64,000 nucleotides of DNA, taken from contig NZ_UNRA01000002.1 of assembly GCF_900537075.1 (NCBI RefSeq), forward strand, positions 62,001 to 126,000, read 5' to 3'. Shown here one piece after another: positions 1 through 64,000 of this stretch. The DNA is from Tropicibacter sp. Alg240-R139 (GTDB lineage: Bacteria > Pseudomonadota > Alphaproteobacteria > Rhodobacterales > Rhodobacteraceae). The stretch's first letter is position 1. Each line of letters begins with the position of its first letter. Both the position numbers and the translations under genes were made by a program. The notes beneath the pieces were generated by a model. The model was not told the DNA's origin. It did no database searches and worked only from the letters and a program-made list of their open reading frames with translations.

Positions 1-415
1 CCATCTCGGGTGTGACGATACCCACGCGGGCATAAGCCAACTGCGTGACGGGCTTACCATCTTTGGCGCGTAAGGGGCGCGGTTTGACCGGGAATTCGGG
101 TGTCAGGCGGTCACCTTCGACAAAACCGTTGTCGGCAGCGGTGATTTTGCGCCCCTCATAGCCTTCTACGTCACCACGTGCTTCGATCCAGTTTTGACGC
201 AGAGCTGGCAGGCCCTGCTTGATGTCGACCTGCACGTCAGGGTCTGTGTAGGGACCCGAACTGTCATAGACGGGTAGGGGAGGCTCGCCTGCGGTGGGGT
301 GGACCGAAATTTCGCGCATCGGCACCCGGATGTCAGGGTGCTGCGTGCCAGACACATAGATCTTGCGGGCAGCGGGCAGGCCACCTGTAGTGATTTTTGG
401 GTTGGGGACATTCAT
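1..415 (-). CDS. thiC: Phosphomethylpyrimidine synthase ThiC, N-terminal part (runs off the window)
   Basis: ThiC is the radical-SAM, Fe-S enzyme that turns aminoimidazole ribotide into hydroxymethylpyrimidine phosphate for thiamine synthesis in the cytoplasm. About 138 codons are visible; the catalytic barrel and the C-terminal cysteine motif lie outside. The N-terminus ([20 protein letters not shown]) and the segment with [18 protein letters not shown] and [13 protein letters not shown] are typical of the ThiC-associated N-terminal domain. The ATG at 415 has GAGGAG about eight bases upstream; an overlapping ATG at 411 is out of frame and gives an artefactual ORF. A TPP riboswitch lies in its leader, so expression should fall when thiamine pyrophosphate is plentiful. 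The identification is firm; downstream thi genes, if any, are not visible. Confidence 0.95.
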
Positions 416-535
416 GTCAGTGCTCCTCAAGCGTTTCACTCAAAAAGACACAGGTGACGTGGGCTTGGACGCAAAAGAGGGTGTACGGCCCCCTCGTGTC
501 AGGCAACGCGGCGGGTCTTTATCCCGGCATGCGGC

Positions 536-640
536 GCCCTAGCTTCCTCCGCCAGTATCAACTGGGTCAGGTTCAAAGGGTCGCGTCACCGTGCGCATGC
601 ACCGTCAGCCTCTCAGTCCCCTAGGTGGGACCCCCCTGCG
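536..640 (-). promoter_or_regulatory. TPP (thi-box) riboswitch in the thiC leader
   Basis: Read on the minus strand, this leader contains the conserved thi-box pieces in the right order: GGGGACTGAGAGGCTGACGG, then a variable GTGCATGCGCAC hairpin, then CGACCCTTTGAACCTGA, then CCAGTTGATACTGG and CGGAGGAAGCTAG. These are the J3/2, P3, J2/4 and P4-P5 elements of the TPP aptamer. About 120 bases separate it from the thiC start at 415; that stretch is the likely expression platform. TPP binding should reduce thiC expression, but I cannot tell from sequence whether this acts on transcription or translation. Confidence 0.95.
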
Positions 641-717
641 TGCGACTTGGGTAACCGATGGACGCGGCAAAGGCCACGCTCCAGTTCGAAGAAGGTGATA
701 AGGCCAATTCTCGGAGC

Positions 718-908
718 GCTCCCGCACCCGAGCGATTCCGACGTTGTCGGCATCGCTAGCGGCTTTGGGCCGGGCGCCTCGCCTTCGGCTCGGCGCGGTC
801 CCGCTTGGGTTGACTGTTTTGCCACAAGGGCCAACCGCCGAGCGCAGCGAGGCCGAGCCCAACGGGAGGAGGTGTTTCGTCAGAAACATCGACGACGGGC
901 GGGAGTGC
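718..908 (+). repeat. Intergenic cloverleaf-like repeat, copy A (long form)
   Basis: This is a long copy (about 190 bp) of a repeat found seven times in the window. The outer stem is GCTCCCGC at the left with CGGGCGGGAG at the right. Inside are hairpin CCGACGTTGTCGG, the conserved CGCTAGCGGCTTTGGGCC, an expanded central arm, then CCCAACGGGAGGAGG and hairpin TGTTTCGTCAGAAACA. It lies between the dacA-like terminator and the thiC leader, so here between tandem genes. Together with the riboswitch and the terminator at 946 it accounts for the gene-free stretch 416-996. Confidence 0.85.
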
Positions 909-945
909 TCCGCCCCTTCACGCCACGGGCAGCCACAAAAGAAAT

Positions 946-965
946 GACCGCGGAACTCCGCGGTC
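946..965 (-). terminator. Rho-independent terminator of the D-Ala-D-Ala carboxypeptidase gene
   Basis: GACCGCGG and CCGCGGTC form a perfect 8-bp stem with a 4-base loop. On the minus strand it is followed by ATTTCTTTTG, a T-rich tract. It sits about 30 bases after the stop codon at 997. Confidence 0.8.
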
Positions 966-996
966 AAATCTTACGAGGTAGTGCTGGTGGTAATTT

Positions 997-2412
997 CTAG
1001 GATGGGCCGATCATGAAACAGGTTACGTTGCGCGCCTTGAGGCGGCGACAGGCCAGATCAGCCTGATCGCGAGTCATGCCCTGGAATGTAGCATCAAAGC
1101 CGCGTGCAGACTGATCAACTTTGCGCAGCGTGCCGTCGAGCGTTGCCATTTCTGCAAGCGCCGTGCGCAACAGGACCTTTTCGGCTTGATAGCGGTTTGT
1201 ATATCGCCCGACGTTGATGCCCCAGTGATGGCCACCGGATGTCGACAGCCGCGTAACAACTTCTTGCTCGGGTTGTGGCGGGGCTGCGGGCTCGGGCTCG
1301 GTCGATGTCAGAACCAGGTTTTCGGGTCGCAAAGCGGGGCGTGTGCCCGGTGCGGACAGTGTCGATGCCCCAACTTCGGCGATAACTTCGTTGATGCTGG
1401 CCTGAATGGTGTCTTGGTTTTGCTTCGCAGCTTCGGCCACCAATACAGCACCACCGGCGGGTCGAGACTGCGGGCGCAGGCTGGTCTTGGGTGCTCCGGC
1501 CAGGCGGATCGTCTTACCGCTGCCACCGGTCGTGGTGTTGCCTACGTAAGCAGGACGATTCGGCTTGCGGATCGGTGCGCGCGATGGGGCCCGGCGAAAG
1601 CCAAGGTCTAGCAACTCAGCCACCTTGGCGTTGCGCGACGAGCTGGACTTGCCGCCAAAGACGGTGGCGATGATCCGTTCGTTGCCCCGTTTTGCCGATG
1701 CCACAAGGTTAAAGCCTGCCGCGCGGGTATAGCCAGTTTTGATGCCGTCAGCTCCCTGATAGGCAGCCAAAAGACGGCGGTTGGTGTTGTTCACCGATTT
1801 AATTCCGGCATTCGTCGATTTGCGCGAGAAGAGGTTGTAGTACTGCGGGTAATCATACAGCAGATGCCGCCCCAGTGTGGTCATGTCGCGCGCGGTCGAC
1901 ATATGCCCGTTTTCAGTCAGGCCGTGGGCGTTCTTGAACGTTGTGCGCGTCATTCCCAGGGCTTTGGCCGTGCGTGTCATGCGGCGGGCAAATGCGGCTT
2001 CGGACCCGCTGATGGCGATGCCGATGGCGGTGGCCGCGTCGTTGGCCGACTTCACGGCGGCAGCCCGGATCAGGTACCGGAACGCGATACGCTGGCCTGA
2101 CCGCAGGCCCAACTTGGATGGCGGCTCGCTTGAGGCTTTGCTGGTGATGCGAACCTTAGTGTCGAGCGTAATCTCGCCGTTCCGCACTGCTTCAAACGCA
2201 ATGTAGAGCGTCATCATTTTGGTCAGAGATGCGGGGTGCAATCGCGTGTCAGCGTTGCGCGCGTGCAAAACTTCACCTGTGCGTGCGTCGATTACCATTG
2301 CGGCATAGGGGGCCGCTCGCGCACTGAGTGGTATCAGAACGCACAGCCAAACGGCTGCCAAAAAAATAAGGCCCAAACGGGCCGGCTTTGTACGCCGAAC
2401 CTGCACGATCAT
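997..2412 (-). CDS. D-alanyl-D-alanine carboxypeptidase (PBP5/6-like) with C-terminal SPOR-like domain
   Basis: Peptidase S11 family enzyme of 471 residues that should trim the terminal D-Ala from peptidoglycan pentapeptides in the periplasm. A signal peptide covers residues 1-33 (hydrophobic LGLIFLAAVWLCVLIPL, ending ARA). The three active-site motifs are intact: SLTK at 62-65, SAN at 122-124 and KTG at 225-227. A proline- and alanine-rich linker (about 290-390) leads to a C-terminal region (GHHWGINVGRYTNRYQAEK onward) that looks like a SPOR peptidoglycan-binding domain. This would target it to denuded septal glycan. It replaces the C-terminal amphipathic anchor of E. coli DacA. It is a single transcription unit with its own terminator. 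Confidence 0.9.
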   Translation of the reverse strand: MIVQVRRTKPARLGLIFLAAVWLCVLIPLSARAAPYAAMVIDARTGEVLHARNADTRLHPASLTKMMTLYIAFEAVRNGEITLDTKVRITSKASSEPPSKLGLRSGQRIAFRYLIRAAAVKSANDAATAIGIAISGSEAAFARRMTRTAKALGMTRTTFKNAHGLTENGHMSTARDMTTLGRHLLYDYPQYYNLFSRKSTNAGIKSVNNTNRRLLAAYQGADGIKTGYTRAAGFNLVASAKRGNERIIATVFGGKSSSSRNAKVAELLDLGFRRAPSRAPIRKPNRPAYVGNTTTGGSGKTIRLAGAPKTSLRPQSRPAGGAVLVAEAAKQNQDTIQASINEVIAEVGASTLSAPGTRPALRPENLVLTSTEPEPAAPPQPEQEVVTRLSTSGGHHWGINVGRYTNRYQAEKVLLRTALAEMATLDGTLRKVDQSARGFDATFQGMTRDQADLACRRLKARNVTCFMIGPS

Positions 2413-2621
2413 TGCCTCTGTCTGCCTCTGGTCGCCGATTTTTCGGCTGACTCATTGATTGATTGCTAGCAGGCTAGCATAGGGATTCCTCAAAATAAAC
2501 CCGCAGGTTGCAGGCAATTGTTGATTTTCAGGCAATGAGAAATCCACATATAGGGGCACCGTCGGCACAGCCCGCAACACCGGCGATTGTGGCGAGAATG
2601 AGGCGGCGGGAAGTTGCCAAA

Positions 2622-3329
2622 TCAGCTGAGCTCGCTGACAAGCGCAGGCAAGCCCCCAAGCTGCTGCAGCTCGTGAAAGCGTGACGCTTGGGCGGGCGCT
2701 TCGGCGTGTTCGATTTCCCAGGTCAGCCCGTGCGGGATATAAACGCCCCATCCGCCGGCTTGGATTGCGGGAACAACATCCGATCGCATGGAGTTGCCCA
2801 CCATCATCGCCCGTTCCGCCCCGTGACCATGGCGTGCAAAGATCGCCGCATAAGACTTGGGCGTCTTTTCGCTAAGTATCTCGACGCCATAGAACAGATC
2901 GCCTAGGCCCGATTGGGCAAGCTTGCGTTCCTGGTCCAACAAGTCACCCTTGGTGATCAGCAGAACCCGGTGCGTTTCGGCCACGGCCTTTACCGTTTCC
3001 TGAGCATGGGGCAGCAACTCGATAGGATGTGCCAGCATGTCTTGACCGGCCCCGATCAATTCGCGGATGACGGACGCGGGCACGCGATCCTCGGTCACTT
3101 CGATCGCGGTTTCGATCATCGACAGGACAAACCCCTTCACACCATATCCGTAGTGCCCGATGTTGCGGCGCTCGGCCTCCAGCAGGCGGTCGGCCAGATG
3201 GTTGGGCTCGGCATAGTCAGTCAGCAGTTCGGCAAAGCGATCCTGGGTCAAGCGAAAGAAGCGTTCGTTGTGCCACAGGGTGTCGTCGGCATCAAAACCG
3301 ACAGTGGTTAGTTTGCGATCCGTTGACAC
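2622..3329 (-). CDS. HAD-family hydrolase (phosphatase)
   Basis: A 235-residue haloacid-dehalogenase-type phosphatase. Motif I is DADDT (13-17), giving the nucleophile D13 and acid/base D15; motif II is LLITKGD, motif III a lysine in LSEKTPKSY, and motif [12 protein letters not shown]. The helical cap between motifs I and II indicates a C1-type enzyme acting on a small phosphorylated metabolite. The substrate cannot be read from the sequence. It is divergent from clpS, with the two starts about 90 bases apart. The 3' end is about 210 bases from the carboxypeptidase start, and that gap shows nothing beyond a presumed promoter. Confidence 0.85.
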
Positions 3330-3415
3330 CTGTTCGCTTTCCCTTTTCTAAACCCGACGGAAGGTTATATAAGCCACAATACCAAACCAACTCCCCAACC
3401 GGACTGTTCTGCGCG

Positions 3416-3757
3416 ATGTTGCTACAACCCTTGATGATGTCGGACAACCCAGGCGACGACAACGACACGTCGGTGATCGTCGAAACCCGACCCAAGACCA
3501 AGCGTCCACCGCTGTACAAGGTTTTGCTGCTCAACGATGACTACACTCCGATGGAGTTTGTGGTCCATGTTTTGGAACGATTTTTCGGAATGACTCACGC
3601 CGAGGCGTTTGAGATTATGTTGACGGTGCACAAAAAAGGGGTCGCCGTTGTCGGGGTCTTCAGTCACGAGATCGCCGAGACCAAGGTGGGGCAGGTGATG
3701 GATTTCGCCCGACGTCACCAGCACCCCCTGCAATGCACCATGGAACGAGAAGAGTAA
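3416..3757 (+). CDS. clpS: ATP-dependent Clp protease adaptor ClpS
   Basis: ClpS delivers N-degron substrates to ClpAP. The core ([20 protein letters not shown] and [14 protein letters not shown]) carries the N-end-rule pocket residues, including [10 protein letters not shown] and the HKKG motif. I take the ATG at 3416, giving 113 residues close to the family length; ATGs at 3434 and 3437 are also plausible. An in-frame ATG at 3323 would overlap the divergent HAD gene and would put a TATATA promoter-like box inside the gene. clpA is not next to it in this window. An RsmC-like methyltransferase follows eight bases after the stop, so the two are probably co-transcribed. Confidence 0.9.
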
Positions 3758-3765
3758 GGCCGCCG

Positions 3766-4743
3766 ATGTCTGTCCGTCTGTCTCTGGCGCTCGATTCGGG
3801 CGACCTGCTGCCGTCCGATGCAGTTTCCATTGTCATGCCGACCCCGGAACATGACCTGAGCGAACTGCCAAAAACCGCGCAGATCGTACAACCGTTCAAG
3901 CCCTTCCACGATCATTTTCAGGGGCAGGGGTTTCCCTGCGCACCAAACAGCGATGATCCGTGCGATCTGGCCGTCGTGTTCGTGCCGCGCGCCAAGGCGC
4001 TGGCGCGGGATCTGGTTGCACGGGCCAGCCAACGGTGTTCGGGTTGGATCGTGGTGGACGGTGCCAAGACAGATGGCATCGACAGCCTGTTTAAGGACAT
4101 CCGCAAACGCGTTGCCGTTTCCGGGCCAATTTCCAAAGCGCATGGCAAGATTTTTTGGTTTCGGGCGCAAGAGGCGGATTTCGCTGACTGGCGGGCACCT
4201 GAGGGGCAGGTCGTTGACGGATTTCAAACCGCGCCGGGTGTCTTTTCAGCTGACGGAATTGACCCGGCCTCGGCGCTATTGGCGCAAGCATTGCCCGACA
4301 AACTGGGCCGCCGTGTGCTCGATCTGGGTGCCGGGTGGGGGTATCTTTCAGCGCAGGTGCTGAAAAACGCCAAGGTCGAACAGCTTGATCTGGTCGAGGC
4401 TGATCATGCCGCGCTGACCTGTGCCCGTGCCAATGTCACAGACCCGCGCGCGCGATTTCATTGGGCGGATGCGCAAAGCTGGACCGCCGCAGAACCTGTG
4501 GACATGATCATAACCAACCCGCCGTTTCATACCTCTCGCGCAGCCGATCCCGCCCTTGGGCGCGCATTCATCGCCACGGCCGCACGCGTTCTGGCCCCAT
4601 CAGGGCAGTTGTGGTTGGTGGCCAACCGGCACCTACCGTACGAGACCGCGCTCGCAGAGCTTTTTGGGCAGGTCAAAGAAGTGGCCGGCGACAACCGCTT
4701 CAAAATCTTGCAGGCAACACGACCTGCTCGCGCGCGGCGTTGA
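3766..4743 (+). CDS. Class I SAM methyltransferase, RsmC-like (16S rRNA m2G1207)
   Basis: Length 325 residues, like E. coli RsmC (343). The N-terminal half is the degenerate duplicated methyltransferase domain typical of RsmC. The C-terminal half carries the SAM loop LDLGAGWGY (about 185-193) and the catalytic NPPFH (251-255), the signature of guanine-N2 methyltransferases. RsmC methylates G1207 of the small-subunit rRNA in the assembled 30S particle. I choose the ATG at 3766 (AAGG just upstream), not the in-frame ATG at 3733 inside clpS. The N-terminal half is more divergent than the C-terminal half, so RlmG-like specificity cannot be excluded. Confidence 0.75.
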   Translation: MSVRLSLALDSGDLLPSDAVSIVMPTPEHDLSELPKTAQIVQPFKPFHDHFQGQGFPCAPNSDDPCDLAVVFVPRAKALARDLVARASQRCSGWIVVDGAKTDGIDSLFKDIRKRVAVSGPISKAHGKIFWFRAQEADFADWRAPEGQVVDGFQTAPGVFSADGIDPASALLAQALPDKLGRRVLDLGAGWGYLSAQVLKNAKVEQLDLVEADHAALTCARANVTDPRARFHWADAQSWTAAEPVDMIITNPPFHTSRAADPALGRAFIATAARVLAPSGQLWLVANRHLPYETALAELFGQVKEVAGDNRFKILQATRPARARR

Positions 4744-4779
4744 TCGCCGTTAACGTGTGTCGAAATCAGGAGGATTCGC

Positions 4780-5580
4780 ATGTCCTTTTCCATAGCAGGC
4801 AAAACCGCAATCATTACGGGCGCCGCAAACGGCATCGGTCTGGCCATTGGACGCCATTTTGCCGATGTGGGCGCAAATGTGATGTTCGCCGACATGGACG
4901 AGAAAAGTTTGGTCAGTGAGTTAGGCGAACAAGCGGACGAAGGGAACGTGCGCTATTTCGCAGGTGATCTACGCGAAAAACTGACGATCGCCAACCTGCT
5001 CTCGGCAACGCTGGACGCCTTTGACCAGATCGACGTTCTGGTGAACGGCGCGCGCCAGGTGGCACCCTCAGATCCGTTGGATGCGGATGATGCATCGGTC
5101 CGGACCTTGTTGGATCAGAACCTGTTCCCGGCGCTGCGGCTCAGTCAGCTTGTATCCAATCGGATGATCAAACAGGTCGAGGATCAGGACGATGGCACTG
5201 CCGGGTCGATCATCAACCTGTCGTCGATTGCCGCGCGACGCACTCATCCCGAATTGCTTGGGTACTCTGTGTCATCAGCCGCTTTGGATCAGATGACCCG
5301 TTCGCTGGCCGTGGCGCTGGCACCCAATCGTATCCGGGTGAATTCCATCGCGCTTGGGTCCGTAATGAGCGCCTCGCTGCAGAGCGCGCTCAAGGACAAT
5401 CGTGACGCGCGCACCGATATCGAAAAGCACACGCCACTGTCGCGGATTGCCTCACCGACTGAACTGACCGAAACAGCGCAGTATCTGGCGTCCGACGCAT
5501 CCGCGTTCATGACTGGTCAGATACTGACGCTCGATGGGGGGCGCACATTGCTCGACCCCGTCGGCGCCGCCGCACATTAA
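4780..5580 (+). CDS. SDR-family oxidoreductase lacking the catalytic lysine
   Basis: A 266-residue Rossmann-fold short-chain dehydrogenase-like protein. The cofactor motif TGAANGIG (13-20) is intact, and N114, S149 and Y162 of the usual tetrad are in place. The YxxxK motif reads YSVSS, so the lysine is replaced by serine at 166. The NNAG motif reads VNGA. Without the lysine, classical hydride chemistry is doubtful; the protein may bind NAD(P) in a structural or regulatory role, or use another proton relay. AGGAGG lies upstream of the ATG. The stop is only three bases before hemF, so it is surely co-transcribed with it, but no link to heme synthesis is established. Confidence 0.8.
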   Translation: MSFSIAGKTAIITGAANGIGLAIGRHFADVGANVMFADMDEKSLVSELGEQADEGNVRYFAGDLREKLTIANLLSATLDAFDQIDVLVNGARQVAPSDPLDADDASVRTLLDQNLFPALRLSQLVSNRMIKQVEDQDDGTAGSIINLSSIAARRTHPELLGYSVSSAALDQMTRSLAVALAPNRIRVNSIALGSVMSASLQSALKDNRDARTDIEKHTPLSRIASPTELTETAQYLASDASAFMTGQILTLDGGRTLLDPVGAAAH

Positions 5581-5583
5581 GAA

Positions 5584-6477
5584 ATGAGCCTCATGTTCGA
5601 GACAGAGAAAACCACCGCTTCCACTTGGTTCCGCAGCCTGCGCGATGAGATTGTTGCCCGGTTTGAGGCGCTGGAAGCGAGTCACACCAATGGCCCGTTT
5701 TCCGAGATGGAACCCGGCCAATTCGAAGTAACCCCAACCCGGCGTACAGCTGATGATGGGTCCGACGCAGGTGGCGGGTTGATGTCCGTCATGCGCGGCG
5801 GGCGTGTGTTCGAGAAGGTCGGTGTCAATGTCTCTGAAGTGCACGGCACGCTGGGGGAACGTGCACAAGCCTCCATGGCCGCACGCAAGGGCATACCGGG
5901 CATGAAAGAAGATCCGCGGTTTTGGGCCAGCGGGATCTCTTTGGTGGCGCATATGCGCAACCCGCATGTGCCTGCGGTCCACATGAACACGCGCATGTTC
6001 TGGACCCCGCATGCCTGGTGGTTTGGTGGAGGGTCGGACCTGAACCCCTGTCTTGAGTACGACGAGGATACCGCACATTTCCACGCTGAACAGAAGCGTC
6101 ACCTTGATCTTCATGGGCTGGCACATTATCCGCGGCTCAAGCAGTGGGCTGACGAATACTTCTATATCCCGCACCGCAAACGCGCGCGGGGCGTGGGTGG
6201 TATTTTCATGGATGACTATTGCACCGGTGACTGGCAGGCTGATTTTGAGCTGACCCAAGATATCGGACGAGCTTTCCTGCCAGCATTTGTGCCGCTTATA
6301 GAACGTCGGCTTGAGATGGCGTTTGGCGCGGCCGACAAAGATGCACAGCTGGTGCACCGGGGGCTCTATGCCGAATATAACCTGGTCTATGATCGTGGGA
6401 CGAAATTTGGCCTGGAAACGGGGCACGACCCCGATGCGGTGCTCATGAGCCTGCCGCCTATGGCAAAGTGGGTGTAA
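5584..6477 (+). CDS. hemF: Oxygen-dependent coproporphyrinogen III oxidase
   Basis: HemF decarboxylates two propionates of coproporphyrinogen III to give protoporphyrinogen IX, using O2. At 297 residues it matches E. coli HemF (299). The family signature is clear: NPHVPAVHMNTRMF, WFGGGSDLNPC, GGIFMDDY and the end MSLPPMAKWV. An ATG three codons in (5593) is an alternative start. It follows the SDR gene directly. The two other heme genes in the window, hemC and hemE, lie within 4 kb but in separate units. Repeat copy B follows its stop. Confidence 0.95.
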   Translation: MSLMFETEKTTASTWFRSLRDEIVARFEALEASHTNGPFSEMEPGQFEVTPTRRTADDGSDAGGGLMSVMRGGRVFEKVGVNVSEVHGTLGERAQASMAARKGIPGMKEDPRFWASGISLVAHMRNPHVPAVHMNTRMFWTPHAWWFGGGSDLNPCLEYDEDTAHFHAEQKRHLDLHGLAHYPRLKQWADEYFYIPHRKRARGVGGIFMDDYCTGDWQADFELTQDIGRAFLPAFVPLIERRLEMAFGAADKDAQLVHRGLYAEYNLVYDRGTKFGLETGHDPDAVLMSLPPMAKWV

Positions 6478-6533
6478 GCTCTTTCAGCTGCTTTTGGTCC
6501 GAGACTAAGTTGGGGGTAATCCGTAAAGGAGGC

Positions 6534-6663
6534 GCTCCCGTCCGTCGTCGATGTTTCTGACGAAACATCTCCTCCCGTCGGGCCGGGCACTGCGCTTTGC
6601 GCAGTGCCCGGCCCGAAGCCGCTAGCGGTGCCGACGAAGTCGGCGTCGCTCGGGTGCGGGAGC
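6534..6663 (-). repeat. Intergenic cloverleaf-like repeat, copy B (short complete form)
   Basis: A 130-bp complete short copy, inverted relative to copy A, between the convergent 3' ends of hemF and the small gene at 6687. The outer stem is GCTCCCG/CGGGAGC. Hairpins are TGTTTCGTCAGAAACA (read on minus), a central arm GGGCCGGGCACTGCGC paired with GCGCAGTGCCCGGCCC, and GCCGACTTCGTCGGC. The position suggests a two-way terminator or an mRNA 3'-end element. Confidence 0.85.
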
Positions 6664-6686
6664 TCCCCGAATTGACAGTCGAGGGT

Positions 6687-7100
6687 TTACCAAGGCCAAA
6701 GCTCGTCTTCGATCCGGTCGTAGCAGTAATTCTGGGCCATATGGGCGGGCATGTTGTCGCCGACCTTTTTGACAGTTACCGAATAGCCGGTCGAAGTGTC
6801 TGCTCCTGGCGGTGGGTTCAGAGCGAACTGAACCCCCTTGCGCCCTTGCACCGTCACCGCCGGTCCTACAGGCTGCACAAGATAGATGCGCTGTGTTGCA
6901 CTGCTGCGCAGGACGCGGATCGCATAATCACCGGCGCCACACCAGAAATCCTTTGGCGCTGAACCATGGCGATTCACAACCTCGAACACCCCGCTTTTGT
7001 TGACAGGATAGACTTCGAAGCGATTGATCGCTTGAAACCCGACTGCCACGGTAGGGATGATCAGCGAGGCAGCCAACAGCATGGGTGTTTTCCAACGCAT
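6687..7100 (-). CDS. Conserved hypothetical exported protein
   Basis: A 137-residue protein I cannot assign. It begins with a probable signal peptide (MRWKTPMLLAASLIIPTVAVG). The mature part has only two cysteines, in FWCGAGDYA and AQNYCYDRIE, which could form a disulfide in the periplasm. A mostly beta-rich composition follows (RIYLVQPVGPAVTVQGRK). It stands alone: upstream is the desaturase with about 105 bases between, downstream is repeat B. Its base composition resembles the neighbours. Confidence 0.7.
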   Translation of the reverse strand: MRWKTPMLLAASLIIPTVAVGFQAINRFEVYPVNKSGVFEVVNRHGSAPKDFWCGAGDYAIRVLRSSATQRIYLVQPVGPAVTVQGRKGVQFALNPPPGADTSTGYSVTVKKVGDNMPAHMAQNYCYDRIEDELWPW

Positions 7101-7205
7101 GGGTGTAACCTTTCAAAAATACTGAGTACGTGCGTCAGCAAAAGCATAACCCGAAATGAGGCTTTGGCCAGATTGCCTTCGGTATCGTGAGCGGAGTTTA
7201 TTGGC

Positions 7206-8150
7206 TCAGGCCGACCTCCACCCGGCTTCACGCAGTGCGGCACCATAGTTGGTTGCCGTATTCATCTGCGAGTCCAGCCCCTTGTTCAGTAAGACTTTGT
7301 GCATTTTGGGCAGGTTATGGCAGGGCACGTGCATGACCATGTGATGTTCAAGGTGATAGTTGACCCAATAGGGTGCCACCAGCAAACGGGCCAGCGGTCC
7401 GGCCATTGTTGTGCGGACGTTTTGCAGGGGGTTTTCGGATTGCTCCGTCGCGCCATGTTCGGCAATGTTGCGTACACGCAGAACAAACTGGAACCAAGTC
7501 AGGTAGGGAAGCAGCCAAAAGGCCAGCCCCCACCACCAATCCCCAATCACGCTCATAATGACTATGACGCCGAGAAACACCGGCATTGATTTCCAGAACT
7601 GCGGTGCCTTGAAGCTTTGCGCGAAATCCGAGGCCGCAGATTCCATCGCCTCTTTGTCACCCGCCAACTGGAATGACCTCAGGATCTGTCCCATCAACTG
7701 CTTCACGCCAGTGCGCCCAGTCAGATCACGGCTGAACTTACGCTTGAGCGAGGCGTGAGATGTTGGGAACTTGGATGACAGTACAAGATCAGGATCTTTG
7801 TCCGTCTGGGTGAACCGGTGATGCGTTAAGTGATAATGGCGATAGGCTGCCAGTTCGGCCAGGATCGGGCGACCACAGAGCCATTCACCAACGATATCAT
7901 TCAGCCTACGGTTCTTGAACAAAGCGTTGTGCGCGGCCTCGTGCATCAGGATCGCGAGCCCAAGCTGGCGCGATCCAATCACGACGACAGCAAGCAAAAA
8001 CGTCAGTGGATTCGGCCAGAGACCGAACAGCACAACAACGAGTGCAATCGTTCCCCAGCAATGCAGCACCAACCAAACACCCATGGCATTCGATCGCTCG
8101 GCCAAGGGGCGAATTTCTTCTGTGCTCAGATACGCTTTTCCAGGTGTCAT
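7206..8150 (-). CDS. Membrane fatty acid desaturase family protein
   Basis: A 314-residue integral membrane di-iron desaturase. The three histidine boxes are present: HEAAH (70-74), HLTHH (107-111) and HLEHH followed by MVMHVPCH near residue 270. Hydrophobic spans lie at about 23-62 and 190-215. Proteins of this group introduce double bonds into, or hydroxylate, acyl or carotenoid chains using O2 and an electron donor; the exact substrate cannot be read. The ATG at 8150 has GGAGGA upstream. It sits downstream of hemC in the same direction with an 80-base gap. A second, distantly similar desaturase is at 29542. Confidence 0.85.
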   Translation of the reverse strand: MTPGKAYLSTEEIRPLAERSNAMGVWLVLHCWGTIALVVVLFGLWPNPLTFLLAVVVIGSRQLGLAILMHEAAHNALFKNRRLNDIVGEWLCGRPILAELAAYRHYHLTHHRFTQTDKDPDLVLSSKFPTSHASLKRKFSRDLTGRTGVKQLMGQILRSFQLAGDKEAMESAASDFAQSFKAPQFWKSMPVFLGVIVIMSVIGDWWWGLAFWLLPYLTWFQFVLRVRNIAEHGATEQSENPLQNVRTTMAGPLARLLVAPYWVNYHLEHHMVMHVPCHNLPKMHKVLLNKGLDSQMNTATNYGAALREAGWRSA

Positions 8151-8231
8151 GGTTGGTCCTCCTCCGTCTTAGACGGTTCCAACACATGCACATTGTGTCA
8201 AATTGGGCGCGGCGTCACAACAAAAGTGACG

Positions 8232-9191
8232 TCACGACCGCCACTCGAAAAATCCTTTGCCTGCTTGCGCAAGCAATTTGGCCGCCATGGAACGGCCCAA
8301 TTCCGCACCATCTTCGACGGCGCAGGACTGGTCGTCGCGGATCACTTCCGATCCATCGGGGCGCAGCACCTCGCCGCGCAGGCGCAGGGTGGCGCCATCC
8401 AACTCGGCGAGCCCGGCGATGGGTGTTTCACACGAACCATCGAGCGCGGCCAAAAAGGCGCGTTCGGCACTCAGGCGCTGCTCAGTCTCATGGTTATGTA
8501 TGGCAGCCAGTAGGTCGGCAGCGCGTGTGTCGTCAATTCGGCGCTCAATGCTGATGGCACCTTGGGCAATGGCTGGCAACATATCCTCGGGCGGGATGGC
8601 TGTGGCTGGCACGCCGTCCATGTCCAGGCGGTTTAGGCCAGCAAGCGCAAGGAACGTGCATTCGGCCACGCCGTCGGCGAGTTTCTTGAGCCGGGTCTGC
8701 ACGTTGCCACGGAACTCCACCACCTTCAGATCAGGCCGGTGGTTGAGCAGCTGTGCACGGCGGCGCAGGGACGAGGTTCCGACAACCGCGCCTGTTGCCA
8801 GTTCACCAATCGAGCTTGCACCGGAGGAAATGAATGCGTCACGCACGTCTTCGCGCGGCAGAAATGTGTCCAGGATGAGCCCGGCGGGTTGCTCGGTCGG
8901 CATGTCCTTGGTCGAATGAACGGCGATGTCGATATCGCACCGTACCATCGCCTCTTCGATTTCTTTGGTGAACAGCCCCTTGTTGCCGATCTCTTTGAGC
9001 GGCCTATCTGCGTCGATCATGGCACGGTTGTCACCGGTGGTGGTAATCACCACGATTTCGAACGCGTCATCGGGCAGATCATGCGCGGCCATCAGCCGGT
9101 TGCGGGTCTCATACGCTTGGGCCAGGGCCAGCGGAGAGCCACGGGTGCCGATCTTGAGCGGGGACGCGGGGGTTGGAAGCTGTGCTGTCAT
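8232..9191 (-). CDS. hemC: Hydroxymethylbilane synthase (porphobilinogen deaminase)
   Basis: HemC polymerises four porphobilinogens into hydroxymethylbilane in the cytoplasm. The 319-residue protein shows the N-terminal IGTRGSPLALAQA, the catalytic aspartate in HSTKDMP (D96), the substrate-binding arginine stretch TSSLRRRAQL, and C254 in DGSCETPIAG, which carries the dipyrromethane cofactor. Length is normal for the family. It is divergent from hemE with 114 bases between starts, an arrangement that lets one promoter region serve two steps of the same pathway. Confidence 0.97.
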   Translation of the reverse strand: MTAQLPTPASPLKIGTRGSPLALAQAYETRNRLMAAHDLPDDAFEIVVITTTGDNRAMIDADRPLKEIGNKGLFTKEIEEAMVRCDIDIAVHSTKDMPTEQPAGLILDTFLPREDVRDAFISSGASSIGELATGAVVGTSSLRRRAQLLNHRPDLKVVEFRGNVQTRLKKLADGVAECTFLALAGLNRLDMDGVPATAIPPEDMLPAIAQGAISIERRIDDTRAADLLAAIHNHETEQRLSAERAFLAALDGSCETPIAGLAELDGATLRLRGEVLRPDGSEVIRDDQSCAVEDGAELGRSMAAKLLAQAGKGFFEWRS

Positions 9192-9305
9192 GCTCTTGCT
9201 TTAATCGCGTCACATTGCCCTGACAATGGGGGCATTGCTTGACAAATTGCCGCCGAAGGCAGAACCGATGGTGGAAATGGAACTGAGGCACATTCGGAGA
9301 CGGGC

Positions 9306-10349
9306 ATGGCTGAACAGAAGAAACTGCTGCGCGCATTGGCTGGTGAGACGCAGGAAGTACCGCCGATCTGGATGATGCGGCAGGCCGGGCGTTATCTGCC
9401 GGAATACCGCGCAACCCGTGCGCAAGCCGGCGATTTCCTGTCGTTGTGCTACAATCCCGAATTGGCCGCCGAAGTGACGCTGCAGCCGATCCGCCGCTAC
9501 GGTTTTGACGGGGCCATCCTGTTTGCTGACATTCTTTTGGTGCCGCAGGCGTTGGGCGCGGATCTGTGGTTTGTCACTGGCGAGGGGCCGCGTTTGTCGA
9601 CCATTACTTCGCAGGCGGATTTTGATGCGTTAAAACCGGCCACAGATATTCATGAAACGCTGAACCCGATCTACGAAACCGTTCGTATCCTGTCGCGCGA
9701 ACTGCCGTCCGAGGCTACGTTGATTGGCTTTGCTGGTGCGCCGTGGACTGTTGCGACTTACATGATCGCGGGTCGCGGTACTCCGGATCAGGGGCCAGCC
9801 CATCTGCTGCGCGAAGGCAACAACGCGCTGTTCGAGGCGTTGCTGACGCGGATCACCGAGGCCACGATTGATTATCTGTCGATGCAGATCGAGGCGGGCG
9901 CTGAAGTGGTCAAAATATTTGACAGCTGGGCCGGATCGCTCAAGGGCGAGGCGTTCGAAAAATACGCTCTGGAACCCGCCCGCGTGATCACCAAGGCGCT
10001 GAAAGAGCGCCACCCGAATATTCCCATCATCGGTTTCCCGCGCGAGGCGGGTGATAAATACGTGGGATTTGCGAAAGCGACAGGTGTCGATTGTGTTGCG
10101 CTGGACAATTCCGTCTCGCCCGAATGGGCGGCGGCGAATGTGCAGGTGGATGGCTGTGTGCAGGGTAATCTGGCCTCGCGCCACATGGTTACTGGCGGGC
10201 AGGATCTGGTCGATGAAACACGCGAGATCGTGCGGGCGTTTTCAGGCGGGCCGCATATCTTCAATCTCGGTCACGGGATCACGCCAGATGCAGACCCCGA
10301 GAACGTTCAGTTGATGATCAACACCGTGCGCGAAGGCGCGCGCGCATAA
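9306..10349 (+). CDS. hemE: Uroporphyrinogen decarboxylase
   Basis: HemE removes four carboxyl groups from uroporphyrinogen III to give coproporphyrinogen III, the substrate of HemF. It has 347 residues. The family signature [14 protein letters not shown] lies near residue 20, the cluster FCGAPWT-type motif reads [13 protein letters not shown], and the end contains [16 protein letters not shown]. It is divergent from hemC. A GC-rich hairpin follows the stop. In Caulobacter hemE borders the replication origin; I see no DnaA-box cluster here to suggest the same. Confidence 0.97.
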
Positions 10350-10391
10350 GGGGGCTCTGTCCCCGTCGCCTTGCGACGCCCCCCAGAGTAT
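10350..10391 (+). terminator. Probable terminator after hemE
   Basis: GGGGG...GTCGC CTT GCGAC...CCCCC pairs to a strong GC-rich hairpin immediately after the hemE stop. It is followed by AGAGTATTTC, a weak T-tract. The hairpin is symmetric and may also stop the convergent gene that ends at 10416. Confidence 0.55.
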
Positions 10392-10415
10392 TTCAAAAGT
10401 GTGAAGCGAAAGGCA

Positions 10416-11498
10416 TCAGTCTTTGAGGCTGGCGCGAATTTCTTCGTCTTGTTCACCGCGCGCTGGGCTGGGCCGTGGTTCCCAATTATAGGACGAAAAG
10501 CGCGGCGCGCCTGCGGCTTGCAATGTGCCCTCGTGGTCTTGCCACGCTTGACGAGCTTGGTTCATTGGATGCGTCAGGGCCTCTTCGGGGCTAAGAACAG
10601 GGGCAACGCAAGCGTCCGTTCCGACAAAGATATTGGCCCAGTGGTCGCGTGGATGGCTGGCGAAAATCCCAGTCAAGCGATCCGTGAGGGTTTGCCAAAG
10701 CTTTGGGTTGTACTGCTGTTGGAATTCCGGATCGTTCGAAAGACCGAGGAGGTCAAGGAAGAGCGCATAGAACTTAGGCTCGAGGCATTGCACTGTCATG
10801 AAGCCGCCATCCGCACAGCGATAAGTGCGGCTCCAATGTGGGCCATCAAGCAGGCTATGGCCACGTGCATCCGACAGATTGCCGGTCTGTCGCAGACTCA
10901 TCAGCAAATTCATCATGTGGGCCGAGCCGTCATAGATTGCGGCGTCCACCACAGTGCCTTGGCCGGTGGTTCGTGCGTTGAGGATGCCCGCGAGGAGGCC
11001 TGTCACCAGATACATTGCTCCACCACCGATATCGCCAACCATCGTGGCAGGTGTCTGCGGGGCGTCGCCGGCGGCAGAACTGTACCAAAGCGCGCCCGAC
11101 AGCGAGATGTAGTTCAGGTCGTGCCCAGCCACTTTTTCCAGCGGCCCGGACTGGCCCCAACCGGTCATGCGACCGAATACAAGGCGCGGGTTCAAGTTCT
11201 GGCAAACGTCCGGGCCAATGCCCAGTTTTTCCATCACGCCGGGGCGGAAGCCTTCGATCAGGCCGTCTGCTGTGGCGATCAGGGATTTGAGCGTATCAAG
11301 GTCGTCGCCATCCTTGAGGTCCAGAGCAATTGAACGCTTGCCGCGATCCAATAGAGAGCGTTCCGGCATGCCAGGTGTCACAGCGCCGCCCTTGCGATGC
11401 ACGACGATCACATCAGCGCCCAAGTCGGCCAGCAGCATGGAGGCAAAAGGGCCGGGTCCCAACCCTTCGATTTCAATGATGCGGACGCCGTTCAGCAT
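10416..11498 (-). CDS. Alpha-methylacyl-CoA racemase-like family III CoA-transferase
   Basis: A 360-residue CaiB/BaiF-family protein. With the start at 11498, the two catalytic residues of alpha-methylacyl-CoA racemase fall exactly at the known positions: H126 (AGHDLNYISLSG) and D156 (VGDIGGGAMYL). This points to racemisation of 2-methylacyl-CoA thioesters, for branched-chain lipid breakdown, rather than CoA transfer. The longer open frame up to 11558 has no supported start. It is followed upstream by the EamA transporter with a gap of about 90 bases; the two may be separate units. Confidence 0.8.
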   Translation of the reverse strand: MLNGVRIIEIEGLGPGPFASMLLADLGADVIVVHRKGGAVTPGMPERSLLDRGKRSIALDLKDGDDLDTLKSLIATADGLIEGFRPGVMEKLGIGPDVCQNLNPRLVFGRMTGWGQSGPLEKVAGHDLNYISLSGALWYSSAAGDAPQTPATMVGDIGGGAMYLVTGLLAGILNARTTGQGTVVDAAIYDGSAHMMNLLMSLRQTGNLSDARGHSLLDGPHWSRTYRCADGGFMTVQCLEPKFYALFLDLLGLSNDPEFQQQYNPKLWQTLTDRLTGIFASHPRDHWANIFVGTDACVAPVLSPEEALTHPMNQARQAWQDHEGTLQAAGAPRFSSYNWEPRPSPARGEQDEEIRASLKD

Positions 11499-11586
11499 GG
11501 TTCGTGTTCCTTCTTCCCTGGTTGGGCGCAGGGTTTCCGCGCGGCTGCACGATTGCAAGTCTCCAATGGTGCGACGTGGCGTCTGG

Positions 11587-12567
11587 TCAGTAGCGTCCTT
11601 TGACCTCGGTCCGGGTCACGCGCTGGGCCTTTTGCCTTTCGCGCAGGAACACGAATAGGCCCGAGCCCATGATCATCGCCATTCCCGCCCAGACCTCGAG
11701 CGAGGGGATCTCCGCCCACAAAAGCCAGCCCCAAAAAATCGCCATCGGCAAGCCGACGTATTCGAAAGGCGCAACCGTGGCAGCATCCGCCAGACGATAG
11801 GCCTGTGCCAGGCAATATCCGACGACGCCCGAATTCAAGCCTAGCCAGATGAAGTAGAACCAATCCCCTTGCTCGGGCCAAACCCAGGCGCGCAGCAGGA
11901 ACACCCAGCTGGGGTTTTCCAATCCTTCGGCGTAACGCCCGTCACCGGCAATGAGATAGAAACCAATAGAAACGATAATGAACATCCCCTGGATGTATAC
12001 CGCCAACGCCGAGGCTTTGGTGGTCGCACCTAGCTTGCGGGTCATCACTTGGTTAATGGCATAGGTCAGCGCCGCCAAAACAGGCAGCAAAAGCACGATC
12101 CGGTCAGCGGCAGCACTATCGCTGCCCTCCCATGGGCGCTGCATCAAGATCACACCGGCAAAACCGATGACGACAGCGGTGATCCGCATGACACCAACCT
12201 TTTCACCGAGCATCGGAATCGACAGCACCGTGATAAACAACGGCGCCGCAAAGAAAAGCGCGGTGACATCGGCCAGCGGCAAAGCGGCGAGGGCTACAAA
12301 GAAGCTCATGTTCGACGCGACAACCATGATGCAACGCACACTGTGCAACATCGGATGGCCGGTTTTGAGCAGCGAGACGCCACCCTCGAAATAGACTAAC
12401 ACCATCGACAGCGTGATCCCGATCGAGGAACGCAGAAACACCATCTGATGCAGCGGGTAGTCGCCCGACAACTGCTTGATTAGCATATCGTTGATCGAAA
12501 TCGCGATCATACCCGCGATAATAAAGGCGATTCCCGTGCCGGGCCGGGATTGCGTGATACTTGTCAT
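11587..12567 (-). CDS. DMT-superfamily EamA transporter
   Basis: An inner-membrane protein of 326 residues with about ten predicted helices in two EamA halves (roughly residues 9-140 and 155-310). The N-terminal half shows the SINDMLIKQL start typical of the family. Members export amino acids or other small metabolites; the substrate is unknown. I choose the ATG at 12567 (MTSITQSRPG); the open frame reaching 12957 upstream crosses a likely promoter region and overlaps the divergent gene at 12742. A second EamA protein is encoded at 20234. Confidence 0.85.
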   Translation of the reverse strand: MTSITQSRPGTGIAFIIAGMIAISINDMLIKQLSGDYPLHQMVFLRSSIGITLSMVLVYFEGGVSLLKTGHPMLHSVRCIMVVASNMSFFVALAALPLADVTALFFAAPLFITVLSIPMLGEKVGVMRITAVVIGFAGVILMQRPWEGSDSAAADRIVLLLPVLAALTYAINQVMTRKLGATTKASALAVYIQGMFIIVSIGFYLIAGDGRYAEGLENPSWVFLLRAWVWPEQGDWFYFIWLGLNSGVVGYCLAQAYRLADAATVAPFEYVGLPMAIFWGWLLWAEIPSLEVWAGMAMIMGSGLFVFLRERQKAQRVTRTEVKGRY

Positions 12568-12741
12568 GTGGCGCTCCGATACGCCGGGGCGACTAATTGC
12601 CTTGCGTCTGTTGCCACCGCTATCACAGAATGGGCGTTTGTCTATCTCAGTTTTTGATAGCTGACCTTCGTGGGGTTGGCGGTTATGTTCGGCTGGATTA
12701 GACATTGTTGATCCAATGACCCGGCCTAAGGAGCACGATCC

Positions 12742-13254
12742 ATGCAAATGAGCGACACGCGCCAGATCAAGGCAGAGCCCGCCGCGGTTTATGCTGCGCT
12801 TTTGGACCCCGAAGTGCTCAAGGCTTGCGTGCCAGGTGCGCAAGAACTGAACGGCAATCCGCAGGACGGATACGAAGCGACCGTGGTGCAAAAAGTCGGC
12901 CCGGTGAAGGCAACGTTCAAAGGCTCGGTGACCATGTCGGATTTGGTCGAAAACCAAAGCCTGACGATCGCGGGCGAAGGCAAAGGGGGGGCTGCTGGTT
13001 TTGCCAAGGGCGGGGCAAGCGTCACCATTACGCCGTCAGAAGGTGGAACCGAGCTGGCATATGATGTTGAGGCCAAGGTCGGCGGAAAGTTGGCCCAGTT
13101 GGGCAGCCGATTGATTGATGGGTTTGCCAAGAAAATGGCAGATCAGTTCTTTGCCAATCTGCAGGAACAGCTTGAAGGGCCCGCTGACGACGCGGAAGAG
13201 GGCGCAACCGAAGAAAAGAAATCTTGGTTGGGCAAGCTGACCGGTCGCGACTGA
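12742..13254 (+). CDS. CoxG-like SRPBCC protein (carbon monoxide dehydrogenase subunit G family)
   Basis: A 170-residue helix-grip (SRPBCC) fold protein. The CoxG pattern is visible: an N-terminal PAAVYAALLDPEVLKACVPG and the later GKLAQLGSRLIDGFAKKMAD. CoxG-type proteins anchor or help mature aerobic CO dehydrogenase and related molybdenum hydroxylases at the membrane. No coxMSL genes are adjacent here, so the partner is unknown. The C-terminal acidic stretch (DDAEEGATEEKK) precedes a short basic end. TAAGGAG lies upstream of the ATG. A hairpin follows at 13255. Confidence 0.8.
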   Translation: MQMSDTRQIKAEPAAVYAALLDPEVLKACVPGAQELNGNPQDGYEATVVQKVGPVKATFKGSVTMSDLVENQSLTIAGEGKGGAAGFAKGGASVTITPSEGGTELAYDVEAKVGGKLAQLGSRLIDGFAKKMADQFFANLQEQLEGPADDAEEGATEEKKSWLGKLTGRD

Positions 13255-13274
13255 CCCTGCGTCCGCGCGCAGGG
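13255..13274 (+). terminator. GC-rich hairpin after the coxG-like gene
   Basis: CCCTGCG and CGCAGGG form a 7-bp perfect stem with a 6-base loop right behind the stop codon. It has no T-run, so it may be a weak terminator or an mRNA-stabilising stem. Confidence 0.4.
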
Positions 13275-13345
13275 GGCTGTGCACGGGCGCTCTGTTCCTT
13301 TGGGTATTGGGCGACTAGTGTTCCCGCCTAAACAACGGAGCAGAT

Positions 13346-14275
13346 ATGTCCAACATCCTGTCCATCACAAACCTGCGTAAGTCTTACGCAGGCGGGTTCG
13401 AGGCGCTCAAAGGGGTCTCTCTCGACATTCGAGAGGGTGAAATTCTGGCCCTGCTGGGGCCAAATGGCGCTGGGAAAACCACCCTGATTTCAACTGTTTG
13501 TGGGATAACAATGCCCACTTCGGGTTCCGTAACCGTTGGCGGTCACGACATTCAGTTAGGCTATCGCGCAGCGCGCCAGATGATCGGGCTGGTTCCGCAA
13601 GAGATCAATCTGGAGCCGTTTGAAACAGTCTGGAACACGGTGCGCTTCTCGCGCGGCCTGTTCGGCAAGCCTCGCAATGATGCGCTGATCGAAGACATCC
13701 TGCGCAAGCTGTCGCTGTGGGACAAGCGCAAAAGCGCGATCAAGGAATTGTCGGGCGGTATGAAGCGCCGTGTTCTGATTGCCAAGGCGCTGTCGCATGA
13801 ACCGCGTGTGCTGTTTCTGGATGAACCCACGGCTGGCGTCGATGTCGAACTGCGCAAGGACATGTGGAAAATCGTGGCCGAGCTGAAAAAAGACGGCGTA
13901 ACGATCATCCTGACCACTCATTACATCGAAGAAGCCGAGGCGATTGCCGACCGTGTGGGCGTGATCAACAGTGGTCAAATTTTGCTGGTCGAAGATAAAG
14001 ACTCGCTGATGTCCCAGATGGGTAAGAAGCAGCTTGAAGTCGAGCTGACTGAGGCGATTGCCGAAATTCCGGCCTCCTTGGCCGACCATGGTCTGACCCT
14101 GATCCGGGATGGGCAGGCATTGCTATTCACCTACGATACACGGGCCGATCGAACCGGGATCACCTCTTTGCTTAACGACGTGTCGCAAGCGGGGCTAGTT
14201 CTGAACGACGTGCAAACCCGCCAAAGTAGCCTTGAAGACATCTTTGTCGATCTGGTCTCAGGAGAAAACGCATGA
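13346..14275 (+). CDS. ABC transporter ATP-binding protein (YadG-like)
   Basis: A 309-residue nucleotide-binding subunit. The Walker A motif is GPNGAGKTT (near 38-46), the signature LSGGMKRR (near 134) and Walker [13 protein letters not shown] (near 155), followed by the H-loop [10 protein letters not shown]. Length and C-terminal extension match E. coli YadG and other daunorubicin-type exporters. It works with the permease encoded next, overlapping by four bases (ATGA). Substrate unknown; a drug or lipid is typical for this subfamily. Confidence 0.9.
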
Positions 14276-15033
14276 ACTGGACCGCAATCGCATCCATCTA
14301 TCGATTTGAAATGGCACGGTTCTTCCGTACCCTGGCACAGAGCTTCATTTCACCAGTGGTTTCGACCTCGCTCTACTTTGTGGTTTTTGGTGCTGCTATC
14401 GGCAGTCGCATCCAGGAGGTCGAGGGCGTGTCTTATGGTGCCTTCATTGTACCGGGGTTGATCATGTTGTCGGTGATCACTCAGTCCATTTCAAATGCGT
14501 CCTTTGGCATCTACTTTCCCAAATTCATCGGAACGGTGTTTGAACTTTTGTCGGCGCCAGTGAACTTTCTTGAAATCGTGATGGGCTATGTAGGTGCGGC
14601 GGCTACCAAGGCGCTGTTTATCGGGGTGGTGATCCTGGCAACGTCGATGTTGTTCGTGGATGTTACGATCGCTCATCCATTTGCGATGCTCGCCTTTTTG
14701 GTGTTGACGTGCCTGAGCTTTGCTTTGCTGGGATTCATCATCGGGATTTGGGCTGGGAGCTTTGAGCAGTTGCAGCTGGTGCCGTTACTGATCGTGACTC
14801 CGCTTATCTTTTTGGGCGGGTCGTTTTATTCCATCTCCATGCTGCCGCCGATCTGGCAAACCGTTACCTTGTTCAATCCGGTGGTTTATCTGATCTCGGG
14901 ATTTCGCTGGTCATTCTTCGGAATTGCGGACGTGCCAATCGGGATGAGCCTGCTGGCAATTCTGGGCTTCACGATGTTGTGCCTTGGGATCATCTGGCTG
15001 ATTTTCCGTACAGGTTGGCGCATCCGTAGTTAA
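14272..15033 (+). CDS. ABC-2 type transporter permease (YadH-like)
   Basis: A 253-residue membrane subunit with six hydrophobic segments (for example [45 protein letters not shown] and [15 protein letters not shown]). ABC-2 permeases form homodimers with two copies of the ATPase encoded upstream. The overlap of four bases with the ATPase gene indicates translational coupling. It resembles E. coli YadH (256 residues). A rho-independent terminator follows at 15065. Confidence 0.9.
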
Positions 15034-15064
15034 GTCGGGTGCAAACTCCACAAACCAAGGGAAT

Positions 15065-15101
15065 AATTGCAAGTGACGCCATCTGGCGTCGTTGCAATTT
15101 T
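15065..15101 (+). terminator. Rho-independent terminator of the ABC exporter operon
   Basis: AATTGCAA and TTGCAATT pair around an inner stem TGACGCC/GGCGTC with loop ATCT, and the sequence runs into TTTTG. The hairpin lies inside the long open frame that begins at 15039, which supports choosing the later start at 15192 for the S49 peptidase. Confidence 0.85.
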
Positions 15102-15191
15102 GCCCTCGAACTGTGGGAACTTTGTTGCCGTCGCATTTCTGTCCCTGCCAGCGTCTTGTTTGTCGGCAGACGGCATTCTACATCGGCTGTC

Positions 15192-15989
15192 ATGAAACTA
15201 AGCCTTCCGTTTGTCAAAAAGCCGCCGCTCGTGGCCGTTGTTCGCCTGTCTGGTGCCATTGGAATGGCCGGACGTGGGGCGCTGAATGACACCTCGCTTG
15301 CGCCCATGCTGGAAAAGGCATTTCGCAAGGGCAAACCCGCGGCCGTCGCACTTGAGATCAATTCACCTGGCGGTTCGCCTGTTCAGAGCTCTCTGATTGG
15401 CGCGCGCATTCGGCGGTTGTCTGACGAGTTGGAAACCCCGGTTTATGCCTTTGTCGAGGATGTCGCAGCATCGGGTGGCTACTGGCTGGCAGCAGCAGCG
15501 GACGAGATTTGGGCAGATGACAGTTCGGTCTTGGGATCCATCGGCGTGATTTCATCCGGGTTTGGCGCGCATATCTTTCTGGCGCGACAAGGTTTTGAAC
15601 GCCGGGTTCACACGGCAGGGCAGTCCAAATCGATGCTCGATCCGTTCAGCCCCGAAAAGAAAGAAGACGTCGAGCGTCTAAAAGGCGTGTTGAACGACAT
15701 CCACGGTAATTTCATCGACCATGTTAAATCTCGACGAGGCAACAAGCTGAGCACTGGAGCAGATTTGTTCACGGGCGAGATCTGGTTGGCACGCAAGGCA
15801 ACGGACCTTGGGTTGATCGACGGGATCGCGCATCTGAAACCTAAGATGCAAGAGCGGTTCGGCGAAAAGGTGCGGTTCCGCCGGTACGGTCTGCGCAAAC
15901 CGTTCTGGTCGCGCTTCGGTGCCTCGGTCGTGCAGGACGCAGTTGCGGGAATAGAGGAGCGCGCAGCTTACGCGCGGTTCGGCCTCTGA
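15192..15989 (+). CDS. S49-family peptidase (SppA/SohB-like)
   Basis: A 265-residue ClpP-fold serine peptidase. The catalytic serine is S94 in VAASGGYWLA and the general-base lysine K146 in AGQSKSMLD, the Ser-Lys dyad of signal peptide peptidase A. EINSPGGSPVQSS is the characteristic strand-loop. Unlike long SppA it has a single catalytic domain. No clear N-terminal membrane helix is visible from the chosen start, so cytoplasmic or membrane-peripheral action is possible. An earlier ATG at 15039 would add residues translated across the preceding terminator and is rejected. A 57-residue protein follows almost at once. Confidence 0.85.
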   Translation: MKLSLPFVKKPPLVAVVRLSGAIGMAGRGALNDTSLAPMLEKAFRKGKPAAVALEINSPGGSPVQSSLIGARIRRLSDELETPVYAFVEDVAASGGYWLAAAADEIWADDSSVLGSIGVISSGFGAHIFLARQGFERRVHTAGQSKSMLDPFSPEKKEDVERLKGVLNDIHGNFIDHVKSRRGNKLSTGADLFTGEIWLARKATDLGLIDGIAHLKPKMQERFGEKVRFRRYGLRKPFWSRFGASVVQDAVAGIEERAAYARFGL

Positions 15990-15990
15990 C

Positions 15991-16164
15991 ATGATAATTA
16001 AGATCGTTGCGATATTTCTGGTGTTCATGGTCGTGCTGGCCATGTTCGGCAAGTTGCACTGGTTGCCCGGCGGCAAACGCCTTGCCTCGGCCAAATGCCG
16101 CAAATGCGGTCGCTACAAGATCGGCAAGGGTCCCTGTGCCTGTGGCCGTGGAGGCGCAAAATGA
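15991..16164 (+). CDS. Small membrane-anchored zinc-ribbon-like protein
   Basis: A 57-residue protein missed by longer-ORF searches. It begins one base after the S49 peptidase stop and overlaps the next gene by four bases (ATGA), so it belongs to the same operon. Residues 3-20 are a hydrophobic helix (IKIVAIFLVFMVVLAMF). The C-terminal half has CRKCGRYKIGKGPCACG, a CxxC...CxC set that could bind one zinc or iron ion. I know no named function; operon position suggests a role tied to the peptidase or the antiporter. Confidence 0.75.
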   Translation: MIIKIVAIFLVFMVVLAMFGKLHWLPGGKRLASAKCRKCGRYKIGKGPCACGRGGAK

Positions 16165-17123
16165 TGCCCTGGATTCTCTCGGGCCTGGGCCTGGTCATTC
16201 TGCTTCTGGCTGGTGACGCCCTGGTGCGTGGCGCTGTCAACCTCAGCTTGCGTCTGGGTGTGCCTGCATTGATCGTCAGCTTGACGATCGTGGCCTTTGG
16301 CACTTCGGCACCAGAGCTGCTGATCGCGATCAAAGCGGTCAAGGAAAACGCGCCGGGCATTGCGCTGGGTAACGTTGTTGGGTCGAACACGGCAAATATT
16401 CTGCTGGTGTTGGGAATTCCGGCGATAATGGCGACGTTGCATACAAGTGAGTGCAACACGCGCCGCAACTATGTCTTTATGTTGATTGCCACAGTGCTTT
16501 TCATCGGACTGGCGTTCTGCGGCACCTTCACAGTCTGGAGCGGTGCGATCCTGCTGGCGGCATTGGCGTTGGTTCTTATCAATGCCTTTCGTCAGGCGCG
16601 CGCTCACCGCAAGCAGGGCTGCATCGACGAGAATGAAGAAGAACTGGATGGCCTGGAAGACGCAGATCCGAACATGCCTTACTGGCGGATCGGGATTTAT
16701 CTGGTCCTTGGTCTGATCGGCCTGCCCATGGGCGCGCATCTGCTGGTAGATAACGCCTCGATCATCGCGCGGACCTATGGTGTCAGCGAAACGGTGATTG
16801 GTCTGACGTTGGTGGCGGTCGGGACATCGTTGCCCGAATTGGCCACTACGGTCATGGCTGCTTTACGCCGCCAGGCCGACGTGGCGCTTGGCAACGTCAT
16901 CGGATCGAACATGTTCAACCTACTGGCCATCGTGGGCCTTACAACGTTGTTTGTAGGGGATATCCCTGTAGACGAGGAATTCTTGGAATTCGATCTGTGG
17001 GTCATGCTGGGCGCGTCTTTGCTGTTGGTTCCATTTGTGTTCTTCAAACGCGACATCACGCGCATTTGGGGCGTGATCCTGTCGCTTCTCTATTTTACCT
17101 ATGTGATCGCCGTGCTCGTGTAA
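16161..17123 (+). CDS. Calcium/sodium antiporter (CaCA family, YrbG-like)
   Basis: A 320-residue inner-membrane cation/Ca2+ exchanger. It has the two inverted alpha-repeats of the family: GTSAPELLIAI with GNVVGSNTANILLVLG in the first half, and GTSLPELATTV with GNVIGSNMFNLLAIVG in the second, each carrying the ion-binding glutamate and asparagine. An acidic cytoplasmic loop (DENEEELDGLEDAD) separates them. The start at 16161 overlaps the small gene upstream. It should extrude Ca2+ in exchange for Na+ or H+. Confidence 0.9.
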   Translation: MMPWILSGLGLVILLLAGDALVRGAVNLSLRLGVPALIVSLTIVAFGTSAPELLIAIKAVKENAPGIALGNVVGSNTANILLVLGIPAIMATLHTSECNTRRNYVFMLIATVLFIGLAFCGTFTVWSGAILLAALALVLINAFRQARAHRKQGCIDENEEELDGLEDADPNMPYWRIGIYLVLGLIGLPMGAHLLVDNASIIARTYGVSETVIGLTLVAVGTSLPELATTVMAALRRQADVALGNVIGSNMFNLLAIVGLTTLFVGDIPVDEEFLEFDLWVMLGASLLLVPFVFFKRDITRIWGVILSLLYFTYVIAVLV

Positions 17124-17147
17124 GCCGGTTGTCGAAAGGGAGCTGAG

Positions 17148-17927
17148 ATGAAACGTTGTTTGGTGACCGGGGCTGGCATTCGGCTGGGCCGCGCGATGGC
17201 GCTGTATCTGGCCGATCGTGGGTTTGATGTGGCGGTGCACTATGCCTCGTCAGAGCAACCTGCGCTTGATACTGTCGCCGAGATTCGCGCCAAAGGCCAA
17301 AACGCGGTCGCTTTGCAGGCGGATCTGTTGGACGAGGGGCAGGTTCAAGCCTTGTTGCCTCGCGCTGCCGAAGCCTTGGGTGGGACGATCACGTGCTTGG
17401 TCAACAACGCCTCGATCTTTGAGTATGACACTCTCGCCAGCGCGACCCGCGCCAAATGGGATCGCCACATGGAAAGCAACCTGCGAGCGCCCTTTGTTCT
17501 GACACAAGCGATGGCAGACCAAGGGTTGCAGGCGGACATAGATGAGAACGGCGAGCCCATTGCGACGGGCCTGATCCTAAATATGGTTGATATGCGGGTG
17601 AACAAATTGACGCCTGAATTCATGACATACACTCTGGCCAAGATGGGATTGTGGGCGCTGACGCGCACCTCGGCGCAGGCACTGACCCCCGCCATTCGCG
17701 TCAACGCCATCGGACCTGGCCCAACCATGCAGGGGCACCGTCAATCGACCGGGCACTTCGCTGCGCAGCGAACGAATACGATTTCAGGGCGAGGGGCGAA
17801 TCCTGCTGATATCACGGCTGCTCTGGGCTATTTCCTAAATGCACCAGCTGTCACAGGGCAGATTCTTTGCGTAGATGGTGGGCAGCACCTGGGGTGGAAA
17901 ACTCCGGATGTTCTAGGCCCAGAATGA
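17148..17927 (+). CDS. SDR oxidoreductase, pteridine reductase/FolM-like
   Basis: A 259-residue short-chain dehydrogenase. The cofactor loop TGAGIRLGRAMA has the arginine in the TGxxxRxG form characteristic of NADPH-dependent pteridine reductases and FolM (dihydromonapterin reductase). The NNAS loop (VNNASIF) and YTLAK (YxxxK) are intact, in contrast to the SDR at 4780. A short insertion (QADIDENGEPIATG) precedes the strand carrying the catalytic aspartate-type residue, as in PTR1 relatives. A pterin substrate is inferred only from this motif. It follows the antiporter gene by 24 bases and may be its operon partner. Confidence 0.7.
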   Translation: MKRCLVTGAGIRLGRAMALYLADRGFDVAVHYASSEQPALDTVAEIRAKGQNAVALQADLLDEGQVQALLPRAAEALGGTITCLVNNASIFEYDTLASATRAKWDRHMESNLRAPFVLTQAMADQGLQADIDENGEPIATGLILNMVDMRVNKLTPEFMTYTLAKMGLWALTRTSAQALTPAIRVNAIGPGPTMQGHRQSTGHFAAQRTNTISGRGANPADITAALGYFLNAPAVTGQILCVDGGQHLGWKTPDVLGPE

Positions 17928-18217
17928 GCCTTTGGCGTGCAAGTTTTGCACCGGTCCCAAATCTGTTACCAAAGCGTTACAAAATTGCCTTTGTTTTCAT
18001 GGCCTTGCTACGGATCGCAAAAAGTTATAAGCAAAATCAACGAGTTAAGAAACTGCCCATTTTTTGTGCAAACACGCTGAAAGCCTAGTTTTCAACGAGT
18101 TTTTGCAGCTGAGAGAAAGATATCTCCATACTTATCCACAGGAATCGTGGATTTGTTTTCTCTTGAATAAGCCGTCCCGAGATTGCAGCCAGAGCCAGAG
18201 AATCATATTTCAGTTAC
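17928..18217. other. 290-bp AT-rich gap upstream of uvrC with one perfect DnaA-box 9-mer
   Basis: This gap is noticeably richer in A and T than the rest of the window. It contains TTATCCACA at 18132-18140, a perfect match to the DnaA-box consensus, and long A/T runs that could hold the uvrC promoter. No second strong box or gene was seen. One perfect 9-mer is expected by chance about every 130 kb of double-stranded sequence, so the match alone means little. Confidence 0.35.
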
Positions 18218-20092
18218 ATGACCGACGCGCACAGCCCAACCGACGAAGCCACGCCCACCGGATATGCCTGTATTCAGGGGTATCTGAAGACATTGGACAA
18301 TTCCCCTGGCGTCTATCGGATGCTCGATGCCGATAGCCGCGTGCTCTACGTCGGCAAGGCACGTAACCTCAAGGCGCGGGTATCCAACTATTCCCGCCCA
18401 GGCCATTCGGGCCGGATCGAGCGCATGATCGCAGCGACCGCATCAATGATGTTTCTGACCACACGTACAGAAACCGAGGCGCTGCTGTTGGAACAGAATC
18501 TGATCAAGCAGCTCAAGCCCAAGTACAACGTGCTGCTGCGCGATGACAAAAGCTTTCCCAATATTCTGGTGGCCAAAGATCACGCCTTTCCCCAGATCAA
18601 AAAACACCGCGGTGCCAAAAAGCAAAAGGGCGCCTATTTCGGCCCCTTTGCCAGTGCGGGGGCTGTGAATCGCACACTCAATCAGCTGCAAAAGGCGTTC
18701 CTGCTGCGCAATTGCTCGGATTCCATGTTCGAAAGCCGCACGCGGCCCTGTCTGCTTTTTCAGATCAAACGCTGTTCGGGATCTTGTGTCGGGCTTATTT
18801 CGGAAGAGGCGTATGCTGAAAGCGTCAAGGACGCCGAACGGTTCTTGTCGGGCCGTTCGACCAAAGTACAAGAGGAGCTGGCCGAGCAGATGACGGCAGC
18901 GTCCGAGGCGATGGAGTTCGAACGTGCCGCCGGGCTGCGTGACCGCATTCGGGCTCTGACCCAGGTACAGTCGAACCAGGGCATAAACCCGCGCGGCGTG
19001 ACCGAGGCAGATGTGATCGGTCTGTACATGGACAGCGGGCAGGCTTGTGTTCAGGTGTTTTTCATTCGGGCCAATCAGAATTGGGGTAACCGCGATTTCT
19101 ATCCTCGTGTTGGTCCGGATGTGTCGCCGGCCGAGGCAATGGAAGCGTTCCTTGGCCAGTTCTATGACAACAAGGAACCGCCCCGGCAGTTGATTCTATC
19201 CGATGCCATTGAAAACGCTGATCTGATGCAAGAAGCGTTGTCTGAGAAGGCGGGTCGTAAAGTTGATATTCTGGTACCACAGCGGGGCGAAAAACAGGAG
19301 CTGGTGGCTGGCGCTCTGCGAAACGCACGCGAGTCGCTGGCCCGGCGCATGTCAGAAAGCGCGACGCAGGCCAAATTGCTGCGTGGATTGGCCGAGGCGC
19401 TTGATCTGGAAGGACCGCCAGGCCGGATTGAGGTCTACGACAACTCGCACATCCAGGGCACCAACGCGGTAGGGGGTATGATCGTGGCTGGCCCCGAGGG
19501 GTGGATGAAGAACTCTTATCGCAAATTCAACATCAAAGGCGATGATCTGACTCCTGGTGATGACTTCGGTATGATGAAAGAAGTGCTGCATCGTCGTTTC
19601 ACCCGTTTGTTGAAAGAAGACCCGGATCGAGACAAGGGGCTGTGGCCAGATCTGTTGTTGATCGACGGCGGCGCAGGGCAGGTGAGTGCAGTGCATGAGA
19701 TCATGGTGCAGCACGGAGTCGAGGACATCCCTATGGTCGGTGTCGCTAAGGGTGTTGATCGAGATCACGGTAAAGAAGAATTCCACCGCGTGGGCCAGCG
19801 CCCTTTCGCGCTGCAACGCAACGATCCGGTGCTCTATTTCATCCAACGCCTACGGGACGAGGCGCACCGGTTCGCCATCGGCACACACCGCGCCAAACGT
19901 GCGAAAGCTATCGGCGCCACGCCACTGGATGAAGTGCCAGGTGTTGGTGCAACGCGCAAACGCGCTTTGCTGACCCATTTCGGGAGCGCCAAAGCTGTGA
20001 GCCGCGCAAACCTGTCTGACCTAAAAGCCGTTGACGGTGTTTCGGACGCATTGGCCGAAACGATTTACGACTTTTTTCACGACAAGGGCTAG
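18218..20092 (+). CDS. uvrC: Excinuclease ABC subunit C
   Basis: UvrC makes both incisions in nucleotide excision repair. It has 624 residues. In order: the GIY-YIG nuclease domain ([20 protein letters not shown], about 28-48), a cysteine-rich segment ([15 protein letters not shown] near 190), the UVR UvrB-binding motif (near 225-260), the RNase H-like C-terminal nuclease with [21 protein letters not shown] and [16 protein letters not shown], and C-terminal helix-hairpin-helix repeats ([23 protein letters not shown]). All expected parts are intact. uvrA and uvrB are not nearby, as usual. Confidence 0.97.
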
Positions 20093-20126
20093 TCACCTGC
20101 GCGGCCTTGCGTCCTGCGGACGGCGG

Positions 20127-20213
20127 GGGCCAGGCTCATGCGGGCTTTGCCCGCATGAGCCTGGCCCAACGGGAGGAGACGTCCCGCCAGGGATGCCGAC
20201 GACGGGCGGGAGC
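20127..20213 (+). repeat. Intergenic cloverleaf-like repeat, copy C (right half only)
   Basis: Only the central arm and right part of the repeat are present. The central arm is a perfect 19-bp stem with a three-base TTT loop (left arm 20127-20145, right arm 20149-20167). It is followed by CCCAACGGGAGGAG, a variant hairpin GTCCCGCCAGGGA, and GACGACGGGCGGGAGC. It lies between the convergent uvrC and EamA genes. Confidence 0.8.
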
Positions 20214-20233
20214 GCTTTGAGGTCGTTTCAGTT

Positions 20234-21124
20234 CTAGGATTGATGGGGACGGCCCCGCCAAAGAATGTAGAGCCCTGACAGGACAATCAAAGCGCTGCCC
20301 AACCAAACGGATTGATCCGGGCGTTCGTTGAACAGAGCCATGCCCATCCCGATGCCAAACAGCAGCCGCGTGTAGCGAAACGGGGTGACAGCCGACACTT
20401 CGCCAGTGCGCATCGCTTTCATCAAGGCGGCATAAGCGATGACCCCCATGGCAACGGCCCTGGCCAAGTAAGTTACCGAGCCTGCAGATATCCCGACTGC
20501 AGGTGCTGCCTCCCAGAATTGATACCCCAGGCCCGCGACAACAATCGACAGAAAGCCATAGAACCCCAAAGTCTGAGTGCTCAGAGTTGCAGGCGCGGCG
20601 CGGCTTGCAAGGTCCCGCCCCGCAAATCCCAACATGCCTGCTACGGCCAACAGGGACAGGATCGAAAAGCTCTCTCCTGTGGGTTGGATGATGATCACGA
20701 CACCCATCATGCCCAGCAAGATCGCCGACCATCGACGCCACCCCACGGTTTCCCCAAAGAACAGTGCGGCGCCTGCGACGACGACCAAAGGTGTCGCCTG
20801 AAGGATCACAGTGGCCGACGACAAAGGCGTCATTGCAAGGGCCAGAACGTAGAACAATCGCCCAAGAACCTCAAAAAGAGCACGTACTTTCATTGGTCGG
20901 GACAGAACATCTGCATGCAGCAGGGGTGTTCCAGTCACCAGGGCCCAAAGGGCAAAGAGCATGGCACCGCCAGTCCCAAAAAACACCAGAACTTGCCAAA
21001 CGGGCATGGCGATAGCGACGCTCTTGATCAAGGCGTCTTCCAATGCGAAGCCAAGCATTGCCAGAACCATCCAAAAGCTGCCGATCAGGTTGGACTTAGG
21101 ATCTGTGCGAATGTGGGATATCAT
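20234..21124 (-). CDS. DMT-superfamily EamA transporter
   Basis: A 296-residue inner-membrane protein with about ten helices in two EamA halves. The first helix follows a short polar N-terminus (MISHIRTDPKSNLIGSF), and typical stretches such as SATVILQATPLVVVAGAALF and FRYTRLLFGIGMGMALFNE are present. Substrate unknown. It faces pgsA divergently across a 145-base region. It is not closely similar to the EamA protein at 11587 beyond the shared fold. Confidence 0.85.
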   Translation of the reverse strand: MISHIRTDPKSNLIGSFWMVLAMLGFALEDALIKSVAIAMPVWQVLVFFGTGGAMLFALWALVTGTPLLHADVLSRPMKVRALFEVLGRLFYVLALAMTPLSSATVILQATPLVVVAGAALFFGETVGWRRWSAILLGMMGVVIIIQPTGESFSILSLLAVAGMLGFAGRDLASRAAPATLSTQTLGFYGFLSIVVAGLGYQFWEAAPAVGISAGSVTYLARAVAMGVIAYAALMKAMRTGEVSAVTPFRYTRLLFGIGMGMALFNERPDQSVWLGSALIVLSGLYILWRGRPHQS

Positions 21125-21269
21125 CGGTTGTCCTGTGTAGGGCGGTCTAGCGCCGCTAACATGTCTGCCGCCGACATCAAAGTGTCCCGAACTGAGATAC
21201 GCCGCCGCAGCTGGCAGATTTTTTGCTGCCTGTCTTTCATGTTCTTAACCCGCGATGTAGTGTCCGCTC

Positions 21270-21932
21270 ATGACGTGGAACTTGCCCAATATCCTGACCG
21301 TGCTTCGTCTGGTTGCCGCCCCCGGCGTGGCGGTGATGTTTTTGTATTTCACCCGCCCTTATGCCGATTGGTTTGCGTTGACGTTGTTTGTTGTGGCCGC
21401 CGTTACCGATTGGTTCGACGGGTATTTGGCTCGTGCGTGGAAGCAGGAAACCAAACTCGGCGCGATGCTGGATCCGATCGCTGACAAGGCGATGGTAGTG
21501 ATCGCGTTGATGGTCATAGTTGGCTATTCCTCAATGTCGCCATGGCTGGTGCTGCCGGCAACGCTGATCCTGTTTCGCGAAGTCTTTGTTTCGGGTCTGC
21601 GCGAATACCTGGGCGATACCGCGGGGACGCTGAAAGTCACCAACCTAGCGAAGTGGAAGACCACGGCCCAGATGGCGGCGATCGCGATTCTGTTTGGTCA
21701 GGGCGTGTTTGAACACTATCTCGGTATGAGCGCTTGGGGAATGAACCCTCAGATGATCGACGACATCCTGTCAGGGCGCGAAGACGATTTGCTGGGGTTG
21801 CGGTGGAAATTGTACGGGATGGAGCTGTGCTGGTGGGGCGGCCTGACATTGTTGTGGGTTGCCGCTGGCCTCACCGCAATCACTGGGTTGGACTATTTCC
21901 GTAAGGCCCTGCCACACGTAAGAGAAGGGTAA
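21270..21932 (+). CDS. pgsA: CDP-diacylglycerol--glycerol-3-phosphate 3-phosphatidyltransferase
   Basis: PgsA makes phosphatidylglycerophosphate, the precursor of phosphatidylglycerol and cardiolipin, in the inner membrane. The 220-residue protein carries the CDP-alcohol phosphotransferase motif D-G-x2-A-R-x8-G-x3-D-x3-D, visible as FDGYLARAW then GAMLDPIADK. Hydrophobic helices surround it. It is followed four bases after its stop by moaD, an operon arrangement often seen with uvrC-pgsA-moaD-moaE in alphaproteobacteria, although here the EamA gene and repeat C separate it from uvrC. Confidence 0.93.
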   Translation: MTWNLPNILTVLRLVAAPGVAVMFLYFTRPYADWFALTLFVVAAVTDWFDGYLARAWKQETKLGAMLDPIADKAMVVIALMVIVGYSSMSPWLVLPATLILFREVFVSGLREYLGDTAGTLKVTNLAKWKTTAQMAAIAILFGQGVFEHYLGMSAWGMNPQMIDDILSGREDDLLGLRWKLYGMELCWWGGLTLLWVAAGLTAITGLDYFRKALPHVREG

Positions 21933-21935
21933 TCC

Positions 21936-22181
21936 ATGGATATTCTTTATTTCGCCTGGGTGCGCGAACGCATTGGCTTGCCCAAGGAAAAGATCGAAAC
22001 AAAGGCGGAAACGGTATCTCAGCTGGTGCACGAGCTGCGCGCGCGTGAGGAACGTTATGAGGTCGCCTTTTCCGATCTGAGCGCCCTGCGTGTGGCTTTG
22101 GATCAGGAACTGTCCGATTTCGATGCCCCGCTGACTGGTGTGCGCGAAGTCGCGTTTTTCCCGCCGATGACCGGGGGCTGA
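21936..22181 (+). CDS. moaD: Molybdopterin synthase small subunit MoaD
   Basis: MoaD is an 81-residue ubiquitin-like sulfur carrier. The C-terminus FPPMTGG ends in the Gly-Gly that is adenylated and thiocarboxylated before sulfur transfer into cyclic pyranopterin. The N-terminus DILYFAWVRERIGL is typical of the family. It forms molybdopterin synthase with MoaE, whose gene starts five bases after. Confidence 0.95.
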   Translation: MDILYFAWVRERIGLPKEKIETKAETVSQLVHELRAREERYEVAFSDLSALRVALDQELSDFDAPLTGVREVAFFPPMTGG

Positions 22182-22185
22182 ACCG

Positions 22186-22629
22186 GTGAAGATTTCGGTT
22201 CAGAAAGAGCCTTTCGATCTTGGCGCCGAAGCCAACGCTTTTGCCGATGGTGACATGTCAAACGGGGCCATCGTGACGTTCACTGGCGTTGTGCGTGATC
22301 TGGCGCATGGGGATCTCGACGTGATGGAGATCGAGCACTATCCGGGCATGACTGAAAAGGCGCTGAACAAGATCGCGAGCGAGGCGCAAGAGCGCTGGTC
22401 GCTGGGTGATGTTCTGGTGATTCATCGCCACGGACGACTGGCACCTGGGGATCAGATTATGATGGTGGCCACGGCATCGCCGCACCGCAAGGATGCGTTT
22501 GAGGCGGCGGAATTCCTGATGGATTACCTCAAGTCCCGTGCACCGTTCTGGAAAAAGGAATTCACCGGCAAAAGCGCGGATTGGGTTGCGGCCAAGGACG
22601 AGGATGAGGTGGCGCTGAACCGCTGGTGA
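22186..22629 (+). CDS. moaE: Molybdopterin synthase catalytic subunit MoaE
   Basis: MoaE binds precursor Z and, with MoaD, inserts two sulfurs to make molybdopterin. The 147-residue protein starts with GTG. Conserved features are GAIVTFTGVVRD, LEIEHYPGM-type MEIEHYPGMTEKAL, VIHRHGRL and the lysine-containing end APFWKKEFTG. Other molybdenum-cofactor genes of the window are moaB (37740) and the mob/moeA operon (56188-59401), so the pathway is split over three loci. Confidence 0.95.
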   Translation: MKISVQKEPFDLGAEANAFADGDMSNGAIVTFTGVVRDLAHGDLDVMEIEHYPGMTEKALNKIASEAQERWSLGDVLVIHRHGRLAPGDQIMMVATASPHRKDAFEAAEFLMDYLKSRAPFWKKEFTGKSADWVAAKDEDEVALNRW

Positions 22630-22760
22630 TGACTGATGGTCTGGATAACTTGATCGGTGTCTTGTCGACCACTTCCTGGCGTTGACCTCACGAGAATCCT
22701 TTGAGGGCCATATCAGAACGAGTCGGGCTTTGTCACGATAGCTACCAGGCTTGGATCGAG

Positions 22761-22833
22761 CGCCGAGCGCAGCGAGGCCCGGCCCAACGGGAGGAGGTGT
22801 TTCGTCAGAAACACCGACGACGGGCGGGAGAGC
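22761..22833 (+). repeat. Intergenic cloverleaf-like repeat, copy D (right part of a long form)
   Basis: It begins at CGCCGAGCGCAGCGAGG, the inner sequence otherwise seen only in long copies A and F. It continues with GGCCCAACGGGAGGAGG, the hairpin TGTTTCGTCAGAAACA and CGACGACGGGCGGGAG. The left half is missing. It lies between the convergent moaE and the small gene at 22893. Confidence 0.8.
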
Positions 22834-22892
22834 TACGAAATTCAAAAATAGTCCGGCAGTTGAATGTATCGGCCTGGTCTAGAAAAACCACT

Positions 22893-23204
22893 TTAGCCGA
22901 CGTGGGCGCGCAATTCCTCGGCCTCTTGCCGGGCCGCGCGCAGGCCGTCCATGGCAGCGCTTAGTTCTGCTTCGGTCTGGGTCAGCTGATTGGTCAGCTC
23001 GGCCTCGCGCTGTTGCAGATAGGTGATCGCCTGATCACGGGTCTCTTCCGCCTCGTGCAGTTCTTGGCTCATCCGGTCCAGATCGGCCACGTCGCTTTGT
23101 CTGACGCGGGTGAACCTGTGCACCAGCCAATTGGCGAACCATCCCATGGCAAAAGCCACAAAGAGGATGATCGCGGTGGTGATGATGAATTCGGTGCGGT
23201 TCAT
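22893..23204 (-). CDS. Small membrane-anchored coiled-coil protein
   Basis: A 103-residue protein with one N-terminal membrane helix (IITTAIILFVAFAMGWFANWLVH, quoted in part by position 6-28) and a C-terminal coiled coil rich in Glu, Gln, Ala and Arg (about 38-100, for example ELHEAEETRDQAITYLQQRE). I choose the ATG at 23204, two bases before the stop of the OmpA gene ahead of it. No known function; the tight spacing implies that it is made with the OmpA protein, perhaps as a periplasmic or cytoplasmic partner. Confidence 0.75.
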   Translation of the reverse strand: MNRTEFIITTAIILFVAFAMGWFANWLVHRFTRVRQSDVADLDRMSQELHEAEETRDQAITYLQQREAELTNQLTQTEAELSAAMDGLRAARQEAEELRAHVG

Positions 23205-23205
23205 G

Positions 23206-25137
23206 TCACTGGTCCTCTTCGGTGGATTGGGACGTGTCTTCTTCCTGATCACTATCGCGCTCGTCGAATACCTCTGACGGAGCTTCTTCGGCGATTGCGT
23301 CCAGGGTAGATGCCCCCTCTTCGGACGTTTCAGGTCGGATCAACCGGAATTCGATGCGACGGTTGGCTTCTCGACCATCCTCGGTCTTGTTGTCGGCGAT
23401 GGGCTGGCTCTCACCATACCCTATGGCCACGTAGCTGGATGTCAAAATGCGACGCGAGCGCAGCTCGTTCAAAACCGATTGGGCGCGGGCCTGGCTCAAC
23501 TGCTGGTTCATCTCTTCGCGGCCTTGGCTGTCGGTGTGCCCCTGAATCTCTAGGCGAATCTGGCCACATGCGTCCAGAATATCCGCAATTCGATTCATGG
23601 TATCCAAAGACGAAGCTGCGATAGTTGCCGAGCCAGGCTCGAATGCGATCTTGCCTGCTTCCTGAATTAGGGCAATCTCGGCCTCACAGACCTCGGGATC
23701 GGGCGCCTTGTCTTCGGGTTCAGGTGGCGCGCGATAGGTGACCGACAAGTCATATGTCTGCGCCTGCCCCAGTTTGTCGGACAGCACGCCGGCAATACGG
23801 GCACTGGCATCTTCCTGTTGGCTGACGCCGCTGAGCATGACGTTGTCCGGGGTGACGGTCAGCGCGCCGTTGGTCAGCATTGATAGCGCCTCAAGCCCGG
23901 CCAACACGCGTACGGGCCACGTCGCTGGCAGATCGGGCACAACGCGCGCAGCGGTATAGACCGCATCTGTGCCAAAGGCGGCTTTGGCGTAGCTGTCGAC
24001 CATGTGGCGCAGGTTGTCGTCATTTAGACGGCCGCGCAGCTGTACCAGTCCTTCGGGGCTCAGTGTTGCGGTGAACTCGGGAGGGCCGGCGGTGTCGGCA
24101 AGTTCGGGGGCCGGCAGCACAGCATGCAGGGCAAAAACTTCGGGTAGCTCCGCCTCAAGCTCTCCTACAACACGGTCAAACCGGCCCTGGTCGGTGCCCT
24201 GGGCGGCCACAAGCGTGATATCGGCATCCGCGATCGTCACAGTGCCCTGACCCAATTCGGCCAATGCGCCGATGCTCAATTCCGAGGCCCGCGCCCATTT
24301 CGGCGAGGGAACGCCCATGCCGATGGTGCAGATGGGCGAGCCTTCTATGCCGGCAGTACGGGCGGCCGCCAGAATGCGGGATTGGGCGATGCGATCTTGA
24401 GCTGAGCAGGCATCAAAGCGGGCACCCGCTTCGTCAATCAAGAACCGCATCGTAAAGGGCGTGATCACGGGGCGAGGTGCGGCAATGTCGATCCCGATCC
24501 GCAGGCCCGGAGGGGCAGCACGGTTGAGGGCATCTTCAAGCTGCTGTTTTGCCTCAGCGCTGTCGGAAATCGCGGTGATTGTCACCTGACCGGCGGCCAC
24601 GGACACCTTGGACCGGGGCAACATAGACAGAGCCTTGAGCGAAAAGCCCATGGCATCAATCCAGCCGCCGGGTACGTCGTAATCCGCTGTTTCCAGCAGA
24701 TCGGTGACGTTGTCCTCTCCGGCCAGTGAATTCAGCTCGGCGACAATTTCATCCCGGTCCGATTGCGTCGGGATCAGGCCAATGATCGAGATGCCGCTGG
24801 TGTTGCGCAATATCTCGGCAGAAAAACGGGGCGGGGCCAGGTCGGCCGATGGCGCAATCTGCATCTCGTCAATGACGCGCGAGGGATCGACCTCGTCGCC
24901 AACGACGGTCAGCGCGTTGAACCGGGTTGCCTCGTCCTTGGCTGTACCAGTCACGATGATCCGAAGGCCATTGGCCTGCACTTCGGCCCAGTCGTGGCTG
25001 TTGCGATCCAGAGCGCGGCGCACCACGATCTCCGAATTCTCTTCAACAGTTGTTACGGCAAAACTTGCAGCAACAAGGCATAGGCCCGCAGCCAGGGCAA
25101 AGGTCAGAGCGACCACAATCGAAAGGGGAAGGCGCAT
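23206..25137 (-). CDS. Large OmpA-family protein with BON-like repeats
   Basis: A 643-residue envelope protein. A signal peptide or N-terminal helix covers about residues 5-30 (LSIVVALTFALAAGLCLVAA). The middle (about 45-500) contains several repeats resembling BON domains (for example ALTVTPDNVMLSGVSQQEDA). The C-terminal OmpA domain (about 515-625) has IQGHTDSQGREEMNQQLSQ and YGESQPIADNKTEDGR, the peptidoglycan-binding motif. It probably links the inner or outer membrane to the cell wall. It is co-directional with and two bases ahead of the coiled-coil gene. The long BON-like array is unusual next to the common short OmpA/YiaD form. Confidence 0.85.
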   Translation of the reverse strand: MRLPLSIVVALTFALAAGLCLVAASFAVTTVEENSEIVVRRALDRNSHDWAEVQANGLRIIVTGTAKDEATRFNALTVVGDEVDPSRVIDEMQIAPSADLAPPRFSAEILRNTSGISIIGLIPTQSDRDEIVAELNSLAGEDNVTDLLETADYDVPGGWIDAMGFSLKALSMLPRSKVSVAAGQVTITAISDSAEAKQQLEDALNRAAPPGLRIGIDIAAPRPVITPFTMRFLIDEAGARFDACSAQDRIAQSRILAAARTAGIEGSPICTIGMGVPSPKWARASELSIGALAELGQGTVTIADADITLVAAQGTDQGRFDRVVGELEAELPEVFALHAVLPAPELADTAGPPEFTATLSPEGLVQLRGRLNDDNLRHMVDSYAKAAFGTDAVYTAARVVPDLPATWPVRVLAGLEALSMLTNGALTVTPDNVMLSGVSQQEDASARIAGVLSDKLGQAQTYDLSVTYRAPPEPEDKAPDPEVCEAEIALIQEAGKIAFEPGSATIAASSLDTMNRIADILDACGQIRLEIQGHTDSQGREEMNQQLSQARAQSVLNELRSRRILTSSYVAIGYGESQPIADNKTEDGREANRRIEFRLIRPETSEEGASTLDAIAEEAPSEVFDERDSDQEEDTSQSTEEDQ

Positions 25138-25202
25138 GTCTTTGGGTCGTTTTCCGTCCGGTCTTTGGCGGATGTCTTACAATCCCCAGGCGTTATGTGC
25201 AA

Positions 25203-26165
25203 TCACACGAGTATGGCTGCGCAAAAGAAGATGAGCGGAATAAAGCCGGTATCGCGATTTACGCGGAAGAGTTGCAGCAATTTCGCGTTGTCTTCGATGT
25301 CCAGTCCGCGCAATTGCCAGGCCATGTGCCACCCCATGGCCCAGGGTCCTGCAAGGGCTAGAAGCATCGCAAGCAAGGGGGCATCGGGCAACCCTGCCTC
25401 GATCACGGCAAGCCCCATAAGGCCGACGGTGGCGACGAGGAAATACTTCATCCAGCGGGCGGTGTCCGTGCCAAACAGGCGGGCGGTGGATTTCACCCCG
25501 ATCAGGGCATCGTCTTCGGTATCCTGATGGGCATAGATGGTGTCATAAAACAGCGTCCAGGCGATGCCCGCCACGTAAAGTAATATCGCGGGCACACCCA
25601 AGGAACCGGAATGTGCCGTCCAGGCCAGCAGCGCACCCCAGTTAAAAGCCAGCCCTAAAAACACCTGCGGCCACCAGGTGAACCGCTTGGCGTAGGGGTA
25701 AATCGCTACCGGCAGCAACGACAGCACGCCAAGCGCGATGGCGGCCCGATTGAAGGTCAGCAGGATCGCCAGCCCCAGCAGCGCCTGAAGGACCATCCAG
25801 AACAGCGCTTGCTTTACGCTTACCTGGCCCGAAGGGATGGGGCGCGAGCGTGTGCGTTCGACCTTTCCGTCAATATCGCGGTCGGTGATGTCGTTCCAGG
25901 TACAGCCAGCACCGCGCATCAGGAACGCACCCAGGCCACAGCCGACAGCAATCCACAAATCAAGCAGACGCGGTGTTTGATCGTCAAAGATCGCCAGAGC
26001 CAAACCCCACCAACAAGGGATCAAGAGCAGCCATGTCCCAATGGGTCGATCCGCGCGACTCAGCCGTAAATATGGGCGGGTCCAGGCCGGGGCATATAGG
26101 TCGACCCAGTTGTCTTGTGGCGCGTCGGCGACCTGACCATCTGGTGTTGGGGCATTGCCTTGCAT
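25203..26165 (-). CDS. ubiA: 4-hydroxybenzoate polyprenyltransferase
   Basis: UbiA attaches the polyprenyl tail to 4-hydroxybenzoate in ubiquinone synthesis, in the inner membrane. The 320-residue protein has the first aspartate motif NDITDRDIDGK and the second YDTIYAHQDTEDD, both needed for Mg-diphosphate binding, and about nine hydrophobic helices. The start at 26165 (MQGNAPTPDG) is chosen; the open frame to 26258 overlaps the divergent rsmE gene. Only 12 bases separate the ubiA and rsmE starts, so their promoters must overlap each other's coding start or lie upstream. Confidence 0.93.
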   Translation of the reverse strand: MQGNAPTPDGQVADAPQDNWVDLYAPAWTRPYLRLSRADRPIGTWLLLIPCWWGLALAIFDDQTPRLLDLWIAVGCGLGAFLMRGAGCTWNDITDRDIDGKVERTRSRPIPSGQVSVKQALFWMVLQALLGLAILLTFNRAAIALGVLSLLPVAIYPYAKRFTWWPQVFLGLAFNWGALLAWTAHSGSLGVPAILLYVAGIAWTLFYDTIYAHQDTEDDALIGVKSTARLFGTDTARWMKYFLVATVGLMGLAVIEAGLPDAPLLAMLLALAGPWAMGWHMAWQLRGLDIEDNAKLLQLFRVNRDTGFIPLIFFCAAILV

Positions 26166-26177
26166 ATGTAGGCTTTC

Positions 26178-26903
26178 ATGAGTGCAAAGATCAGACTGTA
26201 TGTAGAGCACCCTTTGGGGGATGGGCAATCGGTTCCTTTGGATCGTGATCAGGCGCATTACCTCTTTGGCGTGATGCGCCTGGCGGCGGGCGGGCAGGTG
26301 CTGCTGTTCAACGGTCGCGATGGCGAATGGTTGGCCGATGTCGTGCAGGCCGGGAAACGCGCCGGGCTTCTAACGTGTGTCGAACAGACCAAGCCGTTGC
26401 AAATGCCGCCCGACCTGTGGTTGCTCTTTGCGCCGATCAAAAAGGCGCGCACCGACTTCATCGTTGAAAAGGCAGCAGAAATGGGCGCTGCGCGGATCGT
26501 GCCGGTTCAGACCGAATTCACCAATTCCGAGCGTATCCGACAGGACCGCTTGCAAGCCCATGCAGTCGAGGCCACTGAGCAATGCGGCGGTACTTACGTT
26601 CCCGAAGTGGCCGAGCTACAGAAACTTGACCGCTTGTTGGATCTCTGGCCCGAAGGCCGCCAGTTGATGTTCTGCGACGAGGCAGAGGTAAGCGCGGCAA
26701 AACGTCTGGCCGCCAACACGCCGGGTCAACCCTGGGCCATCCTGATCGGCCCCGAGGGCGGGTTCTCGGACCGAGAACGCGCGCGCCTTGCGTCGCTGTC
26801 CTTTACTCATGTCGTCAGCCTTGGCCCCCGCATCCTGCGCGCCGACACGGCGGCCGTGGCGGCGATGACTGTCTGGCAGCAGGCTTTGGGGGATTGGGAG
26901 TAA
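26178..26903 (+). CDS. rsmE: 16S rRNA (uracil1498-N3)-methyltransferase
   Basis: RsmE methylates U1498 in the decoding region of 16S rRNA. The 241-residue protein has the SPOUT-fold knot motifs ILIGPEGGFSDRE and VSLGPRILRADTAAVAAMT, and the N-terminal PUA-like domain with HYLFGVMRL. It is divergent from ubiA. In related genomes gshA follows shortly; here two small genes intervene. Confidence 0.93.
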   Translation: MSAKIRLYVEHPLGDGQSVPLDRDQAHYLFGVMRLAAGGQVLLFNGRDGEWLADVVQAGKRAGLLTCVEQTKPLQMPPDLWLLFAPIKKARTDFIVEKAAEMGAARIVPVQTEFTNSERIRQDRLQAHAVEATEQCGGTYVPEVAELQKLDRLLDLWPEGRQLMFCDEAEVSAAKRLAANTPGQPWAILIGPEGGFSDRERARLASLSFTHVVSLGPRILRADTAAVAAMTVWQQALGDWE

Positions 26904-26906
26904 GCG

Positions 26907-27365
26907 GTGAACGAGAGTTTTGAAATCAGGGGAGACGAACTGAATGACTTCTTGGCTTTCTTGACTGACCTTGAAGCGAGGCCACGCCCTGAGATTGAAA
27001 GAGTACTGGCGTTGCGAGAAAAGCCATCTCTCAGAGACTACCAAGATTTGGAAGATTGGCACAAAGCGTCGGAGCAGTTTGTGCTAACTCACTCAGGCGC
27101 CGCTTTCCGAAAGCTAACGGAGAAGTACGGCGACAACTTTGCTAAGAAATTCAAAAATAACTTAGCCCTCAATTGTGAATATGTGGCGTTGGCGATCGAA
27201 GATCAGGAACTATATGGAACTTGGCCTGCACCCGGGTTTGCCAAACGAATTGGGATAATTTTGCGACGAGCAAAAATGCATGATCTTAGCCGACAGTTCG
27301 AACTTGCGCACAATGACTTGGTTGTTGAGTGGCGCGCCGAACCTACCAAAGGAGGCATGCAATGA
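26907..27365 (+). CDS. Hypothetical protein of atypical composition
   Basis: A 152-residue protein that I do not recognise. It starts with GTG three bases after the rsmE stop and ends overlapping the next gene by four bases. It is charged and mainly helical, with no signal peptide or membrane segment; features include LEARPRPEIERVLALREK and a C-terminal RRAKMHDLSRQFELAHNDL. Its DNA is visibly richer in A and T and uses codons such as AGA, CTA and AAT more than the flanking rsmE and gshA. That suggests later insertion into the operon. Confidence 0.7.
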   Translation: MNESFEIRGDELNDFLAFLTDLEARPRPEIERVLALREKPSLRDYQDLEDWHKASEQFVLTHSGAAFRKLTEKYGDNFAKKFKNNLALNCEYVALAIEDQELYGTWPAPGFAKRIGIILRRAKMHDLSRQFELAHNDLVVEWRAEPTKGGMQ

Positions 27366-27889
27366 GTTTCATCCGTCCCGAAGCTAAAGCCGTCCTTTGG
27401 CGCTGGCGCGAAGTCATCGCGGCTGGCCTGTTGGCCTTTGTCGGATCAACCTGGGTTGTTGGTCCAGGCGGATTGCTGGGTGGATTGGGCTGGATCGCGA
27501 TGGCCGTCAGCCTTGGTCTTGCAGTCGTTGGCTTTCAGCGCGCGCGTTTTCGCACGGGTAGCGGTGGACCAGGGGTGGTCCTCGTAGACGAGGCACAGAT
27601 TACCTACTACGGGCCACTGACCGGTGGTGTCGTCGCCACAGACGCCATCGAACGGCTGGCGCTGGACCCAACCGCAAAGCCTGCGCATTGGGTTTTGGAG
27701 CAACCCGGTCAACCGCCGTTGCACGTGCCGGTCAATGCCGAAGGGGCCGAGGCGTTGTTTGATGTCTTTGCTACCCTTCCAGGCTTGCGGACCGAGCGCA
27801 TGCTGACAGAGTTGAGCGGCAAGGGCGTTCACCCGGTCGTGATCTGGGAACGTCGCTCGATGCGACCGCCCGAGCTCAGGCTGCATTGA
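27362..27889 (+). CDS. Conserved hypothetical two-helix membrane protein
   Basis: A 175-residue protein with two adjacent hydrophobic spans at about 16-62 (VIAAGLLAFVGSTWVVG and GWIAMAVSLGLAVVGF), followed by a cytoplasmic beta-rich domain (ITYYGPLTGGVVATDAIERL). The layout resembles small bacterial PH-like proteins, but I cannot confirm that. The ATG at 27362 overlaps the stop of the gene before by four bases. It lies immediately ahead of gshA with a 67-base gap. Confidence 0.75.
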   Translation: MSFIRPEAKAVLWRWREVIAAGLLAFVGSTWVVGPGGLLGGLGWIAMAVSLGLAVVGFQRARFRTGSGGPGVVLVDEAQITYYGPLTGGVVATDAIERLALDPTAKPAHWVLEQPGQPPLHVPVNAEGAEALFDVFATLPGLRTERMLTELSGKGVHPVVIWERRSMRPPELRLH

Positions 27890-27956
27890 CAGTCCGGCAA
27901 TTTCGTCTCACTGCTGACGAACAGACATAGCTAATCTAGGATCGGGAGCGCGTCTC

Positions 27957-29327
27957 ATGTCCATTCCTCAGTCCGGCGGTGGGCCGATCGAACGCCATGA
28001 ACAACTGGCCGAATATCTGGCCGATGGGTGTAAACCCAAGGATCAATGGCGGATCGGGACCGAGCATGAAAAGTTCGGTTATTGCAAGGATACGCTGAAA
28101 CCTCTGCCGTATGAGGGCAAGCGTTCGATTCTCGCCGTGCTCGAAGGTTTGCGCGATGGCCACGGCTGGGCGCCTTTGGAAGAGGGCGGCAAGCTGATCG
28201 GTTTGGAAAAAGACGGCGCCAATGTGTCGCTGGAACCGGGCGGGCAACTGGAGCTGTCGGGCGCTCCGCTCGAGTCGATCCACGAAACCTGTGACGAGGT
28301 GAATCAACACCTGCGCGACGTCAAGGACATAGCCGACAAGATCGGTGTTGGTTTTATCGGTCTGGGCTCGGCCCCGATCTGGAGCCACGAAGACATGCCG
28401 TTGATGCCCAAGGGTCGGTACAAGCTGATGGACGGCTACATGCAAAAGGTCGGCACGATGGGGCGGGTGATGATGCGCCGCACCTGCACCGTGCAGGTGA
28501 ACCTGGACTTCGCGACCGAGGCCGACATGGTGCAGAAACTGCGTGTGGCTTTGGCATTGCAGCCGGTGGCCAACGCCTTGTTTGCGAACTCACCCTTTCT
28601 TGACGGCAAGCCCAACGGCGTGAAATCGACCCGTGGTCTGGTCTGGCGTCACCTTGATGATGCGCGCACCGGGATGCTTCCGTTTGTGTTTCACGAGGGG
28701 TTCGGCTTTGAAGCCTGGGTGCAATACGCCCTCGATGTGCCGATGTACTTCGTTTACCGCGATGGTAAATACATTGACGCGTTGGGCATGTCGTTCCGCG
28801 ACTTCCTTGAGGGTAAGTTGCCCGCGTTGCCGGGGGAAACTCCGACGCTCAGCGATTGGGCTGACCACCTGACCACCGCCTTCCCTGAGGCGCGGATCAA
28901 GAAGTTCATGGAAATGCGCGGCGCAGATGGCGGCCCCTGGCGTCGCCTGTGCGCGCTGCCTGCATTCTGGGTTGGGTTGATGTATGATCAATCTTCGCTT
29001 GATGCGGCGTGGGATCTGGTCAAAGGGTGGGATGCCGAAACGCGCGAAGCCTTGCGGGTTGCCGCGTCCGAACAGGCGCTGCAGGCGCAGGTCGGTGACA
29101 TCAACATGCACGAACTTGCCCGCGAGATTGTCGCGATTTCCGAGGCTGGCCTGAAAGCACGCGCCAAACCTGGCGCCGGCGGCATGGTCCCGGACGAGAC
29201 CCATTTCCTGAACGCGCTCAAGGACAGTATCGAGACCGGCAAGACCCCGGCTGACGAGCTACTTGATCGCTACAATGGCGACTGGAACGGTGATCTGACC
29301 AAGATCTACGACGAGTTTGCCTATTGA
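27957..29327 (+). CDS. gshA: Glutamate--cysteine ligase, plant/alphaproteobacterial type
   Basis: GshA catalyses the first step of glutathione synthesis. The 456-residue protein belongs to the class found in plants and alphaproteobacteria. Key stretches are IGTEHEKFGY, LEPGGQLELSGAP, the substrate pocket MMRRTCTVQVNLDF and NGVKSTRGLVWRHLDD. The end DRYNGDWNGDLTKIYDEFAY is diagnostic. gshB is not in the window. It has its own promoter-sized gap upstream. Confidence 0.95.
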   Translation: MSIPQSGGGPIERHEQLAEYLADGCKPKDQWRIGTEHEKFGYCKDTLKPLPYEGKRSILAVLEGLRDGHGWAPLEEGGKLIGLEKDGANVSLEPGGQLELSGAPLESIHETCDEVNQHLRDVKDIADKIGVGFIGLGSAPIWSHEDMPLMPKGRYKLMDGYMQKVGTMGRVMMRRTCTVQVNLDFATEADMVQKLRVALALQPVANALFANSPFLDGKPNGVKSTRGLVWRHLDDARTGMLPFVFHEGFGFEAWVQYALDVPMYFVYRDGKYIDALGMSFRDFLEGKLPALPGETPTLSDWADHLTTAFPEARIKKFMEMRGADGGPWRRLCALPAFWVGLMYDQSSLDAAWDLVKGWDAETREALRVAASEQALQAQVGDINMHELAREIVAISEAGLKARAKPGAGGMVPDETHFLNALKDSIETGKTPADELLDRYNGDWNGDLTKIYDEFAY

Positions 29328-29345
29328 ACCAAAGTATCGCTTCGG

Positions 29346-29594
29346 TTGAGAGCGAAAGCGCTTAGCGGACTGCGGTGCAAAAGCCCGTGGCCCACGCTGC
29401 AACGTCTCACTCGGCGGCTGACGGAAACCGGCGGGCAGCGGAGCGACGAAGAATTGGCACAGGCCCGGGCCGATGGTTTCGACACTGCGCTATTGGTGGC
29501 AATCGTTGCCGAAATTGCGCAGTGTCACTTTACCAATAGTTTCAATCGCCTGGCACAGACCGATCTAGGCTCTCATGTTCCCGCTTGGCCGTGA
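29346..29594 (+). pseudogene. C-terminal remnant of a carboxymuconolactone decarboxylase/AhpD-like gene
   Basis: The frame encodes a C-terminal fragment of an AhpD-like helical protein: LTRRLTETGGQRSDEELAQA, GFDTALLVAIVAEIA and TNSFNRLAQTDL resemble the family's last three helices. The N-terminal part with the CxxC active site is absent, and upstream bases are the end of gshA. Its end overlaps the 3' end of the convergent desaturase gene. I read it as a decayed remnant rather than a working gene. Confidence 0.45.
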
Positions 29595-30408
29595 CGCTTG
29601 CATCCAGCCACGGGACAACTGGTTGACGGGTGTCGGCATAACCTGGCACTTGCGAATCCAATCGCTTGGCCAGTTCTGGCAAGCGACTGACTGGCACCTT
29701 GGGAAACAGGTGATGTTCACGGTGGTAGAACATCAGATAGGCAACCCGCGCCAACAGGCCGCGCTGGCTGCGTCCCGCCAATCCGCTGCGTGCGGTGCCT
29801 TGATGCGTGATCCAGACCGCGAAGAAGGCGGCCATGCATTGCGCAACGGCCATCGCGGCCAGGTGCAACAGCAGAAAAGTCAGGCCAGAGGTAAGAACTG
29901 CCAAGACAACAAGCGCCACGACCGACCCGTCGATGATCAGCCGTCGGCGCCACTTGGGTCCCCCATTGGTCCAGGCCGCCCGAGCCAAGTCGACAGGAAA
30001 GCGCGGACCATAAAACAGAACTTCGAGCGCGCGCATTTCGCCGCATTTCCCCTCGTGATCCTTGGGGCCCATGGCATGGCGATGGTGCTGCATGTGGCTC
30101 CATGCGACCGAGCAGTTGCAGCCGCACATGGCCCCACTCAGAATATGCAGAATTAGAATATCCCATCGCCGCGACAGGCCCAGATTACCATGGATCGCCT
30201 CGTGGTTCAGACGTAAGGCGCAGAGAAAATACATAAAGCTGCCAATTGCGCCCAGTGGCCAAAAGGCCGAGGCATAGAGCCACCACGACAGCGCCAGCCA
30301 GGGCAAAGGTAAGGTGAGTTCAATCAAGGTCTGACCACTGCTGGCCGGGTTCAGGTCGCTCCAGTTCACGCCTTTGGGTGGGGTCTCTTTGATACGGGCA
30401 TCAGACAT
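29542..30408 (-). CDS. Membrane fatty acid desaturase family protein
   Basis: A 288-residue di-iron membrane protein with boxes HEAIH (69-73), HMQHH followed by R and H (105-109) and HREHHLF near 240. The pattern places it with fatty acid desaturases and carotenoid ketolases/hydroxylases; the substrate is not determined. Start ATG at 30408 overlaps the end of the membrane-protein gene at 30401 by eight bases, so both are translated together. They follow the GbsR-type regulator gene in one direction, with a shared motif upstream, which suggests control of lipid or pigment modification by that regulator. Confidence 0.8.
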   Translation of the reverse strand: MSDARIKETPPKGVNWSDLNPASSGQTLIELTLPLPWLALSWWLYASAFWPLGAIGSFMYFLCALRLNHEAIHGNLGLSRRWDILILHILSGAMCGCNCSVAWSHMQHHRHAMGPKDHEGKCGEMRALEVLFYGPRFPVDLARAAWTNGGPKWRRRLIIDGSVVALVVLAVLTSGLTFLLLHLAAMAVAQCMAAFFAVWITHQGTARSGLAGRSQRGLLARVAYLMFYHREHHLFPKVPVSRLPELAKRLDSQVPGYADTRQPVVPWLDASVTAKREHESLDRSVPGD

Positions 30409-30871
30409 AGCGTTCGCTCCTTTGCTTTTGACGGTGAAGGATGAGCAAAGCAGCGACGCAGCCCCAAAGCGGGGCAAAAATGCCGCCCACGCCCAAAAAG
30501 ATAATCAAAAAGGCGCTGACGCCGTCGAGGCCCGACGCGTTGAATACGACGAACGGCATGCCGACTAAGAGCGAGTTCGCACTAAGCGCCAACAGGGCAA
30601 TCATGGCCGGATTGGGAGAGTGGTGGGCGAGGTAAAGACGCAACACCCACCCACCGACCATGTTGAATTGGATGAATCCGAAAGGAATTGCGAAGAAGGC
30701 CAAGAAAGAGGCTGACCCAAAGAACTCGATGGTGCTTACCAAGAATACCGGGGCGGCGTGGATCCATTCGATGACTACGGCAAGCAAAAGGTTGAAACAC
30801 AAAAGAGCCAATAGCACGGACAGTGAGACGAAAGGGGCAGCGACCAGGCCGAGCCCAATGTCTGAATTCAA
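30401..30871 (-). CDS. Hypothetical multi-helix membrane protein
   Basis: A 156-residue protein with four hydrophobic spans (about 8-40, 45-70, 85-105 and 118-145; for example SVLLALLCFNLLLAVVIEW and VSAFLIIFLGVGGIFAP). I recognise no named family. It sits between the regulator gene (57 bases upstream) and the desaturase gene, which it overlaps by eight bases. A copy of the 16-bp motif at 30884 lies just in front of its start. Confidence 0.7.
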   Translation of the reverse strand: MNSDIGLGLVAAPFVSLSVLLALLCFNLLLAVVIEWIHAAPVFLVSTIEFFGSASFLAFFAIPFGFIQFNMVGGWVLRLYLAHHSPNPAMIALLALSANSLLVGMPFVVFNASGLDGVSAFLIIFLGVGGIFAPLWGCVAALLILHRQKQRSERYV

Positions 30872-30883
30872 TTCAGTTTTGTT

Positions 30884-30899
30884 AGTTATTTCTGTTATT
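30884..30899 (+). promoter_or_regulatory. Candidate operator, 16-bp motif (inner copy)
   Basis: AGTTATTTCTGTTATT occurs here, 13 bases before the start of the membrane-protein gene, and again in inverse orientation at 31481 in front of the regulator gene. The exact match over 16 bases in an otherwise GC-rich region makes a shared operator likely. A binding factor is inferred, most simply the regulator encoded between the two copies. Confidence 0.55.
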
Positions 30900-30927
30900 T
30901 GTGAGATCTCTAGGCAAATTTTTTTGA

Positions 30928-31455
30928 CTACGACCCCTTTGGCAAGAATCGCGTGAGTTTTGAGCCGAGTTTCAAAACGGCCAGATGCACGCTGCGAGGC
31001 AGGCGGGAAAAATCAGTATACCAATCGTCGAACATCTGCATCACGCGCAAGGTTTCTGCCATGCGGGTTTTGACGACGTCGGGCGTACCATCGACGGCGG
31101 CCTCTTTTTCCACGTCTTTCAGGGCCGCCAGAGTCGGGGCGAACTCTCGCTCGCGGCGGCCTTGGATCACGGTATCGACCAGATCGAACATGTCCCGGAC
31201 AGAGGTGAAGTGATCGCGCCGGTCGCCCAGCTGGCGGCTGGATTTCACCAGTTTCCAACCTTGCAGTTCTTTCAACCCGTTCGACACATTCGATCGCGCC
31301 AGATCGAGCGTTTCGCAAATCTCTTCGGCGGTCATTGGTTCGGGTGCAATGTGCAGCAAAGCATGGATTTGCGCGACCGAGCGATTGACGCCCCATCTTG
31401 ATCCCATCTCACCCCAGTGAAGGACAAAGTTCTGCATGGCCGGGGTCAGGTTCAT
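30928..31455 (-). CDS. GbsR/MarR-type transcriptional regulator
   Basis: A 175-residue winged-helix DNA-binding protein. The N-terminus (NFVLHWGEMGSRWGVNRSVA) is typical of the GbsR branch of the MarR superfamily, and the recognition region is EICETLDLARSNVSNGLKEL (about 41-60). I choose the ATG at 31455; the longer frame to 31530 would cover the motif at 31481. GbsR controls osmoprotectant genes in Bacillus, but in alphaproteobacteria relatives control other genes, so the signal is unknown. The two 16-bp motifs suggest autoregulation and control of the two genes after it. Confidence 0.85.
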   Translation of the reverse strand: MNLTPAMQNFVLHWGEMGSRWGVNRSVAQIHALLHIAPEPMTAEEICETLDLARSNVSNGLKELQGWKLVKSSRQLGDRRDHFTSVRDMFDLVDTVIQGRREREFAPTLAALKDVEKEAAVDGTPDVVKTRMAETLRVMQMFDDWYTDFSRLPRSVHLAVLKLGSKLTRFLPKGS

Positions 31456-31480
31456 CGCGCGACTCGCTTGCAATTTCAGT

Positions 31481-31496
31481 AATAACAGAAATAACT
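31481..31496 (-). promoter_or_regulatory. Candidate operator, 16-bp motif (outer copy)
   Basis: Read on minus, AGTTATTTCTGTTATT lies 26 bases upstream of the regulator start. It is embedded in CAGTTATTTCTGTTATTACTG, whose outer ends CAGT/ACTG are symmetric. It is identical to the copy at 30884 but runs in the opposite sense. Confidence 0.55.
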
Positions 31497-31514
31497 GACA
31501 TGTGTGGCGCGGGC

Positions 31515-31549
31515 AAGAAAAAACCGGCAACGCGCTGCGCTGCCGGTTT
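31515..31549 (-). terminator. Rho-independent terminator of the YHS-domain gene
   Basis: On the minus strand AAACCGGCA pairs with TGCCGGTTT around a GC-rich loop, then runs into TTTTCTT. It lies 15 bases after the stop at 31564 and upstream of the regulator promoter. Confidence 0.85.
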
Positions 31550-31563
31550 CGTGGTAGATCAGA

Positions 31564-32040
31564 TTACTGAGTTTGCAGTTCTTCGGGGGTCTTGTCTTCT
31601 ATGTCGGTCCATTTGGTGTCGGCCGATACGATGAAACCCGGAACGTCTTCCTGCCAACGTTCCTGAATCTGTGCGGACAGGTTCAGGTACAGCGTGTCGT
31701 CAACGATTTTCCAATAGTTCGGGTCGCCGTCGAACTTGAAGCCCATCGCGGTGCCAAAGGCGCAGAATCCACCATAGGCCGGGGCATAGGCTTCGGGGTT
31801 CGCTTCAAACGCAAATTTGTTTTCCTCAGACGAGAACCAATAGGTGGCATCGTTGTAGACCGAGGTGAGGCGATAATCGCCCTTGGTCGGCTCGCCTACG
31901 GTGAAATAGGCCACCGGGTCAAACCCTTGCAGGGCCAGGCCGGTGTTGCTTGCATTAACGTCAACACCAGCTGCCAAAGTTGCGCCGGCCAGAGTTACCG
32001 ACAGGGCGATGCCGCTGATCAGGGATTTTACTTTGTTCAT
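31564..32040 (-). CDS. Exported YHS-domain protein
   Basis: A 158-residue periplasmic protein. A signal peptide covers residues 1-24 (KVKSLISGIALSVTLAGATLA). The YHS-like core follows: LQGFDPVAYFTVGEPTKGD, TYWFSSEENKFAFEANPEAY and YGGFCAFGTAMG. YHS domains are often linked to metal (copper or heavy-metal) handling, but the usual pair of cysteines is reduced to one here. It forms a single-gene unit with a strong terminator. The 190-base region upstream is presumably its promoter and shows nothing else. Confidence 0.85.
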   Translation of the reverse strand: MNKVKSLISGIALSVTLAGATLAAGVDVNASNTGLALQGFDPVAYFTVGEPTKGDYRLTSVYNDATYWFSSEENKFAFEANPEAYAPAYGGFCAFGTAMGFKFDGDPNYWKIVDDTLYLNLSAQIQERWQEDVPGFIVSADTKWTDIEDKTPEELQTQ

Positions 32041-32232
32041 GTTGCTTTCCTCACTGGTTCAGACCCTTCTGCCAAATGCGGTCAAGGTGCTGAAATTTCG
32101 ATGTTGGATGACGTGTAATTCCGTCACGACACCGACATGGGACAGGCGCCAATCACGTTCAAAGCAACTCAATTTGATTGTGCGGAGGCGAAAACTGACT
32201 GTGCAAAAATGTGGGTTTACAGATCGGTAAAG

Positions 32233-32499
32233 TCACTTTTCCGCACTGAGATCAACCAGAAAAGCGATGACTTTTTGTTCGGGCATTTCGCAGGGCTTCA
32301 ACAGTGGACCCCGCCGCAGATCATAGACATTCAGGCTGATGTAATCTGTGCCGCCCAGTTCGGTCGCGACCAGTTTGGTAGATCGCCCGCCTGCGAAACA
32401 GGTTTTGGATACCATGTAGCCACGCCCGTCCGAGATACCCCTTGTTGTGCCCTCGGGCCAATCCGCTAGACGGCGCAACGCTTCGGCCAGGGCGCTCAG
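32233..32499 (-). CDS. Conserved small hypothetical protein, possible CTG start
   Basis: A coding frame of 88 residues (SALAEALRRLADWPEGTTRG, MVSKTCFAGGRSTKLVATEL and DYISLNVYDLRRG) with a well-behaved codon pattern. No ATG or GTG lies near the expected start. A CTG at 32499 overlaps the plsY stop as CTGA, in the same way that the rest of this operon uses ATGA overlaps, so I place the start there. The frame upstream of this only overlaps plsY. Function unknown; the two cysteines could be redox active. Confidence 0.6.
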   Translation of the reverse strand: MSALAEALRRLADWPEGTTRGISDGRGYMVSKTCFAGGRSTKLVATELGGTDYISLNVYDLRRGPLLKPCEMPEQKVIAFLVDLSAEK

Positions 32500-33104
32500 G
32501 TCTTTTGTCCGATCCGGGGTTCTGTCCCTGCCTTGATCCGCGCGATGTTGGCGCGGTGACGCCAATAGACCAGCAGTGTCAGCAGCACGCCCAGCAACAG
32601 CGCAGTGCCGTGTCCGAACAAGATGGCCCAGACCGTCGAGCTGGCTGCGGCAACAAGGGCTGCAAGGGACGAAATACGGGTGATGGCGGCAGCCGCCAAC
32701 CACGTCAGGCAGCAGGCGATGCCGACTGGCCAGGCCAAGGCTAGCCAGAGACCTAGAAAGGTTGCGACCCCCTTGCCACCCTTGAACGCAAGCCAGATGG
32801 GGTAGCAGTGACCGACAAATACGGCAAGGGCGGCCACTTGCACTGCGTCTTCACCAGCCATCGCGCGGGCAAGCAAAACGGCAACCACGCCTTTACCGCC
32901 ATCAAACAGCAATGTCAGGGCGGCGGCGGTCTTGTTGCCGGTGCGCAAAACGTTTGTGGCCCCGATGTTGCCCGAACCGATGTCACGCAGGTTTCCCAGA
33001 CCCATCACACGCGCCCAGATCATGCCAAAGGGGATGGACCCCAGGCCGTAACCGATTGCGGCCCACAGGAGTAGGCCCGCCAAGGGGGTATCAATAGGGG
33101 GCAT
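32496..33104 (-). CDS. plsY: Glycerol-3-phosphate acyltransferase PlsY
   Basis: PlsY is an integral membrane enzyme that uses acyl-phosphate to acylate glycerol 3-phosphate, the first step of phospholipid synthesis. The 202-residue protein has the three PlsY motifs: GSIPFGMIWAR, RDIGSGNIGATNVLRTG and GHCYPIWLAFKGGKGVAT. It shares one base with the dihydroorotase homologue upstream and continues the operon. Confidence 0.95.
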   Translation of the reverse strand: MPPIDTPLAGLLLWAAIGYGLGSIPFGMIWARVMGLGNLRDIGSGNIGATNVLRTGNKTAAALTLLFDGGKGVVAVLLARAMAGEDAVQVAALAVFVGHCYPIWLAFKGGKGVATFLGLWLALAWPVGIACCLTWLAAAAITRISSLAALVAAASSTVWAILFGHGTALLLGVLLTLLVYWRHRANIARIKAGTEPRIGQKT

Positions 33105-34384
33105 CAGTTCCTCCGAAAGACTTCGTGACCACCAACAAAGGTTGCCAGCACCCTACCTTGCATCCGCTGGCCGTCAAACGGCGTGTTCTGCGATTTCGAC
33201 AACAGCGTCGTGCGGTCCAGCACAAAGGGCACATCGGGGTCGAACAGTACCAGATCGGCAGGCGCGCCGACGCTCAATCGACCTGCGTCCAATCCCAGCC
33301 GTTTGGCCGGGTTCAGGGACATCGCCCGGAACAATGTCGGCAGGTCCAGATATTCGGCGTGCACCAGTCGCAGCGCGGCCGGCAGGAAGGTTTCCAAAGC
33401 AACGGCACCGGCTGCGGCTTCTTCAAACGGCAGGCGTTTGCTTTCTTCGTCCTGTGGCGTGTGCATCGAACTGATGGTGTCGATTAGGCCCGTGCGCACA
33501 GCCTCGACCACCGCCAAACGGTCATCCTCGGAGCGCAGCGGCGGCTTGACCTTGAAGAAGGTGCGATAGTCGGCGACGTCCAGCTCGTTCAGTGTCAAGT
33601 GGTGGACCGACGTTCCGGCGGTGATGTCCAACCCATTGAGCTTGGCGCGTTCCAGCGCGGGCAGGGCACGGGCAGTGGTGATCTGGTCGGCGTGATACTT
33701 GGCGCCGGTCATTTCCAGCAAAGCGATGTCGCGGTCCAGTCCCATCCGTTCAGCCATGGGCGAGACCGAGGGTAGACCATAAAGTGCGGAAAACTTGCCA
33801 CTGGTGGCAGCAGCGCCCTTGCTCAGGATCGGTTCTTGCGGATGCGCCATGACCAAGGCACCACACGAGCGGGCATAAGTCAGCGCGCGGGTAAAGACCT
33901 TGGTGTCGCTGATCACGTGATCGCAATCGGTAAAGGCCACGGCACCTGCATCCTGCAGGAACCCGATCTCGGTCATCTCGCGCCCTTCGCGACCCTTGGT
34001 CAGAGCAGCCATGGGCAGCACGTTCACCGGCGTGTCCGCCTGGGCGCGGCGGGTCACAAACTCCAACGTCTCGGGGGTGTCAATAGCGGGCGTCGTGTCG
34101 GGGCGCGTGACCATGGTTGTTACGCCGCCCGCTGCGGCTGCACGGCCTGCGGATTTATAGCTTTCTTTGTGCCGCTCGCCCGGCTCGCAAACCTTGACGC
34201 CAATGTCGATAATACCGGGGGCCAGACACTTGCCGCCACAATCCACGGTTTCGGTATCCGATTGCTGCGCTGCCCCTTCACCTGTTGCCATGATCCGCCC
34301 GTCGGTTACATGTAGCCAGCCAATCGTGTCGCTGCCGCCTTCGGGATCAATCAGACGTGCGTTGGTAAAGAGTGTGTCGCTCAT
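33104..34384 (-). CDS. Dihydroorotase homologue lacking the HxH metal site (PyrC'-like)
   Basis: A 426-residue amidohydrolase-fold protein in a pyrB operon. True class I dihydroorotases have DxHxH after the PGxID motif; here it reads IDIGVKVCEPG, so both metal-binding histidines are replaced (G62, K64). The later sites are also altered: AHPQEP, SVHHLTLNELD and SSMHTPQDEESK. In Pseudomonas and other bacteria such inactive homologues (PyrC') are structural partners of aspartate transcarbamoylase, which fits the operon with pyrB. An active dihydroorotase must then be encoded elsewhere. It overlaps the preceding gene by four bases. Confidence 0.8.
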   Translation of the reverse strand: MSDTLFTNARLIDPEGGSDTIGWLHVTDGRIMATGEGAAQQSDTETVDCGGKCLAPGIIDIGVKVCEPGERHKESYKSAGRAAAAGGVTTMVTRPDTTPAIDTPETLEFVTRRAQADTPVNVLPMAALTKGREGREMTEIGFLQDAGAVAFTDCDHVISDTKVFTRALTYARSCGALVMAHPQEPILSKGAAATSGKFSALYGLPSVSPMAERMGLDRDIALLEMTGAKYHADQITTARALPALERAKLNGLDITAGTSVHHLTLNELDVADYRTFFKVKPPLRSEDDRLAVVEAVRTGLIDTISSMHTPQDEESKRLPFEEAAAGAVALETFLPAALRLVHAEYLDLPTLFRAMSLNPAKRLGLDAGRLSVGAPADLVLFDPDVPFVLDRTTLLSKSQNTPFDGQRMQGRVLATFVGGHEVFRRN

Positions 34385-34758
34385 GGAATGGCCCTTTCGA
34401 TGGCGGCCTTGGTGGCCGCTGGGTCGGCTTGGTATTTTATCAGGTGTTTGTCGCCGGGCTTGGTCACGACCTGAACGTAGCTGCCCATGATGTTGACCTT
34501 ATCTATAATGCTCAGTGCCACGCGGCGTGGACCAGGGCCGACCAGGTCATCGCCCTCGATGGTCCAGACAAAGTTCAATTCTTCAGAGGCCAAGTACCAG
34601 CCGCGCAAGACAATGGCGGCCAGACCTGCCGGGGCGCCGGTCCAGGCATAGGGGTTGCCCATCAGCCACAACACAAGCATCGCGCCAGCCATGGCTGCGG
34701 CGGCCATCCAGGTGTGGCTGCGGATATAGGCGCTGCGGTTGGCGGGAAATTCGGTCAT
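34381..34758 (-). CDS. Small membrane protein, PH-like, in the pyrB operon
   Basis: A 125-residue protein with two adjacent hydrophobic helices (about 17-52: WMAAAAMAGAMLVLWLMG and PAGLAAIVLRGWYL) and a C-terminal soluble part (FVWTIEGDDLVGPGPRRVAL) that looks like a small bacterial PH domain. The ATG at 34758 gives a four-base overlap with the gene before it, and its stop overlaps the PyrC'-like gene by four bases. Function unknown. Confidence 0.75.
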   Translation of the reverse strand: MTEFPANRSAYIRSHTWMAAAAMAGAMLVLWLMGNPYAWTGAPAGLAAIVLRGWYLASEELNFVWTIEGDDLVGPGPRRVALSIIDKVNIMGSYVQVVTKPGDKHLIKYQADPAATKAAIERAIP

Positions 34759-35282
34759 AGCAGCACCTTGAGCAGAACAAGCGTGATCACAAGAGAAAGC
34801 CCAACCAGAATGGTCAGGGCCAATTGTCGCGTCCGTCGTCCCTCGGCCGTGCCAGCGGGCTGTTTCGCGGAGTAGGGGGCTGCGCTGGACGTTTGGATCG
34901 GCTCGGCTGACCAATCCGTACCGTCTTCGGTGTAGATGCCGATCAAGTTGAAACCATCACCCGGAGCAAGCTCGGCCTCGTTCCCACAAAATGCTTTGCT
35001 GCGCATGAGCAGAACCCAACCTTTGATTGCGTCCAGCGCGAGCTTGTCCAATTGCGCAGGGTCAACACCGCAACCTTCAGACAGGTAGCCAAAAAGCCCC
35101 AAGTCTTCCAAGTCTGTGACAGGAAATACTTTGACCTGTTCGTCATCCAGCGGCGCGATTTTCAACACCTGCGCCACAGCGCCTGGTTCTTGCAGAAATC
35201 GGGCCTGCTCGGGGTGCATATCCAGCGCAAACAGGCGCAGAATGCGTTGTTCACCCTTGCGGATATGCAGCGGGTTGCTCAT
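34755..35282 (-). CDS. Tail-anchored hypothetical protein in the pyrB operon
   Basis: A 175-residue protein. A soluble N-terminal domain (about 1-120: [39 protein letters not shown]) with two cysteines is followed by a polar linker and one C-terminal membrane helix ([19 protein letters not shown]). I do not recognise a named family. It overlaps pyrB and the next gene by four bases each, so production is coupled to aspartate transcarbamoylase. Confidence 0.75.
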
Positions 35283-36214
35283 GCGGCGGTGGTCAGGTTG
35301 CGGGCCAGCAGCTCCATCGCGGCCATGCGGACGGCGACGCCCATCTCGACCTGCTCTTGGATGACCGAGCGGTTGATGTCGTCGGCTAGAGTGCCGTCAA
35401 TCTCGACGCCCCGGTTCATTGGGCCGGGGTGCATGACGATGGCGTCGGGTTTGGCGAGGCTGAGTTTCTCGACGTCCAGCCCGTAGCGATGATAATACTC
35501 GCGCTCTGACGGAATGAATCCCCCGTCCATCCGCTCGCGTTGAAGGCGCAGCATCATGACCACGTCGACGTCCTTTAGACCCTCGCGCATGTCGTCATAG
35601 ATCTCGGCGCCGAACTCGGCGAATTGACCGGGGACCAGTGTCGGGGGCCCGATCAGGCGAATGCGGTTTTCCATCTTGCCCAGCAGGAAAAGGTTCGAGC
35701 GCGCAACGCGCGAATGTGCAACATCCCCACAGATCGCGATGTTCAATCGATGCAGACGCCCCTTGGCGCGGCGGATCGTCAATGCATCCAGCAGGGCCTG
35801 CGTCGGGTGTTCGTGCTTGCCATCGCCCGCGTTCAACACGGCGCAGTTCACCTTTTGCGCCAACAGGTCCACTGCGCCCGAATGCGGGTGCCGCACCACC
35901 AGCAGATCGGGGTGCATCGCGTTCAGCGTCATCGCCGTATCGATCAGTGTCTCGCCCTTTTTGATCGAGCTGGCCTGCATCGCCATGTTCATCACATCCG
36001 CACCCAGGCGCTTGCCGGCAATCTCGAAACTCGCCTGCGTGCGGGTCGAGTTCTCAAAGAACATGTTGATTTGCGTTAGCCCCGCCAGCACATCGGCGTG
36101 TTTGCTCGATTGCCGGTTCAGATCCACGTAAGTCTCGGCCAGATCCAAGATCGCGGTGATGTCACTTTGGGAAAGCTGTTCGATGCCAAGAAGGTGACGG
36201 TGCGCAAAACTCAT
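35279..36214 (-). CDS. pyrB: Aspartate carbamoyltransferase catalytic subunit
   Basis: PyrB joins carbamoyl phosphate and aspartate in pyrimidine synthesis. The 311-residue protein has the carbamoyl-phosphate site STRTQASFE, the second motif [12 protein letters not shown] and [12 protein letters not shown]. No pyrI is present, consistent with the class that pairs with dihydroorotase or its inactive homologue. It starts an operon of six genes in which every junction overlaps by one to four bases: pyrB, two membrane proteins, the PyrC'-like protein, plsY and a small protein. Confidence 0.95.
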
Positions 36215-36287
36215 GGGCTGGACTCCGGTCTGACATTTTCAGCGCTTATAGAAAGGTCGCTCGGTCGGGGCAATACGCAAGCGGGCG

Positions 36288-36866
36288 CTATTGAGACGCA
36301 CATCCGCCCTCTGGCAAGCACTGTTCGCCGGGCTTACACCATTTGCCAAAGCCGCAGTCGATTGCATTGATCGGGACGCATCCGCGGGCCTTGGAGCATT
36401 TGAAACCGGGGCGGCATTCGGATTCCGTGTCCTCGCACTGATACCAACCCGGCGAAGAACATCCGCCACCCGGCAAACAGCCCGTTGTGGGATCGGCGCC
36501 CGGAACTTTGAGCTGTTCCTGATCCGTGTTTCTACGGCAGTCGCCACTCGCGGTGCAGGTCGTTCCTGGTGGGCAGATCTTACCGTTGCCACATTGGCTT
36601 GATCCATGGGCCGAACAACTCAATCCGCCATTGACGCAAAGTTGCCCGCGGGGGCAGGACCGGCCACCGCCGCAATAGGTGCCGCCAAGTGGGACGCAAT
36701 GCCCGTCCCAGCTGCAGGTGCTGCCGACACGACAGCAATTGCGAAAACCGCATTGTTGTGTGCCGACGGGGCATTCTGACCGGGTGCCCCCCAATGGATT
36801 GCCCAACTGAGCTTGGGCCGCAGTGCCAAAGAAAATAGCCAGACAGAGGAACAGAAACCGCAACAT
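36288..36866 (-). CDS. Secreted cysteine-rich protein with five four-cysteine modules
   Basis: A 192-residue exported protein. A signal peptide covers residues 1-19 ([18 protein letters not shown]). The mature part has 24 cysteines, roughly one in seven residues. They fall into five modules of the form C-x5-6-C-x5-C-x5-6-C, for example [13 protein letters not shown] and [13 protein letters not shown]. An even number of cysteines suggests full disulfide pairing after export. I do not recognise a named family; resemblance to granulin- or EGF-like repeats is only in spacing. The ATG at 36866 is chosen; the frame to 36902 approaches the divergent glycosylase gene. Downstream it ends 73 bases before the pyrB start. 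Confidence 0.8.
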
Positions 36867-36949
36867 CGCAGCGATGGTCGGACAACGATCAATCGGTGAC
36901 AAGTGGTAATCCGCTTTCCCCTGCCGCTGGGCAGGGTAGAGTGTGCGCT

Positions 36950-37714
36950 ATGGAATCGGCATTGGACTATCACACGGCGCGGACCCTGCTGGAATGGCAG
37001 GTAGAACTGGGCGTGTCCGAAACCATCGGGGACAGCCCGGTGGACCGATATAGCTTGCCAGATAAAGCGACCAAACCGAAGAAAGCCAAAGCAGAGCAGA
37101 TCGTACCTGCAAAACCCAGGGACGTTGACCCGGTCGACATTGCGCGCCGCGCGGCCAAGGCGGTGACGTCACTGGAACACCTACAAGCGGCGATGGCGGC
37201 GTTTGAACTTTGCGAGCTTAAGAAAGGCGCGCGCAACCTGGTGTTTGCCGACGGCAACCCCGAGGCGCGTGTGATGATCATCGGCGAAGCTCCGGGTCGG
37301 GATGAGGACCGCGAAGGTCGGCCATTTGTTGGTCGCGCGGGCCAATTGTTGGACCGAATGCTGGAGGCCATCGACCTTAGCCGCGAAAGCTCGGTCTACG
37401 TCACCAATGTGTTGCCTTGGCGCCCGCCGCAGAATCGCGATCCGCGGCCTGATGAAATTGGCATGTTGAAACCGTTTCTGGAACGGCATGTGGAACTGGT
37501 GAAGCCTGAAGTCTTGGTACTTATGGGCAATATCAGCTGTCAGGCGGTGCTGGCAAAACGCGGCATTACTCGACTACGGGGTAAATGGGATACGGCTCTG
37601 AACCTGCCCGCGATACCCATGTTCCATCCTGCCTATTTGCTGCGTCAACCGCAGGCCAAGCGTCAAGCCTGGGCTGATCTGCTGGAACTAAAGGCTAAGC
37701 TGATGGGCAGCTGA
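36950..37714 (+). CDS. Uracil-DNA glycosylase, family-4-like, with reduced Fe-S ligands
   Basis: A 254-residue base-excision enzyme. The active-site motif GEAPGRDED (near 112-120), [13 protein letters not shown] and the leucine/histidine loop HPAYLLRQP (near 226) are those of family 4. Only C88 of the four Fe-S ligands of classical family 4 enzymes is visible: the CxxC pair reads FELC, the third position LPWRPP and the fourth EIGMLKPF. So the cluster is probably absent. A poorly conserved basic N-terminal extension (about 40-60, [10 protein letters not shown]) precedes the domain. I choose the ATG at 36950. moaB follows after 25 bases. Confidence 0.85.
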
Positions 37715-37739
37715 GTCGAGACTACCGAAAGGCCCTTAA

Positions 37740-38282
37740 ATGTCGCGCATCGACGAAACCACGGATTTCATCGCCACCCGGATTGCAGTGCTCACTGTAT
37801 CGGACAGCCGTTCGCTAGAGGATGATCGGTCCGGTCAGGTGCTGGTTGATAGGATCGGCCAGGCTGGTCACGTACTGGCAGATCGCAAAATCTTGCGCGA
37901 TGAACGGGCCGAGATCGCTGATCAGTTGCGGGCCTGGGTGGCGGACTCTGAAATTGATGTCGTAATCTCGACCGGTGGGACGGGCCTGACCGGGCGGGAT
38001 GTGACGGTCGAAGCGCACCGGGATGTCTATGAAAAGGAAATCGACGCTTTCGGGACGGTATTCACCATCGTGTCCATGCAAAAGATCGGCACGTCTGCAG
38101 TGCAATCGCGCGCCACGGGTGGGGTCGCCGGGGGCACCTATCTGTTTGCGCTGCCCGGCAGTCCGGGGGCCTGTAAGGACGCTTGGGACGAGATCCTGGT
38201 CAAACAACTGGATTACCGTCATCGCCCCTGCAACTTTGTCGAGATTTTTCCACGATTGGACGAACATCAGCGACGGAAGTAG
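37740..38282 (+). CDS. moaB: Molybdenum cofactor biosynthesis protein B
   Basis: A 180-residue MoaB/Mog fold protein that adenylates molybdopterin before molybdenum insertion by MoeA. Motifs are LTVSDSRSLEDDRSG, STGGTGLTGRDVT and FALPGSPGACKDAWDE. The length and the N-terminal arm favour MoaB over MogA. It follows the glycosylase gene and lies far from moaDE and from mobAB-moeA. Confidence 0.9.
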   Translation: MSRIDETTDFIATRIAVLTVSDSRSLEDDRSGQVLVDRIGQAGHVLADRKILRDERAEIADQLRAWVADSEIDVVISTGGTGLTGRDVTVEAHRDVYEKEIDAFGTVFTIVSMQKIGTSAVQSRATGGVAGGTYLFALPGSPGACKDAWDEILVKQLDYRHRPCNFVEIFPRLDEHQRRK

Positions 38283-38321
38283 ACTAGAACCCCGTTACAC
38301 CCGGGATAACTGCCTTGTGGC

Positions 38322-38349
38322 TTGGCAATGCCGTTGGCGTTGCTAGATT
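38322..38349 (+). promoter_or_regulatory. Candidate sigma70-type promoter of the RND efflux operon
   Basis: TTGGCA at 38322-38327 and TAGATT at 38344-38349 are separated by 16 bases, close to the -35/-10 consensus. It lies about 45 bases upstream of the membrane-fusion protein gene. Prediction only. Confidence 0.4.
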
Positions 38350-38391
38350 ATGGGTATGACAGCAACAAGCGACCGAGACAGGGTAAACTAG

Positions 38392-39846
38392 ATGCGTTTT
38401 CTGCGACAAAGCCTGGTTGGGGTATTTCTGGCGTCAATGACGCTGGCGCTTTTGCTTTATGCCGGACAGTTGGTGATGGGCGCGGTGCAAAGCCGCTTGA
38501 CCAATGAGAAAAAGCCACCACAGGCCCGAGAACGCGTGTTTGCCGTCAACGTGCAGCGGGCCGAGTTTGGAACTGTCGTGCCCGAGCTGGAGGCTTTTGG
38601 TCAGGTGCAAAGTCGTCGCACGCTGGAACTGCGCGCAGCCTCTGCTGGTCGCGTGGTTGAACTGGCCGAAAATGTCGAAGAAGGCGGTGTTGTCCACGCG
38701 GGGGAGGTGTTGATCCGTATCGACCCGGCCGACGCGCAATCGGCGTTGGACCGGACAGAATCGGATTTGCTGGATGCTCAGGCCGAAGAGCGTGACGCTG
38801 AACGAACTCTGGATCTGGCGCGCAATGAATTGCAGGCTGCCAAGGATCAATCAGAACTGAGGGATCGCGCACTGAAGCGACAACAGGATCTGGCTGAGCG
38901 TGGCGTGGGCACCGCAGCCGCCGTAGAAACAGCCGAGCTCGCAGCGGCCTCGGCCCGGCAAGCGGTTCTGGCCCGGCGCATTGCCGAGGCACAGGCCGAA
39001 GCGCGGGTGGATCAGACCATCACGCGACTGGCGCGCGCGCAGATCGCACTGGACGCAGCCAAGCGGGACTTGACTGAAACCACCATCAAGGCCCGGTTCG
39101 ACGGCACCCTGTCCGGGGTGCATCTTGTCGAGGGGCGGCTTGTATCGGCAAACGAAAAACTGGCCGAGCTTGTAGACCCCAAGGCGTTAGAGGTGGCGTT
39201 TCGTGTCTCGACGACACAATATGCGCGGTTGTTGGATGATGATGGTCGTTTGATCAATGCCACGGTGATCGCCTCTCTGGATGCCGCCGGATCGAACCTG
39301 CTCGCGCGGGGAACGATCAGCCGTGACAGCGCAGCTGCGGGAGAAGGGCAGTCGGGTCGTTTGATTTTTGCTCGGCTGGACGCGGCCCTTGGGTTCAAAC
39401 CTGGGGATTTTGTGACCGTGTCCGTCGAAGAACCTCCGTTGGATGGGGTCGCGCGCCTGCCGGCCTCGTCTTATGCAGCGGATCGTACTGTGTTAGTTGT
39501 TGGAGCCGACGACAGATTGGAAACGCTTAAAGTGCAACTGGTTCGGCGTCAGGGTGATCATGTGCTCTTGCGTGGCGAAGGTCTGGAAGGACGCGAAGTG
39601 GTTGTCGGGCGTACGCCGCTTTTGGGCGCCGGTATCCGGGTCCGCCCGCTGCGCGAGGAGGCCGAGGCAGAACCGGCTGCATCAATGCTGGAACTGACAG
39701 ACGAGCGCCGTGCCAAGCTGGTGGCCTTTGTCGAGAACAACCAGCGCATGCCGAACGAGATGAAGGAGCGCGTCTTGGCGCGATTGGCCGAAGCCAAGGT
39801 GCCTGTCGCCTTGGTGCAACGGATCGAAGCCCGGATGGGGGGGTAA
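38392..39846 (+). CDS. RND efflux periplasmic adaptor (membrane fusion protein)
   Basis: A 484-residue HlyD/AcrA-type adaptor. An N-terminal membrane anchor (about 8-26, GVFLASMTLALLLYAGQLV) is followed by the lipoyl/biotinyl half-motifs, a long coiled-coil hairpin rich in Ala, Glu and Gln (about 120-220), and a beta-barrel. It joins the inner-membrane pump encoded next to an outer-membrane channel, which is not in this window. A C-terminal helix (ELTDERRAKLVAFVENNQRM) extends it beyond the usual length. The stop is six bases before the pump gene. Confidence 0.88.
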   Translation: MRFLRQSLVGVFLASMTLALLLYAGQLVMGAVQSRLTNEKKPPQARERVFAVNVQRAEFGTVVPELEAFGQVQSRRTLELRAASAGRVVELAENVEEGGVVHAGEVLIRIDPADAQSALDRTESDLLDAQAEERDAERTLDLARNELQAAKDQSELRDRALKRQQDLAERGVGTAAAVETAELAAASARQAVLARRIAEAQAEARVDQTITRLARAQIALDAAKRDLTETTIKARFDGTLSGVHLVEGRLVSANEKLAELVDPKALEVAFRVSTTQYARLLDDDGRLINATVIASLDAAGSNLLARGTISRDSAAAGEGQSGRLIFARLDAALGFKPGDFVTVSVEEPPLDGVARLPASSYAADRTVLVVGADDRLETLKVQLVRRQGDHVLLRGEGLEGREVVVGRTPLLGAGIRVRPLREEAEAEPAASMLELTDERRAKLVAFVENNQRMPNEMKERVLARLAEAKVPVALVQRIEARMGG

Positions 39847-39852
39847 TCCGTC

Positions 39853-42800
39853 ATGGCCCGCGAGATCCCCGAAGTCGCCAGCGGACTGTTCAGCTATTTC
39901 ACCCGCCACCGCACGGCGGCCAACTTACTGTTGGTCGTGCTGCTGGTGCTGGGGGCCGCTGCCATGCCCAATATGCGGGCGCAGTTTTTTCCCGATGTGA
40001 TTGTCGAGAACGTCAATGTGGATGTCACGTGGGAGGGCGCAGGCCCTGAAGACGTCGACAGCGCCATTGTTCAGGTTCTGGAACCGACGATGTTGGCGGT
40101 GGATGGTGTTGAAAGCACAACATCGACGTCGCGCGAAGGGCGCGCCTCGCTGAGGCTGGAGTTTGAGCCGGGCTGGGAAATGGCCCGCGCCCAGGACGAT
40201 GTGCAATCTGCTGTCGATGCGATCACAACCCTGCCCGATGATGCAGAAGACCCGACCGTGCGCCGGGGCGCTTGGCGCGACCGAGTGACAGATGTGGTCA
40301 TCACCGGGCCAATTGATCCCAGTCAATTGGGGCTGTTCACTGATGAATTTGTGGTGCGCCTGTTCGAGGTCGGTGTGACCCGCACCACGATCCGGGGCGT
40401 TGCGGCACCGCGTACGATTGTCGAGGTGCCATCGGCTCAGCTGATCTCGAACGACGTCAGCATGACCGACATTGCATCGGCCATCTCGGCTGAGGTGGAC
40501 GCGGACCCTGCAGGCGACGTGGCCGGGGCCAATGCGCGGGTGCGCACCGGGGTGGCCAAACGCACGCCCGAGGACATCGAGGGGATCGTGCTGCGGTCTA
40601 ATGCGGACGGTTCGAAGTTGACGATCGGAGACGTTGCCACGATCCGGGTCGAAGGCGTGAACCGCATCCGCAGTTATTTCGTTGATGAACACCCGGCCAT
40701 GTCGATCCGCATCGACCGCTCGGACGGGGGGGACGCAATCCGCATTCAACGCATTGTCGAAGATGTGGTGGACGAGATGCAGCTGAGCCTGCCGCAGGGT
40801 GTTACGATCGAGCTGATCAGAACCCGCGCCGAGGCTATCACCGGGCGTTTGAACATTCTGGTCGACAACGGGTTGATGGGGCTTGGCCTTGTGGTCTTGC
40901 TGCTCTTCCTGTTCCTCAACGCGCGTATCGCGTTTTGGGTGGCCGCGGGTATCCCTGCGGCCATGTTTGCCGCGATTGCGCTGATGTACATTGGTGGCCT
41001 GACCATCAACATGGTCTCACTTTTTGGTCTGATCATCACTCTGGGGATTGTGGTGGACGATGCCATTGTCGTCGGAGAGCATGCGGATTTCAGGGCGCGG
41101 CGGCTAGGCGAACATCCAGTTGTCGCCTCGGAACGCGCTGCGCGGCGAATGGCGATGCCGGTATTTGCGGCAACCCTGACCACAATCATTGCCTTTTTCG
41201 GGCTCACGGTTGTCGGTGGACGCTTTGGCGAGTTGATCCGCGATATTCCTTTCACTGTGATTGCCGTTCTGGCAGCCTCGCTTGTTGAATGCTTCCTGAT
41301 CCTGCCCAACCACATGAGCCACGCGATCGCGCATTCGGCCAAGGAACATTGGTACGACATGCCCAACCGGGTGGTGAACCGAGGTTTTCGCTGGGTGCGC
41401 GATCACCTGTTCCGCCCATTAATGGCCTGGGTTGTCTGGGCACGCTATGTGGTGCTGGCGGGCGCGGTGGTTATTCTGGCCAGCCAAATCGCCTTGTTCA
41501 TTCAGGGCGACGTCAAATGGCGATTCTTCAACGCACCTGAACGGGGCTCGGTCACCGGTAACTTTGCTATGGTCGAAGGGGCTACGCGGGCTGACACTTT
41601 GGAAATGATGCGCGAAATGCAGCGCGCGACCGAGGAGTTGGGCAAGCAGTACGAAGAACGTTATGGCCGCAATCCGCTGGACTATGTCCTGGCCGAAATT
41701 GGTGGCAATGCAGGGCGGGGTCTGTCGGGTGTCGATACCAAAGACAAGGACCTGCTGGGCGGCATCTCGATCGAATTGATTGATGCAGACCTACGGCCCT
41801 ATTCCAGCTTTGCATTTGTGGGCGAGCTACAGGATTTCGTAACCCGGCTTCCGCTGGTCGAAACGGTCAGCTTCCGGGGCTGGCGTTCAGGCCCGGGTGG
41901 CGATGCACTGGACGTGCAGTTTTACGGTGCCGAGGTTACAACGCTGAAAAAGGCGTCCGAGGATTTGCAAACTGCATTGCTGCGCTATCCCGAAGTGTCG
42001 GCGGTTGAGGATAACCTGGCCTATGACAAGGAAGAGGTGGTGCTGGACCTGACCGCGCAGGGGCAGGCTCTTGGCTTTACCATCGAAACGCTGGGTCGGG
42101 CGCTTAGATCCCGCTTGAACGGGATCGAGGCGGCGACCTATCCCGACGGCCCCCGCAGCGCCGAGATTCGCGTGGAACTGCCCGAAGGCGAGCTGACCGC
42201 TGATTTCCTGGAGCGTACTTTGATGCGTACCCCACAAGGCGTCTATGTGCCGCTGGCCGACATCGTGAGCGTTGATCAGCGCACCGGCTTTTCAACCGTG
42301 CGCCGCGAGAATGGCGTGCGGCAGGTGTCAGTGACGGGCGACATTTCCGAGGATGATCCGGCGCGTGCCGAAGAGATCAACCGAGCGCTAAGTGAAGAGA
42401 TTCTGCCAAAGATCGCCAGCGAACGTCAGGTCGAATGGCGCATGTCAGGGCTCAGCGAGCAGGAGGACGAATTCTTGAACGACGCCCGCACCGGCCTGAT
42501 ACTGTGTCTGACAGGCATCTATCTGGTGTTGGCTTGGGTCTTTGCCAGCTGGACGCGGCCCTTGGTGGTCATGGCGATCATTCCCTTTGGCCTAGTTGGC
42601 ACGATCTGGGGCCACTACCTGTGGGAAGTGCCACTGAGCATGTTCACCGTGGTGGGCCTGCTGGGCATGACGGGGATCATCATCAATGACTCGATTGTTC
42701 TGGTCACGACCATTGATGAGTACGCGCAGGAACGAGGGCTGACGCCGTCGATCATTGATGGGGCCGCTGACCGTTTGCGCCCGGTGATGCTGACCACATT

Positions 42801-43251
42801 GACCACCGTGTTGGGGCTCGCTCCGCTGATGTACGAGCAATCGCAACAGGCGCAGTTCCTAAAACCTACTGTGATCACGTTGGTTTATGGCCTAGGGTTT
42901 GGCATGTTCCTTGTCTTGCTTGTGGTTCCGGCCCTGGTTGCTATTCAGCGCGATGTCTCTCGTCCGCTGACTGCGATGCGCCGTGCGATGCGGGGCCCAG
43001 ATCGCCGAGTGCGCGGTGTGGTTTATCTGGCGTGGACCGCGATGCTGGCTTGGCTGGGCACAACAATGGTTTGGCCACTGTTTAACGGCGTGCTGCCACC
43101 TCAACTCAGTGCAATCGCACCTGTGTTAACTGGATTCTCCGTCCTGCAGGCCGGAATGGTGCTGTTTTTCTTGGGGGCTTTGATCATCATGATTGTCGCC
43201 ATGATTTTGGGCCTTGTGATCCTTGCGCGTGGGTCTACATCGCGCGCTTAA
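39853..43251 (+). CDS. RND-family efflux pump, inner-membrane transporter
   Basis: A 1132-residue RND permease with the usual twelve transmembrane layout and two large periplasmic loops. The first helix starts near residue 20 ([20 protein letters not shown]), and the TM4 region [19 protein letters not shown] carries the paired aspartates of the proton relay. The second half has [19 protein letters not shown] at the matching helix. It resembles AcrB/MdtB relatives that export drugs or toxic compounds; the substrate is unknown. It is longer than AcrB (about 1050), because of a C-terminal extension with two extra hydrophobic spans. Its 3' end overlaps the convergent Nudix gene by 17 bases. Confidence 0.92.
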
Positions 43252-43660
43252 GCGCCAAATCCAAAAGGTCGGCAACACGCGCGCTCATTGGTAGGTCGCC
43301 TGCCTGAACCACCTCAAAGGGCACCCATTTCACGTCGGCAATTTCGTCCACCACGCGCGGGGTGCCTTCGACAAAAGAACACAGCACGCCTACAAGCAGG
43401 TAATGCGTAACGGTCTGACCCGTCTTGTCTTGCCGGATAAGATCATAGTTCGTTAGGTACTCCACCGGATCAGCGATGACGCTGGTTTCCTCGCGCAGCT
43501 CACGGGTGGCGGCAGTCAACGCGGTTTCACCCCATTCGACGTGACCACCGGGAAAACCCCACAATCCAGCATCAGGCTGTTTCTTGCGTTGCGCCAACAA
43601 AACATGGCCGTCTCGGATGACGACGGCCAAAGCGCCCAGTTTGGGGATTGGTGAGGTCAT
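43235..43660 (-). CDS. Nudix hydrolase
   Basis: A 141-residue pyrophosphohydrolase. The Nudix box G-x5-E-x7-REUxEE is intact as [20 protein letters not shown]. Nearby GLWGFPG is the usual lead-in strand. Substrates of such short Nudix enzymes are nucleotide or sugar diphosphates; this one cannot be narrowed further. It ends inside the RND pump stop region, with tail-to-tail overlap of 17 bases, and is downstream of the DsbD-alpha-like gene, three bases away. Confidence 0.88.
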
Positions 43661-43663
43661 GCG

Positions 43664-44467
43664 CTAGCCCGGCGTGCAACCCTGGATGTCGACACTATGC
43701 GCCCCACCCAGAACTGTTAGGCGAATCTCGGACCGATCAATCGCAAAGGCATTGCCGCCGTCGCTGATCAGCTCGGCGGTTGAGGTTAGAACATTTCCCT
43801 CGCGCCGCGTTTGTGACTCGGACGCCCAAAGCGATGGGTCGCCCGGTTCGATGATCATCATCTCGGACCCGCCGGTCGACGGCAGGCGCACTTTGGCCTC
43901 GATCTTCATCCCGTCCTTGGTGGGGGACAGGCGGCACGTAGCGGATTTCACGCCTGCCTCGCGTGCCGAATAGGGTTGGGCGGCAAGGGCCGCTGCAATT
44001 GCCGGGTTCCGACCTGCAGTCGCGTTTAGATCGTGGTTGAACTTCAGCTGACCGGGAACGCAGATGTCACTGCACACACCAAACAACATCTGCCCTTTCA
44101 ATTGCACCGGTTTGCCGGCGCGCTTTGGCGTAATCTCGACCGGCAGGATCAACTGGTTTTCATAACCGATGGTGCGCAGCCCGTTCTGATCAAAGACCTT
44201 GGGCGAGGGCCAGGTGAACGATACCTCTCCCACGTTGCGCGATCCGCGCCAATCGAACTGTGGCGGGATGCCTGCATCACCAGGCGCGCGCCAATAGGTT
44301 TTCCACCCATCGGCCAGGGTCATCTTGATCGCTCCAATATATGTGCCGCGTTCAGTTTGGCCGCCGTCCAGAATTTCCAGCTGAACAATGTCATCCAACC
44401 CACCAACCTGGGCGGAAGAGAGAGAAGGAACAGTCAGGCAAGCGGCCAAGGCAACAAATTTAAGCAT
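43664..44467 (-). CDS. Periplasmic thiol protein like the alpha domain of DsbD
   Basis: A 267-residue exported protein. A signal peptide covers residues 1-20 (FVALAACLTVPSLSSAQ). The beta-sandwich of the DsbD N-terminal domain follows: YWRAPGDAGIPPQFDW and LFGVCSDICVPGQL, with the active cysteine pair in the C-x3-C form. A third and fourth cysteine lie in TCRLSP and the terminal QGCTPG. In E. coli this domain is fused to a membrane electron conduit; here it stands alone, as in CcdA-linked or ScsB-like systems. The membrane partner is not adjacent. It is co-directional with the Nudix gene. Confidence 0.8.
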   Translation of the reverse strand: MLKFVALAACLTVPSLSSAQVGGLDDIVQLEILDGGQTERGTYIGAIKMTLADGWKTYWRAPGDAGIPPQFDWRGSRNVGEVSFTWPSPKVFDQNGLRTIGYENQLILPVEITPKRAGKPVQLKGQMLFGVCSDICVPGQLKFNHDLNATAGRNPAIAAALAAQPYSAREAGVKSATCRLSPTKDGMKIEAKVRLPSTGGSEMMIIEPGDPSLWASESQTRREGNVLTSTAELISDGGNAFAIDRSEIRLTVLGGAHSVDIQGCTPG

Positions 44468-44589
44468 GTCTACTAGATGCTCTCTTCAACGCTGAAATCC
44501 AAGTCACGTTCGGGTTAGCCAGGAAAATTTCCCCTGTTTGTGACCTGGGGTCTTGCGCCCTCGCTGGGGCGTGTCCATTCTTGAAGTAG

Positions 44590-45165
44590 ATGAAGCAAGA
44601 GAACACTAAGATGAATTTGACCGGCAAGCTGCTGATTGCCATGCCCGGTATGGGCGATCCGCGCTTTGTTCATTCGGTGGTCTACATATGCAGCCATGGC
44701 GATGATGGTGCCATGGGCCTGATCGTGAATAAACCCGCCGACTTGCCCCTGTCGGCGCTGCTGGACCAACTGGACATAGATTGCCCCTCGCGCCGGATCG
44801 GTGCGAGGCCTGTACGCTTTGGCGGGCCTGTGGAAACCGGACGAGGGTTTGTCCTGCACTCATCAGATTACGAGGCCAACCTGCATTCGCTGGAAATCGG
44901 TGATGGATTCAGCATGTCAGCGACCTTGGATGTGCTCGAAGATATTGCCAATGGCGAAGGACCGGAGCGTGGGTTGTTGATGCTGGGATATGCCGGATGG
45001 GGCCCGGGCCAAATGGAAGACGAGATTGCGGCAAATGGCTGGTTAACGGCAGATGCCGATCTGGGAATTGTCTTTGATCTGGATGACGGCGGCAAATGGG
45101 AAGCTGCGCTGAAGTCACTGGGCATTGACCCATTGACCCTATCAGCCAGCGCAGGTCACGCCTGA
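44590..45165 (+). CDS. YqgE/AlgH family protein
   Basis: A 191-residue conserved protein of unknown biochemical role. The family core is [19 protein letters not shown] and [13 protein letters not shown], with [21 protein letters not shown] codons at 44590 and 44611 both fit; the second gives the usual N-terminus (MNLTGKLL). It stands alone and its stop abuts the convergent Sua5 gene stop without a gap, so the two transcripts must overlap or share a terminator. Confidence 0.9.
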
Positions 45166-46116
45166 TTAAATCCCCCTGGGTGCTGCGGCGCGGCGCAGTC
45201 GATCATTGATCGCCAATCCCAACCCTTTTTCCGGTATCGGTGACACTGCGATGGGTCGTCCGGAGGCATCCAGCCGGTGCAGGGCCGAAAACAGATTTGC
45301 TGCAGCTTCGGTCAGATCCCCCGTGGCAGACAGGTTCAGATCGCAGGCCACATTGCCGAAACCCAGCAAAACTTCATCGCCTGCCGGGGTTACGACATTC
45401 AACCGGACGCTCGAGTCGGGGGCGTAATGTGACAGCAACTGGCCTGGTGCAGACAGCGCATCGCCCTGTTTGTAAGCGCCGATAGGTTGGCCCAGACAAG
45501 CCTCAATCAGATCCGCCGACAGGCCGCCTGGACGGAGCAAAACAGGGGTGTCCGCCAACCCAACAATGGTGGATTCCAAGCCAACGCCACAAGGGCCATC
45601 ATCCAGAACGGCCGCAATACGTCCGTCCAATCCGCCGCGGACATGGTCTGCCGTGGTCGGGCTGATCCGACCGGATGGGTTGGCCGATGGGGCCGCCACC
45701 GGGCCGTCGAATTCTGTCAAAAGCGCGCGGGCCGTTTCATGGGCCGGAACCCGCACTGCCAGGGTGTCCAATCCGGCGGTGACCAATGGCGAGATTCCGT
45801 GATCGGGTTTGAGAGGTAATACCAGCGTTAGCGGTCCGGGCCAGAATGCTTGTGCCAGGCGATCCGCCTCATCTGACCAAACAACATAACGTTTCGCTGC
45901 CGCGATACTGGCGACGTGGGCAATCAGGGGATTGAAGCTTGGCCGACCCTTGGCCGAATAAATCGCGGCGACCGCATCACCATTGCGTGCATCACCGCCC
46001 AGGCCATAGACCGTCTCGGTCGGAAAGGCGACCAGATCGCCCGCCCGCAGCAGATCAGCCGCCGTGGCGATGTCGCCCGGCTTGGCTGTCAAATAGGTTG
46101 TGTCCTTACGATTCAT
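45166..46116 (-). CDS. L-threonylcarbamoyladenylate synthase (Sua5 type)
   Basis: This enzyme makes threonylcarbamoyl-AMP for the t6A37 modification of tRNAs. The 316-residue protein has the YrdC domain (PTETVYGLGGDA, KGRPSFNPLIAHV, AVRVPAHETA and PSANPSGRISPT) and the C-terminal Sua5 domain (SPGQLL-like APGQLLSHYAPDSSVRL onward), so it is the long Sua5 form, not the short TsaC form. I choose the ATG at 46116; the open frame to 46275 overlaps the divergent dehydrogenase. It is divergent from that gene by about 125 bases. Confidence 0.9.
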   Translation of the reverse strand: MNRKDTTYLTAKPGDIATAADLLRAGDLVAFPTETVYGLGGDARNGDAVAAIYSAKGRPSFNPLIAHVASIAAAKRYVVWSDEADRLAQAFWPGPLTLVLPLKPDHGISPLVTAGLDTLAVRVPAHETARALLTEFDGPVAAPSANPSGRISPTTADHVRGGLDGRIAAVLDDGPCGVGLESTIVGLADTPVLLRPGGLSADLIEACLGQPIGAYKQGDALSAPGQLLSHYAPDSSVRLNVVTPAGDEVLLGFGNVACDLNLSATGDLTEAAANLFSALHRLDASGRPIAVSPIPEKGLGLAINDRLRRAAAPRGI

Positions 46117-46242
46117 GGTCGGTGACGCGGCGTTTTGGTTGCTTGCAAGGGGGCGCTGGATAGGTAATCGTCCAAACCCTGTCTTTACCGATGCCTGCCT
46201 TGGTTGCCAAGGCCATGGATCGTCAACCTTCCGAGGGAACCA

Positions 46243-47946
46243 ATGCCCTATCGCGCACCAGTCACCGACTATCAATTTCTATTTCGCCATGTCGTCGCAT
46301 TCGATCAAGTCTCGGGAACCGAGAAATTTTCGGAAGCTTCTGACGACGTGGTCGATGCAATCCTGACCGAAGCCGGTAGGATGTGCGAAGAGGTGATGTC
46401 GCCCTTGCAGGTCCCTGGGGATCTGCAGCCTGCACGCCTGGAAAACGGCGTTGTACGCACCTCGCCCGGCTATGCGGACGGGTGGAAAGCGATTTCCGAA
46501 GGAGGTTGGATCGGCATGAGCGGCGACCCGGAATACGGCGGCATGGGATTGCCGATGACGGTGACCACCTCTGTTAATGAAATGATGAGCGCCGCGTGCC
46601 TGTCGCTGCAATTGGCCCCACTGATGAGCCAAGGCCAGATCGAAGCGATGGAACACCATGCCAGCGATGCGATCAAAGAGCTGTTCCTGCCCAAGCTGAT
46701 GTCAGGCGAGTGGTCAGGCACCATGAACCTGACCGAGCCACAGGCCGGATCTGATGTAGGTGCGCTGAGTTCCAAGGCTTTGGACAATGGCGATGGCAGC
46801 TATTCGGTGACCGGCCAGAAGATTTTTATCTCGTGGGGCGACAACGATTTCGCCAGCAACGTCTGCCATCTGGTGCTGGCCCGTCTGCCCGATGGGATGG
46901 CGGGAACCAAAGGCATTAGTCTGTTCATTGTTCCGCGCAATCTACCAGACGAAGATGGCGGGGCGGGCGTGGCCAACAGCCTGAAAGTCGTTAGCCTGGA
47001 ACACAAGATGGGCCTGCATGGCTCGCCCACCTGCGTGATGCAGTTTGATGGTGCCAAGGGTTGGCTTGTGGGCAAGGAACACGGTGGCATGGCTGCGATG
47101 TTCACCATGATGAACAACGCCCGTCTGGGTGTCGGGGGGCAGGGTGTTGGCGTGGCCGAAGGCTCCTATCAGCACGCGCTGGCCTATGCGATGGAGCGTA
47201 AGCAAGGCAAGACACCTAGCGGGACCATCATCGATCATGCTGATGTGCGTCGGATGCTGATGAGCATGAAGGCCGATGTTTTTGCCTCACGCGCGATCTT
47301 GCTGAATTGCGCGGTGGCCATCGACATGCAGACAGCAACCGGAGACGCGGAATGGGCGGCTCGTGCAGCTTTTCTGACGCCGATCGCCAAAGCCTTTGGC
47401 ACCGAGACGGGTATTCGCGTGGCCGAAACAGGGGTGCAGGTCCACGGCGGCATGGGTTTCATCGAGGAAACGGGTGCGGCGCAATTCTACCGCGACGTTC
47501 GCGTGACCGCGATATATGAGGGTACCAACGGTATTCAGGCCATGGATCTGGTGGCACGCAAGATGATGGATGGCGGCGAGGCTGCGGCCAAGCTGCTGGA
47601 CGAGATCGAAGATCACGCCGAACGCGCGCGTGCCACGGTTCCTGAATTGGCTGGCCCTGTATGGGAAGCGACTGAGACATTGCGCGAGGCTACAGAGTGG
47701 CTGGTGGCCCAAGGCGATATGAACGACCGTTTCGCTGGCGCGGTTCCTTATCTGAACGCTTTTGCTCGGGTGTTGGGGGGGCACTACCACCTGATGGCAG
47801 CGCTTGCCGATGCGGGCGGCCCTCGCGAGAAACTGGCGCGTTTTTACATTAACGCGCTTTTGCCTGAGCACGCAGGCTTGCTGGTGCAGGCTCAGAACGG
47901 ATCGGCGGATGTATTCGGTTTGACCATCGAAGAGTTGGTCGCGTGA
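46243..47946 (+). CDS. Acyl-CoA dehydrogenase, DmdC-like
   Basis: A 567-residue FAD flavoenzyme with the acyl-CoA dehydrogenase N, middle and C-terminal domains and an extra C-terminal domain. Motifs are MNLTEPQAGSDVG, GQKIFISWGDND, QVHGGMGFIEETGAAQFYRD and YEGTNGIQAMDL; the glutamate in the last is the expected catalytic base. Its length and layout match 3-methylmercaptopropionyl-CoA dehydrogenase (DmdC), an enzyme of DMSP breakdown with several paralogues in Roseobacter genomes, but paralogues may use other acyl-CoAs. dmdD is not adjacent. The stop overlaps the MBL hydrolase start. Confidence 0.85.
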   Translation: MPYRAPVTDYQFLFRHVVAFDQVSGTEKFSEASDDVVDAILTEAGRMCEEVMSPLQVPGDLQPARLENGVVRTSPGYADGWKAISEGGWIGMSGDPEYGGMGLPMTVTTSVNEMMSAACLSLQLAPLMSQGQIEAMEHHASDAIKELFLPKLMSGEWSGTMNLTEPQAGSDVGALSSKALDNGDGSYSVTGQKIFISWGDNDFASNVCHLVLARLPDGMAGTKGISLFIVPRNLPDEDGGAGVANSLKVVSLEHKMGLHGSPTCVMQFDGAKGWLVGKEHGGMAAMFTMMNNARLGVGGQGVGVAEGSYQHALAYAMERKQGKTPSGTIIDHADVRRMLMSMKADVFASRAILLNCAVAIDMQTATGDAEWAARAAFLTPIAKAFGTETGIRVAETGVQVHGGMGFIEETGAAQFYRDVRVTAIYEGTNGIQAMDLVARKMMDGGEAAAKLLDEIEDHAERARATVPELAGPVWEATETLREATEWLVAQGDMNDRFAGAVPYLNAFARVLGGHYHLMAALADAGGPREKLARFYINALLPEHAGLLVQAQNGSADVFGLTIEELVA

Positions 47947-48992
47947 TGGACGGGGCACAGACACTTGCGATGAGATACCCTTGGGACACACCACCGGCAC
48001 CAGGCGAAGCCATCGAAGTAGCTGAAGGCGTACTATGGATGCGCCTGCCGCTGCCTATGAAACTGGACCACGTCAACGTTTACGCTTTGGATGAAGGCGA
48101 CAGCTGGACGGTGATCGACACTGGATTCGCATCGAAGAAATCGCGTGGTATTTGGGAACAGCTGATGGCGGGTCCGCTTGGCGGCAAGCCGATCTCTCGC
48201 GTGGTCGTCACCCACCACCACCCAGATCATATGGGGTTGGCGGGTTGGTTCCAGTCCGAGCATGGGGCCGAGCTGGTGACAACCCGCACCGCGTGGTTGT
48301 TTTCCAGAATGCTGACGCTGGATGTGCAGGAAAACTGGCCGGAAGAGACGCTGGATTATTACCGATCGGCTGGTATGGCGCCTGAAATCCTTGCCAAGCG
48401 GGTGGCCGATAGACCGTTCAACTTCTCGGACATGGTGTACCCGATGCCGCTGGGTTTCCGGCGGATCAAGCAGGGTGACGTGTTCCGCATGGGTGGGCGC
48501 GATTGGGATATCCACATGGGCAACGGCCATGCGCCCGAGCATGCCACGTTCTGGAGCCGCGACGATAATCTGGTGATCACCGGCGATCAAATTCTGTCCT
48601 CGATCAGCCCCAATATCGGCGTTTATGCTACAGAACCACTGGCCGATCCACTGGCGGAGTGGCTGGAAGCCTGCGAACGGCTGGCACCGCTGGCGCGCGA
48701 AGATCATTTGGCTTTGGGCGGTCACAAGTTGCCCTTTACCGGTTTGCCCATTCGGATGCGGCAACTGATTGACAATCACCACGGCGCGCTCAAGCGCCTG
48801 TTGAACCATTTGGACGTACCCAAAGCAGCGTCGGAATGCTTTGCACCGTTGTTCAAACGCACCATTGGTGAAGGGGAATACGGTCTGGCCCTGGTCGAGG
48901 CCGTTGCGCATGTGAACCATCTCTACCATATCGGTGCGGTGACCCGGACCCGACGCGAAGATGGGGCCTGGCTCTATCAGCGCAAAGACTAA
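47946..48992 (+). CDS. MBL-fold metallohydrolase
   Basis: A 348-residue metallo-beta-lactamase-fold hydrolase. The zinc motif is THHHPDHMGLAG (HxHxDH), with further ligands in GNGHAPEHATFW and a late histidine (LALGGHKLPF). The C-terminal part is a winged-helix-like domain as in glyoxalase-II and LACTB2 relatives. GTG at 47943 and ATG at 47946 are both usable; the ATG overlaps the dehydrogenase stop by one base. Joint translation with the acyl-CoA dehydrogenase suggests thioester hydrolysis of its product, an inference from position only. Confidence 0.85.
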   Translation: MDGAQTLAMRYPWDTPPAPGEAIEVAEGVLWMRLPLPMKLDHVNVYALDEGDSWTVIDTGFASKKSRGIWEQLMAGPLGGKPISRVVVTHHHPDHMGLAGWFQSEHGAELVTTRTAWLFSRMLTLDVQENWPEETLDYYRSAGMAPEILAKRVADRPFNFSDMVYPMPLGFRRIKQGDVFRMGGRDWDIHMGNGHAPEHATFWSRDDNLVITGDQILSSISPNIGVYATEPLADPLAEWLEACERLAPLAREDHLALGGHKLPFTGLPIRMRQLIDNHHGALKRLLNHLDVPKAASECFAPLFKRTIGEGEYGLALVEAVAHVNHLYHIGAVTRTRREDGAWLYQRKD

Positions 48993-49008
48993 GATCAGGG
49001 ACGAGAAC

Positions 49009-49482
49009 ATGGACGAGAACATGGACGACAAAATCGAAACGACGGCCGAGGCGACCGAAGCAGCGGCGCTGCCACGCCATCACGAGGTCCATGCAGATCC
49101 CGAGCGCAAGGCCAAACTGGGACCGGTGCCAGCACAGATGCAAAAGCCCGCGGGCGCAAAAAGCCCGTCGCGTTGGGCGTATGAGCGGCTGATCGTCTAC
49201 ATTCGCAGCTTTGAAGAGCAGCTGGATGGCGAGCATGAGGTTGCCATGGGGTTCACTGGCGGGGACGCAGGTGTGCTGCGGATCGAGGGGATGGGGTATT
49301 TTGACCCGGATATCATCACCTTTTATGGCTCGGATTCGAATGGCGTGCGCACTCAGTTGGTACAGCATGTCAGCCAGTTGAACGTGATGCTGCGAGCGTT
49401 GCCCAAACCAAAAGAAGACACCCCAGCCGCGCGCATCGGGTTTCGATTGGCCGCAGACCTGGAGACGTCGGACGAGGCGTGA
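49009..49482 (+). CDS. DUF6173-type conserved protein
   Basis: A 157-residue alphaproteobacterial protein. The conserved core is EQLDGEHEVAMGFTGGDAG, RIEGMGYFDPDIITFYGSD and QLVQHVSQLNVMLRALPKP. I recall this as DUF6173; no function is known to me. The N-terminal 60 residues are polar and low complexity (DDKIETTAEATEAAA). AGGGACGAG lies upstream of the ATG at 49009. It starts 16 bases after the MBL hydrolase stop, likely in the same transcript. Confidence 0.8.
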   Translation: MDENMDDKIETTAEATEAAALPRHHEVHADPERKAKLGPVPAQMQKPAGAKSPSRWAYERLIVYIRSFEEQLDGEHEVAMGFTGGDAGVLRIEGMGYFDPDIITFYGSDSNGVRTQLVQHVSQLNVMLRALPKPKEDTPAARIGFRLAADLETSDEA

Positions 49483-49526
49483 CTTGAGGTCAGCTCGAAT
49501 TGCTTCACTCCTTCGATTCACGGAAG

Positions 49527-49602
49527 GCTCCCGCCGGTCGAGCAGGCATCAAAGATGCCTTCCTCCCGTTGGGCCGGGCGCCTCGCTGACGCGAGGCGAG
49601 GC
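49527..49602 (-). repeat. Intergenic cloverleaf-like repeat, copy E (right half, divergent)
   Basis: Read on minus: GCCTCGC and GCGAGGC pair as a shortened central arm, then CCCGGCCCAACGGGAGGA, then an altered hairpin AGGCATCTTTGATGCCT, then GGCGGGAGC. This hairpin has a different sequence from other copies but still pairs. It lies between two genes of the same direction (DUF6173 and the GDPD gene). The rest of 49483-49773 shows only the GDPD promoter region, with AAGGGAG before the GTG start. Confidence 0.75.
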
Positions 49603-49773
49603 ACCGCAGAACGTGAAGGTGGCGCTTTAAAGTCGCGTAGAATGGGCTGTGCTCAAGCGCCAGAAGATTTCGGGTCTGGCAAAGGCTAAGGTTGGAAAGC
49701 AGTCGGCATTCTGACGCCCCCTTGCCTTGTGCCGTTTCCCATCGTTCAATGGCTGCATTGAAGGGAGTTTTTC

Positions 49774-51612
49774 GTGTCGCATTTTTCCACGGTAACAGAG
49801 GCTTATGCGCAGGCTTGGGCCAGGCGGCGTGTATTTGTGCCGCTCTACATGGCGCTGCGCCTGATGGCCTATGCGTTGATCGCGCCGGGCATGGCAGCGA
49901 CCATAAATCTGGCGGTGTCGCTCTCGAACCAACCGGCGCTGACAGATCAGGACATTGCCTATTTCATCCTGACCCCGGTCGGGTTTCTGGCGACGTTGAT
50001 TGTTCTAAGCATCCTGCTCGCAGTGGAAGTGATGAGCTTTGCGGTCATGAGCACGAGTCTGCGCTATGACGGCCCTGACCGTTGGCGCTCCTCCTGGGCG
50101 GCTTTTGGTTTTGTCGTCAGTCATTTCAAGGAATTGCTGGTCTTTGGCCTGCTGTTTGTGGTGCGGGTGCTTCTGTTGATCGCGCCCTTTGCGCTGGCTG
50201 CTGGTGTTATCATGCTGTGGGTTACCGGTGACTATGACATCAACTATTATCTGACGTACAAGCCGCCCTCGTTCTTGGCTGCTGCTGGTATTGTCGCCGT
50301 GATCCTTTTGGCCTTGGCGTTGGTGTTGTTGCTGCGTCTGTCGAGTTGGGCGCTCGCACTTCATCTTGTTCTGTTTGAAGGCATCCGCCCCAGTGAGGCC
50401 TTTGTTGAAAGCCGTTCTCGGATGCAGGGCAAGCAGACACGACTTAAGATCGAACTGGTGATCTGGGTCGCCCTGAGGTTGGCGATTTCGGTTGCGATTG
50501 CCTTTGTCGCGGGGTTGGCCATCAACCTGATACCGATCACCGAGGGACATTTGAAGTCGGCTCTGACCTTTTCGATGGCTATCGTTTTGCTTTGGGGGCT
50601 GGCTGGAATCGTCCTGTCCGCAGTGGCGCTCGGCGCTCTTGCGGTGTTGCTTGACGGGTTTTTCGGCGGGCAGAGAATGCAAGCCGCCGAAACCTCTGGT
50701 GGTGGGGGTTTGCGATTGCAACTGGCAGTGACTGTCGGCGTTGGGGCCGTGGCGGTGATCGGTGGAATCTGGATGGGCAACGGGTTGCTCGAAGCCGTCG
50801 AGGCAGACGATGAAGTCGAGATCATCGCCCATCGGGGGGCTGCGGGATCGCGTCCCGAAAACACGATGGCTTCGGTCGTCAAGGCCATCGGGGACGGTGC
50901 CGATTGGGTCGAGATTGATGTGCAGGAAACCGCAGATGGCGAAGTTGTCGTTATGCATGACAGCGACTTCATGAAACTGGCGGGCGTCAACCTGACGATC
51001 TGGGACGCGACAATGGCGGACCTGACAGAGATCGACATCGGCAGCTGGTTTGATCCGGCGTATTCGGATGAGCGCGCGCCCACCTTGCACGAGGTTTTAC
51101 AAGCTGCGCGCGGCACGTCCAAGGTGTTGATCGAATTGAAGTACTACGGCCATGATGTGGATCTGGAAAACCGCGTGGTCGCGATTGTCGAAGAATTGGG
51201 GATGCAGGACCAGATCGCGCTTATGTCGTTGAAATACCCGGCTGTGCTCAAGATGCGCGGGCTGCGCCCGGACTGGCGGACTGGCGTACTGGCGGCAACG
51301 GCAGTGGGTGATTTGACCGCGCTTGAGGGTGATTTTCTTGCTGTGAATGCGGGTATGGCCAATGTGTCGATGGTTAATGCCACCGATGCAGCAGGCAAAG
51401 ATCTTTATGTTTGGACAGTGAATGATCCTCTGCAGATGTCAAAAATGATTTCGCTTGGCGTTGACGGTTTGATCACGGACGAGCCGGCACTGGCGCGGCA
51501 AGTGTTGGAGTTTCGCGCGGGCCTCACACCGACGGAACGAATGTTGCTTTGGATGAGCGAGGAACTGGGTCTTGATCTGTCGACCGGAGATTATCGTGAT
51601 TCCAGCCCGTAG
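49774..51612 (+). CDS. Membrane-anchored glycerophosphodiester phosphodiesterase
   Basis: A 612-residue protein. Residues 1 to about 335 are a membrane domain with about seven hydrophobic spans (for example VFGLLFVVRVLLLIAPFALA and IAFVAGLAINLIPITEG), as in the GDPD membrane-domain family. The GDPD catalytic domain follows from about 348: IIAHRGAAGSRPENT, VEIDVQETADGEVVVMHDSD and KVLIELKYYG, giving the metal-binding Glu/Asp and catalytic histidines. It hydrolyses glycerophosphodiesters to glycerol 3-phosphate and an alcohol. Translation starts at GTG with AAGGGAG. Its end overlaps the start of the phospholipase-like gene by 17 bases. Confidence 0.9.
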   Translation: MSHFSTVTEAYAQAWARRRVFVPLYMALRLMAYALIAPGMAATINLAVSLSNQPALTDQDIAYFILTPVGFLATLIVLSILLAVEVMSFAVMSTSLRYDGPDRWRSSWAAFGFVVSHFKELLVFGLLFVVRVLLLIAPFALAAGVIMLWVTGDYDINYYLTYKPPSFLAAAGIVAVILLALALVLLLRLSSWALALHLVLFEGIRPSEAFVESRSRMQGKQTRLKIELVIWVALRLAISVAIAFVAGLAINLIPITEGHLKSALTFSMAIVLLWGLAGIVLSAVALGALAVLLDGFFGGQRMQAAETSGGGGLRLQLAVTVGVGAVAVIGGIWMGNGLLEAVEADDEVEIIAHRGAAGSRPENTMASVVKAIGDGADWVEIDVQETADGEVVVMHDSDFMKLAGVNLTIWDATMADLTEIDIGSWFDPAYSDERAPTLHEVLQAARGTSKVLIELKYYGHDVDLENRVVAIVEELGMQDQIALMSLKYPAVLKMRGLRPDWRTGVLAATAVGDLTALEGDFLAVNAGMANVSMVNATDAAGKDLYVWTVNDPLQMSKMISLGVDGLITDEPALARQVLEFRAGLTPTERMLLWMSEELGLDLSTGDYRDSSP

Positions 51613-52168
51613 CTTGATCATCACGGCGCTTTTGGTTCAAGCACTGCCCGTAGCCGCCGATGACGGCGGCGTGACCCGTGCCTTTGAAATTCCGACTCAC
51701 CGTGCCTTGATGTCGATTCGCACGGATGCAGAGTTGAGTGCGTTTGAAACTGATGGTTGTTCGGGCGGGTTGTCATATAGTTGGCGTGTTGTAGCGCGCA
51801 GTTTCCCTGACTTTGCCGAGGCTCACGACCAGATTCCACCGTGGGAAAATTGCTGTGTTATCCACGATCGCGCCTATCACAACGCGGGTGGCGCGGAGAC
51901 GGCCGAAGACAGTTATGACGCGCGATTGACGGCTGATAAAGCCTTGGAAAGCTGCGTAAAACGAACGGGTGCTTTGCGTGTTGAAGATGTTGCGGCGCAT
52001 TACGAAGTGGGCACCGATGCTGTGGCGACCGCTTATGAGGCTATTGCCGAGGCGATGTATTTGGCCGTGCGCTTTGGTGGTGCCCCTTGTTCAGGGTTGC
52101 CGTGGCGGTGGGGCTTTGGTTATCCGGGGTGCACGGTTCTGGACGCCATAAGCCCTGCGCGCGAATGA
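51596..52168 (+). CDS. Exported phospholipase A2-like protein
   Basis: A 190-residue exported protein. The GTG start at 51596 has GGAGA upstream and lies inside the end of the GDPD gene. A signal peptide covers residues 1-18 (IPARSLIITALLVQALPVAA). The mature part carries DGCSGGLS and NCCVIHDRAYHNAGG. The second resembles the catalytic CCxxHDxxY of secreted phospholipase A2, and the first could be a calcium loop, although full similarity cannot be tested here. Coupling to a glycerophosphodiesterase supports a phospholipid-degradation role. A C-terminal cysteine pair (PCSGLP, PGCTVL) may form a disulfide. Confidence 0.65.
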   Translation: MIPARSLIITALLVQALPVAADDGGVTRAFEIPTHRALMSIRTDAELSAFETDGCSGGLSYSWRVVARSFPDFAEAHDQIPPWENCCVIHDRAYHNAGGAETAEDSYDARLTADKALESCVKRTGALRVEDVAAHYEVGTDAVATAYEAIAEAMYLAVRFGGAPCSGLPWRWGFGYPGCTVLDAISPARE

Positions 52169-52232
52169 CGTGGTGACAGGCGCATTCAAATCCAGTATCC
52201 AACGGAAAATTCTGACGAATAGGAAAAGACTC

Positions 52233-52367
52233 ATGGCGGATCACAAGCACGGCGAAATGGACATCACCGATCAAACCGCAATGTACAACGCGTTCATCAA
52301 GTTCTGTACTTGGTCTTGCGTTGTCATCCTCGGCATCCTGCTGTTCCTCGCAGTTTTCGCGTCCTGA
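52233..52367 (+). CDS. aa3-type cytochrome c oxidase subunit IV
   Basis: A 44-residue protein with a polar N-terminus (ADHKHGEMDITDQ) and one membrane helix (FCTWSCVVILGILLFLAVFA). This is the short alphaproteobacterial subunit IV (COX4_pro_2 family) of aa3 oxidases. It assembles with the CtaC/D/E core, whose genes are not nearby; the standalone location is usual for this subunit. AGGAAAAGA precedes the ATG. Confidence 0.85.
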   Translation: MADHKHGEMDITDQTAMYNAFIKFCTWSCVVILGILLFLAVFAS

Positions 52368-52377
52368 CCTGATTGCG

Positions 52378-53016
52378 GTGCAAAGCGTGTTACGTCTTGT
52401 TCTAGTCGGCGCACTCGCGCTTGGGCTTTCTGGCTGCGCTTCGACGCGCGGCCCACAGGCCAGCGATACACAAATTGCGGCGGTATCCTATCGTGATCCC
52501 GGCCCTGCGACGCTGACGCTTTACACCATGATTAATAATCGGTCGGGGAGCGGGGCGCACACCTCGCTCATGATCAATGCACGCGAGCGGATCATTTTTG
52601 ACCCCGCTGGCTCGTTTCGGGCTGACCTCGTGCCCGAGCGCAATGACGTGCTCTACGGCATCACTCCGGGTGTTGAGCAGGCCTATCGCAAGTCTCACGC
52701 ACGCTCGACCCACCACGTCGTGGTGCAGCAGATCGAAGTGACGCCCGAGCAGGCTGAAACTGCATATCAACTGGCAAAGCAGATGGGACCGGTACCGGGT
52801 GCGTTCTGCGCCAGTGCGACCTCGCAATTGTTGCAGCAGGTACCAGGGTTTGAGGGCGTGAAATCGGGGTTCCAGCCAGCCAGCCTGTCGGCTCAGTTCG
52901 AGCAGATGCCTGGCGTGAAGACTGAGCGGTATTACGAAAACGATGATGCTGACCTGCAAAAGGGTTTGGCAGAGAACAACGCCAAGTTAAACGCTCAAGC
53001 AGCGGCGGGCGGTTGA
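52378..53016 (+). CDS. Predicted lipoprotein, hypothetical
   Basis: A 212-residue exported lipoprotein. Translation probably starts at GTG 52378 (or GTG 52387). The signal peptide ends in the lipobox LSGC followed by AST. The mature domain begins with LYTMINNRSGSGAHTSLMIN and later has STHHVVVQQIEVTPEQAETA and PGAFCASATSQLLQQVPGF. The H, C and conserved GAHTSL resemble a papain-like or NlpC-type fold, but I cannot confirm a catalytic triad. It lies 10 bases after the cox subunit gene and before repeat F. Confidence 0.75.
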   Translation: MQSVLRLVLVGALALGLSGCASTRGPQASDTQIAAVSYRDPGPATLTLYTMINNRSGSGAHTSLMINARERIIFDPAGSFRADLVPERNDVLYGITPGVEQAYRKSHARSTHHVVVQQIEVTPEQAETAYQLAKQMGPVPGAFCASATSQLLQQVPGFEGVKSGFQPASLSAQFEQMPGVKTERYYENDDADLQKGLAENNAKLNAQAAAGG

Positions 53017-53080
53017 TCACCTCTATTTGGCGGTACGAAACCCCTTTGTTGCCATGATGAACCAGGGCTGGATTCACAAA

Positions 53081-53267
53081 GCTCCCGCACCCGAGCGATC
53101 CCGACTTTGTCGGCATAGCTAGCGGCTTTGGGCTCGGCGCCGGGCAAAGCCCGGCGCGGTTCCACCTGGGGCGCCTGTTTCGCGACAATCGCCAATCACC
53201 GAGCGGAGCGAGGCTGGGCCCAACTGGATGAGGTGTCCCGATAGGGACATCGACAACGGGCGGGAGC
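53081..53267 (+). repeat. Intergenic cloverleaf-like repeat, copy F (long form)
   Basis: A 187-bp complete long copy. The outer stem is GCTCCCGC/GCGGGAGC. Hairpins are CCGACTTTGTCGG, a central arm with CGCCGGGCAAAGCCCGGCG, and TGTCCCGATAGGGACA. The inner piece CTGTTTCGCGACAATCGCC matches copy A. It fills the gap 53017-53317 between the convergent lipoprotein and azlD genes, where I see nothing else. Confidence 0.85.
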
Positions 53268-53317
53268 CCCCCGGGCTCGTAGACATGAAATCGTCGGAAA
53301 ACTGCGTCAAACGCAGT

Positions 53318-53650
53318 CTAGCCCATCAGATACAGTAATCCGTACAACGTCGCCGCGCCGGAAAAGATCGCGGCAATCACATTCTTTGTAAGCAGCCCCA
53401 CCACCAACGCTACGGTGGCCGCACTGGTGCGCGGAAGATCAGGTTGACCTCCGGTTGCGGCGGGCCAAACCACGAGCGGCGCGATAAGTGCCGGTAGGAT
53501 GGCGACAGCCGTATAGCGCAGATGGCGCAGCAGCCAGGGTGGCAGCGGACGATCACCAACAAACCCGATGAAAACGAAGCGCAGCACGAAACTGCCGACC
53601 GCCATGCCAACGATCACAATCCACATGGTGGTGGGGTCGATGCTGTTCAT
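53318..53650 (-). CDS. AzlD-family branched-chain amino acid export subunit
   Basis: A 110-residue membrane protein with four hydrophobic spans (for example MWIVIVGMAVGSFVLRFVF and AATVALVVGLLTKNVIAAIF). AzlD is the small partner of AzlC in branched-chain amino acid exporters. The ATG at 53650 overlaps the azlC stop by four bases; a longer frame to 53713 is discarded as internal to azlC. Motif GDRPLPPWLLRHLRYTAVA is typical. Confidence 0.88.
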   Translation of the reverse strand: MNSIDPTTMWIVIVGMAVGSFVLRFVFIGFVGDRPLPPWLLRHLRYTAVAILPALIAPLVVWPAATGGQPDLPRTSAATVALVVGLLTKNVIAAIFSGAATLYGLLYLMG

Positions 53651-54363
53651 GCCTGCGCCTTTCTGCGGTCCAACATCACCTCGGCCTGCGCGCCCGCCAT
53701 CATGCCGATACACCCGGCGATCAGCAGCCCTAGATTATAGGGCACCACCGTGGTCAAAAGCGCCACAACAATGGCTACCAAAGCCGCGATCATATGGGGC
53801 AGAGTGCGCAGCATCGGCCCCAGCATCGCCAGAAACGTAACTGGCAGCGCAAAATCCAACGCCCAGCTGTCCGGGATTTGCGTGCCGAGCACCGCACCCA
53901 GATAAGTGCACAGATACCAAAGCGGCGCGATCGGAGAGATCGAGCCAAAGAAATAGGCCATCCTTTGCGGCACCGTCATGTCCGGCTCTTTCTCGAACTG
54001 CACGGTCGAGCAGGCATAGGATTGATCCACTACGAAATAGGCCGCCACTGATCGTTGCCATAGGGGCGCACCACCCAGGTAGGGAGTTAACGCCGCCGAA
54101 TACATCGCCACCCGCAAGTTCACAGCCAAAGCCGATGCCAACACGATCAGGGTCGGTGTCTCTTCTTGCAACAGCTGAAGCGCTGTGAACTGCGCAGCGC
54201 CAGCAAACACCGTGGCAGTGAAGGTCATGGTCTGCACGATGTTCAGCCCCGCCTCGGTCGCCAGCACGCCAAACAGGGTGCCAAAGGGGATCGCCACCAG
54301 CACAAAGGGCGAGCCGTCGCGAAAGCCTTTCCAGTAAAAGGAATTCGATGTGGTGAATGCCAT
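53647..54363 (-). CDS. AzlC-family branched-chain amino acid exporter
   Basis: A 238-residue inner-membrane protein with about six hydrophobic spans and family stretches PFGTLFGVLATEAGL, TATVFAGAAQFTALQLL and WQRSVAAYFVVDQSYA. It works with AzlD to export branched-chain amino acids or analogues. It is divergent from fdhD with about 50 bases between the starts. Confidence 0.88.
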   Translation of the reverse strand: MAFTTSNSFYWKGFRDGSPFVLVAIPFGTLFGVLATEAGLNIVQTMTFTATVFAGAAQFTALQLLQEETPTLIVLASALAVNLRVAMYSAALTPYLGGAPLWQRSVAAYFVVDQSYACSTVQFEKEPDMTVPQRMAYFFGSISPIAPLWYLCTYLGAVLGTQIPDSWALDFALPVTFLAMLGPMLRTLPHMIAALVAIVVALLTTVVPYNLGLLIAGCIGMMAGAQAEVMLDRRKAQA

Positions 54364-54412
54364 GCGGAAATCCTAAGTTAAGCGCGAAACAGGTAACGGG
54401 CTTGGGGAAGGG

Positions 54413-55306
54413 TTGCAATTGGCTATTCGGGACGATTTGTCGGACTATATCATCGCCCCCGACCCGGGCGCGGCGCGGCTGACCCGCGCGGTCGAAGGGT
54501 TCGACCAAAACGGGCAGGCCACGCAGATCTCCGTGGTCGAGGAGCGGCCGCTGACGATTTTCCTTAACAGTCAGGAAATCGTCACGGCGATGACCATAGG
54601 CGATTACCCCGAATACCTTGCTCTTGGGTTTTTGCGCAATCAAGGCATGTTGCTACCCGACGATGTGATCACTGGCACCGACTATGACGATGAATTGGAA
54701 ACCGTCGTTGTCCGAACTGAACGCGAGACGTCTTACGAGGAAAAGCTCAAGAAAAAGACCCGTACTTCTGGCTGCGCCGTTGGGACGGTGTTCGGCGACA
54801 TGATGGAGGGGTTAGAGGACGTGCGCTTGCCCGCCGTGTCTGTGCGCACATCGTGGCTCTATGACCTGTCCGCGAAAATCAATCGCACCCCGTCGCTGTA
54901 CCTGGAAGCCGGGGCCATCCATGGCACGGTGCTGTGTCGAGAAAACCATCCGCTGGTCTACATGGAAGACGTTGGGCGCCACAACGCGGTCGACAAAATC
55001 GCGGGGTGGATGCTGTCAACCGATGAGGAGGCTGAGGACAAGATCCTCTACACCACCGGGCGGCTGACCTCCGAAATGGTGATCAAAACTGCGATGATGG
55101 GCATCCCCGTGCTGGCCTCGCGATCCGGGTTTACCGCCTGGGGCGTCGAGATCGCCCGCGAGGTTGGGCTGACCCTGATCGGCCGGATGCGTGGCCAGCG
55201 GTTTGTGTGCCTGTCCGGCGAAGATCGTTTGGTTCGTGACATCGATCCATCCAGCGTCCCGGTTGAGGACAAGAAGCATCGTCGCAAGAGTGCGAAGCAT
55301 TCATGA
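54413..55306 (+). CDS. fdhD: Formate dehydrogenase accessory sulfurtransferase FdhD
   Basis: FdhD passes sulfur from IscS to the molybdenum cofactor of formate dehydrogenase. The 297-residue protein has NSQEIVTAMTIGDYPEYLAL, the active-site cysteine C121 in TSGCAVGTVFGD, and the cofactor-binding HNAVDKIAGW, with MEDVGRHNA just before. The usual CxxC reads CAVG, so only the first cysteine remains. The start is TTG at 54413 or 54419 after GGGGAAGG; no ATG fits. It begins the molybdenum-cofactor operon. Confidence 0.9.
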   Translation: MQLAIRDDLSDYIIAPDPGAARLTRAVEGFDQNGQATQISVVEERPLTIFLNSQEIVTAMTIGDYPEYLALGFLRNQGMLLPDDVITGTDYDDELETVVVRTERETSYEEKLKKKTRTSGCAVGTVFGDMMEGLEDVRLPAVSVRTSWLYDLSAKINRTPSLYLEAGAIHGTVLCRENHPLVYMEDVGRHNAVDKIAGWMLSTDEEAEDKILYTTGRLTSEMVIKTAMMGIPVLASRSGFTAWGVEIAREVGLTLIGRMRGQRFVCLSGEDRLVRDIDPSSVPVEDKKHRRKSAKHS

Positions 55307-55656
55307 GTGATGTGTACATTCTGGCGTTGGCATTCTTTGCGCCAACCTTATCTTTGGGCGCCTTGGGTCTTTGGTTCACTCTCCGCTATCTGCATCCGTT
55401 TTTGCGTGAACTCAGTGCAGCGCCATGGAGCCGGGGTTTAATGTGTAGAGTGCTCTTTGCCGGTGTCGTCAACGCCGAGTCCGAGCAGGTCGCACAGCTT
55501 CAGAGAATCCGAGGGACTTATGCTGGGCTGATTGGGCTGATGATGCTGATTGCGGCGTTTTTTATGGGCCTTGGGGCGGTTGTGTTTTTCGGTGTATTAC
55601 TCGGCCTCAATTTTTTGATGGCGCGGCCCTTTGATGTGGCGGAGGCAAACAAATGA
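55303..55656 (+). CDS. Small hypothetical membrane protein
   Basis: A 117-residue protein with two pairs of hydrophobic spans (about 5-30, LALAFFAPTLSLGALGLWF, and 74-105, LIGLMMLIAAFFMGLGAVVF). The C-terminus is VAEANK, the same last residues as the next protein. The ATG overlaps the fdhD stop by four bases. Function unknown. It stands between fdhD and mobA, where related genomes are expected to have them adjacent. Codon use is slightly more A+T-rich than fdhD. Confidence 0.65.
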   Translation: MSDVYILALAFFAPTLSLGALGLWFTLRYLHPFLRELSAAPWSRGLMCRVLFAGVVNAESEQVAQLQRIRGTYAGLIGLMMLIAAFFMGLGAVVFFGVLLGLNFLMARPFDVAEANK

Positions 55657-55660
55657 CCAA
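55642..55660 (+). repeat. 19-bp direct repeat, left copy
   Basis: GAGGCAAACAAATGACCAA occurs here and again at 56177-56195 as a perfect 19-base direct repeat, 535 bases apart. At the right copy the ATG is the start of mobA. At the left copy the ATG opens only an 18-codon frame (55653-55709) that overlaps the next gene by four bases (ATGA). The pattern suggests a tandem duplication or an insertion that duplicated the mobA start. Confidence 0.85.
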
Positions 55661-55705
55661 CCCATTCAGATCGACCTTGACCAAAGATCGCGGGGGGTTT
55701 GAACG

Positions 55706-56191
55706 ATGACAAACCTGATTATCGAAACGCTTATTCATGTAATTGCTCTGGGCGCATTTTTGTTTGCATTTTATAGCCTAGGACGTGCCGCTGAATTGCA
55801 ACGCGTCTTGTTCGCGTTGATGAAAGAGTGTTCTAAGTTAGAGCTAGAGCGATTTGGATGGGCAGGTGACCAAGGCAAGGACAAGCTGTTTTCACTCTCA
55901 CGCATGAAGCGAAACCGAGCACGAAATCGCTTGGTGCTGCGGCTGCTTTTTTGGGGCGTGCCAAACGGGCTTGATCATTCACAAATGGCTTTGGACGTGT
56001 TGCAGCGGTGGAGATCTGCGTTTGGGCTAGCCTTTGTTGCGTTGTCGGTTTCAGCTTGCGCTTGGATTTCAACGCTGGGCGCTCTCGCTATGCAATTTGG
56101 TTTCATACCGATCGTTATTTTTGTGCTGAGCACGGCGCTTGCTATTATTGCTCTGCGCCCTTGGTCCTGGAAGTCAGAGGCAAACAAATGA
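55706..56191 (+). CDS. Hypothetical membrane protein
   Basis: A 161-residue protein. Hydrophobic spans lie at about 6-26 (ETLIHVIALGAFLFAFYSL) and 108-155 (AFGLAFVALSVSACAWISTL, FIPIVIFVLSTALAIIAL). A basic cytoplasmic middle (about 60-95, LSRMKRNRARNRLVLRLLF) separates them. It ends with SEANK, like the protein before. The stop overlaps the mobA start by four bases. No known function. It lies wholly inside the segment bracketed by the 19-bp direct repeat. Confidence 0.65.
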   Translation: MTNLIIETLIHVIALGAFLFAFYSLGRAAELQRVLFALMKECSKLELERFGWAGDQGKDKLFSLSRMKRNRARNRLVLRLLFWGVPNGLDHSQMALDVLQRWRSAFGLAFVALSVSACAWISTLGALAMQFGFIPIVIFVLSTALAIIALRPWSWKSEANK

Positions 56192-56195
56192 CCAA
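56177..56195 (+). repeat. 19-bp direct repeat, right copy (mobA start)
   Basis: Second perfect copy of GAGGCAAACAAATGACCAA. It supplies the ribosome-binding region and ATG of mobA (56188). See the left copy at 55642. Confidence 0.85.
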
Positions 56196-56784
56196 ACCTC
56201 TCGGAGTGATCTTGGCCGGCGGCCAAGCCCGTCGGATGGGGGGGGGCGACAAGGGCGCGTTGATCCTGGGCGGGCGCAGCCTGCTGGATCGGGTGATTGA
56301 CCGATTGGGGCCGCAGGTGGATCGTCTTGTGCTCAACGCCAATGGCGATGCGGCGCGGTTCATGGAATACGGCCTGCCGGTGATCTCGGACAGCCTGCCG
56401 GATTACCCCGGCCCGCTCGCAGGTGTGCTGGCGGGGATGGACTACGCTGCTGACCAAGACTTTACCCACATCATCACCGCCGCCGCCGACACGCCCTTTT
56501 TCCCAGAAGACCTGGCCGAACGTCTGACCCGCGCCGCAGACAGGGCCAATACCCCGATTGCGCTGGCCGCCACGCATGAAGACGGGCGAATGAACCGGCA
56601 CCCGACCTTTGGCCTTTGGCCGGTTAATCTGCGCGCCGACTTGCGAGCTGCTCTTGAGGACGGGCTGCGCAAGGTGGTGCTCTGGACTGATAAACATGGC
56701 GCGGCCTCGGCCCCTTTTGATGACAACGCCTTTTTCAATATCAACACGCCCGAAGACCTGGCGAAGGCCGAGACGATGCTATGA
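56188..56784 (+). CDS. mobA: Molybdenum cofactor guanylyltransferase MobA
   Basis: MobA links GMP to Mo-molybdopterin to make the MGD cofactor used by formate dehydrogenase and DMSO-reductase-type enzymes. The 198-residue protein has the nucleotidyltransferase motif LAGGQARRMGGGDKG and the later DNAFFNINTPEDLAKAE. It starts at ATG 56188; longer frames into the preceding gene are rejected. mobB overlaps it by four bases. Confidence 0.93.
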   Translation: MTKPLGVILAGGQARRMGGGDKGALILGGRSLLDRVIDRLGPQVDRLVLNANGDAARFMEYGLPVISDSLPDYPGPLAGVLAGMDYAADQDFTHIITAAADTPFFPEDLAERLTRAADRANTPIALAATHEDGRMNRHPTFGLWPVNLRADLRAALEDGLRKVVLWTDKHGAASAPFDDNAFFNINTPEDLAKAETML

Positions 56785-57272
56785 AGATCTATGGTGTCAC
56801 GGGCTGGAAGAACTCCGGCAAAACCGGGTTGGTGGAGCGGTTGGTGACCGAGTTCACCGCGCGCGGGCTGAGCGTTTCAACCATCAAGCATTCGCATCAC
56901 AGCGCGGATGTGGATCACCCTGGCACCGACAGCCACCGGCACCGGCAGGCTGGCGCGCAAGAGGTGGTGCTGGCTTCTTCTTTGAGGGTGGCGATCATGC
57001 AAGAACTGCGCGGTGCGTCCGAACCGCCCCTGGCCGAGTTGCTGGGGCGGCTCAATCCGGTCGAACTCGTGTTGATCGAGGGCTACAAACGCGAGGCGCA
57101 TCCCAAGGTCGAGGCGTTTCGCGCTGCCTCGGGCAACGACTTGATCGCGCCGGATGATCCAACAATCCGGGCGGTGGCCAGTGATATGCCGCTGGATTTG
57201 AACCGTCCTGTCTTTGATCTGGACGACACCGCTGCGATTGCCGATTTTATCGCGCAAGAGATCGGACTGTGA
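56781..57272 (+). CDS. mobB: Molybdopterin-guanine dinucleotide biosynthesis adaptor MobB
   Basis: A 163-residue P-loop GTP-binding protein that assists MobA. The Walker A motif is GWKNSGKTGL near the N-terminus, with IKHSHHSADVDHPGTDS and LVLIEGYKREAHPKVE as further family stretches. It overlaps both neighbours by four bases (ATGA and GTGA), so mobA, mobB and the next gene are coupled. Confidence 0.93.
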   Translation: MKIYGVTGWKNSGKTGLVERLVTEFTARGLSVSTIKHSHHSADVDHPGTDSHRHRQAGAQEVVLASSLRVAIMQELRGASEPPLAELLGRLNPVELVLIEGYKREAHPKVEAFRAASGNDLIAPDDPTIRAVASDMPLDLNRPVFDLDDTAAIADFIAQEIGL

Positions 57273-58141
57273 GGCCGTTCGACACGGTTCTGATGGTTGA
57301 TTGGTCAGCCGGGCAACGCCGCCCGGTGAAACCCACTAAAGACGCAATCTGGATTGGCATCGCGCGGGCGGGGCGGTCAGAAGAGCCAGTATACTGCCGC
57401 AACCGGCAAGAGGCAGAGGCGTGGTTGGTTGATGTCTTTGATGCAGAAACAGCCGCAGGTCGCCGTGTGTTCGCAGGCTTTGATTTTCCCTTTGGCTATC
57501 CAAAAGGGTTCGCGCGCCATATCACCGGATCGGACGATCCCTTTGTGTTGTGGGATTGGCTCGAAGAGGGGATCGAAGACGATGAAAAGGGTATTAATAA
57601 TCGCTTCGAGGTTGCCGCACAGATGAACCAGCTGTTTGATGGGCCGGGGCCGTTCTGGGGCAAGCCGCACAAAGACCGATGGCCGGATGTCCCTTATGTT
57701 AAACAGGGCATCCCCTTTGATCAGGTGGCCGAGCGCCGCTCGGCCGATCTGGCGGCCAAGGCGGCGTCGAGCTGTTTTCAACTGTTCTACAATCCCACCG
57801 TGGGCAGCCAGATCCTGATGGGCCTGCCGGTTCTGACGCGCCTGCGCAGGCGCGGAGATGTCGCTGTCTGGCCGTTCGAAAACCATGATGACGCTGGTAT
57901 CGTGATGGCCGAGGTTTGGCCGGGTCTGATCGAACCTGCGGTCAAGCAGGCGATGCAAGACACATCGAAGGAAGAAATCCGCGACCGGGTTCAGGTTCGA
58001 TTGCTCAGCCGGGCGATCTCCTTGCTTGAGATCAAAGAGTTCGGCACATTGATGGCGCAGGTTCCTAAGGTGGCCAAAGAAGAGGCTTGGATTTTTGGAA
58101 TCGGCCATACGGACCGTTTGAATGAACTGGCGCTGCATTAG
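57269..58141 (+). CDS. DUF429-like protein in the molybdenum-cofactor operon
   Basis: A 290-residue protein starting at GTG with GTGA overlap to mobB. The N-terminus (FDTVLMVDWSAGQRRPVKP) and GFDFPFGYPKGFA suggest an RNase-H-like fold of the DUF429 group. Conserved acidic residues D10 (VDWS) and D in FDFPFG could be catalytic. Such proteins in Rhodobacteraceae are often annotated loosely as molybdopterin-guanine dinucleotide synthesis, only because of their position. Actual function is unknown. moeA follows directly after its stop. Confidence 0.75.
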   Translation: MRPFDTVLMVDWSAGQRRPVKPTKDAIWIGIARAGRSEEPVYCRNRQEAEAWLVDVFDAETAAGRRVFAGFDFPFGYPKGFARHITGSDDPFVLWDWLEEGIEDDEKGINNRFEVAAQMNQLFDGPGPFWGKPHKDRWPDVPYVKQGIPFDQVAERRSADLAAKAASSCFQLFYNPTVGSQILMGLPVLTRLRRRGDVAVWPFENHDDAGIVMAEVWPGLIEPAVKQAMQDTSKEEIRDRVQVRLLSRAISLLEIKEFGTLMAQVPKVAKEEAWIFGIGHTDRLNELALH

Positions 58142-59401
58142 ATGACTGACCTGAACCCTCCGCCCCTGCGGAATGACTGTTTCGCGTTACCCGCAGGTGT
58201 GAACTGGACGCCGGTGGACGAGGCTTTGGTGTTGTTGCGTGATCGGTTGGCCCCTGTGACTGCAGTCGAAGAGGTGGCGATCGGCAACGCTTTGGGCCGT
58301 ATTCTGGCCCAGGACGTTGCCGCGCTGCGATCCAACCCGCCACAGGCCAATTCTGCGGTGGACGGTTATGGTTTTGCAGGGGCTATCTCCGAAGGCACTC
58401 ATGTCTTGCCATTGTTGCAGGGACGCGCGGCGGCCGGAGTACCCTATGCCGGTGTTGTGCCTTCTGGGGCTGCGATACGGATTCTGACGGGCGCGGCTCT
58501 ACCCAACGGCGTTGACACTGTGATCCTTGAAGAGGACGTGAACGCCCAAGACGGCCAAATTGCTTTTAACGGCCCGCTGAAACAAGGCGCCAACGCGCGC
58601 AAGGCAGGCGAGGATGTAGTGGCGGGAAAAATCGTTCTGACATTGGGGCGTGTCCTGACGCCTGCCGACTTGGCTCTGCTGTCGGCGGTCGGAGTATCTC
58701 GTGTGCAGGTGCGCAAGCCGCTGCGTGTTGCGGTCATTTCGACCGGGGATGAGCTGGTCGAGCCCGGCCAGCCTGCAGGGGTGGGACAAATATTTGACGC
58801 AAACCGCCCCATGCTTCTTGCGATGGCGCGCCGGTTTGGGGCAGTCACCATTGATATGGGGCGGATTGCTGACGATCGCGCCGCGTTGCGTGCAGCCCTA
58901 GACAGTGCAGCTGAACAGGCGGATGTCATCCTGACCAGCGGTGGGGCTTCGGCGGGGGACGAGGATCATGTCTCGGCTTTGTTGACCGAAGCAGGTGCGA
59001 TGCAGGAATGGCGTATCGCTGTAAAGCCTGGGCGCCCTTTGGCCTTGGGTATGTGGCAGGGCGCACCGGTTTTTGGACTGCCCGGAAATCCCGTTGCGGC
59101 GATGGTCTGCACTTTGGTTTTCGCGCGACCCGCGATGGCGCTTTTGGCAGGAGCGGGTTGGGATGACCCTCAGGGCTTCCTACTCCCGGCAGCGTTCGAA
59201 AAGCGCAAGAAGCCGGGACGGCGGGAATACCTACGAGGTCGTATTCGTGAGGGCCGGGTCGAGGCCTTTAAGTCCGAAGGTTCGGGCCGAATCAGTGGCC
59301 TCAGCTGGGCCGAGGGCCTGATTGAAATCCAAGACGGCGCCCGTCATATCCAGCCTGGCGATCCCGTGAGGTTTATTCCGTTTTCCAGCTTTGGGCTGTA
59401 A
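58142..59401 (+). CDS. moeA: Molybdopterin molybdotransferase MoeA
   Basis: MoeA inserts molybdate into adenylated molybdopterin. The 419-residue protein has the domain pattern of the family: SAVDGYGFA near residue 75, TGDELVEPGQPAGVGQIFDA, LTSGGASAGDEDHV and the end GLPGNPVAAMVC. A second cofactor-maturation step, guanylylation by MobA/MobB, is encoded just upstream, so the operon covers late molybdenum-cofactor steps and FdhD-dependent sulfuration. Confidence 0.95.
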   Translation: MTDLNPPPLRNDCFALPAGVNWTPVDEALVLLRDRLAPVTAVEEVAIGNALGRILAQDVAALRSNPPQANSAVDGYGFAGAISEGTHVLPLLQGRAAAGVPYAGVVPSGAAIRILTGAALPNGVDTVILEEDVNAQDGQIAFNGPLKQGANARKAGEDVVAGKIVLTLGRVLTPADLALLSAVGVSRVQVRKPLRVAVISTGDELVEPGQPAGVGQIFDANRPMLLAMARRFGAVTIDMGRIADDRAALRAALDSAAEQADVILTSGGASAGDEDHVSALLTEAGAMQEWRIAVKPGRPLALGMWQGAPVFGLPGNPVAAMVCTLVFARPAMALLAGAGWDDPQGFLLPAAFEKRKKPGRREYLRGRIREGRVEAFKSEGSGRISGLSWAEGLIEIQDGARHIQPGDPVRFIPFSSFGL

Positions 59402-59519
59402 TCCATGGCTGTGTGGGTCGGGCATGGTTTTCAAGAGATAGAGAGCGATCACCTGACCAGGTTCAAGACGGCACGTGGTGGATTGGTTGGCGCAGGGATG
59501 TCGGTTGTGGCGCAGGCCG

Positions 59520-59765
59520 ATGGATGGTCTGCTGTTGGCGCGACTCGAACGAGACGTGCAGCAGGAGGTGTTTCACTTGGATGTGATTGAGGCCACCCCA
59601 CGGGCGCAAGCCCTGTCCGCGCGAGTGGAATTCATCGTGACGAAACACGAAGCATTGGGTCCTTTGCAGTATTCTTTGGAATTTGAGGCTGCTTGCCGCA
59701 TGACGAAGCGAATGATCCGAGAAGGTGATTTCGGTAGAGGGGCTGCTCCCGCCCGTTGTCGATGA
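59520..59765 (+). CDS. Uncertain small ORF
   Basis: A frame of 81 residues from an ATG at 59520 (an earlier GTG or ATG would add 15). The stretch LLARLERDVQQEVFHLDVIE and HEALGPLQYSLEFEAACRMT looks protein-like, but its end runs into repeat copy G, there is no convincing ribosome-binding site, and another 61-codon frame overlaps it. It may be a truncated gene. The remaining part of 59402-59957 holds repeat G and nothing else visible. Confidence 0.3.
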   Translation: MDGLLLARLERDVQQEVFHLDVIEATPRAQALSARVEFIVTKHEALGPLQYSLEFEAACRMTKRMIREGDFGRGAAPARCR

Positions 59766-59874
59766 TCCTGAGGGGACATCTCCTCCCGTTGGGCCGGGCA
59801 TTGCGCGTTGCGCAATGCCCGGCCCAAAGCCGCTAGCGGTGCCGACGAAGTCGGGATCGCTCGGGTGCGGGAGC
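59745..59874 (-). repeat. Intergenic cloverleaf-like repeat, copy G (short complete form)
   Basis: A 130-bp complete short copy, same orientation and length as copy B. The central arm is GGGCCGGGCATTGCGC paired with GCGCAATGCCCGGCCC (loop AAC); the first hairpin reads CGACTTCGTCGG-like on minus, and the conserved GCTAGCGGC is present. The third hairpin (GTCCCCTCAGGATC) is imperfect. It lies between the convergent moeA side and the gene at 59958. Confidence 0.85.
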
Positions 59875-59957
59875 GTTACGAGTCATGTTGTGACGGGATT
59901 GGTTCATCCAGATCGAGACAAATCGCCTGGGCAGACATGGAGATCGTGAGTGGAGCG

Positions 59958-60980
59958 TTAGTCAAATGTTCCAGCGACCCGACCCAGCAGCATAAAGGCG
60001 CGGGCCGTACGGGTTTCGCTTAGCGCTGAAATTTCGGCATCGTCTGCGACAGCTTCGAATTCCGTAAACATCTGATCGAACTTTCGCAGGAAATGATGCG
60101 CTGCGTCGCGAAAGATCGGGTCTTGTTTCATGCGGCCCGCTGTTAGCGCCAACGATGACCGGTCTCGCACACCGCCCAACACTGCAACCGCGCGACCGCG
60201 CGCGCCATGGGCGAATTGGCGCCACACTTCGGGACGGGCCATGTCGGGGCGTAGATCGTCCATATAGATGCCGTCCTGCGACAGCAGTGTCAGCACGTCC
60301 TGAGCTGCCTGGATCAGCTGGGCTGCCTTGCGGTCCTTGAGTGCGCGGCGCAGGGCCGCAAACCCTTCGGTATCTTCGGCCGTTTCTGGGAAGTTGAGCG
60401 CGCGAATGAAATCATCCTGAGGTAAGGGAGGGGACAGGGCTTCAGCCGGGGTGCCAAGCTCCAGCGAGCCTTGATCGGTCACGTCAGTGACAGCGACTTG
60501 AGAGTCTGCGGGCATGGGCCGAACACCGTCGTGGCGTTTGGTGGAAAACGTTGCCAAAGCTGTTTCCGTTTTACGCGCGGTTTCCGCGATCTCGTCCAGC
60601 TTCTTGGCCACCGACGGCTCCTGACCGACCGAAGCGCGCTGTTGCTGAGTCACATATGCGTGGCGAATCGCGTCAATGGCTGCCTGCAGGCGCTGGCTCT
60701 CTTCACGCATAACGCGGCTCGACCGTGCTGCCGTAGCCGCAACCCAGATCATTGCCACGGGCATGAACACCGCCAGCATCGCCACCAGATAGCCAATGCC
60801 GCCCAATTGCTCGCCAATAGGCGGGCCCATTGTAAAGAACGCAATTGCACCACCCAGCCATAACACGCTCAGGGCAATGGCTGCGATTTCAATTCCCGTG
60901 ATGGCCGATTGCCTGGGCTTGTCATAAATGCCAAGCGGCGTGGGCTGTGCAGAATTTGGGTCGGGCGAAGGGCCGGACAT
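59958..60980 (-). CDS. Conserved hypothetical membrane protein
   Basis: A 340-residue protein. Two hydrophobic spans lie near 28-52 (GIEIAAIALSVLWLGGAIAF) and 63-85 (IGYLVAMLAVFMPVAMIWVA), followed by a coiled-coil-prone region (EESQRLQAAIDAIRHAYVTQ) and a C-terminal helical domain (about 190-340) with VWRQFAHGARGRAVAVLGGV and FLRKFDQMFTEFEAVADDAE. It is conserved in Rhodobacteraceae as far as I recall but has no known role. It begins 13 bases after greA, so both are probably one operon. Confidence 0.8.
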   Translation of the reverse strand: MSGPSPDPNSAQPTPLGIYDKPRQSAITGIEIAAIALSVLWLGGAIAFFTMGPPIGEQLGGIGYLVAMLAVFMPVAMIWVAATAARSSRVMREESQRLQAAIDAIRHAYVTQQQRASVGQEPSVAKKLDEIAETARKTETALATFSTKRHDGVRPMPADSQVAVTDVTDQGSLELGTPAEALSPPLPQDDFIRALNFPETAEDTEGFAALRRALKDRKAAQLIQAAQDVLTLLSQDGIYMDDLRPDMARPEVWRQFAHGARGRAVAVLGGVRDRSSLALTAGRMKQDPIFRDAAHHFLRKFDQMFTEFEAVADDAEISALSETRTARAFMLLGRVAGTFD

Positions 60981-60993
60981 GGGCGTCAATCCG

Positions 60994-61464
60994 TTAGGAG
61001 AACTTAATACTTAAAACCTCGTAGGATCGTACACCACCTGGGGTGCGAACCTCAACGCTGTCGCCTTCGTCCTTGCCGATCAACGCACGCGCAATCGGCG
61101 ATTTTATGTTCAAAAGGCCCTTTTCGATGTTGGCTTCGTGTTCACCAACGATCATCCAGGTCTTTTCCTCGTCCGTGTCTTCGTCCACCAACGTAACTTT
61201 GGCGCCGAACTTGATAGTACCGTTCAGCTTGGCTGGATCAATGACCTCGGCCAGCGACACGACGGCCTCAAGCTCTTTGATGCGCCCTTCGATGAATCCC
61301 TGCTTTTCACGGGCCGAATGGTATTCGGCGTTTTCTTTCAGGTCGCCCAATTCGCGCGCTGTGGCGATGGCCTCGATGATGGCGGGGCGTTCAACGGATT
61401 TCAGGTTCTTCAACTCGGCTTCGAGTGCTGCGAGCCCCGGCGGGGTCATTGGGATCTTTTCCAT
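60994..61464 (-). CDS. greA: Transcription elongation factor GreA
   Basis: GreA rescues backtracked RNA polymerase by inserting its coiled coil into the secondary channel. The 156-residue protein has the N-terminal coiled coil (TPPGLAALEAELKNLKSVER, with the tip acidic DLKENAEYHSAREKQG) and the C-terminal FKBP-like domain ending GGVRSYEVLSIKFS. The ATG at 61464 is preferred over 61479. A hairpin lies upstream at 61490. Confidence 0.95.
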   Translation of the reverse strand: MEKIPMTPPGLAALEAELKNLKSVERPAIIEAIATARELGDLKENAEYHSAREKQGFIEGRIKELEAVVSLAEVIDPAKLNGTIKFGAKVTLVDEDTDEEKTWMIVGEHEANIEKGLLNIKSPIARALIGKDEGDSVEVRTPGGVRSYEVLSIKFS

Positions 61465-61489
61465 CTGCAACCGGTCCACTTAAATATCT

Positions 61490-61522
61490 GTCGCCCCGGC
61501 GCGTGAAAAACGCCGGGGCGAC
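61490..61522 (-). terminator. Strong hairpin between the VOC gene and greA
   Basis: GTCGCCCCGGCG and CGCCGGGGCGAC form a perfect 12-bp stem. It lies about 80 bases after the stop of the VOC gene at 61600 and about 25 bases before the greA start. On minus the 3' flank is AGATATTTAAG, only weakly T-rich. It may terminate VOC transcription or shape the greA leader. Confidence 0.5.
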
Positions 61523-61599
61523 TGTTTGGGTTAAAGGATACCTGACCCAAACAGGGGGTAGATTGCAAGAGGCAAGCGCGCTGCCGCGCTGTTGAGTGC

Positions 61600-61980
61600 C
61601 TATTTGTAAGACACGACCTCAAACTCGATGCCATTGTCATCATCAAAGTAGAACCTGTTCCCCGGTTCATAGTCAGCATGGTTGTGTGGCTCAAACCCCG
61701 CGTAACGCACCAGTTCCTCGGCCGCTTTTATGTCATCGACCAGGACACCCACGTGGTTGAGCCCGCCGATCATGTCATAGCTGCTTTCTTGTGATGTTTG
61801 AGGGGCTTTGGGCGCATAGAGCGCAAGATAACTGGCGTCCGATCCGACATGTACGGTGTATCCGCCCGCCAACGCCTCACCCTCCCACCGGGTTTTCCAA
61901 CCAAATACCCTATGCATCCACGCCGCAGTGGCGCGGGGGTCGGCGACGGTGAAGTTCGTGTGTTCCAATGTGGCTGTCAT
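61600..61980 (-). CDS. Glyoxalase/VOC-superfamily protein
   Basis: A 126-residue VOC-fold protein with paired beta-alpha-beta modules. Potential metal ligands are H7 in EHTNFTVADP, H in GLNHVGVLVDD, and E in NGIEFEVVSY. Such proteins act as dioxygenases, glyoxalases, or resistance proteins; the substrate is unknown. It is divergent from soxR, with a possible SoxR operator between, so induction by redox-cycling agents is possible. Confidence 0.8.
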   Translation of the reverse strand: MTATLEHTNFTVADPRATAAWMHRVFGWKTRWEGEALAGGYTVHVGSDASYLALYAPKAPQTSQESSYDMIGGLNHVGVLVDDIKAAEELVRYAGFEPHNHADYEPGNRFYFDDDNGIEFEVVSYK

Positions 61981-62028
61981 CTGCTTCTATTCCTTTGCAG
62001 TTGATTTGGTATTGAGGTATCGTAATTT

Positions 62029-62044
62029 CTAAACTTAACTTTAG
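62029..62044. promoter_or_regulatory. Candidate SoxR/MerR-type operator
   Basis: CTAAAC TTAA CTTTAG is a 16-bp dyad with one mismatch per arm. It recalls the SoxR box with its central TTAA (consensus CCTCAAGTTAACTTGAGG). It lies in the 88-bp divergent gap between the VOC gene and soxR, about 25 bases before the soxR ATG. Confidence 0.5.
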
Positions 62045-62068
62045 GTCAAGCTATTTTTATGAGGTGTC

Positions 62069-62524
62069 ATGCCCATTTCTGACGGACTGCCCATCGGGGC
62101 TTTGGCGGATCGAACCGGACTGGCGGTGTCGGCCATCCGGTACTACGAAGATCAGGGCCTGATCTCGCCCTGGCGCAACTCGGGCGGGCAGCGCAGGTAT
62201 CAGCGGGCGGACATCCGGCGGCTGAGTTTTGTGATGATCGCACAACAGTTCGGCTTGTCCCTACCGGAAATTCGTGAGGTTCTGAGCGGACTGCCCGGTA
62301 ATCGAACCCCGACCAAGGCGGACTGGAACCGGATCAGCAAAGACCTGCGTCAGCATCTTGACGCACGAATCAACACTTTGCTGCAATTACGCGACAATTT
62401 GGACGGATGTATTGGGTGCGGATGCCTCAGCCTGCCGAATTGCAGGCTCTACAACCCCGAAGACCGGGCAAAAAAGCGTGGAAGCGGCCCAAGGTACCTC
62501 ATGGGCGACACACCCGACACGTGA
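62069..62524 (+). CDS. soxR: Redox-sensitive transcriptional activator SoxR
   Basis: A 151-residue MerR-family regulator with a [2Fe-2S] cluster. The N-terminal helix-turn-helix region is GALADRTGLAVSAIRYYEDQ, and the cluster cysteines are C114, C117, C119 and C125 in CIGCGCLSLPNC, matching the E. coli SoxR pattern. Oxidation of the cluster by redox-cycling drugs turns on target genes. The likely target here is the divergent VOC gene (and soxR itself). Confidence 0.95.
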   Translation: MPISDGLPIGALADRTGLAVSAIRYYEDQGLISPWRNSGGQRRYQRADIRRLSFVMIAQQFGLSLPEIREVLSGLPGNRTPTKADWNRISKDLRQHLDARINTLLQLRDNLDGCIGCGCLSLPNCRLYNPEDRAKKRGSGPRYLMGDTPDT

Positions 62525-62651
62525 TTGCCGCGATGCAGCATGTTACGCTCAGTTTTATTTGACCTTGGGGGGCGCCAAAGGGTAATCACCCACGAAACAA
62601 AGTTGCGCCCAAAGGGGCCACTAGCGAAAAGATAGCCAAGGAGCGCCACCA

Positions 62652-64000
62652 ATGGCCGAGATTGAACGCGAAGCGATGGAATATGACGTTGTGATCGTCG
62701 GTGCAGGCCCGGCGGGTCTGTCTGCGGCCATTCGTCTGAAACAGCTGGACGCAGACCTGAACGTGGTCGTTCTGGAAAAGGGCTCGGAAGTTGGTGCGCA
62801 CATCCTGTCAGGCGCGGTTCTTGACCCGTGTGGCCTGGACGCTCTGATCCCCGACTGGAAAGAAAAGGGCGCGCCCCTGACCGTTCCGGTGAAAGAAGAC
62901 AACTTCTATATGCTGGGTGAGGCGGGTCAGATCCGCATACCCAACTTCCCGATGCCGCCGCTGATGAACAACCACGGCAACTATATCGTGTCGATGGGCA
63001 ACGTCTGCCGCTGGATGGCCGAGCAAGCCGAAGAGCTGGGTGTCGAAATCTTCCCCGGCATGGCCTGTTCCGAGCTGGTGTACGGTGACAATGGCGAGGT
63101 CAAAGGTGTTGTGGCCGGTGTCTTTGGTCTGGAGCAGGACGGCTCTTACGGTCCCAACACCGAGCCGGGGATGGAGCTGCACGGCAAATACGTCTTCCTG
63201 TCCGAAGGTGTCCGCGGCTCGCTGGCCAAGGAAGTCATCGCCAAATACGACCTGCAGGCCGGAAAAGAGCCGCAGAAATTTGGCGTCGGCATGAAAGAGA
63301 TCTGGGAAGTCGACCCAGCCAAGCACAAAGAAGGCACTGTGACCCACACCATGGGCTGGCCTTTGGGTTCGAACGCTGGTGGCGGTTCGTTCATCTATCA
63401 CCTGGACAATAACCAAGTTTACGTCGGCTTCGTGGTGCACCTGAACTACAAAAACCCGCACCTGTTCCCTTACATGGAATTCCAGCGCTTCAAGCATCAC
63501 CCTGTTGTGGCTGACCTTCTAAAAGGCGGCAAGCGCGTGGCTTACGGTGCCCGTGCGATCACCGAAGGCGGTTATCAATCGATGCCCAAGATGGTTGCAC
63601 CCGGTGTGGCCTTGCTGGGCTGCTCGGTCGGCATGGTCAACGTGCCGCGCATCAAGGGCAACCACAACGCGATGTTGTCGGGCAAGGCCGCGGCCGAGGC
63701 AGCGTTTGACGCGATCAAGGCGGACCGTTCTGGCGATGAGTTGTCCGATTACGAAGTCGAAGTGCGCACCGGCCCGATCGGCAGCGACCTGAAAAAGGTC
63801 CGCAACGTCAAGCCGATCTGGTCCAAATGGGGTCTGACCGCATCGCTGATGCTGGGTGGTCTGGACATGTGGACCAACACCCTTGGCTTCTCGCTGTTTG
63901 GCACGGTCAAACACGGCAAAAACGATGCGGATGCGACTGGTAAGGCGTCGGATTACCAGCCGATCGACTATCCCAAACCAGACGGAATACTGTCGTTTGA
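62652..64000 (+). CDS. Electron-transfer flavoprotein:ubiquinone oxidoreductase, N-terminal part
   Basis: This enzyme passes electrons from ETF (acyl-CoA and sarcosine-type dehydrogenases) to ubiquinone, with FAD and a 4Fe-4S cluster at the membrane. The first 449 residues are present; the C-terminal cluster-binding region lies outside the window. The FAD motif VGAGPAGLSAAIR is near residue 15, followed by LSGAVLDPCGLDALIPDWK and MPKMVAPGVALLGCSVGMVN. The ATG at 62652 is chosen; GCCAAGGAGCG lies upstream. No stop codon appears before the window end. Confidence 0.95.
   Translation, partial: MAEIEREAMEYDVVIVGAGPAGLSAAIRLKQLDADLNVVVLEKGSEVGAHILSGAVLDPCGLDALIPDWKEKGAPLTVPVKEDNFYMLGEAGQIRIPNFPMPPLMNNHGNYIVSMGNVCRWMAEQAEELGVEIFPGMACSELVYGDNGEVKGVVAGVFGLEQDGSYGPNTEPGMELHGKYVFLSEGVRGSLAKEVIAKYDLQAGKEPQKFGVGMKEIWEVDPAKHKEGTVTHTMGWPLGSNAGGGSFIYHLDNNQVYVGFVVHLNYKNPHLFPYMEFQRFKHHPVVADLLKGGKRVAYGARAITEGGYQSMPKMVAPGVALLGCSVGMVNVPRIKGNHNAMLSGKAAAEAAFDAIKADRSGDELSDYEVEVRTGPIGSDLKKVRNVKPIWSKWGLTASLMLGGLDMWTNTLGFSLFGTVKHGKNDADATGKASDYQPIDYPKPDGILSF

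Follow-up and report, generated by a model that had tools for sequence, protein, structure and literature searches.

Does a repeat that recurs between the genes of a bacterial genome serve their ends, or is it simply left alone there? The question is raised by an intergenic repeat that was predicted, from the nucleotides alone, to occur in seven copies in the 64,000-nucleotide stretch of marine bacterial DNA analysed here (the window). For REP-type repeats it is an old question whether the host benefits and whether the sequences are maintained or only tolerated; sites that persist while their occupants change, strand-specific pairing and four syntenic species provide a direct route to separate function from tolerance.

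Anatomy of the window copies

All seven copies are present and are matched by model R2, a covariance model of the shared right-hand module with 52 positions, although copies C, E, F, G and B are among its training rows. Model R1 recovers six of the window copies with E values of 3e-26 to 3e-6, of which A, B, F and G occupy places or take forms that had served in building the model; at such values the repeats are not due to chance. The plan said to be common to the complete copies is found in full only in A, B, F and G, whereas C and E carry other 5′ parts fused to the same right-hand module and D retains only one intact half (Table 1). The stems quoted for A, B and D (TGTTTC/GAAACA), F (TGTCCC/GGGACA) and E, the central arms of B and G and the long stem of C were found, but the third hairpin of G is imperfect (TGTCCC/GGATCA).

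Table 1. Position and composition of the element copies in the window
Copy	Coordinates	Strand	Form and parts	Right module	R1 (bits)	R2 (bits)	Gap
A	717..907	+	long class I: left module, variable spacer, right module	856-907	113	69.8	
B	6533..6664	−	short class I; spacer replaced by perfect central hairpin		149.6		convergent
C	20092..20214	+	class II; 5′ hairpin GCGTCCTGCGGACGGC (20109-20124) and 19-bp P3	20163-20214	45	71	convergent
D	about 22704..22832	+	right module intact; left half decayed, 61% to A	22781-22832		72.1	convergent
E	about 49527..49610	−	half-element: P3 hairpin and right module with stem GGCATC/GATGCC	49527-49575		51.1	
F	53080..53268	+	long class I		115.5		convergent
G	59744..59875	−	short class I		148.8		convergent

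Copy number and distribution

Seven copies is an underestimate, as the family is far more numerous in the genome. The original prediction had proposed scans of the genome, of other Rhodobacteraceae and of Rfam. The first of these (4.66 Mb) yielded copies throughout, with at least 131 matches to R2 and at least 117 to R1 among 150 candidates scored for each model, and the second placed the element in many genera, namely in at least 59 of the 393 sampled, its occurrence within the family being patchy (at least 60 of 394 genomes with an R2 match). No Rfam family matches the element at gathering threshold across the window, in five element loci searched up to E=1 or at copy A, and a known RNA family was therefore rejected. 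Outside the family two R2 matches were obtained among 385 genomes of the class (G489 and G747); both sit in coding-scored open reading frames of 351 and 358 aa, for which reason presence outside the family was discounted, and they were left out of the gene-context count.

Four of 72,556 plasmid records match a short-form query; of four further queries of other types, two gave no match, one the same four records and one two of those. One query against 50,697 phages gave none, and on these numbers the element was rejected as mobile cargo. On the Parasedimentitalea psychrophila plasmid pQS-2 the element is flanked by two convergently annotated CDS that end 39 and 30 nt from it, and the same two genes enclose it on pW43D of P. 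marina. A chromosome-polarity motif was rejected as well, since the element strands are mixed along contig C1 (by eye).

Fold and covariation

Full elements are mostly 120-245 nt long with a variable middle, while the right module measures 47-55 nt. In the genome the modules occur as classes I, II and III as well as in left-only and right-only forms, and half-elements are common. The predicted selection on pairing is supported: the covariation score of hairpin P4 in 48 right modules is 0.724 compared with 0.278 in shuffles, and on each of two alignments the observed score is reached by none of 500 shuffles. In several of the "compensatory" differences, however, copies that occupy one site differ by the stem as a whole, and these look as if they had been swapped in one step rather than acquired by stepwise double changes.

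G·U and A·C pairs are distributed differently in the hairpins. In P4, 127 G·U contrast with 12 A·C over 198 of 202 modules, in P2 5 with 37 (102 of 110 copies; 5 against 29 without pair 20-36) and in P3 5 with 4, the P2 count referring to a filtered set after a looser pattern that took in unrelated sequence (278 stretches) had been dropped. G·U is tolerated in P4 on the + strand and in P2 on the − strand, irrespective of the direction of the flanking genes. A cause in the mRNA strand was rejected because the bias does not track gene direction, and mutation bias because the changes at unpaired bases of 30 short copies, though small in number, run opposite to the direction needed (left part C>T 14, G>A 3; right part G>A 9, C>T 1).

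The predicted folding of the whole element into a single cloverleaf is rendered doubtful by the opposite strand preferences of P2 and P4, the variable spacer in the middle of the long form and the common half-elements. Instead, the opposite G·U strands suggest a unit of two hairpin modules that both face outward. Among 26 loci, inverted left halves score against the right-module model with 38.9 bits in L196 and 29.3 bits in L148, four more left halves reaching only 13-16 bits (E 0.02-0.11); the class I left half resembles an inverted right-type module by general likeness only.

The fold also bears on the possibility of a DNA-level site, at which CGGGAG copies and extrudable hairpins would be bound by a topology or nucleoid protein and would absorb supercoils between convergent genes. 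E. coli BIMEs are bound by gyrase and other proteins. The palindromic architecture of the element, three occurrences of CGGGAG or its complement in class I (alignment A3) and an orientation independent of gene direction, inverted at 2 of 28 sites between the species compared, are in line with such a site. However, pairing is kept while stem sequences vary, and each hairpin favours G·U over A·C on one particular strand, both of which point to a folded single strand and make a DNA-level site improbable.

Independently transcribed small RNAs would account for a long conserved fold with unpaired conserved motifs, and CCTCCTCCC, a motif of the Rhodobacter CcsR RNAs, stands on the − strand of many copies. 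Yet it is missing in many rows of alignment A5, so that the anti-Shine-Dalgarno or CcsR-like reading of the motif was rejected; moreover, placement tracks gene 3′ ends and a set of about 131 similar sRNA genes would be unusual. A family of small RNAs is consequently very improbable.

Placement relative to genes

Of 115 own copies taken for placement, a set outside which window copies C, D and E fall, 112 could be scored: 72 lie between convergent genes, 37 in tandem and 3 in divergent gaps (three were unscorable). The control of other gene pairs, drawn from the window and the element loci with element gaps left out, has 12 of 174 pairs convergent, and that of all window pairs, element gaps included, 8 of 58; against either control the convergent excess of the copies has p below 1e-30. 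Five of the eight convergent pairs of the window hold a copy, but many convergent gaps in the genome must be without one, as 131 copies face several hundred pairs extrapolated from 8 per 64 kb. In other genera 14 of 26 copies are convergent and one is divergent (two false matches dropped).

Classes II, III and R together (n = 37) comprise 23 convergent, 9 '--', 3 '++' and 2 divergent placements, and class II alone 7 convergent, 5 '--' and none in the other two categories. A one-way terminator role of half-elements is not supported, since right-module-only copies are not placed as it predicts. Neither is the element an intrinsic terminator, with a GC stem followed by a U-tract, in the 30 short copies: a conserved U-tract is absent, a search within 12 nt of the ends having found TTTT at the right end of none and at the left end (− strand) of four of them. 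Of 136 convergent gene ends that have an element, 24 carry an intrinsic terminator, compared with 11 of 30 ends without an element (Fisher p 0.027), where the element-free set consists of 15 gaps and the terminator finder was home-made.

Conservation in sister species

In comparisons with the three sister species, aligned blocks share 78-87% identity, whereas intergenic flanks and the spacer have diverged. Of 44 element loci of these species, 37 (35 of 42 distinct stretches) fall in a gap that holds an element in our genome, although the element loci of our genome cover at most 356,520 of 4,655,854 bases. The occupants of kept sites often differ in class and stem sequence. The gap of copy B carries a different element type in all three relatives; at the site of D both halves are present in G002 and G003, and a left module with an altered right half in G001; E and F have an element in all four species; and at the site of G a half-element is found in G001, while G002 and G003 lack one altogether. 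Three syntenic comparisons with R1 and R2 revealed no element in a relative where the window lacks one, and no new sites such as recent MITE insertions with target duplications would leave; at site G the gap of the two species without an element is too diverged for a duplication to be read. Related species thus usually keep an element in the same gaps despite changed sequence or direction, and it may mark gene ends.

Such exchange of occupants could also be the work of a selfish REP- or MITE-like repeat without host function, spread within genomes by some enzyme or by gene conversion and surviving only where nothing is disrupted. Its modules are reshuffled into classes I, II and III as well as left-only and right-only forms, right modules are as alike within the genome (0.847) as between orthologues (0.831; random own-relative pairs 0.792), and at 13 own short-form sites a short relative copy occurs at one only, with long or half forms at the others. 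Patchiness within the family fits as well, and PMC1590033 describes bacterial stem-loops of any kind as favouring convergent over divergent gaps. Y1_Tnp is present in 4 of 20 element-rich genomes and in none of 15 genomes without an R2 match, but it is absent from our genome, the three sisters and 12 further element-rich genomes. A purely selfish repeat would further have to explain why sites persist while flanks and spacer diverge, why none is lineage-specific in the three comparisons, and why the element is so rare on plasmids (short-form query) and was not found in the phages (one query); we judge it unlikely.

A proposed bidirectional transcript boundary

We favour, at a probability of roughly one half, the view that this family-specific element, similar to a REP dimer, bounds transcripts at their 3′ ends in both directions. 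Placement, kept sites, covariation, the strand signature of G·U, the inverted left halves of some copies and the scarcer intrinsic terminators at convergent gene ends with an element speak for it. Anatomy, covariation, placement, conserved sites and the change of occupants were observed directly; transcription through the element, 3′-end formation and the factor are the parts that we infer. In the full form a spacer or hairpin would separate two half-modules that resemble each other and run in opposite directions, each reading outward as GGCCCAA - linker - hairpin - GGG-(N)-GCGGGAGC. Two convergent transcripts would each enter the element right after the stop codon and exit via the outward-facing half-module of their own strand, the hairpin of which would fold at the distal end of the transcript. 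The folded structure would set the mRNA 3′ end by pausing or termination of RNA polymerase and/or by blocking 3′-to-5′ exonucleases. Rho may take part in termination, given the lack of a conserved U-tract. The boundary would limit antisense read-through into the opposite gene.

Against the boundary stands the G·U preference, which is independent of flanking gene direction and so argues for a signal not tied to one mRNA. The placement of right-module-only copies, the many convergent gaps that must be without an element and the missing U-tract count against it as well, and the terminator comparison draws on few element-free gaps. Stem-loops of any kind favour convergent over divergent gaps in bacteria (PMC1590033), and repeats tolerated only at harm-free sites would also collect there.

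More tentatively, the gene junction rather than the sequence might be what is inherited. Selection would keep an element in a given convergent gap for long periods, whereas its occupants would be overwritten, flipped or swapped time and again by family members spreading in the genome, giving a domesticated, exchangeable bidirectional boundary with a dedicated factor that recognises GGCCCAA-hairpin-GGGCGGGAG on the folded strand. We consider this possible but not probable. Should the boundary reading be correct, the Rhodobacteraceae would possess a bidirectional 3′-boundary device that explains some convergent gene ends without recognisable terminator.

Comparison with known repeat families

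In the open-access text searched no paper describing the element family was found; the species figures of PMC3733652 may list a Rhodobacterales entry. The prediction that no described element has this plan holds for the sequence definitions given in that paper, which the element fails, but not for its kind, as REP/BIME elements are described there as head-to-head palindrome dimers that have variable spacers and lie close to 3′ ends and in convergent gaps. In this wide sense the element is a REP, with at least 131 intergenic copies near 3′ ends, predominantly convergent and rarely divergent, and with a head-to-head dimer around a variable spacer.

The alphaproteobacterial CGTC REPs, as described in PMC3733652, share with the element high copy number, intergenic location near 3′ ends or in convergent gaps and inverted pairs with variable spacers; that they have no dedicated transposase was counted as a further likeness. 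Their palindrome measures 20-40 bp, compared with the 47-55 nt of the right module, and only the element has conserved unpaired linkers flanking a hairpin whose stem sequence varies under pairing. A canonical CGTC REP was rejected: CGTC, TGTC or CCTC directly before an AT-starting stem of 8-9 bp and a loop of 4-5 nt, with no more than one mismatch allowed in the stem, has no match in the window or the three syntenic regions. On the − strand a conserved CCCGTCG is separated from the stem by one to several nt, and the CCA tail of CGTC REPs was not seen after the stem, where the − strand mostly reads CTCC/CTCCTCCC (by eye).

REPINs and GTAG REPs resemble the element in their opposed paired palindromes and more than 100 copies per genome. 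A RAYT-driven GTAG REP or REPIN was rejected because the genome and its three sisters (G000-G003) contain no RAYT (Y1_Tnp, PF01797) and the consensus of both modules contains neither GTAG nor CTAC (by eye; alignments A2, A3 and A5). The element works like a REP/BIME dimer yet fails both the GTAG/RAYT and the CGTC-REP definitions.

The rhizobial RIME and ABC repeats, compared by description only (PMC2573895), are likewise mosaic repeats that lie between genes in alphaproteobacteria, conserve both sequence and secondary structure and have no known function, but belong to a different order. Bidirectional intrinsic terminators of convergent genes equal the element in place and proposed role, whereas the element, without a conserved U-tract, is long, multi-hairpin and strongly conserved in sequence.

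Copies in the window and in the genome

All seven repeats (A to G) of the original prediction were found in the window. The full plan is present in A, B, F and G but not in the other three: C and E carry the right-hand module common to the others joined to different 5' parts, and the left half of D is decayed. DNA, pattern and covariance searches recovered many more copies elsewhere in the 14 contigs of the genome. Own-genome DNA and pattern searches gave 77 exact CCCAACGGGAGGAG cores, and covariance models of 132 positions (R1) and of the 52-position right module (R2) gave at least 117 and at least 131 matches, respectively, in 4.66 Mb; the true copy number may be higher. The 131 R2 matches include two weak ones (E about 6e-4) and one that corresponds to the inverted left half of a further copy (L196). 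With seven copies in 64 kb, the window has about four times the genome mean density (131 matches in 4.66 Mb).

A TPP riboswitch aptamer (RF00059) adjoins copy A and precedes a leftward ORF; at 53.4 bits it falls just short of the curated cut-off of 54.3 and so escapes the default Rfam scan. Near ORF starts, GAGGCAAACAAATGACCAA is embedded in a direct repeat of 41 nt (80%), which perhaps represents duplicated gene starts.

Coordinates of the window and of individual features (G000, own genome)
Feature	Coordinates	Strand
Window	contig C2:62001-126000	
TPP aptamer	window 527-647	−
41-nt direct repeat, first unit	window 55642-55682	
41-nt direct repeat, second unit	window 56177-56217	
Long copy L083	G000:C7:34233-34463	
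Long copy L080	G000:C4:132360-132590	

Anatomy of the element

The full two-module element (class I) has the order GCTCCCGCACCC, left hairpin P2, TTGGGCC, a middle part, GGCCCAACGGGAGGAG, right hairpin P4 and CGACGACGGGCGGGAGC. In the short form of about 132 nt the middle is a near-perfect hairpin, and in the long form, mostly about 185-245 nt, it consists of an arm and a spacer of variable sequence. Loose motif rules assigned the 115 own copies to class I (70), class II (12, with the 5' hairpin GCGTCCTGCGGACGGC), class III (11, with TTCTGCGGTG), right module only (14) and left module only (8). Left halves can persist in broken form or alone: L192, L198, L200 and L205 are left modules which stop abruptly and have no right module.

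Both halves are alike when read outward, namely GGCCCAA, linker, hairpin and GGG-(N)-GCGGGAGC. In a search of 26 loci, two left halves matched the right-module model on the opposite strand (L196 with 38.9 bits, L148 with 29.3 bits) and four more did so weakly (13-16 bits, E 0.02-0.11). Owing to this likeness and these inverted matches, the full element appears to be an inverted module pair flanking a spacer; in class I copies from this genus, the basis of such a reading is the overall resemblance between the halves.

Covariation and strand signature

In 39 class I copies standard pairs occupy 92.5% of the pair cells. Selection on pairing, as originally proposed, is supported: two-sided change is found in 97 cells of these copies versus 25.2 in shuffles (0/500 reach it), and P4 alone scores 0.724 versus 0.278 shuffled (0/500) in 48 right modules including other genera, values which are not clean probabilities because the structure was derived from the same, related copies. 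The P4 signal is destroyed by sliding the partners; a count of pairs showing any two-sided change, which is a weaker measure, does not set the 48 modules apart (73/500 shuffles). The stems TGTTTC/GAAACA, GGCATC/GATGCC, GGTCTC/GAGACC and CGGATT/AATCCG all occur at the P4 position, and such diversity at one place is hard to explain without pairing.

On the + strand of P4, with outermost and innermost pairs excluded, G·U exceeds A·C by 127 to 12 (198/202 distinct modules), due in part to a single G·U in the commonest stem. P2 has 37 A·C versus 5 G·U (102/110 distinct copies), i.e. G·U on the − strand, or 29 versus 5 without pair 20-36, and the middle hairpin P3 is strand-neutral (5 versus 4); cells in these counts are not independent. 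The bias is unchanged with the direction of neighbouring genes (small numbers), and base changes at unpaired places run in the opposite direction. These preferences are most simply explained if each half, read outward, folds as a single strand.

Distribution

Many copies are present in each of the four genomes of the genus examined; named relatives with the element are Falsiruegeria mediterranea and Tropicibacter sp. R16_0. Within the family, R2 matches at least 60 of 394 genomes and at least 59 of 393 genera; in other families, among 385 class genomes, it found nothing save two matches inside ORFs. The short-form query matched 4 of 72,556 plasmid records, and none of 50,697 phages matched. 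In two Parasedimentitalea plasmids the element separates convergent CDS whose products are annotated as DUF4384 and caspase-family proteins. No RAYT transposase (Y1_Tnp) was found in the genomes of this genus examined. Y1_Tnp matches occur in 4 of 20 element-rich genomes (G010, G018, G295, G342) versus 0 of 15 genomes without R2 match, numbers too few to tell.

Placement and site conservation

A gene caller based on codon usage and trained on 27 ORFs of the window put 72 own copies in convergent, 37 in tandem and 3 in divergent gaps; the 115 copies taken include 3 without an assigned context and do not include C, D and E of the window. Outside element gaps, 12 of 174 gene pairs in the same DNA are convergent. 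In the whole window, element gaps included, 8 of 58 pairs are convergent, and 5 of these 8 hold an element. In convergent gaps the copies stand at median distances of 29 and 32 nt from the two stop codons; in tandem gaps they are closer to the 3' end of one gene than to the start of the next. The same caller placed 14 of 26 copies from other genera in convergent gaps and 1 in a divergent gap, after removal of the false matches L232 and L233 and with five loci yielding no module.

The window is syntenic with three sister species (blocks of 78-87% DNA identity). Sites B, E, F and D hold an element in all four species, the left half of D being decayed here and its right half altered in sister species G001. 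Sites A and C are occupied in two species; in the remaining ones the gap is either unmapped or replaced. Site G is occupied in two, and the gap of the other two is without element. R1 and R2 found no element in the relatives' syntenic stretches where the window has none. In an independent comparison, of 44 relative loci selected solely for holding an element (42 stretches, as two pairs overlap), 37 mapped by both flanks to an own element gap (35/42 stretches) and 7 were unmapped; about 8% is expected by chance, since own element loci cover at most 356,520 of 4,655,854 bases.

Direction is inverted at 2 of 28 compared sites (L003, L043). Only 1 of 13 own short-form sites has a short copy in the relative, the others being long or half forms, and the stem at site B is GGCATC in all three relatives versus TGTTTC here. 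Right-module identity is 83.1% for orthologues (40 pairs), 79.2% for random own-relative pairs and 84.7% within the genome; orthologues thus exceed random pairs slightly (p 0.03) and paralogues not at all. Sites are retained, and their occupant is often changed.

The long copies L083 and L080 lie on different contigs. Apart from two N in L080, they are identical across the whole element with its variable spacer and across the 91 nt upstream of it; past its right end they diverge, suggesting a duplication ending at the element.

Possible function

A recognisable intrinsic terminator was rarer at convergent gene ends with element (24 of 136) than at those without (11 of 30; Fisher p 0.027), as judged by one home-made finder and a small control. 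Taken with the placement of the copies, the retention of their sites, the indifference to direction and the outward folding of the halves, these counts make a bidirectional 3'-boundary role, acting in termination, RNA 3'-end protection or both, the best account, to which we assign a probability of about one half on genomic grounds. The main rival is a selfish repeat that is merely tolerated. Against the boundary role count the failure to find a conserved U-tract at the elements, the independence of the strand bias from gene direction, and the right-only half-elements in tandem gaps (9 '--' versus 3 '++' of 37), whose orientation does not fit a one-way terminator. Furthermore, stem-loops of any kind favour convergent gaps in bacteria, as stated in PMC1590033.

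Relation to known repeats

No match to a known REP (repeated palindrome) family emerged from tests on RAYT, GTAG tag, CGTC tag and CCA tail. A GTAG/RAYT REP was rejected, as this genus has no RAYT and the element no GTAG tag, and a CGTC REP likewise, there being no CGTC tag on an AT-starting stem and no CCA tail. The words Rhodobacter, Ruegeria and Rhodobacterales are absent from the main text of the RepRanger survey (PMC12306157).

According to Di Nocera and colleagues (PMC3733652), REPs lie near 3' ends in convergent and tandem gaps and form head-to-head dimers with variable spacers, and the CGTC REPs among them have no transposase. The original statement that no described element has this plan therefore holds for membership by the tests applied but not for manner of working, since in placement, head-to-head dimers and variable spacers the element works like these REPs. 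A further likeness, at the level of description, is to the rhizobial RIME and ABC repeats as portrayed in PMC2573895.
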